Origin: Utricularia gibba
Lineage: Eukaryota; Streptophyta; Magnoliopsida; Lamiales; Lentibulariaceae
Length of the DNA: 64,000 nucleotides
Assembly (NCBI GenBank): GCA_002189035.1
Contig: NEEC01000019.1
Span: 1,116,001-1,180,000 of the forward strand
Direction of reading: 5' to 3'
The translations under genes were made by a program, and so were the position numbers. This document shows, one piece after another, positions 1-64,000 of this stretch (within the stretch, counting starts at the first letter, position 1; the number at the start of each line of letters is the position of its first letter). The notes under the pieces are model-generated. The model worked only from the letters and a program-made list of their open reading frames with translations, did no database searches and was not told where the DNA came from.

Positions 1-203
1 ATTCCTTATTTAAACACATCTCCTCTTCTTCTACTGTAATCAAGGTGGCATATTGTCATACACCATTGGCCTCACATTTTAACATGTTGATGTTTTTTTA
101 AAAAAAAATTGAAGGACAAGAAAGTAAAATTAAATATAATTTCTATTTTGTTTTGTGTTCAACTTTTTATCTCTTCGGTCGTAGTGGACTGATGTTTTGA
201 GCG
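1..203. other. Upstream region and 5' UTR of the HDA8-like gene
   Basis: AT-rich leader in front of the first gene. A poly-A tract lies near 99-109. I see no clear TATA box at a convincing distance, and the true transcription start may lie outside the window. Confidence 0.5.
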
Positions 204-1716
204 ATGGCGGAATCGTTGACGACGACGTCAAAGCCTACTACGGCGGAGGATAACCGCATTCACGTGTTCTGGCACGATGGGATGCTGAATCACGATACGG
301 GTAGGGGAGTATTTGATACGGGTATCGATCCGGGTTTTCTCGACGTGCTCGAGAATCACCCAGAGAATTCGGATAGGATCAGGAACATGGTCTCGATTCT
401 GAAAAGGGGACCGATTTCGCCGTTTGTTTGCTGGCACCGTGGGAGGCCTGCTTTGATTTCCGAATTGCTGTACTTTCACACCCAAGGTGAGTCTTTTTTT
501 CGGAGTTTTTACAGTTGTTGACTGTGGCGAATGCGAATTTTGGGCGATTTCGTTGTATTGGCGAATATAATTTGGACACTAGCAGTGAATTCAAAAAGTC
601 AGCAGCTTTGTTCGGATTTTTTGTTTGTTGCACCTATTCTGCTGTTTGGATTGGTGATCTTCTGCTGTCTACCTCGTTGATGCATCCACCACTTTTACCA
701 TGATTACTCCTGCTACTGAATTAGTTGAAATCTGTGATGCAAGCATACGTTGAGGAGCTACAGAATGCGGACGAATCCGGCCCCAAAACCATCTGTGCAG
801 GGACTTTCTTGAACCGGGGATCATTGGATGCTGCAGTTCTCGCAGCCGGAACCTCTTTATCAGCAATGCAGTACATTCTCGATGGATATGCCAAAATCGC
901 GTATGCCTTGGTGCGTCCCCAGGCCATCACGCACAGCCAACTCAAGCAGATGGCTACTGTTTCTTCAACAATGCAGGTATTGCAGTGGAACTAGCTCTCA
1001 GGTCTGGAATCAGCAGGGTAGTTGTCATCGACATTGATGTCCATTATGGAAATGGAACTGCTGAAGGCTTTTATCGTACTGATAACGTCCTCACAATATC
1101 ACTTCACATGAACCATGGATCATGGGGACCCTCCCACCCACAAACCGGAAGTGTCGAGGAGCTCGGCGACAACACTGGTTTTGGGTATAACTTGAATATA
1201 CCATTGCCCAATGGAACAGGAGACAGGGGCTATGCTCATGCGATGAATGAAATATCCCTCCCTGCTGTCAACAAGTTTAAACCGGAGATGATCGTTCTTG
1301 TGGTTGGCCAAGATTCCAGTGCTGTAAGTTAAACGTTCCATTTGCAGGATCAGAATCAGAAAACCATCATATTACATGGTATTTGAACTCACCAGTTTGT
1401 TATCCTCCGTGTTTTTCAGTTTGATCCAAACGGAAGACAGTGCCTGACGATGGAAGGCTACCGGAGAATCGGCCAGGTGGTTCGCGAAATGGCGAACGCC
1501 CACAGCGACGGACGTATTCTGATGGTGCAGGAAGGAGGATACCATGTTACATATTCAGCTTATTGTCTACACGCTCTGCTGGAAGGTTTGCTTGCTGTGC
1601 CTACTCCTCTTCTCCCCGATCCCATCGCCTATTACCCTGAAAATGAAAGCTTTGCCATCTCCGCCATAGCCTCTATCAAGAAGTATTTACAGGAGTCGTC
1701 ACCCCTTTTCCGGTGA
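204..1716 (+). CDS. HDA8: HDA8-like class II histone deacetylase (one apparent frameshift)
   Basis: Zinc-dependent lysine deacetylase resembling Arabidopsis HDA8. Exons read as 204-486, 744-1323 and 1420-1716, with GT-AG introns and consistent phase. The start is the first ATG, and it gives the family-typical opening in which a short variable leader is followed by the FWHDGML block. The metal-binding motif DIDVHYGNGTAEGF and the motif QEGGYH are intact. Within exon 2 the frame shifts by one base at the CCCC run at 917-920, exactly in the catalytic RPPGHH motif; a fifth C would reopen the frame and give about 386 residues, the family length. Because everything downstream is well conserved in the shifted frame, I favour a base-calling error over a decayed gene. 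Arabidopsis HDA8 has about 377 residues. Nothing in the flanks indicates specific regulation. Confidence 0.9.
917..920 (+). other. Apparent 1-base deletion in C run (HDA8-like gene)
   Basis: Four C bases stand where the codons for R-P-P-G need five. Upstream coding is in one frame and downstream coding in the next, with conserved HDAC residues on both sides. It is probably a homopolymer undercall. Confidence 0.8.
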
Positions 1717-1793
1717 CTTCATGGCTCTTTTTGTTGAATTACTGCATTTTAATTCCAAATATTCAAAATATTTTCATATCTTAGTATAATTAA

Positions 1794-1818
1794 ATATATA
1801 TATATATATATATATATT
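1794..1818. repeat. (TA)n microsatellite
   Basis: An uninterrupted AT dinucleotide run of about 25 bases just past the 3' end of the HDA8-like gene. Confidence 0.95.
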
Positions 1819-2227
1819 ATTTTAAATTTATAATCTTATCCAGTGATAAAAAAAACATAAAATTAAGACCCACCAATCACCATCAAGATACTCAAAGTCA
1901 ATCTTTCTGTGTCTGATTGAACCATTGAGAAGCATCCAAATATTGTTACTTTCATTTTTAATAATAAGATAATGATCATACCATTGAGTGTTGATCTGAT
2001 TACTATTTTCTAACATGTTGATATTTTAAATTTATTTATATGATTATATTCATTGGTTTTTAAGCTCTAAAAAAAGAGAATAATTAATTTGAAATATGAG
2101 AAAAAATCTTTATGAAATTCGTAAAGCATTCTCACAACAATTTTACTAAATTATTTAACATGTCGTGATTCATGGTTTTTTTTAATGTTAAATTCGAAAT
2201 CCAAATATAAATTTCAAAGCTTTAAAT

Positions 2228-2252
2228 TATATATATATATATATATATATAT
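2228..2252. repeat. (TA)n microsatellite
   Basis: A second uninterrupted AT dinucleotide run of about 25 bases. Confidence 0.95.
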
Positions 2253-3400
2253 TATGATCTATATTATTATTATATGATATTATACGTTTATTCAATTTTC
2301 ATGATTTTACATTTTTTTCTTTTAAAAAAAATCATACAAAATTAAGAGGTTCCTTTTTTTTAAACACATATAATCTATCCATCCATATCAATATGATATA
2401 CCATCATTGGGGTTCTAATATATATATACTAGATGATTTGACAAAAAACCTCAAGTAGTTTGACTATATGGCCTCTTGAACCTTAGTCCATTTTATTTGA
2501 AACAATTTATATTTATAAAAAAATATTTTTTTATCAAATACAAGTAATTTATATTATAAAAAATACAAATTTATTAACATTTCTTATTTTAAAGAAGCTA
2601 CAAAAACCATACTTCTTTTTAAATATAAAGATATCTTAAAAAATAATTTTTGAAAAATAGAATCTTAAATTTAATATTTAATTAAATTTAAGTAAGACAT
2701 CCAAGTCATGAGACCACAAAACAATTTAGGTAGGCGGTGTCTTAATCATGGCCCATAATTAAATGAAATGACGTGTCAATCAAATTGGGAAAAAAAGAGA
2801 AATAATTTGACTGCGTGTTATATATTATGATCCAATACTATAGAAATTTAATGGTAACATATTGTAGTCACGTGAAGGTGTCTATAATGACCCGAGAGGG
2901 AAGGGAACTAGAAGTCAGAGGTAATAAAAACATTATATCAAGGAACATGAATTCGGTAATAAAGTCTTGTGTCATCACATTGATTAATTATGTGCTATTT
3001 AAGTATGGGGGAAGATTAGGTTAAATAAATGACCAATTGGCTTCCTAATCTGCATTATTGAGGGTGGCGTGGGCGTCTTATTTATAATTGTGGGGTTAGT
3101 TGGTGCACCTTCACATCAACCTTAATAAGGCTCATACTAAATCATTATAAAATAATTAAATGGTGACAAATCCTAGTTTTAGTACTTTTCAAATTTAACT
3201 AAAAATAACAATTTTTAGTGTATTGGAGAAGTTCCGAATAATTTAGAAATCTGATCAGCATGTGTGATGTGTGTGTGAAATGATTCAGAAATTTTACTAT
3301 TTTTAGTAGATTGTGGAATTATTCTATTTTCATAATTTTTTAAAATTCGTGTTTCATAGTTGATATAAGCATGGATATACCATATACTAATATACATAAT

Positions 3401-3557
3401 ATGTGTTTAGTAATTAGTATAAATTTATCTCGATACATTTTTTTTCTTTTATTATAATTATACATTTCTCTCATATATCATAATTTTTTAAATTTATCAT
3501 GGTATCATGAATAAATTATATCAAGATAATATATACCGATATAGTTACTAAACACAT
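3401..3557. mobile_element. MITE candidate (about 157 bp)
   Basis: The left end (3401-3417) reads ATGTGTTTAGTAATTAG. The right end (3541-3557) is its near-perfect reverse complement, ATAGTTACTAAACACAT. The interior is AT-rich with no coding potential. The size and GTGTTTAG-type termini suit a non-autonomous DNA transposon. I could not define a target-site duplication, so the family is unknown. Confidence 0.55.
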
Positions 3558-4333
3558 CTAAATTGATCTATTTTAAATAAATCTATTAAATATAATCTCA
3601 TTTTAAACATACATATCTTAAAACTTACTCAAATTTAAATAATTTTTAACATATCATTAATTTAACTATTTAAGGGAACATTTGTTACCTTATGTTATAG
3701 AGTCACCATATTTAATTTGTTTATTGGGGCTATAAAAAAAGGTGGATGCTCCGAGAAAAGCTGGGGATGCGTGGCTAGCTTTTTTCTTCCTTGGTGGTTG
3801 CCCGAAGAGTGCAGTAGTTTGTGTGTAGTCAAAAAAACACAAAGGGGGAAAAGGTGGGGATAACGACAAGAGATTTGAAAGATTCTTAGTTTGTCTTATG
3901 GTTAGAACATCAGTCTTGGGGGAAAAAGTAAATTCCCTTAACAGTGACAATCGACATGACCATGAAAGATTCTCAATTTTGCTTTCGACAGCTTAAAAAT
4001 GTGTGAAATTTTGATGGGGTGGTAAGAAGATGTAATTGGGTTGGAAGCCAAGTGTATAGTAGTTGGGTTTCGTATCATAGGCAGGGAACGTCTGTCGGCA
4101 GGGAGAGATCCACCCATTGGGAAAAATGCAGAAGCTTCCCGGGGAAACAACAAAAAAGTTTAAAGGGGACAGTTGTGAGAAAATTGCACTTTCTGTCAAA
4201 CCTAAACAGTAGCAAGGTCACTTATTTTTGCCCCATTTTTCTCCTTGTTCTCTTCATTGCTCATCTTCTTCTGGATTTTTGCTGGGTTGTCCATGAAGTA
4301 CAGAAAAGGATGGGTTTCTGGTCTTGAGAGTTG

Positions 4334-7290
4334 ATGTTCATGGGATTTGATGACTGTAAATCGATGTACATTGTCGGTGGGCTCTGGTGTTTATGGCTTT
4401 TTGTATGTGTTCATGGGTATACAGACGCGAATGATTTCAAGATTCTGAGCGATTTCAGAGATAATCTGGAGAACCCCGAGGTGTTGAAATGGCCGAAAAA
4501 TGGGTATGGTGATGGTGATCCTTGTGGCCCTCCTTCATGGCCACATGTTTTTTGCTCTAATGGAAGAGTGACCCAGATTCAAGTTCAGGGTCTTGGATTG
4601 AGAGGTCCATTGCCCCAGAACCTGAATCAGTTGAATAAGCTTGAAAATGTTGGTTTTCAGAGGAACAACTTCAATGGAAAGTTGCCGACATTCAATGGTT
4701 TGTCAAATCTTAAGTTTGCGTTCTTGGATTTTAATGACTTTGACACAATACCTGGTGATTTCTTTGTTGGATTGAGTAGTATTCTTGTTCTTGCTCTTGA
4801 TGCTAATCCCTTGAATCGCACATCCGGATGGAGGATTCCTGATGATGTTTCCGAGTCTTCCCTGTTAGTGAATTTCTCTTGTTCCAGCTGTAATATCGTC
4901 GGCTCTGTGCCTGATTTTTTTGGGAAGCTCCCATCGCTCTCTACATTGGCATTGTCCTACAACAGGTTGTCTGGTCCTATTCCATCCACTTTTCGCAACT
5001 CGATGTTGCAAGTATTGTGGTTGAATAACCAAGAGGGAGATGGAATGACAGGTTCTCTTGATGTGATCTCCACTATGACAGAGCTAACACAAGTTTGGAT
5101 CCATGGAAACCATTTCGTCGGTGAGATTCCAGAGGATATCGATAGACTGCATTACTTACAGGAACTGAACGTTAATGAGAATCATCTTGTTGGTCTGATA
5201 CCCCAGAGCTTAGCTGGTATGAATCTTCAAGTGTTGGATCTGAGTAACAATATGTTCATGGGAGGAATACCTTTGTTCAAGGCTGCAAATGTTTCCTTTT
5301 CGTCGAATTCCTTCTGTTTATCGAAACCCGGCGAGCAATGTGCTCCTCAAGTTACAGCCCTTTTGGATTTTCTACGTGAGTTGAACTATCCTGAGCGGCT
5401 TGCTTCACAGTGGACCGGAAATGATCCTTGTGGAGGACACTGGCTGGGGATCACTTGCAACACCAGGGATGAGGTTTCAGTGATAAATCTGCAAAAATTT
5501 GAACTGAATGGAACTTTAAGCGCTTCCCTTGTCAACTTATCTTCACTTGTTGAAGTTCATTTGGAAGGAAACAACCTCAGTGGAAGAATCCCGGCGGAGA
5601 TAATGGAGATTCGATCCCTGAGAGTGTTGAAGTTATCTGACAACAATTTTGAGCCTCCACTTCCAAGATTCAGAGATTCTGTTCTTGTATCAGTAGATGG
5701 TAATCCAAGGCTTGAAGATCAAGGGCCGGAGAAATCCCCGCCGCAACCGGCCTCTCCGTCTCTACCACCTCAGGCGGCTCCGAGGTCCCCCTCATTCAGT
5801 GGATCTCGCCCCAGTCAGGACCATTCAGCCAAAAACTCAAGCACAACAATGTTGCCAAGCGTCGTGAATGAGAGATCAAAGCAGCCAAGTTCCCTTGTTT
5901 TAGTCATAGCTTCTTCCATTGCTGGTTCATCTGTTATCGTAGTTCTGTCTGTTGGTTACTGCATTAGCGGAAAACAGAAGAATTCTGGTGCAGATCTTGT
6001 TGGTGGCTCCAAAGATGTAGACTCCAGAACGCTGAAAATTGCCATGGCTGGTGGCTCTAGAGCTGGCAGTGCCACTGAGAGCATAAGCTTTAGAAGCTTG
6101 GAGAAGAATCAAAATTTCGAGTCAGGGAGTCCCTTCATTTCTCTTCAGATCCTACGCAGCGTGACTAGCAACTTTGCGCAAGAAAACGAGCTCGGTCGCG
6201 GAGGGTTCGGAGTAGTTTACAAAGGCCAGCTCGAAGATGGAACCAAGATTGCAGTCAAGAGAATGGTGGTTGGAGCCATAAGCAACAAGGCACTAGATGA
6301 GTTTCGATCAGAAATCAATGTGCTTTCAAGGGTTCGCCATCGAAACCTTGTCTCCCTCCTCGGCTACTCAGTGGAAGGAAATGAGAGGCTTCTGGTTTAT
6401 GAATACATGTCTCAAGGTGCCCTCAGTCATCATCTCTTCCGCTGGAAAAGTCTTGGTTTGGCACCATTGCCATGGTCCAAAAGGCTTCACATTGCTCTTG
6501 ATGTTGCTAGAGGAGTTGAATATCTTCATACCTTGGCTCACCAGAGCTTCATACACAGAGATCTCAAGTCTGCAAATATCCTTCTTGATGGCGATTTTCG
6601 AGCCAAAGTTTCTGACTTTGGATTAGTGAAGCTGGCTGCAGATTCTGATAGATCCTTTGCAACCCGTCTCGCCGGAACATTTGGATACCTTGCGCCGGAA
6701 TACGCTGGTACGAACCGACCATCTTCCCTTTCACTCCATGACCATCATAGCTGTTTAATGGAAGTCCTGCTCTTCTTTTTTCAGTCACAGGAAAAATCAC
6801 CACGAAAGTTGATGTGTTCAGCTTCGGTGTGATCCTGATCGAACTCGTGACCGGCTTAGTCGCATTAGACGAGCAACGTTCGGAGGAAATCCGGTACCTG
6901 GTAGAGTGGTTTTGGCAGGTAAAATCCAACCTTTCCTCCTTCATTGCATCCATAGACCCTGCTCTGGACGCAGATGAGCAGAAACGTGAAACCATATTCG
7001 CTGTCGCCGAGTTGGCGGGCTACTGCACAGCAAGGGATCCCAACCACCGCCCCGAGATGGGGCATGTTGTCAACATTCTTGGAAGCTTGGTGGAGAAATG
7101 GAAGCCAGTGGAGGAGACAGACGAAGACTCCTGGCTCGACATGAGCTTGCCGCTCTCACAGATGCTCAAGGGGTGGCAAGAAGAAAGGAACACACAGGAT
7201 CTGAGCTACCATTCAGAGGACACCAGAGGAAGCATCCCTTCAAAACCATCAGGCTTTGCTGATTCCTTCACCTCAACTGATGCACGGTGA
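4334..7290 (+). CDS. TMK: TMK-type leucine-rich-repeat receptor-like kinase
   Basis: Plasma-membrane receptor-like kinase of the TRANSMEMBRANE KINASE family, which is linked in Arabidopsis to auxin signalling and growth. Exons are 4334-6707 and 6785-7290, 959 residues in total, close to TMK1 (942). A signal peptide (about 1-28) precedes an LRR ectodomain split by a cysteine-paired non-LRR island (second WTGNDPCGG block near residue 360). This split ectodomain is the TMK hallmark. A proline-rich stretch leads to the membrane segment at about 520-545. The kinase has GRGGFGVVYKG (about 620), HRDLKSANILL (about 740, RD type) and DFG (about 761). The single intron splits APEYA-VTGK in the activation segment. 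Translation starts at ATG 4334 or the next in-frame ATG at 4340. All catalytic motifs are intact. Which TMK paralogue it is needs a tree. Confidence 0.93.
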
Positions 7291-8617
7291 AGAGCAAGCA
7301 AAGCATGATCGGATTGGATCGGCTCGACATTCGCCAAATAAAATGCTATCGCGGTCACCGAAGAATTACAACAAGCTCAAAATGAGGTGATCAAGCAGCT
7401 AGTTTGATGTTGTAGATACACAGCAGAGTTGCATCAACGTTTCTGTCTCTGCTTGTTTGGTTCCAGTGTAGGAATACGCACCTTCTCCCCCTGTGTCTTG
7501 TTGTTCCCTTTATATTGTACCTATCAGCCATCATACGGAAGTCGGGTTTATATGGTAAAAGCGTTTTTAATTTCTGAACTCACGACTTAATATCAATTGG
7601 TTAGTATGTTTTGATATAATGTAATTGAGTATGTATATATTAAATTATACATAATATTTATTATTCGAAAATAAAAATTTAATATTTAATTGGTATAAAT
7701 ATACTTAACTCTCCTACTTTTTATTCTATTTATGGATATTATTTATATTTTCAAAAAATAAATATATAAATGATACAATCATACAATATTGTTATATATA
7801 CTAATTAATTAAATAGTAATTTATGTGTAAATTTAGATATAAATTTTATATATTATATTATTAAAACACCCTTTAATAGTAATGAGTAGGTTCATAAAAA
7901 TGAGACTTCTTCTCTTTTTATAAATATATTTATAAAAAAAATTAATAAATGATTTAGATGATAAATATTAATATGTATATTAAATATTTATGAGAAAATG
8001 AAACCGAGATTTATATTAAAAAATTATTAAAAAATACTTTCTAATAAAGAAATACTGAGAATCTAATTATTCTTTTATATAAATAAAATACTTTTCATCC
8101 TATTTACTATTAATTAACCAAACATATCTTATTCCCTCGTTTATCTCTATTAAGGTAAAATGTACCTTCAATTGGGCTGGGCTATGGAGCTTGGTGGGCT
8201 TTTATTTGGGCTTTCTTATTTGGCCTCGTGCCATCTGATCTGCATGTTGGAGTCGTGGGTTGAAGATTCCATTCTTCGCCAGAGATTCAATCTCCATTGT
8301 CTTCTTCTCGGTCTTCCTGCACCTTTTGCTTGTCTTCTCTGAAGGCTCTTTTCCCTTTATTTGGAAAAGAATATATTTTTTTAAAAAAAGGGAAAATAAT
8401 GAAAAATAAATGACAATAAATAAATACGCATGGAATGGATCAACGTGCTAAAAATGCGACAGTTAGTTTCAGTTATGAGTTAAAAGTGCTGCAATTACTA
8501 TAAAGAGAATAACGTCGAAGTTCAAAAATAACTTAACTTGGTGTTCAAGTTTGTGCTGTTTATAAGGGACAGAACATGGAGGAGAAGGCTGGATAAGGAA
8601 CCCCAACTCTGAGCTGA
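7291..8617. other. Intergenic, AT-rich
   Basis: The 3' UTR of the receptor kinase gives way to low-complexity AT-rich DNA. One open frame at 8160-8342 (+) lies in a more balanced patch, but it shows no recognisable domain and I do not call it a gene. The last 60 bases are the probable 5' UTR of the next gene. Confidence 0.6.
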
Positions 8618-9310
8618 ATGTCGGCCAAGGACTGCGACGAGGACTCCAACTCCGGCGGCGGGAAGAAGCTCCTCCGCCGCGTCGCTTCCATATTTTTGGG
8701 AATCATGGGGTTGGCCACCTTCCTCATCATCCTCATCTTTGTCGTCCTCCGCCCCACAAAGCCCCACTTCTCCCTCCAAGACGCCACCGTCTTCGGATTC
8801 AACCTCTCCGCCGGCAACTTGCTGACCTCCACTTTCCAGGTGACGCTGTCATCCCGGAACCCTAACAGCCACGTCGGGATCTACTACGATCGCTTGGACG
8901 TCGTCGCCACGTACCACAGCCAGCAGATCACATTGCCTGCGCACCTCTCCACAGGGTAACGCCACAGTCCTTTCTTGAGAGTATGATAATGGAACTATGG
9001 GACGGTTTTTCTATTTGCCAAAAGGTACCAGGGGCACAAGGACACGACGGTGTGGTCGCCGTTTCTGTACGGCTCGGCGTTGCCGGTGGCGCCGTATCTG
9101 GCGGTGTCGCTGGCTCAGGAAGAGGCTTCGAGCACGGTGCAGGTGAACGTGAGGGTCGACGGCAGAATCAGGTGGAAGGTGGGGACGTTGATCACCGGAA
9201 AATACCACTTGTACGTGAACTGCCCGGCGTATCTTAGCATCACCAACAGAAGTAGCGCCGCCGCGGGAGGGAAGTACCAGCTCCTCATGGACTGTATCGT
9301 CGATATGTAA
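8618..9310 (+). CDS. NDR1/HIN1-like (NHL, LEA_2 domain) membrane protein
   Basis: Two exons, 8618-8955 and 9025-9310, give 207 residues, a normal length for the NHL family. A short basic cytosolic N-terminus ending in KKLLRR precedes one strongly hydrophobic segment at about 22-44, then the LEA_2 fold. The NHL signature NPN followed by YY is present as SRNPNSHVGIYYDRL, and the later WSPFLYG and YHLYVNCP motifs also match. Such proteins sit in the plasma membrane as type II proteins and many are induced by pathogens or hormones; the role of this one is not known. The donor is chosen as ACAGG/GTAACG because it restores the frame with the acceptor at 9024. A second, unrelated-looking NHL gene lies near 53 kb. 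Confidence 0.88.
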
Positions 9311-10249
9311 CCCTACGCTGCTTCTCTAAAGCACACTATCATCACATGTACAAATTGTGTCTCGCATTTTAAATCCAATTTAATGTAAATTATATCCTAA
9401 AATACAAATTAAAAAGTGTTTTGGAAATTTTTTTAAATCTATTTTTTACTTTTGGAAAAGTAAAAAATTAAAGTAGCAATGGAATTGAAAATATTTTAGA
9501 AAAATATTTTTCAAAAATATGTTGAATTAAAAATAGAATTGAAAAGTCAAAATTAATCTACTTTTTATTTTAACTTCTATTTAATATTACCTCAGAAAAA
9601 TAAAATAAATTATGTTTTATACACAAACTATTTCCATTTTTTAAAGATTATTTTTGGTGTTGTCTCAATATAATTATTTATATCAACGAGTGTCGAAATA
9701 CTTTTGATCATTTAATATTAATCTGTAATTTATTATATATTTGAAAATTTTATAAGGTAATCTGATTTTTGTCACTTAATCACGATTATCATTTTTTTGT
9801 TATTATTTGGATCATTAGTTGATCCGGTTTTCATTATTTAATCCCAATGCATCTATTTGTTTTTTAATTAAAACTCATACAAATACAAAATCTATCATAG
9901 ACACCCAAGTTGAAATTAGGGATCCATCTTGACTATCAAAGTACATAATAAATGTAGATCAAAATTAGATTCAATTAATCATTATTGATTTTTTTTATTT
10001 ATTTGAATATTTCATTTTAATTTTTGGATGTGAAATTATATGTTCTAATAAAAACAACAAATGTTTGAATACTTTAATTATAAGATATCTCACTTATTGG
10101 AATTGGAAGTAATCTCAAATTACGAATCAGCAGCAGCACATTCAAACAACGCTTTTTCTTTTAATCCAAATTCTTTTTTATTGTCTTTTTTTTTCATGCA
10201 GGCACCGAGCTGCGATCTCTTCCACTCCAAAGACGGAAGCCGGCGTTCT
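9311..10249. other. Intergenic between convergent genes
   Basis: AT-rich spacer between the 3' ends of the NHL gene (+) and the first NDA gene (-). It must hold both polyadenylation regions. I see no further gene. Confidence 0.6.
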
Positions 10250-12431
10250 CTATATCCTGCTGATATCCCTGCCGAAGACCATGGTGGTGAACCAGTTTAT
10301 AGCGACGTAGAACCTGTTTCTCCAGCTGATCACACGTGTGAGATAAGCAGATCGCCATATGAACCAGCTCAGGAACCCCGCCAATGAGATCCCACTCGCA
10401 TCCTGTTGTTTCCCAGTTCAATTTCAAGCACAATGGGAGCATCCATCATTCACACGCAGACAGGCATATATCTGAAGTAGGGTACCTTGTTCTGCCTGAG
10501 GTCTATCAGGGCCCTGTACCTTCCCAGGGTGGCCATGCTCCCCAGGTGCTTGTACACGAAGGGCTCTCCGAAATCCGCCTTCTTCATCGTGCTGGCGCGG
10601 CCGCCGCCCTCCTTTCCGATCCGATTCAGTAGGGTGGCTAAGTACTTCCCTTGCCGTTCCGCCACCTGAAAATGAAAAAGATTACTCTCCTGATCAGTAC
10701 GCTTTTGCGCCGTCGTTCTAACCGGAAACGTGAGCATGCTTCACCTGAGCCAGGGCGGGAAGCACCGGCTTCCCGGTGCTTTCCAGGAAGCCGCTGCAAT
10801 CGCCGATCGCGAAAACGTCTTGCACCGAGGGCACCTGTAGCCACTCGTTTACACCAATCCTGCACATAAATATACGTAGATGATAAATATTCATATTTTT
10901 CAATAAATTTATTTATCAAATATAATTTGTTTTTTTATTTAAATATAAATAATTGAATTAATAAAACCATTGAACCCCACTATAATTATAAAATTCAATT
11001 AATTTTATTTTTAATTTCTAATGTGATATTAAAATAAAATTTCAAAAATAGTTACCGTCCTCCGGGAGATTTGGGGACTTCCAGGGCGGTAACGAATGGC
11101 GAGGGGCCGACTCCGGTGGACCAGACCAGAATTCCGTACGGGATTTCGGTGTCATCCTTGAGAACTATTTTTTCAGGTTGAACGTCCTTAACTACGCCAC
11201 GAACAAAACGCACCCCTGACTGAAAACGCATATTCACAACACAGTAAGTACTGATCTCGCATCGGAATTGAAGATAAAGAACTTGTGAGATCAAGCAGAA
11301 GAGATGATTCCCCCACCTTGGTCAAGTGGTTGATTGCGTACTCTCTAAGCCGATCACTGAAGGGACCCAGAATCTTGTTGGCCTGCGTGTTGAAGGATGC
11401 ATGAGTGCAGAAACATGAAACCTGCGTATGAATGTTGATAAGGAGGAACATACGAACCTCAATGAGTGTAACTTGGATGTAGTCCTTCACGTGGGCGTAC
11501 TTTTCATGAACTTCTTTCCTTATAAAGTCACTGAGCTCGCCGCTGAATTCGACGCCCGTCGGCCCACCCCCGACTACGACGCAGTGCAGCAACCGACGCT
11601 TCTCGTCGTCGGAGATCCCTGTTCGCAGCCGGGTTCAGAGACCAAAGGTCGACACAGAAATGACTGCTATTGACGAGGCGTGGATTTCATGTACCTGGCA
11701 CATCCGATAGCATGAGATTCAGCAGCAGCTTTCTCCTGATTTCTTGTGCATGGTGTACTTCACGGAGAAAGGTCGCGTGCTCCGTGGCACCCTTAATACC
11801 GAATGTCATAGGCTGAGCGCCGGAGGCGATCACAAGCTTGTCATATGCAACTTTAAAATTGTGGGAATCTAGAGCCTCTGTTCCTTCAGCAACTGTCTCG
11901 CAGAGCACCTGGGTTGGAATCCATCAGTTCAAAGAGAAAGTTAGTTTTTGAATAGAAAAACATGGGTTAGAGAAGAGAAAACTCATCCAAAACCTGGTGG
12001 TTCTCAAAGTCGACACCAGTACAGTTGGCGAGAAAAAAATAAGAACCGGGATCACGAGAAATCGCCGGCTGGATCTGTCCGATAGGCTCCGCCACCGATC
12101 GAAATTCGAGAGTGCCGACGCAGGTCGACGTCAGAAGCGGTGTAAACACCATGTGATTTCTCGGCGAGATGGACACGACATCGTAAATATTGGTGTCAAT
12201 ATCCTTGATCAGCTTGCAGCCACCCCAGCCGGAGCCGAGAACCACCACCCGAGGTTTCTCCCCCGGCTTCGTCGGCGGTAGCCTAGAAACATAGTCGCCA
12301 GAAACGGAGGCGAAACCCCGGAAACATCTGTCCACTGAACCGGTTTTTCCCCACTGCCCCTGCTTAGCAGCGGCGGCGCAGAAATAGGAAAAGCTCTTAA
12401 GAAATGGAGCTGATTTCTGCAGGTGGACCAT
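10250..12431 (-). CDS. NDA: Internal alternative NADH dehydrogenase (NDA type), tandem copy 1
   Basis: Rotenone-insensitive type II NADH:ubiquinone oxidoreductase of the inner mitochondrial membrane. It passes electrons from matrix NADH to ubiquinone without pumping protons. Exons in transcript order: 12431-11994, 11908-11695, 11618-11458, 11382-11317, 11219-11056, 10859-10745, 10665-10486, 10402-10250, giving 496 residues (Arabidopsis NDA1 about 510). A basic, Ser/Ala-rich leader of about 45 residues suits mitochondrial import. The first dinucleotide fold has GSGWGG at 66-71. The second has GGGPTG near 234 followed by VTLIE, where the acidic residue at the end of the second strand predicts NADH rather than NADPH preference. 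The C-terminus ends GRDISRI, as in the family. There is no EF-hand, which argues against the NDB class. It is intact and its exon lengths match copy 2. Confidence 0.92.
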
Positions 12432-14458
12432 GTCTCCGATTCTGTTGGCGCCTCAGGGAAAACCGTTTTTAATGACATATTTAAAGAATTTTGGCGCGTG
12501 TCAGCAAAACGGTCAATTTATTTGTCTTGGCCTCCAGGGGTAAAAACGTAAATCAACAGAAACTCTCGCTGCCTCACAGTAAGAAACCATACAACGGAGA
12601 CAGACGGACAGACCGTGTGACAATACATATTACATAATATATTTGAATAAATATATATTATATATATAATTACTTTTGATAAATACGTTTAGATTAACAA
12701 AAAAATAAATCAAACTTCGATTGTTTAATAAAATATATATTAAAAAACAAATAATTATCAATACACGTCTATTTATTGACATAAACAAATCTTACTTAAC
12801 ACGAGCTTAATGTTTCAAATTATTCTTTTGCTCGTATTATCGTTATAATAATCGTTTGAAACCCCAAGGTGTGAACTAAATAACACCATAAAGCAATTGC
12901 CACGACCCAATGAGCATCAACAATTTCTCCACGCATTTAAGTACCTATGCCGGATTTTCTCAAGACAAGTTTCCATATTTAGACCTCGAGACTCGAGTCT
13001 ATTAATGGAAAAAGCACCTTGTCCTCCGTTCTTTACCACTTTCAGTAAAAAAAAAGTAAAAACCTACGTACATCAACAAATTTACCCAAGTTGAAAGGTG
13101 AAAAAGTCGCAACAAATTCCTTTTTTTGGCCAATAAATGTTTTTTTTACCTTTTTTGATGGTAAAGTAAACTAAAAGTTCATGGTTCAAAAATCCATCAA
13201 ATATATTGATTATTAACATTTATAATTATTGGTAACTTATATAAATGAAGCGTTTTTTAAATAATTATTAAGATAAATGTTCAATTTATTTGAAGTGTTT
13301 GCGAATGGAATGGATTAGTAGTATTAGAATAAAATAATCCAACATCAATAAATTAAAGTGAAATTATTAAATATATAATGCCATTACTTTTCTCATATAC
13401 TTAACTTGTATTGGGCTTGTCCGATTTATTACATCCTTAATTTGAACAATTAGTAGTCGAGATTTAGTGGAGAGTTGTCATCTTTCATTGGGTATGAAAA
13501 GAATCCGAAATTTATAAGTTGAAATTAACTTTAGGGACATTTTCTCGTACCCTAATGCACAAAATATTTACTTTAAAAAAGAAAATAAAAATCCAGTACG
13601 CCAGAGTGTACCGAATCTTAGTCAACGTATTCTGCATCGTACATTTGGTCAAACGCAATGACGCATCAAATTCAAATAATCAAAGTTTAACGGCCACATT
13701 AAGTTACGTGCCACGTGTCTGCGACTGCGTCGTCCACGTCCCTGTTCAGCTGCCCCGGAACTTGGTCAAACGCAATCAAGCTTTAGCATCTAGCCTTCGG
13801 TTTGAATTCCTTCTGTTTGCTTCATGGAGGCACACGCTCAGCCACGTCTCATACCACACACCCTCTCGATATCTAAATTTATATTATTATAATTATTTTA
13901 ACATTTTGAGTGTCTATTAGTTCAAAATACATCCAATTTTATTGTCTTACGATACATCATCATTTTATATGTTATTGTCAGTTTTGAATATTCAATTCTT
14001 GTAATTTTACGTTTTATTGTTCCAGAATAAAGACCTCAAAATCATAAATTTGTTAAGATTTAATATCCAAATTGAACAATATCAGGTAAGAAAAATGTAA
14101 ATTATTACAACATATCATGGTAACATGAAAAGTATCTCGAAATTGGGATTGACTGTGAGGGGTCAAGCCAAGTAAGGAGCTTTTCATTGAATCGGGGCTG
14201 ACGCTGCTTCTCTGGTGTCCATGGGGTTTCAGACAAGTAGAGGTAGGGGGGCTTGTGTGGGCACAGCTGGGATTATGAATGATATATTGAATACTCGTGC
14301 GTGTTTGTTGATCATTTTCCATAGTTTCCATCACATTGGAAGCCATTTTGATCATCCAGGTGTGCTTCAAAGTTCAAACATGAAAATGAAAGGAGAACAG
14401 GGGGTGCTAAAAATGCTCTTTTTATGGGGAATAAGAGCAGAAAATCACCGCTTTGTTG
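12432..14458. other. Spacer between the tandem NDA genes
   Basis: About 2 kb, AT-rich, holding the promoter of copy 1 and the 3' end of copy 2. The open frames at 13519-13920 (+) and 14053-14370 (-) show no domain and atypical composition, so I treat them as chance. The patch at 13700-13790 is relatively GC-rich and contains a CACGTG G-box-like core near 13713, but no gene is evident. Confidence 0.55.
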
Positions 14459-16733
14459 CTATATCCTGCTGATGTCCCTGCCGAAGACCATGGTGGTAAG
14501 CCAGTTTACAGCAACGTAGAACCTGTTTCTCCAGCTGATCACACGTGTGAGGTAAGCAGAGCGCCATATGAACCAGCTCAGGAACCCCGCCATAGAGATC
14601 CCTTTCCCTTCCTGTTCATGCACGCACAAGGAAAAAACGCTCCAGATGCATAGGAACTCATAGCATTTGAAATGAATAAGGATGGCAAAAAACCTGACCT
14701 TGCTCTGCCTGAGGTCCACCAATGCCTTGTACCTCCCCAGGGTAGCCATGCTCCCTAGGTGCTTGTACACAAAAGGGTCTCCCAGAACAATGTCCTTTGC
14801 TGTGTTGGCATGTCCCCCACCTTCTTTGCCTAGATGGTTCAGTAGTTTAGCCAAGTACTTTCCCTGTCGTTCTGCCACCTGAAACGAGTGGTCTTCTGAT
14901 TCTCTTGTACAGATTGCTGGTGAGAGATTCGTGCAGCAGTGTGAATACCTGAGCCAGGGCTGGAAGTACAGGCTTCCCAGTGCTTTCCAGAAAACCGCTA
15001 CAATCACCAACGGCAAACACATCCTGGACCGATGGAACTTGTAACCATTCATCTATTCCGATCCTGTGAAAGTGCCATCTCATTCCTAAGTTGCTCTTCA
15101 GTAGACCTAAGTGGCGAGATGAATCACTCAGTCTGCAAATTACCTTCCTCCTGGTGATTTGGGAACGTCTAGGGAGTTCACGAATGGCGATGGGCCAACA
15201 CCAGTAGACCAGACCAGAAGTCCATAGGGAATGTCGGTATCATCACTCAGAACTATTTTTTCAGGTAGGACGTCCTTCACTATTCCACGAACAAGACGAA
15301 CTCCTGACTGAAGAAATTATGCATCAATCACAATGTATCCGAAATATGCAAGACTACAGCCACACTTACACATCAATGTAAATAATGAAGAGCAGCAGCA
15401 GACGAGAAGAATGAAAAGCAGGGGAGGTTGGGCCTCATATTCCACAAGAGATGATTCCCAACCTTGAGCAACTGCTTGACTGCATATTTCCGAAGACGAT
15501 TGTCGAATGATGATAGAATCTCATTTGCCTGCAAATGCAATAACCACACGCATGAAAAATGGAAATATGTGTATGAATGTAGGTAGGTTTCTTCAGGCGA
15601 ACCTCAACAAGAGTAACGTGAATATAATCCTTCACATGGGCATATCGTTTATGAACATCCTTTCGGATAAAGTCGCTAAGCTCGCCACTGAATTCAACAC
15701 CCGTTGGACCACCTCCAACAACAACACAGTGCAACAGTCTGCGCTTCTCCTCCTCAGAAATTCCTATTCCACCATCCATTTGGAACAATATATTGATCCC
15801 ACAAGGCAAAATACTCTGTTTCATCAGATCCAACAACCATAAAATTTCAGATACCTGGCACATCTGATAGCATCAGATTAAGCAGCAGCTTTCTCCTGAT
15901 TTCCTGGGCATGATGCACTTCACGAAGAAATATCGCGTGCTCGTTAGCACCCTTAATGCCGAATGTTGAAGCCTGAGCTCCAGAGGCAATAACTAGCTTA
16001 TCATATGCTACTTTAAAGCTCCAGGGATCGACAGTCTCAGCTCCTTCGGTAACTGTTTGGCAGAGGACCTACAAGAAATTCGCCCCCTGTCTCAGATGAT
16101 TGAGTATGGGCATTGCTCTATTGCTTGAGCAACAACGTTACCGGAAATTCATAAATTAAACCAGAATGCTCCAAAATTCCGATTTCAAAGATTAAACAGA
16201 ACCCAAAAAGACTTTCAAAATTTTCTCCTCTGCAAAAAGATAAGACCTTTAAACCTCAACAGAGAAAAAAATCAATGAGATTTCCACATATAAAACACCT
16301 GATGATTGTCGAAATCAACTCCATTACACTTGGCGAGAAAAAAATATGAACCGGGCACCCTCGAGATCACGGGTTGGATCTGGCTAATCGGCTCCGCCAC
16401 CGATCGGAACTCGAGAGTCCCAACACATGTTGACGCGAGTAGCGGAGTGAAAACCATATGGTTTCTGGGAGAAATGCAGACAACATCGTAAATCTTGGTG
16501 TCAATATCCTTGATCAGCCGGCATCCAGCCCATCCAGAACCCAGAACCACCAGCCGTGGTTTCTCGTCCCCCTTAGTCGGCGGCAGCCCAGATTTAAATT
16601 CGCCTGAAGCGGTGGTAAAACGCCGCAGTATTTGGGCCGCCGACGGTTGCCCAATCACCGACACTCTCTGCTCCCACCGCGACCGGGCAGCAGCGGCGGC
16701 GCACAAACGGCGAAAATTCTGCACCCAGGGCAT
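14459..16733 (-). CDS. NDA: Internal alternative NADH dehydrogenase (NDA type), tandem copy 2
   Basis: Paralogue of the preceding gene in the same orientation. Exons in transcript order: 16733-16299, 16068-15855, 15763-15603, 15528-15463, 15307-15144, 15063-14949, 14878-14699, 14611-14459, giving 495 residues. Exons 2 to 8 have exactly the same lengths as in copy 1 (214, 161, 66, 164, 115, 180, 153), so the pair arose by duplication of a whole gene. The leader and introns have diverged, so the event is not recent. Both nucleotide folds (GSGWAG and GGGPTG) and the acidic specificity residue in VTLVE are kept, and the C-terminus again ends GRDISRI. Arabidopsis NDA genes are known to respond to light; the sequence here does not show whether this copy does. 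Confidence 0.92.
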
Positions 16734-17363
16734 TGGTCACGGCAAACCGAGTTCTCTCCTCCCCAGTTCTCTTGGCGGTTCATCTACAGCACTTTTTAAT
16801 ATTTTAATTAAAAGACATTTTCAACCTCGTAATCGGACACGTGTACTCCAAATATCATTAAGACCTATTTTTTAATGCCACACAATTCTTAGCTAATCAT
16901 CATCCATTAGAAACCATATTATGGTACTAACAAGGTATTAGATAATATATATATATATATAGAAGATTTATACTCAATTTTACATATACCGAAACATGCT
17001 TTTCAAAATATATTATATAAATTAATAATAAATACGATGAATTAATATATTTAATGATTATGAAATAGATAATTAATCTAGAATATGTATTATTAGATGT
17101 AAGTAACTATTTTATTTTTGAAAATAATAAAATAATAAATTTTAAATTAAATTAAAATTAGAAAAACTGTTTTTCAAAGCGGGGAGCGAATATCTCAACC
17201 GGAAATTCAAAAAAGAAGTCAAACAAGCTTTAAGATTATCCCTTTATTTCTACCACAATTTTAGAAATTCTTCACATGCAACGTGATAACCTAACGGTGC
17301 ACAATCCCCCCACCCTCATTTATCTACAACTCCGACCATCCACACCGGCCTGCATTTTCCGGG
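16734..17363. promoter_or_regulatory. Divergent promoter region between NDA copy 2 and the OFP gene
   Basis: 630 bases separate the starts of two divergent genes, so both promoters must lie here. It contains a (TA)n run at 16944-16961 and is otherwise AT-rich. I cannot assign specific elements. Confidence 0.55.
16944..16961. repeat. (TA)n microsatellite
   Basis: A short AT dinucleotide run. Confidence 0.9.
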
Positions 17364-17813
17364 ATGGGGCTCAAGAAGATCTTCACCTCCGGGTGCGGCT
17401 GCCGGACCAAGAACCCTGATGTGTTTCAGCCCAAGCGCAACCCCAATCCCGAGGAGGGTCGACGCCGCCGCTCCTCGTCCTCCGCTGCCGCCAAGGATGA
17501 TGCTACTGCTGCTACTGTCACCAAGATCAAAGACAGCGTTGCGGTTGTGAAGGAATCCGACGACCCTTACCGAGATTTCCAGCAGTCGCTAGCTGAGATG
17601 ATCGTGGAGAAGGAGATATATGACGAGGATGGTCTCCGGGAGCTTCTCCGGCGGTTCTTGGAGCTGAATCCACGACACCATCATGGGGTGATAGTCCGAG
17701 CCTTTGAGGATATATGCCTCTTCGAACGATCCGAGGGAAGTAAAGGATCCGTTCTAAGCAGCTCTAGGGATGGGAGCTCTAGTTTTGTGTCGAGCAACAG
17801 GAATGGTGACTGA
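17364..17813 (+). CDS. OFP: OVATE family protein (short transcription repressor)
   Basis: Intronless gene for 149 residues, matching the short OFP group (Arabidopsis OFP6 about 159). OVATE family proteins repress transcription, often together with TALE homeodomain partners, and affect organ shape and secondary-wall traits. The N-terminus MGLKKIF is followed by a Cys/basic and Ser-rich linker. The OVATE domain runs from about 66 to 120, starting DDPYRDFQQSLAEMIVEKEI, with the LRELLRRFLELNP helix and the terminal VRAFEDIC. The tail is Ser-rich. The 5' region lies next to the divergent NDA gene. The assignment to the family is firm; the subgroup is not. Confidence 0.93.
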   Translation: MGLKKIFTSGCGCRTKNPDVFQPKRNPNPEEGRRRRSSSSAAAKDDATAATVTKIKDSVAVVKESDDPYRDFQQSLAEMIVEKEIYDEDGLRELLRRFLELNPRHHHGVIVRAFEDICLFERSEGSKGSVLSSSRDGSSSFVSSNRNGD

Positions 17814-18084
17814 GGTTTTTTCGTTTCCAGTTCAGATGAACTCCTCCTGTACTAAGTATTCTCATGTCTAGATTAAACGTGGGCACAAACACACATTATA
17901 ATATAACCTTTTTCATATGAAATCCCGTTGGTCTGATGCAATGTGACTCCCTTCCGAAATAACCATTAGAAGAACTCCAGAATCCCCTTTTACAAAGCGC
18001 AGTCACGTTCACTGTACAAATAACACTCGTATCCACAAACTTCTGTAACAAAACCAACAGTTCTTTTTTCGTTGTCTGGATTGG

Positions 18085-20607
18085 TCATGACTGATGGGCC
18101 CTGAGAACTGCTTGATAGACCATGTCAATGAACTGATTGTCCTGTTCATGCAAACAAGCAAGGGATCATAAGGTTCTAGTGAATTTCACGATTTCACCGG
18201 GCAAAAACTAAAGGAAAAAAAAGACTATGAACAGAGTATGATACGAGTAATGAAAACGATGAGCTGGTTGGTGAATGAAAACAGTGATTGGAGTTTAATG
18301 GGGTTTGGGGAAAAGAGTGCATACCTGTACAAGCATCTGAAGGGCTTCCCTGATCTTGTCTCTACTTATAACCGGGCCATAAATAGGTGCTGGAGCCGGA
18401 GTAAGTGAAGGTGGTGGTGTTGGAGGTGGAAATGGCTGAAGCAGCGGAGTTCCATATGGTCGTTGTCCATTCACGTTATGACTCAGAGGTGGGGCAGTGG
18501 GAATGGAGGAAGATATGGGTGGAATTATCAGTGGAGCAGTTGAAGGGGATGGTGCAAAAAAGGACGATGGTTTCACCAAATCAGAAGAACGCTTGATACC
18601 AACACCAGGTTCGGAAATGTCAAGAAGTGACAATAAAGGGTTAGGAGAAGGCATGCTTGAAGGCACCTGAGATACTGGCAAGAATGGCATAGAAACAACA
18701 GGTGGATCAACAGGAGCACTGCCTTGCGGAGGTTGATATGGCATTGCTACATTAGGACCACTTCCACTCTTCACAGCAGTATGTGCCGGAAGGGACGGTG
18801 CAGGAGATTGATATGTGTGTCTAGAGGTTGCACCAGGAGGATTCTCCACATTTACAGCAGACTGCATGCCACCGGCCACTTTAATTAACAAAAATCATCC
18901 AACAGGAATTTGGTTTCATGACTGAATCGGAAATTTAATGTAAATAATGTGTTTTAGGTCAGCAGAAATGACTGGATCCTACCTAACACAGTTGTACATA
19001 TATGCAATACACATGCTGAGACATGAAAGAAATTTCCTGCATCTGGTTAAAAAATACCGGCAACTGAGAAACTAGAATCATTCCTATCGTTTAATATAAG
19101 CATGCATTATGAATGCACAAGCCTATCACGGATAAAATAAGGATTACTTCCCTAAGAAAAGGAAACATCCTATTAGTCACTTTTTTCTTGAACAGACTAC
19201 ACACATTATGGATGCACATCCCATGGGCTCCTATATTTTACCATTTGATGATGCACACAACATTGAAATGAAGAAGATGCTGAGCAAAGAGGCATACACT
19301 GAAAAAATTTACAAATGCTCGGTCATCAGGAGTGATTGCATGGCCAGTGGACGAAGCAGATGATGGCTCCAGGGGCCATCTATAACTTCCATGGTAGGAA
19401 CAGCCTCAAGTTCTTCAAATTCGCTATATTAAACAAGGGACGGAGTCAATTGTAGTCTCTTACTGAAAATATTAGCCAACACTGTATATGCCCATCAACT
19501 AAAATAAGAGTTTGCATCTCGTATCATATACAAAAACATGGCAAGATCACAGCCAGGAAGGAATACGAGCAAGGCTTGTTGTTATATAATAATTATCAGT
19601 AACCATTTCATACCTAAGTGTGATTGCAGCACCAGAATAAGTATTTACCAATTTTATAGAACTGGAATAAAATAGCCTAAAAACGTACCTTCTAGAAGGA
19701 GAAATTTTTGTTTTCCCGGGAACCTTTGCATACGCATTAAGCAACCTAAAAACAAACAAGGCCAATGAATATGAACTGTTATAAACAACAAACAAACAGA
19801 GCAACGTGAACAATAGTGACTTGGTTTGGAAGATATGAAAACATGAAAAATAAAATTAAAGATGATACGAATGCTTAATTCTAAGTAACAAGATAAAGAG
19901 CCAATATCCACATACCTGGTAAACAAATTTGCTACCTCTTCACATTCATGTGCATTGTAGAACCAAATGCCATTTACCTCTTGAGAAGCATTTCGATATA
20001 ATAGATATGGAACCTGAACCTCAAACTCGAAATCTTCCAGGAGATTCTCCACCAAATTTTCTGCTCATAACAACGATCCAACATTCAAACAAAAGTGAGC
20101 AGTCAGGAGCATAAATTGAACATTTTGGGATCAAGAAGAATTTAATCAAGAACACCCTAACCAGATTACGTACTAACCAGTGCTGCGACGATTCATCACT
20201 ATGAACTGAAACCTCGGTTGGGCATTCCTGATAAAAATATAAAAATTCAAGAAAACTGCAAATTATCTAAAATGAAACAGAAAGACCGCAATCACATCAC
20301 CTCTTAACGACAAAAAGGGATCCCTCAACATCCTTCCTACTCTGCGAACGAAAATTCATCTCAAACATCAACAATAAAAAATAAACAGAAAATCAAGGCA
20401 ATTGACTCCGCCCGATGCTGTTTCCTCTGAGCTGAATCGTGAACTCACCCATTGGCTTGTATCGATGTTGAATTCATAAAAGGTGACATGAGCGGCGGTG
20501 ATGAGAATTTCCTCCACAAACGGATCAATACGCTGCAACACGGTCAAATTCAGCAACTTGGTGCTCTTTTCGTCCAAGTTGGGCGTCAATTTCCCGTTCT
20601 GAGCCAT
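18085..20607 (-). CDS. DCP1: mRNA-decapping enzyme subunit DCP1 (one apparent frameshift)
   Basis: Cofactor of the DCP2 decapping enzyme in cytoplasmic processing bodies. Exons in transcript order: 20607-20449, 20341-20301, 20227-20178, 20060-19916, 19745-19689, 19423-19298, 18861-18325, 18141-18085, about 390 residues. The EVH1-like DCP1 domain fills the first five exons and includes LLNLTVLQRIDPFVEEI, FQFIVMNRRS, LLYRNASQEVNGIWFYN and CEEVANLF. A long Pro/Ser-rich linker follows with PFPPPTPPPSL, then the C-terminal helix PVISRDKIREAL that suits the DCP1 trimerisation region. In exon 6 the frame breaks at the GGGG run at 19372-19375 (C run on the coding strand). One more base gives the family-like segment PLEPSS through FVNFFS and rejoins exon 7 in phase. 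The acceptor at 18862 is chosen because it keeps that phase. Confidence 0.9.
19372..19375 (-). other. Apparent 1-base deletion in C run (DCP1)
   Basis: The coding strand has four C where G-P-L needs five. Reading on without the extra base ends at a stop about 20 codons later, while the shifted frame is family-like. Confidence 0.75.
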
Positions 20608-21483
20608 CCCTCAAAGCACTTTCTCAACTCTACGGCACTAGCGATCAATAAGCAAACCTTCAAGACCACAAAAACAGAGGGTACACACTGCAAACCCTCG
20701 GAAAGGATATGTATATGAGGTAGATGCCGAAGCCGTTTTTTCTTTCTTTTTTTTTTAATTTAACTAAATCAAGTTTTTTTTTAATTCACATTTTAATTGA
20801 AATCACAAACAGTGAAATTACACATACGCCCCAAGTTAATTAAAATATTTAACTAATAATATTTTCATTTTTATAATATAATTTCAAAAATGGTACGCTG
20901 TGAGGTTCCAAATGCAATACATGTGAACTATGCATCAAGATTCAGGTTTTAATGGTTGCTGAATCTTCCTAAACTGGGAAAGGAATTCCTTCCCCATTGA
21001 TGTGCATACATTCAGGGATCCATAGCTCCCTGGAGTTCATAGAATCACAACTGAGCAGGATCATGCCAGGGACACAGTGCAGTTAGGAGTTCTTACAGAA
21101 GTTCAGAATCCTGGCAGGAATGTTCTATTCTCCAGAAAATGCAACTGGGGAAACATCAGAATCGCCAAGGGAGGATTTAGCCGGAGTCTCATCACCATCA
21201 GATGTAGTTTGGATGAAAGGAAACCAACAAAAGCTTTGATCTTTTCCCCACATGGATTACTCAAATGTATGCTGCAGGAGTGAGTGTGTGCCATCAGCAA
21301 CGTTTGTGCATCCAAGTCAAGGAAAGCAGGCACCATTAGTAATGTAAAGAGGAGGTTTCAGTCAGACATTGAAGAGTTGAAATGGGAATCAACTCAAGCT
21401 GAGGTAGATCAAAGAATTTGGGTAGAGTTTAAGAAAGGCCTGAGAGCAACAAGATTGCTTTTTTTTTTTTTTGGAATGAATCG
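20608..21483. other. Intergenic between DCP1 and the S40-like gene
   Basis: Contains the DCP1 promoter and, closer to 21.4 kb, probably the 3' UTR of the S40-like gene. The stretch 20930-21430 has balanced composition with open frames on both strands (21077-21283 + and 21103-21336 -). I recognise no domain in either and do not call a gene. Confidence 0.5.
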
Positions 21484-22116
21484 TCAATCAAGGAAGCCAG
21501 TCTTTCGCCAAATGGCATTGCGAACCTGCCGGAGATCGCGCCCTTTCAAGGTCCGCCCGGCGCCCACAAGGACGGAGCACGCTAACATTGGTGAATGCCG
21601 GGCTGCAACCATTTCGTGCGGCGGCAGCAGCGTTCCGTCCGTTTCATCGATCTCTTCGTCAGAAACGATTTCCTCCAAATCCCTTTGCCTCGCTTTCCTT
21701 GCTGCAGACAGAGGCACATTCACCGGCGCCGATTGGGGATGAAACCGACTCTTCTCGGCTTGCACCGGCGGCCGCTTCGGAATCATCACCACAGACGTCG
21801 CGCCGGATGCCGCCTTGTGGTTGAATACAGGCCGATTTTCGGATCCAGGTCGGGTCGAAATGCCTTCATTCAACGCGACCAAAATACCGGAATTTACACG
21901 GCAGTCGTGGCCGTTCGCGGCCGGCCGCAAAGAAACCTCTTGACTCCCCGAAGGGGAAGCGCTTTCCGAAGCCGTGGTGAATATTTCATGTTCAGATAAT
22001 TCCAGCGCGGGAGACGCCGAAGACGGACTCTCCTCGAATGCATTCAGAAACCTCCCGGCCGGCCGTGTTTGACGCCGTCTGCGAAATCCGCCGCCGCCGC
22101 CATCGAGTTGTTCCAT
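21484..22116 (-). CDS. S40 (DUF584) senescence regulator family protein
   Basis: Intronless gene for 210 residues, mostly disordered. The S40/DUF584 signatures are in family order. SAPVNVP lies in the middle, then an acidic DLEEIVSDEEI stretch, LPPHEMVA, and the C-terminal GAGRTLKGRDLRQVRNAIWRKTGFL block that ends the protein. Known members are nuclear proteins associated with leaf senescence and stress; molecular function is poorly defined. The family tryptophan that usually follows SAPVNVP is not at its usual place here (SAPVNVPLSAARKA), a small deviation. The start is the first ATG in frame, with a poly-Gly stretch close behind it. Confidence 0.9.
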   Translation of the reverse strand: MEQLDGGGGGFRRRRQTRPAGRFLNAFEESPSSASPALELSEHEIFTTASESASPSGSQEVSLRPAANGHDCRVNSGILVALNEGISTRPGSENRPVFNHKAASGATSVVMIPKRPPVQAEKSRFHPQSAPVNVPLSAARKARQRDLEEIVSDEEIDETDGTLLPPHEMVAARHSPMLACSVLVGAGRTLKGRDLRQVRNAIWRKTGFLD

Positions 22117-22542
22117 CAGGTATCGCGTGGTAGAGAGTCCCTGAGGTTTTCCTTTCTATATTTATATTGGAGTGTAGAATCCAGTGTAACGCAGCAAACT
22201 CGGCGCATAAAAACCGCGCTTCAAAGCGTTGTACCCTAATTGCTCTCCCACTCGCCTCGCAAAACGGTGTCGTTTAACCCTGTAGTAAGGACCTTCTAAT
22301 TTATTTAATAATATACTAGTAAATAATCATAGATAAACAGATAAATAAAATTCCTTTATGGAAATCTTTGTGAAGTGAGTAGATGGTTCTCAAATTGTTA
22401 TTTCAAGTTCATGGGAAGAAGTTCAGTTTGCAGCATTCACGTATGATGTAAAAAGCAGCGTCTGGGAATAAGAAGTTGAAGCTGTCACAAGTATGCTGAC
22501 ACCTTATTCTCATTGGAGTAGAAGAATTACCTAAGGCGTTGC
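22117..22542. other. Intergenic (S40-like promoter and downstream 3' UTR)
   Basis: AT-rich toward 22300-22380. It must hold the promoter of the S40-like gene and the 3' UTR of the next minus-strand gene. No gene seen. Confidence 0.55.
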
Positions 22543-23170
22543 TCAATCCTGAACCTCCTCTGCCTTTTTGGTGCTGGAGCGAAGATACCATCCAGCAGCA
22601 GCAGCGAGAGTAGCAATACCAGCTACAACTGCGTAGTTTTTGTACTTGTCGCTTGACACCTTTGAGGTTTCAACGCCTGGTTTTGTTGCATCAGCGTTTG
22701 TTCCTGTGCTGGATGCGGCTGCGGATGGAGTTTCATTGACTTGGGGTCCCTTGATACAAGAAGCCGAGATGGAAGCAGGGATCAAATTAAACAGAAAAAG
22801 CGATTGTAATCTTCTGTGACGGAAACCGAAATGCAATGTCATGTTCTGGGAAGCGAAGATGTTAAGTGTATAGTGTACCTTGCGAGCAAGCTTTTCCAAC
22901 TTCTCTTGTTCCATTTTCTGAAAAAATCAGTCAGAATGCATAGCCAGCTCAAATGTCTGTCTGCTCATTAAAGCTAAATTCACTAAATGAAAATCCAGGA
23001 TGTGTGCAAAAAAGAAATACAGCATGGACCAGGCATAAGGTTAACAATAAAGAAGATTTTGGATGCACCTTGATATAGACATTTTCAGCAGCCTTCTCCT
23101 CCTCACCGAGCACTTTGCCACCACTTGAAAGCCTGCGAGATATAAGCCTACTAGCAATCCTCGTCGCCAT
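22543..23170 (-). CDS. Small mitochondrial protein like At2g27730 (IF1-related)
   Basis: Exons in transcript order: 23170-23069, 22917-22879, 22749-22543, giving 115 residues (Arabidopsis At2g27730 about 113). The first exon reads as a mitochondrial targeting peptide, MATRIASRLISRRLSSGGKV, followed by the acidic LGEEEKAAENVYIK. Exon 2 adds KMEQEKLEKLARK, so a charged helix spans the first splice site. Exon 3 is Ala/Ser/Thr-rich and then has one hydrophobic segment, NYAVVAGIATLAAAAGWYL, near the C-terminus. The helix resembles the F1-ATPase inhibitor region and family members have been annotated as IF1-like; that role is inference. The start is ATG at 23170, because the open frame upstream of it has no ATG and lacks the family match. 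A 5' UTR intron upstream (acceptor near 23183) is plausible. Confidence 0.82.
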
Positions 23171-26100
23171 GAGAACCAAATCCTACCAAAAAGTTTAAAC
23201 ATAACTTGAGATAAAGATAAGCATTTAGAAAAAATTCATCATCTATTTTTCCTTGGTTTAATGGATAGACCTACAAATTGCCTCAGTTTGTGTGTTCTCT
23301 GCATAGTTGACACTAGAAAGAGTAGTATATGCGAGTACAACTTATCACATACTTCTTAAATAAATCAGAAGACAGGACTCCTGAAGCATTGAAATAGCAT
23401 TAACTTCAAACATCAGAGGAAAAATGGGCAGAAAGCCTAAGTTTCCACATAGTTAAATGCAGAGAAAGACATTAGAATCAATAGGACTATTGTACAAAAA
23501 CCAGAGGTTACACACATCCCGATAACACCCGAAGAGTCAGCCATAGAGCATTCGCGAAACACACAAAAAAGTACCGAGTATTAACCAATAAGCATTTGCA
23601 CAAACACCAGAAAGCAAAAGGGCAGTAAATTACCCAACAAAGAACAATCATACCCAATAACCACGACCCCCTTAGGGTTTATGTTCAGCCAACACATGAA
23701 GACTAAATAGGAAAACGGCGAAAATTAAGGGACATGCACACCGAAAACCAGGAGAACCGATATACAATACCCGATCGGTAACCAGAAATGCTGAACACAA
23801 TCGAGCAGAGAAATGATATTGAAATTCAATTGGTTCAACAATTTCACTAACAAAACTCACACTACACGAAGACGGAATTGTAGCTACCGCCGCACCGGAG
23901 CAAATGGTCTAGAACTCCACGCTGCTTATAACGAAAGAAAGGAAATGCCGAGGAAGGAAATCGGGATCGAGTTACGATTTCCCTCACCCAAATCCAGTCT
24001 GAGTCCAGCCCAACTTCCTCCAAGAAAAAAAAAATGACTTCAGCCTAGCTTTATGACCCAATAAAGCTTTCTTGTTGAAAAAAAAAATGACTTCAGCCCA
24101 GTTTCACGACCCAATTAAGAGTACGTTGGAGATCGAAATTAAGCCCAATAAAATGTTCAAAGATGAAGAAAGATCCAAGATTCGATAATTAAGTAAAACA
24201 TTTGAATATAATTTTTGAAGATTTGATTTGGATTGAAGATAGACCCAATACATCAATCTTAATAAGTATTTTACTATATAAAAATATCTAAGTACCAAAC
24301 TTTTAGTGAGTCTCGAAATTTTTGAGTCATTTTGTAAACATTTGAATAGAGTTCAACATTTTTTTCTTGTTTAATTTTTTTCATGTTATAAAGTTGAACA
24401 TGTATATTTGGTTCTTATGGCAAAAGATTTGTTGAAAAAATTTACTTAATACAATTTTTTTGGATATGTAATTGTTTTAATATATTCATTTACATTTAAT
24501 TTGATATTTGATTTTATTTTATATATTATTTTTTTTAGCAGTCTTTTTGATTATTACTAAACCAATATCATGTGAGAGAATTCAAAATTAATCTCAAGTA
24601 GCCAAAGAAAAGAATTAGATTGAATATTATTATCAAGACACATTTGACTTAATATGTCTAGAAAAGTATGTTATAGAAGTTCAAGTGATTTTGATATCGT
24701 AGTTGATTATATAATTCTATTAAATGATAAATATTGTTATTAATAGTTATTGAGTAGTGTTTGTTTATAGTAACATTTTCAAAATTCGAGTTAGTGAATC
24801 CAATTCTTGGAATTTACATATAAACATAAGGGTAAAATTCGACAATAATAAAAATTATATGCATTTAATATCATTATTGTTTCGATTGTATTTTTAAAAA
24901 ATTAAAAAATAATGAATTTATTATGAATGTCATCTTATTTATTATTTCATATATTCGTAGAATTATAGTCAAATATTTATATTAAAATTTATTAATCTCG
25001 TCACTCAAATAATAATATTTGTAGTTGCTGCTGGGCCCTGGCTGCTGATCTACAACCACCAAACGAAGCACCACAGTCACAAGTTCTGTCTCTGGATGGG
25101 CCCTTTCTGGGCTGTCACCGGACACACGTGTCGCGTTCTGTGTGGTGTTGGGTGATTTAAAAATAATCATCTGAGTCGGTAATAAGATATTTTAATTTAT
25201 TCAATGTTAAATTAATATATTTAAATTAAATTTATTTGTCTCATGTTTTGATATGAAGTTTTATATTTTTTATTTATATAAAAAATATTATTAAAATAAT
25301 CGTGAATAATTTAAAAAACATTTTGAAATAATAATGTAATATTATAATTTACTAAACCTATCAAATACATGAATTTATAATAAATAAAAATAATGGTTTA
25401 GAAAATTGGATACTGTTGTTACTTTTCACATACCTAAACAAATAATTTAGATATAAGATGAGTATTTTTTTCACGTAATGTATAATATATAAATATTTTT
25501 TTCGCACATTATTAATTTTTATTTCATTCCACGTGCCCGCCGGCCACCGAAAATTTGTATCATCCGTCGGCAGGCAATAAAACCAGTACGGAACCCAGGT
25601 GAATTCACTCGTTTCAGATGGCCCTACGGATGGCTCCATTTGCATTAGATTGGTTGGTGGATAGTAAAACAGAATCAATTTGAGAGCAGCCCCAATCAAT
25701 GGAATCCAAGTGCATCTTTTGTGATTTTAGTGTGAGGTATTAAAATAAAATTAATGTCCAAATTATAAATATATTTTTGGGATAGGTAAAAAGTAAATAG
25801 TCTAATTTTCTAATTATTTTAATAAATTCAACAATGCTTAAAAATAATATTTAATTTAACACGACCACGTGTGGTGGATGCGACTAATATTAGATTATAT
25901 TTGATAATAAATAACATGAGATATTCCAACATTCGGTATAATAATAATATATTTGGTAATCGAGATTAAATTTTCCTTGGATATTTTTTTAATCTCTACA
26001 AAACATAAAATTGTATTCATCATCATACTTTTTTATTTTTATACCTTCAATAAGAAAAAATTTATATCAGAATAATCTATATAGATATATTTACAAAACA

Positions 26101-26759
26101 CAACCTTAGTTTTTTCTAATGATCCCAAGTTTCCTTTATTGATACCCGCACTCCGCGCACGAGACGCTAGGACACCGGACCCTGGTGTCGCCGGCGACAC
26201 ATTAGGAGCCACCCTCGTGCACCGCCGTGACGACAACGCTTTGTGTTATAAGAACTCCAGCTGTGCTTTGGTGCCTCCGGCAGAATTAAAAAATGTTTGT
26301 CTTCTGTGGCAGCAGAGCAGAGAAGACGCAGTCAAAGAGAACTGACAAGCAACAACCTGATGAATTATGTGGTTCTCTTTTTATTATTGTTTTTTAATCT
26401 ATTTATTTGATTTAAAAAGTCTTTGAATTCTTATTCTTGAAAACTACATGTGCAATTTTCTTAACCAAATGATTTTGTAGTAGGAAAAATATCAATTTTT
26501 TTTATCGAAAATAAAGAAAAAAAATAGTAATAATCAAGAAAATTCGAAACTTGAAGATGACAACAGTTATCGGTGTTAGTTATCAAATATAATAGTATCT
26601 TAAAATGTGTTTGTAGAGCATATACATCAATATACATTTGAACTATGTAATAACTGTTTATTTGAACATAAAAAAGTAAGATACGCCCATGCAAAAATTA
26701 TATGACAAGTGCATTATGATTCTCTACATAGGAAATATGTGATGTTAAAATTAATCCCA

Positions 26760-26985
26760 TATAGTGTGTTTGGTACATGAATAAATTATATTAAGTATAA
26801 GAAAGTATATATAATGAAGTGATATATGACAATATAATTTTATCCCAATCACTCCCCTCTCATTATTTTATTTCATATTCATATTATAAATTATTCTAAG
26901 TATAATTTATCATATCTATCAAACATACTATTTTTCTTTTTCTATTTAATTATCTCTCTTTATAATCACTACCAAACACACTATA
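26760..26985. mobile_element. MITE candidate (about 226 bp)
   Basis: The left end TATAGTGTGTTTGGT (26760-26774) is perfectly inverted at the right end, ACCAAACACACTATA (26971-26985). The interior is AT-rich and non-coding. TA is present on both sides, compatible with a TA target-site duplication as in Tc1/mariner-derived elements, but this is not decisive. It lies about 260 bases upstream of the first fatty acyl-CoA reductase start codon. Confidence 0.7.
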
Positions 26986-27159
26986 TAGGCCCATGCATTT
27001 TATGATTAAGACAAGACTTAGTTTCAAGTACCCATATTTAGTGCCATATTTATTTCTCTTTTTTTTATTTAATTAAATTCTGTTGTACATGTGCAATATA
27101 GAATCAATTTCAAGAACACACCTTAAGACCAAGTCAACTGGCTCTGGTTTTTTTTGTTC

Positions 27160-27166
27160 TATAAAT
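27160..27166 (+). promoter_or_regulatory. TATA box candidate for FAR copy A
   Basis: TATAAAT lies 85 bases before the start codon, a plausible distance allowing for a short 5' UTR. Confidence 0.5.
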
Positions 27167-27244
27167 TGCTGGTGGAGTTTCATTAGCCAAGCCATAAACT
27201 TGCTGCCATCTCTTCTTCATTTTCTGTGTTCAGATACTCAAGGC

Positions 27245-29636
27245 ATGGAGATGGGGAGCGTTCTTGAGTTTCTTGACAACAGCGTGATTCTCGTCACCGG
27301 GGGAGCAGGGTTTCTCGCCAAGGGTACGGAAACTGATGCGTTGCTCCTAAAACACAGCAACACTCGTTCACTTAGCTGCGTTAGGATTCCACTAGTGTTA
27401 TGTAATAAAGAGGCTAACAGAATCCATGGAATGCAGTTTTTGTGGAGAAGGTTCTGAGGGTACAGCCCAATGTGAAGAAGCTCTACATTCTTCTCCGGGC
27501 CTCCGATGCTCACTCCGCCATGCTGCGCTTCCGCGAGGAGGTATGCCCAGCTCTGGTTACTGATATATAAAGAAAAAGACATAAAAAAAATGTGGATGGA
27601 AACGACGGGGAGAACTGAGATGGAATGTGCTCCATGAATTTGATTCGACAATCGCCAGATGTCATGAAATTTCAGGGAGTCATGGCGCCTGTCCCCTCTA
27701 CCTTGAAAACAAAGGCAATAAATTCGGGCAACACATGCAGATATCGAGATTGTTGCTGAGAGAATACCTTAAAGTTAACAATGACAATTTTTTAATCCTC
27801 CAGGTTAACAGTTTTCAAGTAACTCATCTTGTGTGTTGCTCAGGTTCTAGTAACGAAGCTGTTTAGGGTTCTGAAAGAGATAAACGGGGAGAACTTCGAT
27901 TCTTTCATTTCTGAAAAAGTTTCTGTCGTGGCTGGAGACATTTCAGTAGAGAATTTTGGGATTAAGGACTCCACCATACTCCAGGAGATGTTAGAACAGG
28001 TCGAAGTTGTCATCAACTTGGCTGCAAACACCAATTTTGATGAAAGGTGGCACCTTTTTTTGTCAGATTAGCACGAAAAGATCGACTTGATTTTACTTTT
28101 GTTTTGCAGATACGATGTATCCATTGAAGTAAACACTTTGGGCGCAAAACATGTGCTCAATTTCTCAAAAGAGTGCAGCAATTTCAAGGTTCTTGTCCAT
28201 GTTTCCACAGGTCAGTTACTTGGACTAACAATGGAATCTTCATTAATTCTTTGCCCTTCTTTTTGATTGTAAGAAATTTACTACAATGCAGCTTATGTCT
28301 GTGGAGAGAAAACCGGCATTATACGAGAAACGCCGTTCAACATGGGGAGAGCTTGAACGGCACGCCGGGGCTGAACATCGACTACGAGAAGAAGCTGGCG
28401 GATGAGACGTTGGCGCAGCTCAAAGCCGACGACTGCTCCGATCAATACATTCAATCATACATGAAAGATCTCGGTATCCGGAGGTACATTTATATGTTTT
28501 GTGTAGCAGCAAATGTTTGAAAAAAACAAATTCTGGGAATGACTTCTGATGTACAGAGCACGAAAATATGGATGGCCAAATACCTACGTCTTCACAAAGG
28601 CGATGGGGGAGATGCTCGTCGGAGAGATGAAAGGGAACCTGCCGGCCATCATCCTTCGACCGACCATGGTAACCAGCACGTACATGGAGCCGTTCCCGGG
28701 GTGGGCAGAAGGCTTTCGGTAACCATTTGTCTTCGAACTTGCGGCAGATGATGCCTCTTGCTCGTGGCATTCATATGAACTTCCCCTTTTATGTCCGTAG
28801 GACTCTTGATTGCATAGCGATTGGGTACGGTGCGGGGAAGTTCAACTGTCTCCTCGCTGATCCGAAAACGATTGTGGATTTGGTGGGTAAAGATGTAATG
28901 GTTGATGCTCTCAAGCCATTCGTCTAGGTTAAAATGAACGTTCCATGCAGATTCCGGTGGACATGGTGGTGAATGCGACGATGTCGGCGATGGTGGCCGG
29001 GGCAAACAGAGCAAATGAAACGATCTACCAAATCGGATCGTCCGTTAGGAATCCCATCGCACTGGGGGATGTGCAAGGATACGCGCAGGCGTACTTCACG
29101 AAAAACCCCTGGGTCGACAAGCACGGCCGCCTGGTCACCGTCGCCCCCTTCATGACACTTTCTTCCTGGAGCAGCTTCAACAGATTCTTGGCATAAGATA
29201 CATGATTCCTTTAAAGGTTTCCCCTCCTTATTTTCCTTCAATAACTCGGATCCATCTTCATCTGGTTCGATTTCTTCAGGGATTCGAAATGCTGAACACC
29301 ATCTGCCTGGACTACTTCAGTGAAACGTACCGCGACCAGCGTCGGAAGCTCGACTTCCTGGTGAAGCTGATGCAACTCTACAACCCGTATTTCTTCTTCA
29401 AAGGACGGTGAGCACTAACTCCATCTTTCCCCTGATGCTTCGCCTGTATCGTTTGGTGCCCGAATGATATTTCTGCAATCCTGGGTGAATGCAGCCTGGA
29501 TGACATCAACACCGAGAAGCTAAGAAGCGGCGGAGTGGAGACGGATCAGTTTAACTTCGATCCACGGAGCTTGAACTGGGAAGACTACTTCTTCCAGGTG
29601 TATTTTCCAGGGCTGGTGAAGTATGTAATGCATTGA
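27245..29636 (+). CDS. FAR: Fatty acyl-CoA reductase, tandem copy A (two apparent frameshifts)
   Basis: Alcohol-forming fatty acyl-CoA reductase: it reduces fatty acyl-CoA to primary alcohols with NADPH for waxes, suberin or sporopollenin. Exons: 27245-27323, 27437-27540, 27844-28046, 28110-28210, 28292-28483, 28557-28718, 28801-28882, 28951-29216, 29280-29407, 29495-29636, about 486 residues. The Rossmann motif [10 protein letters not shown] is at about 17-26. The catalytic YVFTK and the [16 protein letters not shown] block follow, then the FAR_C region with FFFKGR and [13 protein letters not shown]. Two single-base losses break the frame: the G run at 28344-28347 (exon 5 is 192 bases, against 193 in copy C) and near 29184-29193 (exon 8 is 266 bases, against 267 in B and C). 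Both exons have normal splice sites and conserved residues on each side. Either this is a very young pseudogene or the consensus is wrong; I favour the latter. Confidence 0.85.
28344..28347 (+). other. Apparent 1-base deletion in G run (FAR copy A, exon 5)
   Basis: M-G-E-S needs five G bases and four are present. The upstream frame stops three codons later; the downstream frame continues as [16 protein letters not shown], as in copies B and C. Confidence 0.8.
29184..29193 (+). other. Apparent 1-base deletion (FAR copy A, exon 8)
   Basis: The exon is one base shorter than its paralogues, and the frame changes between FNRFL and the conserved YMIPLK. A third G in the GG at 29190-29191 would restore it; an extra T nearby would also do so. 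Confidence 0.7.
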
Positions 29637-29964
29637 CTGATCATCAGTCCTGACACACAAGTGCAACAAAAGCACATTTCCTCGTTTCCTCCCTAAACTT
29701 TAGTCTTGATCGAATCAAACCAAATGAATTCCCAAGTACATATACATAATTGAATTTTATAAGTATAATTCGAAAAAAATTCAGAAAGTGATGTTAGAAA
29801 TTAAAAATTTGATGGATTTGAAAAACATCACAAAAAACGTATATTATATTATAAAAAATTATATTCAAATAATTATTAGTAATGTATAATTTATTATATA
29901 ATTAATTATTTTAATTTTAAATTCCTACGTAGTATTATTTGTTTTAATACATATAATTATTTAA

Positions 29965-30360
29965 AAATAAGAAATTCTTGATTATTTCTTTTTTTCTTTT
30001 AAAAGTATTTTCTAACATTTAACAAGTGAGAACAGTCAATACAATAACGAACGGTGGCGAGGGATTGAGCGGTCGTTGTGGAGTCAATACTAGTTTTTTT
30101 TTTTTTTTGATGATCAGTAAATGCCATATCTGTTGCTTTTGTCCCATCAGCATCGTTCCAGCTGCCGCTGAAGTTCTTCCTCGCCGGCGCATGTGGGTAG
30201 TTAATAAGTTCTGCTGGCTGGCCGGCCGGCCGCTTTCTTTAAAAATCAGCACAATTTTTTTATAATTATTATTGGTATAAGAGTAGGATCAGCGTGGTGA
30301 AGAGAGAAAAAGGGAGGAGATTGTATTGGGTTTTTCAGCGTGGTGTAGATCATCCCAGCC
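29965..30360. repeat. FAR-spacer repeat R1, first copy
   Basis: Matches 39155-39575. Shared landmarks are AACAAGTGAG...CAGTCAATACAATAAC, a GGCCGGCCGG-rich core and GATCATCCCAGCCTTTTCGA. It is non-coding. Confidence 0.8.
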
Positions 30361-31489
30361 TTTTCGAGTTCTGAACCCTGAACTTGAATAGAATCTTGCC
30401 ATATCTTTAACACTTAGACGTGAATGAGACCCGAGTTAGATCCATAGGATCTGTATCTGAATGCGTATGATGACTAGCTCAATCAATCGGCCCAAGGTGC
30501 AATAGAAATAGAGAAACATGGAGGTGTTTAGTTGCATGCAGACTGCTTCATTCCTGCTCACCAGCTATCCGAGGAGCTGAATGTGAACGGGAAAGCGCTT
30601 CTCCACGGGTTACCCATTGCATGGAACTGTCTGAAAACCATGGGAGACTTCACAATCCTTTGTTTCGCACAAAACAGCTTCAGTTTCACAGCCATCCTCA
30701 CCTATTGCGGATTGGAAGCACCGCATTCTAATTGATCGGGTATGATGAATCAGGTTCAATCACCCATGTATCAAAACTCACACAAAAAATAAAGAAAGAC
30801 CAGAAACCAGTTGTCAAGACTGAGTGTTCGACCAGTCAAAACTGACTGAGTTGTGGTGTTTTATACACGTTTCAAGACTATCCACTCCACGTGTCAATCG
30901 GGCGTTTCATGTATTGAACGAGCTTCTCCTAAGTTAGAAGATAATTTTGGAATATTGAAATAAAACCAAGTAGTAAAGGCTACAGAAGTGGGCAACTTAG
31001 TCAACCCTAGTTTCGCGGGTTTATTAGGTTGTTGAGATCTGAAACTTTGTCTCATTAAATCCTGTTTTCATGTGAAGTTTGTTACTTTTAATTCTATAAA
31101 AGTTGATATCCACAGCTTGTGTTTGTATCTCCTCTATTGCAATAAATTTTACTCTTCATTCATTTACTCTTCCAATCCAAAACCCTCATTTTTGTTTCTG
31201 TTTTTTCTTATATGATTTTCTGTGAGAATTCATCCTATTTTTTTTTATCTATCACCAGTTACCCCCTAGGACCTAAATCTTTCAAATGCATCAGGGTCTT
31301 TTAAATTCGGTTCTAATTTATATGAGATATCAATTCATTAGTTTTAATGGACTTAAGAATAAATTGGACCTTATGCATAATTTTAATGGGTTTAAGAATG
31401 AATTGGATCTTATGTATCAAGTTGGTAGACTTTGAAACCCAAAAAGCTACACATACAATCAAAATGCAAAACCGATCCCAAAAACCTCT

Positions 31490-31990
31490 GGTATGTGGTG
31501 TCCAACTCTGGCAATTTGGTATCGGTCAGCTTCAGCTTCGGACCGCTTCTTTTAAATCAACTATCGCACTTGACATTGACTGTTCATCATCATCACTAAT
31601 TCCTCCAGTCGGTATCAACCATCAACCAACCCTCCTTTGTCCGGTTGGCACCAACCTCTCCTCTTCCCTTCCAAGTTGGTGATGATCGAGCCAAATCTGG
31701 TACTGAGTGTAGACATGAATTCAATTAAGAAATGATTCATTTAAGTATAAGCAGTTGGGTGATCCAATCCTCTGCACTGGCGCCTTTCCATCCGCACAAT
31801 TCATGGCGGTTGGCTTTTCAGGCAGGAAGCATCCTGTAAGAATATTGCATAGTGTACTTGTCGGATGGTGATCTGTAAATATGATCCACGTGACCAAATT
31901 GGTGATACTTGGTATTCGTTTTTTTTATTAATATGAGATTGACCGAATTTGTAAATGCAGTCTTTACGTCCATCTGAAAAATCTTTCAAG
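31490..31990. repeat. FAR-spacer repeat R3, first copy
   Basis: Matches 41520-41950. Landmarks are GGTTGGCACCAACCTC..., GATCCAATCCTCTGC and GGCAGGAAGCATCCTGTAAG. On the minus strand there is a short common frame ending in LQDASCLKSQPP (KCQPP in the other copy). It is too degraded to name. Confidence 0.7.
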
Positions 31991-32269
31991 TTTTTCATCG
32001 TAAATGTATTGCCAATGTTATGATCAAGTGAACAGTTTCAAGTTTCCCATACCAGCAAACACTTCATCGTAATGAATACCTTCCTTTTGACCATAGTCTT
32101 TAGCAGCGTTAAACTTCTCCATTTGATTTCTTATTGATTTTATAGATCCGCTTAACCCCAACAATATTTTGCTTCGTTCATCGCCTTTTTTCACTCAAAA
32201 TTACCAACACCTTGCTCAAAAGTCAGGTTCTGCTAGAGAAAATAGACAGAAATAGAAGTGGCTCACCTC

Positions 32270-34330
32270 TAAGGACATTGATAGGTCCACTTCATAATCA
32301 TCAAGATGACTTGGTCCACATCTTGATGAAGGAGTCACATTATTGAAGTAGGTGGAATAGTAGGAGTGATTGGGGTTATTGGAGTGTCCTCATCACCATT
32401 ATTTCCTTGTCCTTCAAATGGCTCAAAGTCATCTTCCAACTTATCATAAAAAAATACACTGATTCGCTTCAGAATTCCATTCCCAACAAGCACCTACCAC
32501 ATCCCTACTCAAAAATACTTTTCAACATTCTGGATCAAATAACCGGATAGCATCTGGATGTTTGATCATAGCCAATATATACCAATTTTTTTTGATTTCT
32601 CATCCAGCTTTCCTTGTGACTCATCTGCTATATGCATATAAGCAATGCAACAAAATACTCTCGAATGAAATACTCTTGGTTTTATACCACTCCACGCCTC
32701 TTGAGGTGCTCATCCTGACACTTTCTTTGTAACTAATCTGTTTAGCAAGTGAACAGCTGTGATAGCAGCATCTCCTTAAAGCTCATTAGGGATATTCTGT
32801 CTTCAATATGCTTCTTACCATATTCATGATCATCCTATTTTGCCTTTCAACAGTACCATTTTGTTGTGGTGTTCGTAATGCTGTCAGGCCTTTATAAATA
32901 CCAAGTTCTTCACAGAATTATAGAAATTGATTTGGAGTAAATTCTTCTCCTCTGTCAGTCTTTGTAGTCTTGAGTTTCAAGCTACTTTGTATTTCAACCA
33001 TGGTTTGAAAATTCTTGAAGTAATTAAATACTTCAGATTTTTCTTTCATACCAACAGCCATATCATTCTTACTGAGATCACGTAGATGACTGAAATTTAT
33101 ATGGCCAAAACGTAAATGTCATAACCGAGATTCTGAATTATAGGCTGCTGCCAGACAAATAGGCTGAGTGTGATCAAGCCTTAAAAAAAGAATAGTCTAT
33201 TCGGAGTCATCTCCATATGTGGCAGAATATCCCCTTCATCATTTGTCAAAATCAATTTGTTATGACATAAGTATATGTCAAATTCCTTTTCAAGTAATTT
33301 TCCCAAGCTTAATATATTATTCTTCATACTTGAAGTTGGATGATTGTCATCATCCAACTTCAACATAATAGAACCTTTTCCAACAATCGTAATCTTTGAA
33401 GAATCCCCTAATGTAATTTCTCCTCCATAGGATTTATCAAGAATAGAAAATATATCTTTATAGCCACACATATGGCTATTTGCTCTAGAAATCGAGATAC
33501 CAAGTTTTCAAATTTTCAGAATCCTTTTCCTTATAAGGCATAATCAATACATGTTCAGATGAGAATTCTGTTATGTCACCTTGGAGAAGATTGGATTGCT
33601 AATTTTCACTATTTTCTCTGCACTCCCAAGAGTGATGTCCCATCTTGTGATAAGTGTAACACTCAACATGAGATTTATCCATATTTTGTGGTCCACCATA
33701 ATTGGTGAATGACCCTCTTGGTTTCTAACGACCACGTTCTCTTCCATTCCATTGTCCTCAATTATAGGAACTAGCCTCATCAGATTTCCTTGTTTAGTTC
33801 CTCTACCATATGATCTTCCACGAGCCTTGTTTAATTCCTAGAATCTTTTTGCTCATCCTTTTTGTTCACTTCTTTTACTTGAAGTAACTGGGGCTGACTA
33901 GGAGCTTCATCTTTGCTATTTAAGTAACTTCAAAAGCCTAAAGAGAAACGTTCAGCTCACCTTCAGACATGTCAGTAACATCATTTGCCTCTTCAATTGC
34001 TATGTCACATAATCAAATTTTGGATCAAGAAACCTCAAGATCTTTTCCACAATATGAGACTCTTCAACTTTCTCACCAAGCCATTGCATCTGATTTGTGA
34101 TTCCTTGCATCTGAATCACATAATCTGAGATACTCTCCCCACATCTTTGTCGCCTCAAAATCCTTTAAGGTTTGCAACTTAACTCATTTCACTCAATCAA
34201 CACCTTGAAATAATGCTTTCAGCATGCAACCTTTTAAAAAATTTTCTCATCCAACGCTTGGTAAATCAATGTCAGTGTTCTTGTCTTTCTTAACACTAAT
34301 AGCATCAGTGGGTGTTGTTGAAATCATGTC
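32270..34330 (-). mobile_element. Degraded Ty1/copia retrotransposon fragment (gag to integrase)
   Basis: Read on the minus strand, pieces of a copia polyprotein occur in the right order. First is a UBN2-type gag stretch (about 34330-33900, with EKILRFLDPKFDY), then a zinc knuckle at about 33660-33610 in which the second cysteine of CCHC is replaced by tyrosine. A gag-pre-integrase domain (33471-33181) and an integrase stretch reading TPQQNGTVERQNR near 32905-32830 follow. Many stops and frame breaks are present. I see no reverse transcriptase and no LTR pair, so it is a dead fragment. Confidence 0.8.
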
Positions 34331-34581
34331 AAGGCAGGAACAGAGAGTGTGGCATTATTATTTACCATAATCGAATCAACCAAACAAGAAATAGGGAACA
34401 TCATTTCTTTTCATTTTAGTTGAAATATTTATTCTTAATACAACTTGAAACTACCTAATAACTTACCAACCTTCCTGGTATTATCCTAACACTAAAAATA
34501 AATACACTACAATTTCCTAATAACTCCAAGTTGTCAATTTTACTTAACAATAAAGTATTGTTGCTCCTTTTTGCTTCTCCC

Positions 34582-34589
34582 ATAAATAT
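34582..34589 (+). promoter_or_regulatory. TATA box candidate for FAR copy B
   Basis: ATAAATAT lies 72 bases before the start codon. The surrounding 120 bases are nearly the same as upstream of copy C, where the site reads TATAAATA. Confidence 0.55.
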
Positions 34590-34660
34590 GCCATAATGGA
34601 GGATCATGGAAATCACAACACCAGCCAAAACTTTGCCTCTTTTTTATATGTAATCAGTCC

Positions 34661-37046
34661 ATGGAGTTTGGCAGTGTTCTTGAGTTTCTAAACAAGAGTG
34701 TGATTCTTGTTACCGGAGGAGCAGGTTTTCTTGCTAAGGGTAAGCCTCTTAACATTTTTTTTGGCTACAAAAAGATTGATATCAGAGAGATTCATAATAT
34801 TCCACAGTGTTTGTGGAGAAGGTTCTAAGGGTTCAGCCAAATGTTAAGAAGCTCTACATTCTCCTCAAGGCTTCAGATTCGAAGTCAGCGTTGCTTCGCT
34901 TCCAGAATGAGGTAGAAAAATAGCTCAATTTTGTTAGTTTTTTGAAAACCACTTGCCATACAACTTTTGTTTTGTTTACAGATTCTAGCGAAGGATTTGT
35001 TCACCATTTTGAAAGAACGACATGGCGCCGATTTTGGTTCATGGATTTCTGAAAGAGTCGTTGCTCTTGGTGGAGATGTTTCCCTTGAAAATTTGGGTAT
35101 TAAGGAGTCCGCAATTCTTCATCAAATGTTAGAAGAAGTTGAAGTCGTCGTCCACTTAGCTGCAAACACAAGATTCTGTGAAAGGTGAAAGAAATCCTAC
35201 TGCATTTTCAAAACCCCTTTTTTCTAAAGCTTTGGTTATTCGATGTGTAGATATGATGTATCCTTTCAAGTGAACACATTGGGAGCCAAACACGTGGTTG
35301 ATTTCTCAAAAGGTTGCACCAACTTGAAGGCTCTTGTTCATGTTTCAACAGGTTGGTTGTTTGTGTTGTTTCTTCACAAAAATCAGAACCTTTTACAGTT
35401 AATTTATTCATGGTTATCAAGTACAGCATATGTATGTGGGAGAAAAATGGTCGTATACTTGAAAAGCCCTTGAAAATGGGGGAAGTTTTGAATGGATCAT
35501 CAGGGCTGGACATCGACTTTGAGAAGAAATTGATTGATGAAACAGTAAAGCAGCTCCAAGTTGAAAACACCTCGGAACAGCAGATCAAATCACATATGAG
35601 AAATCTTGGTACTCAAAGGTTAGATATATTTCATTATTCAAACAAAACAAGTAGACATTGGAAAATTAAATTAATGTAATTTAGTATTCAACAAATTAAG
35701 AATCACTAATAATTCATTGAATTTAATTTTTTAAATATAATTTATATTTATTATATATTTCAATTCAACATACATGTTATCTTGATATATCGAATGCTTA
35801 ATTTCAATGCATATCAATTTTTGTGTTTATAATATTTACAAGGACTGACTCATTGGCCTTTTCCTGGTACAGAGCAAGAGAACATGGATGGCCAAATACC
35901 TACGTGTTCACCAAGGCGATGGGGGAGATGCTCATCGGAGACTTGAAAGGGAAATTGCCTGTGGTCATCGTACGGCCGACCATGGTGACCAGCACCTACA
36001 TGGAGCCATTCCCTGGCTGGGTTGATGTTGTTGGGTAATTTTTAATTTATTCAAAAAAATAAATAAAATTTTGGGAATTCATATAATTCTAGATTAGGGT
36101 TTCATTCTAAATTCATGAGATGAACGAATGTGTTTCATACGGATCTCAGGACAATTGATGGGGTTATCGTACCATATGGCATGGGGAAACTCAAGTTCTT
36201 CCCTGGTGACCCCAATACGATCATGGATTTGGTGAGACGGAATTGTGCTTGTGAATTTGCACCATGCTTATTAGTATATACTTGACGTTGATGATGATCG
36301 GAAAGCTGGCATCTGTGTTCAGATTCCGGTGGACATGGTGGTGAATGCCATGCTCGTAGCCACAGTGAAACACGCCAAGGAGGGAAATGGTGCAATCTAC
36401 CAAATCGGATCCTCGGCAAGAAATCCTTCTCTTCTAAAAATGTGGCCACAGTACAGTTTCCGACACTTCACCAGCAACCCTCTGATAGACGCGCAAGGAC
36501 GGCCGATCCGAGTCCACCTGTGTAGACTGATAAGTAGCATGAAGAGCTTCCACGTATACTTCAACATGAAGTACAAGCTTCCCTTGAAGGTTCATCCCGC
36601 CTTCACCCTATTTCCAGAGGATGCCAAAGGATATAAATATTCTGTATTTCTTTTTCAGTGTCTCCAAATCATCAACACGATCAGCTTTGGCCAGTTCGAC
36701 GAAACATACAGCAGGAATCGAAGAAAGATAGATTCAGCTTCTCGATTGGTACAGGGTTTCAAGCCTTATATCTTCTTCAAAGGATGGTGAGAAATCATTA
36801 TAATCGTTTCTAACATTCACTGAGGGTTTGCCAGATTATTATATGATCTGATAACGTGTTCTCTAACATTCACTGAGGTGTTCCTGCAGCTTTGATGACA
36901 GCAACACTGAGAATCTAAGAAGGGCGATGAGGGAAGCCGATGCCGCGGAGAAAGATTTATTCTTCTTCGATCCAAAGGTTATTGACTGGGAGGAGTATGC
37001 GGTGAAGATCCATCTGCCCGGGCTGGTCAGACATGTCATGAAATAA
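34661..37046 (+). CDS. FAR: Fatty acyl-CoA reductase, tandem copy B (one apparent frameshift)
   Basis: Exons: 34661-34739, 34808-34911, 34982-35184, 35251-35351, 35427-35618, 35873-36034, 36150-36231, 36323-36589, 36659-36786, 36890-37046, about 491 residues. The start [10 protein letters not shown] aligns with copies A and C. The Rossmann motif [10 protein letters not shown], catalytic YVFTK and C-terminal [13 protein letters not shown] are kept. Exon 5 is 192 bases, against 193 in copy C: after AYVCG the frame breaks at the GGG run at 35438-35440, and one extra G gives the expected continuation into [11 protein letters not shown]. The gene's second half (from 36520) is identical to copy C over 493 bases including introns. 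It is probably functional if the missing base is an error. Acyl chain specificity cannot be told from sequence. Confidence 0.87.
35438..35440 (+). other. Apparent 1-base deletion in G run (FAR copy B, exon 5)
   Basis: Three G where paralogue C and the family motif AYVCGEK imply four. The broken frame reaches a stop 15 codons on. Confidence 0.8.
36520..37012 (+). repeat. 493-bp tract identical to FAR copy C
   Basis: Base-for-base the same as 44110-44602 by my reading. It spans the end of exon 8, intron 8, exon 9, intron 9 and most of exon 10. Flanking exon sequence differs at many sites. Confidence 0.88.
36590..36658 (+). other. 69-base stop-free intron 8 (FAR copy B)
   Basis: Phase 0, a multiple of three and without an in-frame stop. 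Retention would add 23 residues ([18 protein letters not shown]...). GT and AG borders are present, and the family has no residues at this point. Confidence 0.7.
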
Positions 37047-37079
37047 ACAATCTTTGGCTTCCGATATTCCATTTAAATC

Positions 37080-37930
37080 ATTTATATAATAAACACATAT
37101 CACATAATAAAAACATGAATTATATTTTGTATGTAGATTTTATAAGTATTTATTTAGCATAATATTATATTTGATAGATATATTAATAATAACAAAAAAA
37201 TAAAATCTCATTTCACTAACGAAACTTACGACAAATAAAGGTTTGAAAAACACGATTTAATTAATTATATAATTGTTTTACAAATAAACACATGCATATA
37301 TTTGCAATTATAAAACGAAACTATCATACCCAATTTTGAAAGCTTATAATTTTCTGAAATAAATCTAATGAAAAAAAAATCAAATATTTCCTCTATATAT
37401 TCAATCATCTTCCAGATATTCAACTGGAGCTTAATTTGTCGTGATTTTCGGCGACGCTCAACACAGAAAAAAAAAAAGGGCAGCTGAATTTTAGAAAAAA
37501 AGCGTCCTTTAATTTGGACAAAAATAACCTATACTATGATTTGGTCCAATCATCGTGACACAATTCTTGGGGAAAATATTTTATTCCCCAAATCCCAACT
37601 CCTCAATCTTTTGGTTTTACCAATAAATATTGTTTATAAACAAATATTTGTGTTTTAAAAACCGTGATTTAATTGAATTGGTATCGTTTTGAAACATAAA
37701 TCATTCATTAAAACGATTGGATTAAATTTAAATCGTTTAAAACATAAAAAAAAATGAATTACGATCCAATTATAATCCAGCTATAAATTAATATTTTTTA
37801 ATAAGAAAAATATTAAAAAATTTCAAAGAAATGAATGGTTAAGTTGGATGTTTCACATGTCAAATTATTTGTAAAACCGGTTAATGATGTTTTGAATATT
37901 TAAAAAACTGAAAAACATTGTTCAAAGTGG
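37080..37930. repeat. FAR 3'-flank repeat, copy 1
   Basis: Shares landmarks TGATTTGGTCCAATCATCGT, AATCTTTTGGTTTTACC and GAATTACGATCCAA with 44637-45290 and with 46868-47530. It is AT-rich and non-coding. Confidence 0.85.
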
Positions 37931-39154
37931 TCACCTTCCTGTCTATACCTGTGCATGAGTAAGTGTTAACCACAAGTGACTCATATGGAATGAGTATGAG
38001 TTACCTATAGTGGTAAAAAACAAATATGAATTGAATCAATGATTTTTGACTCGTAGAATTACCCGAGTAACTTATAAAACAATGAATGATTTATAATCCC
38101 AAATTGTTATCAACCCAATGATTGATCCAAGCCCAATGATTGTTTATTAATTACTAATATCACTTTTAGTTTTTATTCAACATATACTCTTCCAATGTAT
38201 CTATTTGTACACTCATGCTCTTATTTCTCCACAAATCTTGAAATTTAATGTTTTTCCATTCTTCATATTCTATTTGAAGTTCTAATGATTTTCTTCTCGA
38301 ATCTATATTTCATTCTTTTACAGCAACACATTTGACATATCTTATATCTGTTTGTTTCCACTTTTTCGAAACCCTAGTTGAGAATCAAAGAATTGTTCAT
38401 ATTTTGTGTTTTAGCCTATGATTTCGCCTTTTCTCTTTGATTTAATGGCACAAGATTCATTGAATTAGTTGATTATGTTGTCTTTTCTTGAAGTGATTTG
38501 ATATTAATATTAAAATTTAACAAAATTGAGCAAAATTGAATATGAATCTCATTTTTTGTTCATTCATTAAATTAATTGAACATGAATTGTGTTTGTGTTT
38601 ATTTGTTTACATTATTCAAACAGCCAAATGAGCTCATTGTGAGGAGGGCTGTGGTTAATGCACATGGCGGCAATGCCGACCACATTGTGTGGGGTAGTAC
38701 AAAGCCAAATTAGCTTGCTAGGTATGGGCTAGCATAATGCATCCTGAGGTGTCTTGAGAATCGGTGGGGTGTCGCGTCCATGTTCCCTTGGAGAGAATGT
38801 ATTCCCACCACTCTATTTAGGTTTGACTATGATATCAAATGTAATTATTCATTTCATATACTTCTATGATATTGTTTGTTTCGAACATTCAATAAAACAG
38901 TTTTAATGAATACGAATGCAATTCAAACAAGATTTATTCATTAATTATAGCATCCTAGTAGAAGGAGACCCAACACAAAATATTAGTATTTATTGAATGT
39001 TTTATAAGATAGTTATTTTTATCAAATGTTGTAATTATAATTATATATATCTAGTTAGTTTATTTTTAAAAATAATTTATTGATAGAAAAAATGTAAATA
39101 ATTGAATTTTATATAATTCGAAATTAAATTCAGAAGTGATAGATCCTAAAACTA

Positions 39155-39575
39155 TTTAAAAATAAGAAATTATTGATTATTTCTATTTTCTTTTAAAAGT
39201 ATTACTAGTTTCTAACATTTTAACAAGTGAGAGCAGTCAATACAATAACAAACGGTGCCGCCGTGGAGTCCATACTAGTTTTCATTTATTTTTCTTTTTC
39301 TGTTTTGCATGATCAGTAAATGCCATGTCGGTTGCCTTTGTCCCCATCAGCATCGTTCCAGCTGCCGCTGAAGTTCTTCCTCGCCGGCAGATGTGGGTAG
39401 TTAATAGTTCTGCTGGCCGGCCGGCCGGCAGCTTTCTTAAAGAAATCATTTTTGGTATAAGAGGAGGATCAGCGTGGTGAAGAGAGAAACAGAGAGGAGA
39501 TTGTATTGGGTTTTTCATCGTAGACATCCGTGATCAAAATTCTATTGGCCCGATTGAAGATCATCCCAGCCTTTT
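39155..39575. repeat. FAR-spacer repeat R1, second copy
   Basis: Counterpart of 29965-30360, with the same order of landmarks including the GGCCGGCCGG core. Confidence 0.8.
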
Positions 39576-41519
39576 CGAAAAAAAAAACAAGGGTTTCTGA
39601 ATAATTTGGTGAAAAAAAACAATAACAACGGAAATCAATAGATGATTATCAAGCATTAGAAATGAAGCTAAATGAAAATATGAAAAAAGCAAGAGAATGG
39701 ATTAGAATATTGATTAGTTAATTAAATGAATAAATATTTATTAGTAAAATTAATAATTACAAATATTAAATTTTAAAAAACACCATACAGATTCACATGC
39801 ACATCTGATCCTCTAGAATCACCGATTGCACGAATCACGAATAAATTTCACAAATCCGTGATTCTCATCTCGAAACTTCGAAAATATTAAAATAATACAA
39901 TATTCAATTATCAATATTAAGAATAAAGTTTCAAAATAATTTAAAAGATGATTTTTTTGTTGTTGTTGTTGAAAGTGGCCACGTGGGCGAATTGAATGTT
40001 TCATGATAAGACAACTTGTATTTGATTCACGGAAATACATGAATGATTTGAATAAAGAACACCAACAGAAAAACGAACTCAATACTACTTCATTAGCTAA
40101 AATAATCTGCTAACCCGGAACACAATACAATAAATTACAGCATCAAGATTAATAATGAATGTTTCAAGATGTTTATTTCAGTTTCGGTTGTGGGCTGAAA
40201 CCATAATCATAAACCTTGAGTTAAATCGAAATCGAAACCAAACCATATGATTTTTGGTTCGAACCATAGTTTTAAATAAATTATTTATAAAGTATTTTAA
40301 TTTCTACAATCTCCGCAATAGTTTGTAATTATTAATAAATATTTTAAGTTAGAATTATTTTTAAAATTTAAATAAATATTTAAGTGTACATCCTTATTGT
40401 TTTATAAGAAAGTAATATAATAAATATTAATGAAATATATTGATAATACTTTAATTTCAAATATTATTTCATTATGATTCATGAATAAGTATTTTTTATA
40501 TTTTTTGAAAATTGATTAATAAATATATTAATTAATAAAAACATGTAATACCAAATAAAATATAAAAGAATATATTATAATATAAATTTAAAATTTGTTT
40601 ATAGGTATATATATGAATCGTTGTAGATACCTATATTTCTTCATTACTTTATAATATACATTACCTAATTAAATCAAAAATCCTCTCCCAATAACCCGAA
40701 ATGTCTAATCATTTTATAATATGACTTAATTATAATTATCTATTTTGGAGACCCTACGATCCCTATGGTTAAAATAACCCTAACCAACCAAATATCTACT
40801 TATTTCTTCAATTTGATATAATTATCTCTCACTTTCACAATTCAGCAACAATAATGCCTAGAAATATCTTTGTTTGTTAGATAACGAACAAGGAAGAGGT
40901 TTAGGCTGTGCTGAGAGAAATGTTTTCTTCTGACGGGTTACGCATCAAATTTCAAAGAAATACCTGAATTACTAAATTGTACGGTATGTCTACTAAAATC
41001 TGTACGCATGTGCATTTCTTATAATTCGATTGTTTATATTGTGTTTATGAGGTGTTTGTAGATTCAAATTTTAGAGAAACTCAAAAGTTGTTTCTTAATA
41101 ACACACGATTATGAAATTTCTTAAACTGTCTAAAAATCCATCCCAAGACTTCACTCTCATTTGTTTCATACAGAACAGCTTCAGCTTCACGGCATCCTCA
41201 CCTACACATGCAACAAGTATAGATTGTTGGCAGAAGACACAACTATTGCGGATTGGAAGGACCATATTCTAATTAATCAGGTATGGTGTATCTTTTGAAA
41301 TTAAGAATCTGATGGATTGGATAAATACACGTGAAGTCTAAATACATAAAAAATATAAATCACAATAGAAAATATTAGATTAAATTTTTCAAATCTCGAT
41401 GTTGGATTATTTATTCTAATGGTATCAGATTCAATCACCTGTATATCAAAACTCAAAACAAAAATTACTTTGATGTATCAAATGCATGAGTGTCTTTCAA
41501 ATTCGGTTCTGATAATCAC

Positions 41520-41950
41520 CCTTTGCCCAACTTTAGACATCTGGTATTCGTCACCTTCATACCACTTCTTTTACATCAACTCCCACAATTGAGAATGACT
41601 GCTCACAATCAACACTAATTCCCAGTCGGTATCAATCATCAGCCAACCTTCCTATGCCCGCTTGGCACCAACCTCGCCTCTCCCCTTCCAAGTTTTACAT
41701 TTGGTGCGGATCCAATCCTCTGCGCTGGTGCCTTTCCATGTGCATAATTCACGGCGGTTGGCATTTCAGGCAGGAAGTATCCTGTAAGAACAATGCATTG
41801 TGTACTTTTTCGTGGTGATTTGTAAATGTGATCCACGTGACAAAATTGGTGTTATTTGGTATTAATTTTTTTATGAATATATGATATGAAATGTGAGATT
41901 GGCCGAATTTGCAAAATTTGAAGTGTTGGCGGGAAGAAGGAAGCCATTGA
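41520..41950. repeat. FAR-spacer repeat R3, second copy
   Basis: Counterpart of 31490-31990, with the same landmarks and small insertions and deletions. Confidence 0.7.
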
Positions 41951-42262
41951 AATCTTAGACTCAAACCCTTTATCATATTCCAAATATCTTATGATATTTT
42001 ACGACTGCTTATAGTCAAATTTATCGAACTTCTTACTTCTCCTCATCTTATTATTATTTTATTTAATATCAATATAAAGCTTGGTATAAAGATATGACAA
42101 ATTTTCAAGCTACACATTCAAATTTTCATTTTACTTTCAAACTTGGAAAAAAGTGATTGAAAAAAGTGCTGAAATCGACCATCAAACACTTCAAAAGAGA
42201 TCAAAATTAGGAAGTCAGAGTAGTCAATAAAATAAAGTATTGTTGCTCCTTTTTGCTTCTCC

Positions 42263-42270
42263 TATAAATA
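42263..42270 (+). promoter_or_regulatory. TATA box for FAR copy C
   Basis: Canonical TATAAATA, 69 bases before the preferred start codon. It is conserved in position with copy B. Confidence 0.65.
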
Positions 42271-42338
42271 TGCCATAATGGAGGATCATGGAAATCACAA
42301 CAACCAAACGTTTGCCTCTTTTTGTACGTAATCAGTCC

Positions 42339-44636
42339 ATGGAGTTTGGCAGTGTCCTTGAGTTTCTAAACGAGAGTGTGATTCTTGTTACCGGAGGAGC
42401 AGGTTTTCTTGCCAAGGGTAAGCCTCTCAACAATTTTTTTTTTTTTTTTTTTTTTTTTTGCAACAATAAGATTGATATTAGAGTGATTTATAATATTCTA
42501 CAGTATTTGTGGAGAAGGTTCTGAGGGTTCAGCCAAATGTCAAGAAGCTCTACATCCTCCTCAGGGCTTCCGATTCGAACTCAGCGCTGCTTCGCTTCCA
42601 GAATGAAGTAGAAAAATAGCCAATATTTTTTAGTTTTTTAAAACTATTTGCAATGCCACTTCTTGTCTTGTTTGCAGATTCTAGCGAAGGAATTGTTCAC
42701 GGTTTTGAAAGAACGACATGGCACCAATTTTGGTTCATGGATTTCTGAAAAAGTTGTTGCTGTTGGTGGAGATGTTTCCCTTGAAAATTTCGGTATCAAG
42801 GAGTCTGCAATTCTCCATCAGATGTTAAAAGAAGTTGAAGTCGTCGTCCACTTAGCTGCAAACACAAGATTCACTGAAAGGTGAACGAATTCCTACTGCA
42901 TTTTCATAACCCCTTTTTCTAAAGCTTTGGTTATTCGATGCGTAGATATGATGTATCCTTTCAAGTGAACACATTGGGAGCCAAACATGCGCTTGATTTC
43001 TCAAAAGGTTGCACCAAGTTGAAGGCTTTTGTTCATGTTTCAACAGGTTGGTTGTTTGTGTTTGTTTCTTCACAAAAACCATAATGTTTTGCACTTAAGT
43101 TATTCTTGGTTATCAAGCACAGCATATGCATGCCGGGAGAAAGATGGTCGTATACTTGAAAAGCCCTTGAGAATGAGGGAAGTTTTGAATGGATCATCAG
43201 GGCTGGACATCGACTTTGAGAAGGATTTGGTTGATGAAACAATAGCGCAGCTCCAAGTCGAAAACGCCTCAAAACAACAGATCAAATCACATATGAGAAA
43301 TCTTGGTACTCAAAGGTTAGATCGATTTTACTATTCGGATAATGCAATCTGAGCAATTAATCGAACATTTTAGGATTGGCATACATATTTTCTCGATCTA
43401 TCGAATTTTTAATCTCGATATATCAATTCTTGTGTTTACAATGTTTCAAAAGCCTGCTCACTACCCTTTTCATGATACAGAGCAAGAAAACATGGATGGG
43501 CAAATACCTATGTGTTCACCAAGGCAATGGGGGAGATGCTCATCGGAGACTTGAAAGGGAAATTGCCTGTGGTCATCGTACGGCCGACCATGGTGACCAG
43601 CACCTACATGGAGCCATTCCCTGGCTGGGTTGATGTTGTTGGGTAATTAATTTACTCAATAAATAAATAAAGTTTGGGAATTTATATAATTCCAGATTAG
43701 GGTTTCATTCTAAATTCATGAGATTAACGGATCTATTTCAAAGACATGTCTCAGGACAATTGGTGGGCTTACCGTACCATATGGCAAGGGGAAACTCAAA
43801 GTCTTCCCTGGTGACCCCAATACGATCATGGATTTTGTGAGTCTGACGTGCGTTTGTGAATTAGCATAAACTTGACGTTGATGATGATCGGAAAGCTGAC
43901 ATTTGGGTTCAGATTCCGGTGGACATGGTGGTGAATGTCATGCTCGTGGCCACCGTGAAGCACGCCAATGAGGGAAATAGTGCAATCTACCAAATCGGGT
44001 CCTCGGCAAGAAATCCTTCCATACTAAAAATGTGGCCACATTACGGTTTCCGATACTTCACCAGCAACCCTCTGATAGACGCGCAAGGACGGCCGATCCG
44101 AGTCCACCGGTGTAGACTGATAAGTAGCATGAAGAGCTTCCACGTATACTTCAACATGAAGTACAAGCTTCCCTTGAAGGTTCATCCCGCCTTCACCCTA
44201 TTTCCAGAGGATGCCAAAGGATATAAATATTCTGTATTTCTTTTTCAGTGTCTCCAAATCATCAACACGATCAGCTTTGGCCAGTTCGACGAAACATACA
44301 GCAGGAATCGAAGAAAGATAGATTCAGCTTCTCGATTGGTACAGGGTTTCAAGCCTTATATCTTCTTCAAAGGATGGTGAGAAATCATTATAATCGTTTC
44401 TAACATTCACTGAGGGTTTGCCAGATTATTATATGATCTGATAACGTGTTCTCTAACATTCACTGAGGTGTTCCTGCAGCTTTGATGACAGCAACACTGA
44501 GAATCTAAGAAGGGCGATGAGGGAAGCCGATGCCGCGGAGAAAGATTTATTCTTCTTCGATCCAAAGGTTATTGACTGGGAGGAGTATGCGGTGAAGATC
44601 CACATGCCCGGGCTGGTGAGACATGCCCTGAAATAA
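42339..44636 (+). CDS. FAR: Fatty acyl-CoA reductase, tandem copy C (intact)
   Basis: The only uninterrupted member of the trio, 491 residues. Exons: 42339-42417, 42504-42607, 42678-42880, 42946-43046, 43123-43315, 43481-43642, 43755-43836, 43913-44179, 44249-44376, 44480-44636. An in-frame ATG at 42288 could add 17 residues, but copies A and B align from [10 protein letters not shown], so 42339 is preferred. It has the NAD(P)-binding motif [10 protein letters not shown], the catalytic YVFTK and a FAR_C domain. Compared with copies A and B, AYVCGEK reads AYACREK here and exon 7 ends in F instead of L, so some conserved positions have drifted. Intron 1 holds a run of 26 T. It probably makes fatty alcohols at the ER or plastid; there is no clear N-terminal plastid peptide, which favours an ER location. 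Confidence 0.93.
42434..42459 (+). repeat. Poly-T run of 26 in FAR C intron 1
   Basis: A homopolymer of T next to the donor site. Its length is likely polymorphic or poorly determined. Confidence 0.9.
44110..44602 (+). repeat. 493-bp tract identical to FAR copy B
   Basis: Partner of 36520-37012, offset exactly 7590 bases with no insertion or deletion. Confidence 0.88.
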
Positions 44637-45290
44637 ACAATCATTTATATAATAAACACGTATCACATGATAATACACATGAATTATATTTTGTATGTAG
44701 ATTTTATGAGTATTTATTTAGCATATATTAACAATAACGAAAGAAATAAAATCTGATTTGACTAACGAAACTTATAAAGGTTTTCAAAAGCATGATTTAA
44801 TTAATTATATAATTATTTTACAAATCACACCTGTATATATTTGAAATTTTAGAAAAAAAAAGTCCCGTAATTTTGACAAAAATAACTTATGCTATGATTT
44901 GGTCCAATCATCGTCACACAATTCTGGGGGAATATTTTATTCCCTAAATCCCAATTCCTCAATCTTTTGGTTTTACCAATAAATTTCGTTTATAAACAAA
45001 TATTTGTGTTTTAAAAGCTGTGATATAATCGAATTTGTATCGTTTTGAAACATAAATCATCCATTAAAATGATTGGACTAAATTTAAATCGTTTAAAATA
45101 GAAAAAAATGAATTACGATCCAACTATAATCCACTATAATTTAATATTTTTAATAAGAAAAATATTTTAAAAAATTTCAAAAAATGAATGGTTAAGTTGA
45201 AAGTTTCACATACAAAATTATTTGTACAACCAATTAATGATTTTTTGAATATTTAAAAAACTGAAAAACATTGTTCAAAGTGGTCACCCT
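44637..45290. repeat. FAR 3'-flank repeat, copy 2
   Basis: Homologous to 37080-37930 but shortened by small deletions. It ends where copia-derived sequence begins. Confidence 0.85.
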
Positions 45291-45299
45291 CCTATGACT

Positions 45300-46060
45300 C
45301 AGTATGGCAGAAAAAAATTACACGAACAAATCTATGCGTGACAACCTAGAATTTCAATAGTTGATAGGAGCTTTGCACTACCTAACAGCTATTAGACCAT
45401 ACATGACATTTGCAGTATCCTACGTATCCAAGTTCATCCAAGCATGGCACACACATCACATGAATATAGTCAAACGTATTCTCAAATATCTCAATTCTAC
45501 CTTAAACCTAGGCATGTATTACAAGAAAGGTACTAACCCTATTCTTCAAGTCTTTCTTGATTCAGACTTTGTGGTTGATGAGATTTAGTGCAAATCCACC
45601 ATCGGGTATCTGTTCAATCTTAAATCCGATGCATTTGCCTGTCGCAAACAAAATGTCACGGTGCAATCCTCAGCAGAAGTCGAATACATCGCACTAACCA
45701 CTGCCACCAATTATGCCCACTGGCCAATCAAGATTTGTGAAAATCTAAGAATCCCCGTCCGAAAGCCAGTGGTCCTGAAAATCTAAAATAAATATCGTAT
45801 TAGCATTATTTAATACCCAATCATGTTTAGAAGAATCAAACATATCAAAGTGAAGTATCATAATCTTCCGGAATATGTGAAGTAAGTTTCAATAACACTG
45901 GAATACCTACCTTTCGAACATCAAGTGGCCAACATCCTCACCAAATTCTTATTTCCAAACAACTTTAGGAGAATAAGCGACATGTTAGGGTTGAGATGAA
46001 ACCCTCTTGAAACTCCACCAAAAGTCTCAATTGCAATCTCAAGGAGGAATGTTGGAGTAT
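45300..46060 (+). mobile_element. Ty1/copia fragment (RT C-terminus, RNase H, polypurine tract)
   Basis: The translation at 45361-45588 (LIGALHYLTAIRPYMTFAVS at its start) is the copia connection/RNase H region. After a stop it continues as STIGYLF and SSAEVEYIALTTA, the RNase H motif. The order is right for a plus-strand element, ending in AAGGAGGAATGTTGGAG at about 46041, which looks like a polypurine tract followed by the TGTTGGAG start of a 3' LTR. It is broken by stops, and no 5' half is seen. Confidence 0.8.
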
Positions 46061-46256
46061 GAGGATGTAATTGAGACTACAGCGGATCTCAAGAATCAGC
46101 TGGACCGGAAGAACAGGTCCAATGACCTCGAGAAGCTCTGCCGCAAAGAGAAAACGCTGTTGAAGGAGAAGCAAGGCACAGCTGCGGTGGGTTTAATTAT
46201 GATGAGCCCTACTTCTCTATATTCATACAACGCAATATCTATCAGCATGCTCTACG
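46061..46256 (+). other. Unassigned segment between copia end and BAHD fragment
   Basis: An open frame runs through here (46007-46270) with a charged, helix-like translation (DLKNQLDRKNRSNDLEKLC). It may be LTR sequence or a captured gene piece. I cannot identify it. Confidence 0.4.
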
Positions 46257-46829
46257 GGCTCATAGTGTAGTTCATCAACTTTTGCCGCGGCATAAGCCCA
46301 CAAGATCCTGTTGCCGAAATATATGAGTCAGGAACTCTAGGTTTTGTCAAACAGGAGCGAAAGTCGACCCGGATTCGGACCCGGGTTGTCTCCGACCCGT
46401 TCAGGCGGCGAGCTTTGGTCACCGAACGCCAAAGATGAGCGTACAGGCCTTCAAAAGTGCTGAAATGCCTATCAATGGAGGAGGCTTTGGCTTTGATCTC
46501 AGAGATGAAGTCGGCGGTGAGAAGAAACTTTTCAGATCGAATGTCTTTGAGGCGATCAGCTTCTTCGGGGCTGTTTATCATGTTTTTGGGCATGAACTCC
46601 ACTCCCCTGTGATCAAACTCGAAAACGGGAGGATCACGAGGGAGAAAAATGGTACGGTCTCGAAATGGCAGATGGGGCGATTTCCAGATTTCGAGAAGCT
46701 TTCCCCATGCATCAAAAAAACAGCTCGATGAATTGGCATCACTCACTTTGTGGTGTGAGGTGAAAGCCAGCACCATCGATCCGAAAGAGAATCTCGTGAT
46801 TTGAACTTGAGCGATCTCTTTCACACCGT
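46257..46829 (-). pseudogene. Truncated BAHD acyltransferase fragment
   Basis: A partial copy of the intact BAHD gene at 47958-49262. It covers the segment from GVKEIAQVQITRF, through the catalytic HHKVSDA, to about residue 310. The first roughly 123 codons and the C-terminal third, including the DFGxG motif, are absent. The 5' break is abrupt after CACACCGT at 46829, where AT-rich DNA takes over. A 2-base insertion (TATATTTC instead of TATTTC on the coding strand, near 46318-46324) shifts the frame before the end. It cannot make a working enzyme. It lies between copia sequence and a FAR 3'-flank repeat, so it was probably moved by the same rearrangement that shuffled that flank. Confidence 0.88.
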
Positions 46830-46867
46830 TAATATTATATTTAAAATCTGATTTGAAATATAATATT

Positions 46868-47530
46868 AACGGTTTGAAAAACATGATTTAATTAATTATA
46901 TAATTATTTTACAAAGCACACATGTATATATTTGAAATTATAAAACGAAACTATCAAACCCAATTTTGAAAGTTCTCAGAATTATATCTAATGAAAAAAA
47001 ATAAAATAATTCCTCCATATTTTAAAATTTCAATCATCTTCCAGATATTCAACTGAAGCTTAATTTGTCATGATTTTCGGCGATGGTCAACACAGAAAAA
47101 AAAAGGCAGTTGAATTTTAGAAAAAAACGTCTCGTAATTTTGACAAAAATAACTTATACTATGATTTGGTCCAATCATCGTGACACAATTCTGAGGGAAT
47201 ATTCCCCTAAATCCTAAATCCTTAATCTTTTGGTTTTACCGATAAACTTAGTTTATCAAGAAATATTTGCGTTTTAAAAACCGTGATTTTATCGAATTTG
47301 TATCGTGTTGAAACATAAATCATTTATTAAAGTGATTGGATTAAATTGAAATCATTAAAAATAGAAAAAAAAATGAATTATGATCCAATTACAATCTAAC
47401 TATAATTTAATACTTTTTAATAAGAAAAATATTTTTTTTCAAAAAAATGAATGGTTAAGTTGTTTGTATAACCGGTTAATGATTTTTTGAATATTGAAAA
47501 AACTGAAAAACACTGTTTAAAGTGGTCATC
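46868..47530. repeat. FAR 3'-flank repeat, copy 3 (no FAR gene attached)
   Basis: Homologous to 37080-37930, sharing the same landmarks, but no FAR exon lies in front of it. Confidence 0.85.
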
Positions 47531-47957
47531 TTATGAGTGTGTGGAAAAAATGTTTATGAAATATAAAAGTAAGACGGCTAATTTTGTAAATGCTCCCTTA
47601 TTTTCCATATGTGCCGCTGTTGTGCCGTGTCTGCCAAACTGTTTTGTCGTATGATTTTGCGTAGCGGATTTAGAAACTTTCTATATGTGGGCGCTACGCG
47701 GCGACTGTTCATCGTCTTCACCAACTCGCACCGAACCATGGCGTTGACAGCTATCCAGCTTGGAGTGACGTGGGATGGATAGGAATGCCGATTTTTCTCC
47801 CTGGGGCGAACATATCCGTACCAAGTCGTGATTGACATGAAAAAAAATTTATTTGAATTCGGCTCATGGTACAATTCGTCTGCACATTCAAGTGAAAAAA
47901 AAATGCAGTCAAGTGAAGAACAATCAAGAACATGGCGTTGCTTGACAGGGGCGTGGC
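47531..47957. other. 3' flank of the BAHD gene
   Basis: Downstream region of the minus-strand BAHD gene. Open frames here (such as 47578-48117 on the minus strand) overlap the gene in another frame and show no domain. Confidence 0.5.
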
Positions 47958-49262
47958 CTATTCCAGTGAATAGAACACGTTCTTGAACACTTTCATGTCC
48001 TCGCTGAAGAGAGAAGTATAAACTTCGATGCTCCCGTCGTCTGTGAACGGCGGCAGAAGGTACGTATCGCCCTCTAACGGAGAGAAGCACGGCGAGAACG
48101 CGTACGGGCCGCCGCATCCGAAGTCAAGATCATGAAACGGGAACCTTAGCCAACTTCCGGCATCGATGTCCGGGTACAGTATCATCTTTTCTGCTTCAAC
48201 CACCGTGTTGGGAATGAGATCCTCCGCCCCGGCACGGTAATGTGCGAAATCGATGAACGATTTGATGTAGTTATCGTCTATGGCGACGACGGCTTCATGC
48301 AGAAGGGTGGCTGCGTAATCTATAGGCTCATACAGTAGCTCATCAACTTTTGCCGAAGCATAAGCCCACAAGATCATGTTACCGAAATATGAGCCAGGAA
48401 CTTTAGGGTTTTTCATACGGGAGCGACAGTCGACGGGGATTCGGACCCGGGTTGTCTCCGACCCGTTCAGGCGGCGAGCTTTGGTCACCGAACGCCAAAG
48501 ATGAGCGTACAGGCTTTCAAAAGTGCTGAAATGCCGATCAGTGGAGCAGGTTTTGGCTTTGATCTTAGAGATGAAGTCGGCGGTGAGAAGAAACTTTTCA
48601 GATCGAATGTCATTGAGGCGATCAGCTTCCTCCGGGCTGTTTCTCATGTTTCTGGGCATGAACTCTACTCCCCTGTGATCAAACTCGAAAACGGGAGGAT
48701 CACGAGGGACAAAAATGGTACGGTCTCGGAATGGCAGAGGGGTGATTTCGAGATTTCGAGAAGCTTTCCCCCATGCAGCCAAAAAACAGCTCGATGAATT
48801 GGCATCACTGACTTTGTGGTGCGAGGTGAAAGCCAGCAGCATCGATCCGCAAGAGAATCTCGTGATTTGAACTTGAGCGATCTCTTTCACACCGTGAAGA
48901 GGAGGGTGGAGGCTCCGCACCGCCGGGTCGGAGGGCATGAATGAAGCGGTTTCGTCAAGATTCCGATCAGCGACAGCCTCCACGAACCTAACCCCTTCAT
49001 CGTTACACACTATCACCACCTCCCCATCCTCACCAATCCTCAGGCGGCCGGCCATTTCCCGGTACACGGCTAAGACCTTCCCCAGTCCGAGTTCGATTTC
49101 AGAGTTCGATGGGGTGGGAGGGCGGTAGGCGTAGAGAACAGCTACGTGCATGTTCCATGCCATCTTGTCAAAGACTGACATGGGACGAATCTCCACCGGA
49201 GCCGGCCGACATCCGCCGTAGAATGGCTTCACGAGCTTTGAGCTTTGGATTGTAACCTTCAT
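47958..49262 (-). CDS. BAHD N-hydroxycinnamoyl transferase (agmatine/putrescine/tryptamine type)
   Basis: Intronless gene for 434 residues. BAHD enzymes move an acyl group from acyl-CoA to an acceptor in the cytosol. The opening MKVTIQSSKLVKPFYGG and the block PMSVFDKMAWNMHVAVLYAY resemble the plant phenolamide group that couples hydroxycinnamoyl-CoA to agmatine, putrescine or tryptamine; that acceptor is inferred, not proven. The catalytic HxxxD is HKVSD at 149-153. The second BAHD motif, normally DFGWG, reads DFGCG at 380-384, with Trp changed to Cys. The motif is structural, so activity may persist. A TATA-like TTATAAAT lies about 45 bases upstream (49306-49313). A truncated relative lies 1.1 kb downstream. 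Confidence 0.87.
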   Translation of the reverse strand: MKVTIQSSKLVKPFYGGCRPAPVEIRPMSVFDKMAWNMHVAVLYAYRPPTPSNSEIELGLGKVLAVYREMAGRLRIGEDGEVVIVCNDEGVRFVEAVADRNLDETASFMPSDPAVRSLHPPLHGVKEIAQVQITRFSCGSMLLAFTSHHKVSDANSSSCFLAAWGKASRNLEITPLPFRDRTIFVPRDPPVFEFDHRGVEFMPRNMRNSPEEADRLNDIRSEKFLLTADFISKIKAKTCSTDRHFSTFESLYAHLWRSVTKARRLNGSETTRVRIPVDCRSRMKNPKVPGSYFGNMILWAYASAKVDELLYEPIDYAATLLHEAVVAIDDNYIKSFIDFAHYRAGAEDLIPNTVVEAEKMILYPDIDAGSWLRFPFHDLDFGCGGPYAFSPCFSPLEGDTYLLPPFTDDGSIEVYTSLFSEDMKVFKNVFYSLE

Positions 49263-49305
49263 GGCTGGCAGGGATGGATGAATCCATGGTCACTTGGTGA
49301 TCGGA

Positions 49306-49313
49306 ATTTATAA
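49306..49313 (-). promoter_or_regulatory. TATA box candidate for the BAHD gene
   Basis: The minus strand reads TTATAAAT about 45 bases before the start codon. Confidence 0.55.
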
Positions 49314-51285
49314 GCCTGATGCATGCGAATTGTTTCTTTTCCTAGTGTCGTTGAATGGTAAAGGTAGCCATCCACACGTGGTTGGTGTGATGTGGCGGGC
49401 GGAGCAGCTTCCTTGAAAGCTGTCTGAATCCACGGCTTCATCCATTGTATATTTGCCCCACGCCCGGTCAATAATTCTTATTTTAAATATTTTAAATCTC
49501 TTTGAGAATCATGTTCTTGTACGTTTTCGATTTGTTGCACATTTCATTGAAAATCACTCATAAATCTCACTTCCCTGTGTTGAAATTAAGGATACAATAG
49601 GTCGGACGAAAATATGTGAAACCTAAATACATATGAAATATAAATCACATTAAAAAAGATTAAATCTAATTGATTATTAATGATCTATAGTTTACTATAT
49701 ATTAATGTGTGATTGTGTGTTTTAATACCCTCCACATATCCTAGTTTCTTATCATGTGGTCATGATATTATTAAATTAGTCGTTATATATTATGTGATAA
49801 AAGTGGTCATACTATGAATTTAATAAATGAGAATATTCAATTTCACATTTATTTTTATTTTCTTTTAATTCTGGGTATTAATAGTAAATACTGAAAAAGT
49901 GTTCTCACTACACAATGGGAAAATGACTTACTGTAGGTGACCACTTTTGGAAATAGAAGAAGAATCGCCCCCATGGCTTCTAATTTAATTATTAGGTTGT
50001 ATTAGATAGGCGATTTACGATTTTGATAAAATGGTTTAAGATGAAAATGTATTTTATGATTTTAGGTTCATAATGTGTTTGATAGATACATTTAGATATG
50101 TTATATTTTATAAGGAAAATACATTTGAATTGAATTATGATTTTAAATGATTGGTTTTTTATATTTATCTAGAAATGAAGTAAAAAAGAAGGATAATTAT
50201 AATAAATATATCATATAATATAAAACCTAATTTAAAATAATCATTAAACCACGTACCAGGACCTTAGGGTTTAATATACTAGGTAACTATAACTATGAGT
50301 ATACATAACGCCGTTGATAATTAAGTTGTGAGACTTTGATGAATATTGATACGTTATGATGTTTTTCAATTTATTTAAATTTTTTAATTTTTAACTATTT
50401 TTTATTTCTTGCAATTTAGATATAAATCAATTCTGCATTAATAATTATCATTTTATTAAAATTTTAATTTTTTTAAAATAATTTTGGAGTTTTGTTTTCA
50501 AACATAGTTAGCCCCCAATAAAAAGGCTATTATTTTATTAAAAAAAAGTGGTGGATGGCCTGGGCTCCAAGATTCCGTCTAGATACATGGACGCGCTCCA
50601 TTCTTGAAAAGTTAATGCGCGACACTTCAAAATCAAAAGTTTGACACGGCGCTTGCTTTGAACAACGAGGAACGAGGTGGGTGTCATATGTGTGATTTTA
50701 TTTCATATTAAGGGCAAGGGTTTGATATTCCGTACAATTTACATGAATATCAATGTTATTTTTATACCATTTCTTGTTTAATACCAAATAGAATATCATA
50801 AATTTATATACCCAATTAACCTCAAAATCCCAAATATCGAATATCTTATGATAAATAATGCCGAGATATGAAATGTCACAACTCACATTGCAATTATATG
50901 ATATTATCTATTTTGTATATCTAAATCTTATGATTTTATATTTTTCTCTCTCTGAAAAAAGGTTTGGTATGAAAGTAGGAGAATTTATTTTCTTATCCGT
51001 AACAAATGTAAAATAATATTAGTAGTCCCGTCAACTTATATTATAATAAAAAATCAGTATCATATTGGGATTTTTGAAGAATGGGTTGCCAATAATGCAA
51101 TAATTATTGAACGATTAAGTATTTTGTTTTCGTTCAACTTTAAATATATACCACATATTTATCTAGTTAAAAATAATTAAATAAATTAGCATAATAAATG
51201 CCCCTAATATATCAGATTAAAAAATTGCTAAGTTTTTTGTTTATTAGGGTTCAATATTTGTGGTAGTCTAGAAAGCCCATTCCAC

Positions 51286-51291
51286 CACGTG
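51286..51291. promoter_or_regulatory. G-box 1 upstream of the H2B variant
   Basis: A perfect CACGTG within CCACGTGGCG, about 115 bases before the start codon. The same 10-mer recurs 41 bases on. G-boxes bind bZIP and bHLH factors. Confidence 0.6.
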
Positions 51292-51326
51292 GCGAGAAGT
51301 CCTCTAGCTAATTGACACGGTTCCTC

Positions 51327-51332
51327 CACGTG
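51327..51332. promoter_or_regulatory. G-box 2 upstream of the H2B variant
   Basis: The second copy of CCACGTGGCG, about 75 bases before the start codon. Confidence 0.6.
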
Positions 51333-51403
51333 GCGATGAATCTGAAATCTTCTTTAGCCACTAAAAGCCTGTGATCCAACGGAAAGGAAACAGCCTTAAA
51401 ATA

Positions 51404-52162
51404 ATGGCGCCAAAAAGGCGGCGGAGAAAGACGGTGGTTACGACGAGGAAAGTGGTGGAGGAAACCTTGAAGGTGGTGGTGGCGGATGCTCCGGAGGAAG
51501 AGGAGGAAGAAACTGGGGACACATATTCCACCGAAAAACACGAAAATATCAGAACAATTCCCGTTCAGGAAACACCCCCGCCGGAGCCGGAACAGCGACA
51601 CGAAACCCCGCCCGCCTCCAAACCGGATACCCGAGAATCAGTGACACCAGAGGAACAAGTGATTCAAGAAATCTCCCCTGTTTCGGCCCAGGAAACCACC
51701 ATGGAAATCGGAACACCGAAAGTAACCGCCTCTTCCGCACCTGAAACAATATCTGAACTCGCGGTGGAGGAGCCCCAAGGCGTCGCCGAAACTCATACAA
51801 AGACCATAGGTTTACCCCACAAGAGGAGGCACATGAAAAAGAGTGGCAGTAGAAAGGGGCGCGAATCCAAGGGTTTAGGGTACAAAAGGTATCTACTGAA
51901 GGTGATGAAGCAAGTGCATCCGGAAATGGGAATCTCCCAGATGGCGATGACCGTCATCAACAACATGATGTCCGACGTTTTCGAGCGGCTAGCGCAATCC
52001 GCGGCAGACGTACAGCGCCACGCCGGCATGCGAACGATGTCGTATCGAGAGGTCGAGGCGGCGGTGAAGCTCGTCCTCCCCGGCGATCTGGGCCGCCACG
52101 CCCTCTCGGAAGCAAGTAAAGCTATAAAGAATTACATAGCGTATGAGTCCGTACAGTCGTGA
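51404..52162 (+). CDS. H2B.8: H2B.8-like histone H2B variant with long disordered N-terminus
   Basis: Intronless gene for 252 residues, against about 150 for canonical plant H2B. Residues 1-157 are low-complexity. MAPKRRRRK comes first, then an acidic run of six Glu near 31, many Pro/Glu/Thr repeats such as PPPEPEQRHETPP, and a basic patch KRRHMKKSGSRKGRESKG before the fold. The histone fold starts at about 158, with YKRYLLKVMKQVHPEMGIS, INNMMSDVFERLAQ and YREVEAAVKLVLPGDL. The end reads SKAIKNYIAYESVQS, where the ubiquitinated Lys of canonical H2B (in KAVTKF) appears replaced by Asn. The length and the VVEETLKV motif near the start match Arabidopsis H2B.8 (about 243), which condenses sperm chromatin through its disordered tail. 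Pollen-specific use here is inference. The start is the ATG at 51404; upstream codons in the frame lack an ATG. Confidence 0.88.
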   Translation: MAPKRRRRKTVVTTRKVVEETLKVVVADAPEEEEEETGDTYSTEKHENIRTIPVQETPPPEPEQRHETPPASKPDTRESVTPEEQVIQEISPVSAQETTMEIGTPKVTASSAPETISELAVEEPQGVAETHTKTIGLPHKRRHMKKSGSRKGRESKGLGYKRYLLKVMKQVHPEMGISQMAMTVINNMMSDVFERLAQSAADVQRHAGMRTMSYREVEAAVKLVLPGDLGRHALSEASKAIKNYIAYESVQS

Positions 52163-52359
52163 TTAGGGTGATAAATCACGTAATTAGCAGCGTTGCTAAA
52201 CCATTTTGGTCTCCTTTGTATGTACATTATTAGTGCCCTAGCCCAGCCCCGATTTTGGGTGATGTCTTCCTTTACTCGGAAAATTATAAAATAGATTTAT
52301 TGCATTAAAAAAATATTGTAATGAATTTACATGACACACCACAGGAACGAAAGGAAGCA

Positions 52360-53504
52360 TCAATAGGTGTAAGAATGGCAGGGGATGAGGTTTGTGGATC
52401 TCGGTGGCGAAAACGGCGTCGTTATTGGTCCACAGAAGACCATAAGGTGGCGGCGGATCTTCATGACGCCGATCTTCCATCGGATGCTGGCCCAGATGTT
52501 CACGTACAAGTCCAGACTACCTGCCGCCCGACCGGCTCTGATATCCCGGGCCACGTTGCTGTAAAGCTGAATGTCTCTTGGCGCCAAGTACAGATCCACA
52601 TGGGTGACGTTCCTCCTCCGCTGGTAAAACGGACGAACGTCGTTCAAAGCCAACTTCTGATCCTCGTACACTGTCGTCGCCTGTTTAAAAAGAAGCCGAA
52701 ACGTCAGCTTCGTCCTCTACATTTGCTGAAATCTGATTCAATTCAATTAGAAAAAAAAGAGCCTCTCTGGATGGTGGACTGCACCTGTATTTCGTCATAG
52801 TAGACGGACATTCGATGGTTAGGGTTCGTGGCTTGGAGCCCCATACGAATGTCGGCAGAATTAAGGTGATCTTGGGTCAAGTTGAAGCTTGTGAAGGAGC
52901 CCGTTTCTATGGAGAACCTAAGCTTCTTCGGGTTTACGGCGAGCCAGGTGATGAGGGCGATGATTCCAAGTAACAGTATCAAGGAAAGTATGGCGCATAT
53001 GATGAATCTCCCCAGAGTCGGACTACAGCCCTGTTGGTACGGTTGAGTGGAGCGACGGTGATCCTCCTCTGGATCAGTCCGATGATGGTCATCCTGGTGT
53101 GGATGAGTCCGATGACGGCCATCTTGGTTTGGCTGAGTCCGACGATGGTCATGTTCACCTGGTTGAGCCGGATGATGGTCAAGCTGACTTGGCTGAGTCC
53201 GATCACGGCCATCTTGCTTTGGTTGAGTCCGACGATGGTCATGCTGACCTGCTTGAGCCGGATGATGGTCAAGCTGACTTGGCTGAGTCCGATCACGGCC
53301 ATCTTGGTTTGGTTGAGTCCGACGATGGTCATGCTGCCCTTGCTGAGCCGGATGATGGTCAAGCTGACTTGGCTGACTCCGGCGCCGGTCATGCTGGTTA
53401 GGAAGATTGGGACGATGGCCATGCTTCCGCGGTTGATGGTTTGTTTGCAGCGGGGCAAAGTCGCCTTGCGCGGTGGTTATAGGGAGCTGCTGTGTGTTCC
53501 CCAT
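52360..53504 (-). CDS. NHL/LEA_2 membrane protein with N-terminal 10-residue repeats
   Basis: Exons in transcript order: 53504-52785 and 52680-52360, 346 residues. The C-terminal half is a standard NHL protein: a membrane segment at about 167-190 (FIICAILSLILLLGIIALIT), the NPN...YY signature in ATNPNHRMSVYYDEI, and a LEA_2 domain ending WKIGVMKIRRH. The N-terminal roughly 150 residues are unusual: tandem 10-residue units of the types TQPSQLDHHP, AQAGQHDHRR and TQPKQDGRDR, arranged in higher-order 30-residue blocks, rich in His, Gln, Asp and Arg and without hydrophobics. In the type II topology of the family this segment would face the cytosol. An in-frame ATG at 53588 could add 28 residues; I prefer 53504 because the extension looks like UTR. 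The role is unknown. Confidence 0.82.
53030..53420 (-). repeat. 30-bp coding minisatellite (90-bp higher-order units)
   Basis: Plus-strand motifs such as TTGGCTGAGTCCGA, GATGGTCATGCTG and GAGCCGGATGATGGTCAAGC recur every 90 bases. Unit length is a multiple of three, so the protein frame stays open in every copy. This also opens spurious frames on the plus strand. Confidence 0.9.
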
Positions 53505-56231
53505 GGCAGACAAGGAGGCTCTTCGTTGTCCTGTGAAGGGGGAGGTTGGATGCTTTATAGAGCAGGAGAAATGGAAAATGAAGCACATCTGTGCTGTAAT
53601 GTCCCTTTCTGTTTATGTCAACAATGGAGGAAGCCAACATTTCTTGCCTGCGACTCAAGACACAGATGCCCTCTCGTGCAATGTTCTGCATCACAACCCT
53701 TTGTTCGTCCTCCTCCTTTTTCGAAATTCTAAGCCTCCATAAAATCACTTTTTCTGGTTGTCAGATGGAGAGATGAAGACAAAGAATTGCTTGGGGATAA
53801 AGTTAAAGGCATTCCCAAACCATCTCCAAAGTTGTTCTTCTTCCATTTCCATTGCTTTCGTACGTACATAATGTGATTGGGCCACATTTCCAAGAAGCCC
53901 ATGTAATTGGGTCTCGGGCCTTCTTCAAAAATTTTCACAACACCCTTCCCAGCTTACAATCACTCATTTGATATAACTTATCCAGAAGCGTTTTTTAAAA
54001 AGTGCTTTTAAAAAATAAAAATTGTAGGTTTTTCAAGATCTAAATTTTTAAATTATTTGAAGTAGAAATCGATTATACGTAATAATAAAGCTGCTTCTAA
54101 AACGTTTTTCTAGAAATATAAAATATTTCAAATAGCGTACATATTTTTATTTAGTATTGTTTAGAACCGACTCTCAAAAATTTAGAACATCAAGTTTTTC
54201 ACATTTTCAAAAATGAGAAACACTTCTAAATTTTTAATTTTTTTGAATGTACCCAACCTTAGTATTCTATGTTCTTATTATACGATATTTTCGTTTTAAA
54301 TACCTAATAATATGATTTTCTATTTTTCCATTTCAACAAAAAAACTTCTTATAAGATTATGATATTTTATTTTTCTAAGTATGTTATTTTTTCTATTTAT
54401 AATTAATTTGATTTATCATCACCACGACTTATATTCTACTCCATTTAGCCACTCGTTGTCCATGGTGAATATCATGTTCCACCATTAGCATAAACTTGAG
54501 TTTGGTTTTAATACTAGATATCATCATTAATATTTTTATTATATAATATTGTCTATTTTGGATGATCAATTCTAAGATTTATGTTCTCTAATTCTAGAAA
54601 AAAAGTTTTAGTAAAAAAATAGTAAGATTTGTATATATTAAACACATTTCGTTTTCGTCTATAACCAATGTAAAATATTATATTACTAACTTATATTGAT
54701 AACAACCTCTCACCAAAAAATAACTGATGATGTGGCTTATTTTGGATAATAATATTCTTAAATCGATCATCTTCATGTGTTTTTTTAGATCATTTTAATT
54801 GCAATTTTTACTTTGACATGTTTCATTAATTAATACCATGTTATTTAATAATTTTCAATAAATACCCCAATATTCTATAATAAGCTTGAATGCAATATGA
54901 AAAACCTTTTCTACTTCATAAACAAGATTATTGAAGTTAAAAAATTATTATATCATAAAAAGAAATTTATTGTGATATAATATTAAAAGTTTATGATAAA
55001 TTTTATAGTTTTATATACAAAATACAAAAATTCCTTTGATCCAGCATATTTTAAAAACTAAAAAAATGTTCAAATTTAGTACTTTAATAATGTAACGACC
55101 TGCGCACATCTAGCACGATATTGTCCGTTTTGGACACCCAATCCTCACGGTTTTACGTTTTCATCACATATCGTCCTGACTTCCCAGGGGGTCACCCATC
55201 CTCACATTACCCTTCGGCAATCACGCTTAACCCTAGTGTTCCTGTGAAGGATACTCCGTCGTGCTGAGAAAAAGCCTTGTGTTAAATTTGTAGGGTGTAA
55301 CCTCTTAATCTCATCCTCTCTCCCGTTGGTAATCGATGTGAGATTCGTCTAAGGTACTTTTCTCTTCAACCCTTCCGCGGGGCGGGTCCTTACAATAAGC
55401 TCACATTCGCTTAAGGTATGATGTATAATTTAGTGTAACTTTGGGGGTTTGTTGTAAATTACGCATTTTGCAACAAAAAGCAATAATCATTAAAAGACCC
55501 CAAGATGGAGGGAAGAAACTGATTGGAAGATGAATGTGAAGCCGAGGATGTATCATATGAAATTACAAGATAGCCCTCTCGTGGCTTTCCAAATTCCTTG
55601 TTTCCCTTTCTTTTTGCCCTTTGAAAAAATATCTGTTTTGATTCTCCCTCAGATTTCTTCTTCTGTTTTGATTCTCCGTTGTTGATCCATCAACGCAGGA
55701 GGCCGCCTTGTTCTGCCTTCACAACTTGAGGTACGCTAACCCTCGCGGCGGCGGTGGTGGTGTGGCTCTCAATTGTGGAGAGCGTCGCCGGGCGTTTGCA
55801 TTTAGGTCTAATTTTTACCCACGAACGGATACTTTTGACTACCGAACATCGTGTTTTGCGGTGGGATCTAGACTAATTGACTCTGGAATTGATTCTCCGG
55901 CGCCTTCGTCATTGGTGCATTCTTGGACCCTGAGTTGTCTCTGCAGTGGGGTTTTTGCCCGTCTGTTTTAGTTTTTAGAAATCAACCAACACAAGTATAA
56001 TTCTATTGTCGGAAGATTGGAATTAGCTTTTTTTTATACAAATTGACACAGTTAGTATAACTCTGATATACATTGGAGTCCTGTCCTGTATTCAGTTAAA
56101 TCTGTGGGATTTCTAAGTGTATGCGGCACTATATTTGTTCTAATTTGTAGGACATTGCCCTTTCTTACATCATGGATTTGATGGTTGTCTTCAGCTGATG
56201 TCGTAATTCAGTTTTCAGACGCTTGAACGGC
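53505..56231. other. Intergenic with a TRIM LTR; 5' UTR of the PHD gene
   Basis: 53505-53960 is the upstream region of the NHL gene. 54000-55080 is AT-rich with no feature I can support. 55091-55405 is a TRIM LTR, listed separately. From about 55690 the PHD gene's 5' UTR likely begins. A donor at 55730 (TTGAG/GTACGC) and an acceptor ending at 56218 (TTTTCAG) suggest a UTR intron. Confidence 0.55.
55091..55405 (-). mobile_element. Cassandra-like TRIM solo LTR with 5S rRNA-derived promoter
   Basis: Starts TGTAACGACC and ends near CA, about 315 bases. On the minus strand, 55231-55172 reads GGTTAAGCGTG... then GGATGGGTGACC followed by CCCTGGGAAGTC, which matches the internal control region of plant 5S rRNA. 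LTRs carrying a 5S-like segment are the mark of Cassandra terminal-repeat retrotransposons in miniature. Only one LTR is seen, so it is probably a solo LTR. The strand given is that of the 5S-like segment; the LTR itself may be written in the plus direction. I found no clear target-site duplication. Confidence 0.75.
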
Positions 56232-59200
56232 ATGGTTTCGGGTGATATGGGTGTTTCTTCTGTTCGTACTGGGATGAAGAGGGAGTTTGCAATGATGATG
56301 AAGGCACAACTGGAGCTGGGTGCCCTATCTGTTGGTCCAAGGAGAATGACGAGGTCCCAGAGTTCTAGTAGTTTCTACAGGGATATGAGAATTCATGCCA
56401 GAACTATTAAGAAGGTTTATTCCAAGCGAGTAAAGAAGGATAAGAAATTACAAGTGACGGTGAAGGATGTTAAGGATACGAACACAAAGCATTTTTCTAG
56501 TGATGATGAAGAGGCTGATGGGAGCATAATTCAGCCGGGGTCTAATGCTCCCCTGAGGGATGATCTTGAAAATGCTGGAGCCAATTTGGTTATACCTCTA
56601 TCTGAGGAATCAATTCCTGCAGAGAGGAATGCACCTGAAAGTACTGGAGGTGATTTGCTTCAACGTTTGTGCGAGGAATCAATTCCTGCAGACGGGAGTG
56701 TACCTGAAAATGTTGCAGTTGATTTGGTTCAACCTTTGCGTGATGAATCAATTCCTGAAGATATGCGTATACTAGAAAATGTTGGAGCCGGTTTGGGCCA
56801 AACTTTGTTTGAGGAATCAATTCCTGAAAAGATGAATATACCGGAAAATGATGGATCTGGTTGTGAGGAATCCATTGCTGAAGAGCAAAGTGTAAATCAA
56901 AATACTGGATGCGATGATATTCAACCTTCGTGCACTGAATCAGTTTCTCTTATTGAAGTAGGTCTAAAGAATGGCTCTGAACCATTACAGGATAATTTAG
57001 AGTCCATAGAGAAGCTAGAGGTGGAAATTAGGGAGCGTGATTTGGAAATCAGCACTACGAAGCTTTCTTTAGTTGAAAGCTTCTCCCCCAGGAAGTGTTC
57101 CCTCGTAACTCAGTTGCTGAGGGTCGTAACATAGGATTCAAAAGAAGTATAGAATTTATAAGTGGATATTCGGAGATGCCTTCAAGAAGACTGACTAGGT
57201 CATCTTTGAAGGTGCAGAATGATGATATGGAGGACAGAAATAGTGAATTGGTGATAGAGACTCAGAGCAGATTGACTACGACCAGTTGTCCTTCAAAGCT
57301 AGAAATGAAAATGTCTAAAAAGATTAAGTTGAAGAGAACTCCAAAAAGACTAAAGGATCTCTTAAACACGGGACTACTTGAAGGATTGCATGTTCGATAT
57401 GTTCATGGTGGGAAGGTGAGAGAGAATGTGGCTTGTGATTTGCAGTCAGTAGTTTTGTCCATTCTCAATTGATTTTTTCTCTGGTGTTCAGGTGAACAAA
57501 CGTGCTAGATATGAACTTGCAGGAGTTATTCAGGGAAATGGAATACTATGTTCTTGTGATGAATGCAATGGAAGAAAGGTAATTAGCCGTTTCAGATTGA
57601 AATTACATTTGTAAGGCAATACATAAGTTTCTCAATTTCTGCTGCTACAGGTGATCACACCTAACAAATTCGAATTGCATGCTCATAGTGGAAATAAGCG
57701 CCCACCCGAGTACATTTTTTTGGAGAATGGAAGAAGCCTTAGAGATGTTTTGAATGCTTGCAAGGAGAATATTTCGGACTCACTGGATCAGGTGATATTG
57801 GATGCCATTGGCCGTGTAAGTTACACAACAGCTTTCTGCCTTGATTGCAAAGGTGAATATTCATAGTTCTTACGTTGTCTGCTTTTTATAATAATATATG
57901 TGTTTAGTTACCACAGTGAATCTGTATTTTTAGGCATTGTACCTGAAGCTGGTGTCGGGAGACCGATGCTTCTTTGCAATTCATGTGCTGTGGTGAGAGA
58001 GGCTGATACAGGTGACTCATATATTAGTGATGATGCAAATAGGTAACATCTCCGTCTCTTGGGATGACAACGACAGCTTAAATATGATCTAGTATAAACG
58101 TCACTCTCAATGAGGACCTATGCTCCTCTACACGTAGCTTTAACTGGAGTACCTGCGAGCCGAAAATTCATCCTGATTTTTTCCATGTATTTAGGTCTCA
58201 AATGGTTGTTTCACTAGCTTTGATCTCGCCACTATCTGAATGTGGAGATCTGGAAAGTCACCCGATTTCCTCAAATGGTCATACTCAGTTGAAGGGTAAA
58301 GGAAGGCTGACACGGAAGTGAGTATTCTTCAGTTGTTTTCATCAAAGTATACATAAGTAGAAAACTTCAAAACGTGTGAACAAATATTGCATCCAGTACC
58401 ACTGACTGCCCTTGAGTTTGTAATATTTCAGGGACTTAAAAATGCACAAGTATGTTTTCTCGGAGGATATTCTTCCTGATGGCACAGTTTTATCATATTT
58501 CATGCATGGAAAGGTGAATTCTGAATGTTTTATATTCCCATTCAACTCATTTTTACAGATTTGCACCCAAATCATTGTTAATCGCTGTTTTTGTTCATCA
58601 TGTCGAGCAGAAAAGGCTCGAGGGTGTTAAAAAGGATGGCGGCATTTTGTGCACATGCTGCAATGAAGTGGTAAGTAAATGGGTTTTTTTAGATAATGTT
58701 AAATAACTGGATTTCATATTATGTCTTTTGACTTGTATCTCTGGACAACTTTGGTTCGGTAATGGTAAACAGGTCAGCCCATCGCAGTTTGAGGCTCATG
58801 CAGGTTTCCCTTCCCGGAGGAAGCCGTAAGTACTGTCCTAATTTCTTATGCTGTATTTTATGACTTTTCAGTTGGTATTTACATGTGTCTGTTGTCTAAA
58901 AATTATATTGGAGCTAATGTGTTGTCTTCAGGTACATGAGCATATACACCTCAAATGGTGTATCACTGCATCAGCTCTCTCTTGAACTCTCCAAAAATGG
59001 TAGATGTTCCAGCGTAGAAAACGATGATCTTTGTTCTATATGTGAGGATGGAGGACAGCTTTTATGCTGTGAAAACTGCCCTCGAGCTTTTCACTCTGGT
59101 TGGGGAATCCACTCTTTCATTTGAAAGATTGTATGCTTTTTATTCTACAACCTTCCTAGTGTTTGTGCTCAAGCACATTTTTTCTTGTTGCGCAGAGTGT

Positions 59201-61097
59201 GTTGGCCTACCAAGTATTCCTCAAGGAACGTGGTATTGCAAATACTGCCAAAATATGTTCGAACAAGAAAAGTTTGCAGAGCACAACGCCAACGCAATCG
59301 CAGCTGGACGAGTTCTTGGTGCTGACCCTCTTGCAGAAATATCGCAACGGTGCATCCGAATTATTGGAACATTTGCGGCAGACATAGGAGGGTGTGCCAT
59401 TTGCAGGTATATTTATGGAACAATATTTGCGCATCGGGTTTTTCTGTTGAGTTTTTTTTTTTTTTTTTTTTTTACTTTTGAATATATAATATTCAATTGG
59501 TTTGGGCCTGCTAAGTTCCAGTTTGATCCTATGACTAGGGTGATTAAATGTCTATACACCTCCTTTGGTGTCCAGAATGTTCCAATGAAGCCCATTTCTC
59601 TTTCTTTTTGCTAAATTTTTCATATCTCGTTCTGGTTGTAATCATTCAGGGAACATGATTTCAGCAGTCCTGAATTTACCGATCGCACAGTCATTATTTG
59701 CGACCAGGTACTGTATGTTTTTCTATTTACTTTGAGCTCTATGTTTTAATTTCTTGGATTAAATTGTCATCTCTTTCAGTGTGAAAAAGAATACCATGTT
59801 GGATGTCTAAGAGAGCAAGAGATGGATGACCTGAAGGTTATCTCAACTTCTCTTTTGTTTTTTCCTCTTGGATATTTTGGTCATCATTTATGATTAACCT
59901 TAATTTGGAGCATTGAAACATATGTTAGGCATTGCCGGATGGTGAGTGGTTCTGCAGTGAACAATGCAGCCGCATCAACTCTGTGATTCAGAAGTTGGTA
60001 TCGGATGGTGAACAGAGACTTCCTGATGATATTTTAAGTAACTTAAAGAAGAAATGTGAAGAATCTGCTCCTCAACGTGATACTAACCCCGAGGTTGATA
60101 TAAAATGGCGGTTACTGAGCGGGAAAGACTCTTCAGAAGACACCAGGGCGTGGCTTTCTGGGGCCGTCACCATCTTTCATGTGAGTTTTTCTTGATTCTG
60201 AAAAATGCTGTGTAGGATTCACCATACACGTGTATGGCGTGATTCTGACAAAGCTGCATTTAGAACACCTTTAAATTTATCTGTTGATCATCCTAAACTA
60301 TCATCAGGAACGATTCGATCCAATTGCTGATGCCAGCACTGGTCGTCTAGACCTCATCCCTCACATGGTTTATGGGTAAATGGATATCTCATGGCTTGTT
60401 TGTTGTGCAACTATTTCTTCCATCAGTTTTAACCTCTGTGCAATATCTCAGGAGGCAGTTCAAGGATCAGGACTTTTGTGGGATGCATTGTGCTCTACTG
60501 ACTGTCAAGTAAGATAGGCATATAGCTCAGTCACATGAATATCAGACGTTTTACAGAGGAATCCAAACTCCAACATCTTTCATTTCCCTTTGCAGCTCTG
60601 TAGTCGTATCTGCCGGATTGTTCCGGATCTTCGGTGCAGAAGTTGCTGAGCTTCCACTGGTTGCAACTCGGAATGAGAGCCAGGGAAAGGTGGGGGAGAC
60701 ATGAACGCACCACCACTAGCGTTTATTAGTCATTATCGTCCATTCACACCCTGATTGGCCACGTTGGTTCTGTTGCAGGGATACTTCCAAGCACTCTATT
60801 ATTGCATTGAGAACTTGCTCAAGTCGCAAAACGTGAAAGATCTCGTACTCCCAGCCGCTGACGAAGCAGAATCCATGTGGAAGAGCAAATTCGGATTCCA
60901 AAGGCTTGGCCAGGAACAGGTTAAGATAGTCTGTTCCAAATTTTCTACTCTCTCCCTCGAATATACGCTCTGCCAATGAAGTGAATGTGAATAAAACTTG
61001 GATGATACCTTTGCAGTTAGATCAGTACAAGAGGAGCTACCAAATGATGATGTTCGAAGGAACATCAGTTCTTCACAAGAACATCACAAGCCTATGA
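56232..61097 (+). CDS. PHD-finger/GNAT chromatin protein (IDM1-like; one apparent frameshift)
   Basis: A nuclear protein of about 1028 residues in the group of plant PHD-finger proteins with an acyl-CoA N-acyltransferase domain (compare At2g36720; IDM1/ROS4 is a relative). Exons: 56232-57415, 57492-57578, 57651-57852, 57934-58042, 58195-58317, 58432-58513, 58611-58670, 58773-58825, 58932-59098, 59196-59406, 59650-59707, 59780-59836, 59929-60180, 60308-60375, 60452-60508, 60596-60689, 60779-60919, 61017-61097. Order: a basic then acidic disordered region with 23-residue repeats, two TPL-binding-like (TDBD) segments ([10 protein letters not shown] and [10 protein letters not shown]), a PHD finger ([21 protein letters not shown]), a second zinc region (CAICREHDF to GEWFCSEQC), and GNAT with ESQGKGYFQAL. 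Exon 1 breaks frame at the C run at 57085-57089; one more C restores it. Histone acetylation is inferred. Confidence 0.88.
56585..56950 (+). repeat. 69-bp coding tandem repeat in the PHD gene
   Basis: Five units of about 23 residues, each opening EESIP or a close variant (EESIPAE, EESIPAD, DESIPED, EESIPEK, EESIAEE) and including PEN or PES and a GxxLxQ-like core. The fourth unit is shortened to 18. The frame is kept throughout. Confidence 0.85.
57085..57089 (+). other. Apparent 1-base deletion in C run (PHD gene, exon 1)
   Basis: Five C where the two flanking open frames join if six are present ([13 protein letters not shown]). The first frame stops 15 codons later; the second is open through to the splice donor. 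Confidence 0.75.
59452..59473 (+). repeat. Poly-T run of about 22 in an intron of the PHD gene
   Basis: A homopolymer inside the intron between 59407 and 59649. Confidence 0.9.
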
Positions 61098-61933
61098 GGA
61101 TGTCAATGCCTTGGGATCAATTTTCTAGGATTCCCGGTATTGGAATCAGCCAAAGTTTTGATACTTCTTTTCTTCTAGGTCCCTTTTGGTAGTGTTTCCC
61201 AAAGTGCAAAGTAGGTATTACATGAACAAGAGAAGTATACTTGAAAGACCACCCCCAAGCAGTTTGTTCCTAGAAGAAAAGACACTTATGAGAGAATTTG
61301 TACATAGAATTCTTAGATCTAATGGATGTGCATGTTCCCAGCCCCAGGAACCTTTGCGTTTTCGGGTCGCGAGATGATGACGTTGGGTGTACGCAATAAG
61401 TAGAGTTTATTTTCACATTTTCTACTAAATAAATATATAAAATCACGAAGATAACACTTTTTTTTCTCCCAATAAAATAAGGAAATTACAAATTTTGAAC
61501 CCTAATTCTGAGAGGTCACGATTTAGGGTTTAAGGCGGATTACCTCGAACTACTGACATCAAGGAACTCGCCCTACCGATAGTGGTTCCGTCGGCCTTTC
61601 TCTTCTTCCTAGAGCTATCGTTCCAGTCCCTAAGGACTGGTTGGTGTTGCTATTTCCTCTACGTAGTTCGTTTCCTATCGTCATTTATAGAGGTCTAGAG
61701 GGAGCGGAACCGAGAGGTGCGGCGCGAGGGAGAAAACTGAAGTGATATAACACTGAAAGGACTGCTCCTGAAGGTACTAACTTTTTTGCGTATATTGGTG
61801 TTGTACAGCTTCGGATGTGGAAAATTGAAACTTCGCTGCACTTGTTTCTGCTGAAGAAGCCGTTTACATTAAACAAAGGAAGATATTTTTGACTTGGAGC
61901 TGGATTTTGTGTTTTAGCAGAACGAGTTTAGGC
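61098..61933. other. 3' UTR of the PHD gene and promoter/5' UTR of the MYG1-like gene
   Basis: The intergenic part is short. An acceptor-like TTTTAGCAG near 61914-61922, just ahead of the start codon, suggests a 5' UTR intron in the next gene. No additional gene is seen. Confidence 0.5.
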
Positions 61934-64000
61934 ATGTATAAAGCATTATCAAGAAGCTTGTTTGCTGCTCCCCGGTTTTTGGCTGTAAAAAATAACTCTA
62001 CTGCAAACATTATCAGCATCAGGTCTATTGCCATGTCCACTGCTACTGTTAAACGAGTCGGTACTCACAATGGCAGCTTTCACTGTGATGAGGCCCTTGG
62101 CTGCTTCTTGATGCGCCTGACGACTAAATTCTCCGATGCGCATGTTGTGCGAACACGTGATCCAGAGGTTGGATTATCATTTGAGTTCCCTAGGAACGTT
62201 GTCTTTTAGTTTCTCAAAGCAATCGTTTCTGGATGCATTGGTAATGTATCTTGTGTTCTGAACAGGTGTTAGATACCCTTGATGCCGTTCTTGATGTGGG
62301 TGGCGTTTATGATCCCAAGAGGGATCGGTATGACCATCATCAAAAAGGATTTGAGGAAGTTTTTGGTTATGGATTTACGACTAAGCTCAGCAGCGCTGGG
62401 CTTGTTTACAAGGTAATGTTGCATGGAAATACTTGTTTAAGTTTTTCTGCTTTGATTAGAATAATTTTAATTTTTTGAAAGTTATCTATGCTCTACTTTA
62501 TTAATTTTCTGACTCCAAAATTGACTATTCCGACCTTGATTACTCCAGAATATGCTTTAGTTGACAGTAAAGCATCTTGTGGATTGAGAGCATACATATC
62601 TCACTACTGGTTCACTTTCTTCAACTCTGCAATTTTTATGTTCTTTATTTTCAGCATTTTGGCAAGGAAATAATAGCGAAGGAACTTCAGGTTGATGAAA
62701 ACCACCCAGATGTCCAACGTCTGTTTCTAGCGATTTATAGAAGCTTCATGGAGGTAGTAGACTTCACCAGCTTTAAAGATATGTTATTCATAATTCGACA
62801 ATCAAATATTCCAATGGTGTTTTCCAAGGTGCTATTTCAAAGAAATCTAGTGTTAGTTTTGTATGATCGAAGGCAAATGCTATTTTCAAGATGCAGTTTA
62901 CCACATAAAAGTAGGTCGCATCATTGTAGTCATTTGCTATCCTTGGATGTAATATGTTTTTTTTCCCAGTGATTGATCTATGAACAAATTACAGTTGGTA
63001 TTTCTTTATTTTTCATGATCAACGAAGTTGTGGGGAAGTTTTAGTTGGTGGTATCCTGGTTGCAGGCGATTGATGCTACAGATAATGGCATTAATCAGTA
63101 TGACACCGACCAACCACCCAAGTATGTTAACAACACGCACTTGTCTTCTCGTGTTGGAAGATTGAACTTGGATTGGACTGAACCTGATCAGTCTAGTGAG
63201 AAAGAGAATGAAGCATTTGATCGCGCAATGGCTCTGGCTGGATCCGAATTTCTGGATGTAAGATTCTTCGACTATCTTTCACTTAAAAGTTACTTTCCAG
63301 TGCTGGGATTGTTTCTTCATTCGGAACTTGCATTACACTAAATGTCTCATTTCTTTTTGAGATTCTTTTACTCCAGAATTTAATCTGTTCAGTTCTGATA
63401 ATCTCCTCCAGAGCGTCCGCTTTCATGCAAAGTCATGGCTCCCTGCACGGTCAGTTATCATAAGCTCCCTTGAAGAGAGGTTTGACGTGGATCCAAGTGG
63501 TGAAATCTTATATCTACATAAGTTTTGTCCGGTATGTATTCCACACTCTAGAGCATGCTTTGATTTCACTTCACTGAAACCACCTTCATTCTCATGCTGC
63601 AGTGGAAGCTCCATTTGTTCGAGTTAGAGGAAGAGATGAAGATTACCCCTCCCATCAAATATGTACTCTATCAGGTAGCTGCATGCATTTGCTGCTTCTT
63701 CACCCCCACTGTACTGCGTCATATGAGCAATGGGACTTCCCCAAATTCATCACATTCTTACTCCACATGCCATAGATGCTGTGTGATGGTGATGATTGAT
63801 TCTTTCAGGATGAGCGCAGCAAGGGGTGGCGAGTGCAGGCGGTAGCAATAGCACCGGATAAATTCGAGAGCCGCAAGGCGCTCCCTACAATGTGGCGAGG
63901 GCTACGAGATGAAGAGCTCTCCGAGCACGCCGGAATTCCCGGCTGTGTTTTTGTCCACATGAGCGGCTTCATCGGCGGAAACAAAACATGCGACGGAGCA
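61934..64000 (+). CDS. MYG1: MYG1-family (UPF0160) exonuclease, 3' end beyond window
   Basis: Exons: 61934-62167, 62266-62412, 62655-62753, 63066-63257, 63412-63531, 63603-63674 and 63809-64000 (cut by the window). All internal introns are phase 0. It is a metal-dependent DHH-type protein; the family acts as a 3'-5' RNA exonuclease in nucleus and mitochondria in animals and yeast. Visible motifs are GTHNGSFHCDEALGCFL, DVGGVYDPKRDRYDHHQKGF, the DATDNGINQYD block and the C-terminal WRVQAVAI...PTMWRGLRDEEL...HMSGFIGG. A leader of about 33 residues precedes MSTATVKRVGTHNG and is basic and Ser-rich, suiting mitochondrial import; the ATG before MSTATV could instead give a nuclear/cytosolic form. 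About 309 residues are present and few are likely missing. Confidence 0.92.

Follow-up and report, generated by a model that had tools for sequence, protein, structure and literature searches.

Six single-base frame breaks in a 64-kb window of a plant genome assembly are most probably consensus errors at G/C runs

What does it mean when five otherwise recognizable genes in one stretch of DNA appear to have lost their reading frame through the absence of single bases? Did these genes decay in the plant, or did the bases disappear while the assembly was being made? The window, by which we mean the whole 64,000-nucleotide stretch analyzed, is C142:1116001-1180000 of a 100,091,633-base, 516-contig assembly, very probably that of the bladderwort Utricularia gibba. 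The original prediction placed six such losses in it, and direct reading of the DNA located every run exactly where it had been placed. The genes and sites are as follows (window positions):

204-486, 744-1323 and 1420-1716, plus strand: exons of an HDA8-like histone deacetylase gene; one N completes the frame
917-920, plus strand: HDA8-like break, CCCC in exon 2, inside the RP-x-GHHA active-site motif
20607-18085, minus strand: DCP1 gene, 8 exons; one N completes the frame
19372-19375, minus strand: DCP1 break, GGGG (CCCC on the coding strand) in exon 6
27245-29636, plus strand: FAR A (fatty acyl-CoA reductase), 10 exons, two breaks
28344-28347, plus strand: first FAR A break, GGGG in exon 5
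29190-29191, plus strand: second FAR A break, GG in exon 8
34661-37046, plus strand: FAR B, 10 exons, one break
35438-35440, plus strand: FAR B break, GGG in exon 5
42339-44636, plus strand: FAR C, intact tandem copy, 10 exons, uninterrupted frame, all introns GT-AG
57085-57089, plus strand: PHD-finger gene break, CCCCC between two overlapping open frames

Gene models were made directly from the sequence, with one unknown base, N, at each site. With one N per site the HDA8-like gene, FAR A, FAR B and DCP1 each became a single open frame from ATG to stop, their introns all GT-AG and in phase, as had been predicted; without it, their frames reach stops shortly 3′ of the site. The claim that each gene needs exactly one extra base therefore stands for these four, and is no more than probable for the PHD gene. 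Conservation on both sides of each break, which had also been claimed, was borne out by homologs for the same four genes; for the upstream side of the PHD gene no homolog was detected. All six sites are losses of one base rather than gains, judged at the PHD site from frame overlap alone, and the models of the four genes contain no nonsense changes, splice-site losses, base gains or larger indels. A change of GG to GGG does suffice at 29190-29191, as had been proposed, but the missing base there is not unique, T serving equally well; downstream, the frame and similarity of FAR A resume directly. We found no redundant copies of window stretches 1-3000 and 55400-61200 in the assembly, and a comparison of 17001-37000 with it returned only diverged paralogs and repeats, with no redundant copy.

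The Pfam matches of the HDA8-like gene, DCP1 and FAR A are complete. With its N, the HDA8-like protein, whose gene was the only HDA8-type one detected in the genome, aligns without gaps to HDAC6 and other HDACs through RP-x-GHHA and matches Hist_deacetyl at 1.2e-81 over profile positions 1-297 of 298. DCP1 matches its own Pfam family at 6.5e-46, and a DCP1 paralog on C375 is exactly one base longer at the site and intact there. In FAR A the NAD_binding_4 match (3.9e-72) spans the first break.

The tandem FAR genes are particularly informative because FAR C is an internal control for the exon lengths of its two broken neighbors. The first nine exons are equal in length in FAR A, FAR B and FAR C except for exon 5 (192, 192 and 193 nt, respectively) and exon 8 (266, 267 and 267 nt), that is, precisely the exons in which the breaks lie. 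The exon 5 base was lost at different positions in FAR A and FAR B, so these were two independent events and not one inherited lesion. Two relatives of FAR B have one more base at its site, one in the window at 43096-43336 (90% identical) and one on C2 (85%). Omega for FAR A lies at 0.16-0.33 before, between and after its two breaks; for FAR B against FAR C it is 0.30 before the break and 0.57 after it, on small counts. Synonymous divergence between FAR B and FAR C is 0.053 over the last 160 codons versus 0.165 over the first 166, and this lower dS suggests gene conversion. Close relatives also occur at C2:3299231-3301636. Degenerate copia-like retrotransposon remains, judged by eye from their frames, flank the FAR genes at 32000-34400 and 45300-46050, and stretches resembling 30800-31260 are present at many places in the assembly.

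Three other features were seen downstream of the FAR genes. A partial BAHD acyltransferase copy (46255-46887, minus strand, profile positions 126-298 of 434) adjoins an intact one (47961-49289, minus strand, profile positions 1-432). The plus-strand frame at 51365-52159 encodes 265 amino acids, with a long N-terminal extension followed by a histone fold (PF00125, 4.6e-12). The repetitive stretch at 52974-53729 is open in several frames on both strands, with repeats of the ESDDGHADL/EPDDGQADLAESDHGHLGL type, and is only putatively coding.

The PHD site is the weakest of the six because the case for it rests on the overlap of two frames, 56199-57131 upstream and 57077-57469 downstream, which share only 57077-57131. 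Could the frame change instead reflect an unrecognized intron or a downstream start? Removing 56958-57091 as a 134-nt intron with GT-AG borders would bring the two frames into register at phase 0, as would 191 GT-AG pairs in our scan, and the upstream part of the gene, for which no Pfam match or paralog was detected, offers no homolog to oppose such a model. Set against this, 56958-57091 is open for 44 codons, its trinucleotide composition is exon-like (log-odds 0.068, the maximum of 36 introns in the window being 0.04), and the CCCCC run matches the pattern of loss seen across the genome. For this gene, then, an intron or downstream start is unlikely, while still worth keeping in mind, and a loss of one base from CCCCC is the probable explanation of the overlapping frames.

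Is the window unusual within its assembly? We searched the whole assembly with profiles of GRAS, a family of near-intronless transcription factors, and of HSP70. Of about 40 GRAS genes, about 25 have the domain uninterrupted in a single frame and 15 are broken; in the broken genes the HMM fragments abut or overlap in a shifted frame, mostly as would follow from one missing base. HSP70 yielded about six breaks in about 5 genes, so that the breaks extend beyond one gene class. Two further cases were read from the table of UDPGT matches, a family that we considered as a third and left uncounted since its open frames are often short and introns and pseudogenes confound them. From roughly 26 breaks in roughly 75 kb of coding DNA of the GRAS and HSP70 families, both counts being approximate, we estimate a rate of about 0.35 breaks per kb for these two families. 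The window holds an estimated 21 kb of coding DNA, for which about seven breaks would be expected; six were found, and in this respect the window is typical of the assembly.

Read by eye, most of the GRAS breaks coincide with a homopolymer (CCCC, CCCCC, CCCCCC, GGGG or GGGGGG). In five to six GRAS paralogs the break falls at or beside a P-G-G-P-P motif, at nearly the same profile position, and they share this segment because the codons for P-G-G-P-P make long G/C runs:

C375:1928019, C142:1759661, C2:1407997, C1:4158406 and C244:1855129: GRAS hot-spot loci (L039-L044), segment R-P-G-G-P-P-x-x-R-I-T-G

This segment is a hot spot of false frameshifts, and it could be mistaken for a conserved programmed site. 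Some breaks in these families may be genuine: the GRAS genes at C3:261k and C244:2105k carry several lesions each and may be true pseudogenes, and the HSP70 copies at C241:17791-17794 and C304:2236266-2236269, which are 16 substitutions apart over 3.75 kb, share one frame break near GGGGG that can equally be read as the lack of one base or as a surplus of two, and that is possibly a real lesion.

Do the breaks favor particular bases and run lengths? We ran an automatic scan over the extracted loci in which breaks and simulated random deletions (n = 320) were handled by one and the same pipeline, with equal freedom of placement. Choosing the exact best base by peptide similarity proved too noisy and favored the residues of the reference paralog; a tolerance and the simulated null were used instead. 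Of the 23 breaks that the scan returned, 19 were single-base losses; among the four that were not simple one-base losses, two (L034 and L046) read as two successive losses. Restoring the base recreated a G/C run of at least 4 in 13 of the 19 losses versus 34 of 320 simulated deletions (10.6%; P ~2e-8), and a run of at least 5 in 7 of the 19 versus 2 of 320 (0.6%; P ~2e-8). Among G/C runs of at least 4, 13 were lost and 243 intact, whereas among A/T runs of at least 4 only one was lost and 409 were intact (P 3e-5). Fifty-one kb of intact coding DNA contains 722, 196, 40, 7 and 0 G/C runs of 3, 4, 5, 6 and 7, respectively; synonymous shuffling leads to an expectation of 185, 56, 13 and 3.6 runs of 4, 5, 6 and 7, plus about 1.9 longer ones. 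Hence where about 5.5 runs of at least 7 were expected none are left in this intact DNA, and the runs restored at detected breaks reach 7 repeatedly. The loss is strongly G/C-biased and rises with run length. In the literature consulted we found no paper stating that G/C runs are lost in preference to A/T runs with this sequencing chemistry, and none that joins U. gibba with homopolymer frameshifts.

If the missing bases were lost in assembly, then two consensus calls of the same DNA should differ at such runs. The contigs C316 and C412 represent the same locus over 4.1 kb and differ by one substitution and 10 indels, all 10 of which are losses in C316. One of them, GGG in C316 versus GGGG in C412, interrupts a GRAS gene in C316 whose counterpart in C412 reads through 615 aa. 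Ten one-sided losses with a single substitution are not expected of two real haplotypes. This replicate is one locus, and since C316 is small (38 kb) and the compared stretch lies near its end, it may be more error-prone than the large contigs. C241 (31 kb) and C304 were rejected as a second replicate, being too diverged (16 substitutions). Small contigs duplicate parts of large ones at 99.5-99.8% identity (C316/C412, C241/C304), so that redundant contigs or haplotigs remain in the assembly and would inflate copy numbers. In addition, C1, C2, C409, C505 and C507 are sized in exact multiples of 2,500 bases (8,500,000; 6,192,500; 2,492,500; 3,452,500; and 642,500), as if cut on a grid.

We consider it highly probable (roughly 0.93), on the strength of these comparisons within the assembly, that errors in the consensus of a long-read-only assembly, namely undercalled homopolymers, account for the six breaks, and not biology. 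Under this explanation the raw long reads would undercall G/C runs, the consensus step would retain the short call, and the missing single bases, nearly all of them from G or C runs, are very probably present in the DNA of the plant. Homopolymer undercalling was the cause originally proposed, and the proposal gains support from four things expected of it that were found: the breaks occur genome-wide, run in one direction, depend on run length and vary between consensus calls of the same DNA. Might the frameshifts nevertheless be real, with recent pseudogenization of all five genes or, failing that, of the tandem FAR copies? In favor of this, FAR has spare members in tandem, the comparison of FAR B with FAR C gives a somewhat raised omega beyond the break (on small counts), and more than one lesion is present in a few GRAS genes outside the window. 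However, the four modeled genes show nothing except single-base losses, omega for FAR A stays at 0.16-0.33 throughout, no second HDA8-type gene turned up in the genome, and about one in three GRAS genes would need to be nonfunctional, all through the same type of lesion. We therefore regard decay of these genes as very unlikely.

Explanations in which the short runs are real but have another origin are less probable still. A lineage that contracts G/C homopolymers exceptionally fast, with many conserved genes expressed through slippage or compensation, would account for the short runs, and we give this little credence. If mutation shortened G/C runs, for example through altered repair in the lineage, and left genuine frameshifts genome-wide, an identical dependence on run length and the same base bias would result. 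Selection would, however, have to let such breaks persist in conserved single genes, and the process leaves the 10 one-sided losses with one substitution between C316 and C412 unexplained, so that we hold it to be extremely improbable. Homopolymers can be slippery, and the location of the breaks in homopolymers is compatible with the idea that programmed ribosomal frameshifting or transcriptional slippage restores the proteins from genuinely short genes. Against this, the site is not conserved, given that FAR A and FAR B differ within exon 5 and that FAR C and the DCP1 paralog are intact, and the sites are spread genome-wide across unrelated genes; of all the explanations weighed here this is the one we find hardest to credit. 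Consensus error at G/C runs thus remains our preferred reading.

The published U. gibba assembly is reportedly PacBio-only, made with HGAP and Quiver. It is described as an HGAP assembly at 88x with 581 contigs and an N50 of 3.4 Mb (PMC5793159). If the assembly studied here is the U. gibba reference, it underlies claims of gene loss and genome reduction for a model carnivorous plant. At about 0.35 false breaks per kb, automatic annotation would split or pseudogenize a large share of genes, chiefly those with motifs encoded by G/C runs such as the P-G-G-P-P of GRAS proteins. With false breaks occurring genome-wide, claims of gene loss from this assembly that are based on frameshifts need read support.

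We conclude that what is seen here is most probably an artifact of a known kind, arising in sequencing and consensus, the genome-wide reach of which merits a warning to users. As in true unitary or duplicate pseudogenes, frames are broken in genes that are otherwise recognizable; unlike in these, there is one lesion type, the modeled genes have no nonsense or splice lesions, and unrelated conserved genes are affected. The closest parallel is provided by Kastor, the authors of which reported that homopolymer-length (indel) errors fragment genes in long-read-only assemblies of small genomes, and that correction reduced annotated pseudogenes from 23.3% to 5.6% (PMC12007338). Our cases resemble theirs in being mostly homopolymer deletions that create false frameshifts and pseudogenes. 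They differ in that they come from a plant assembly that is apparently PacBio-only, in that G/C runs are hit and A/T runs almost spared, and in that they could be recognized without reads, from paralogs and redundant contigs.
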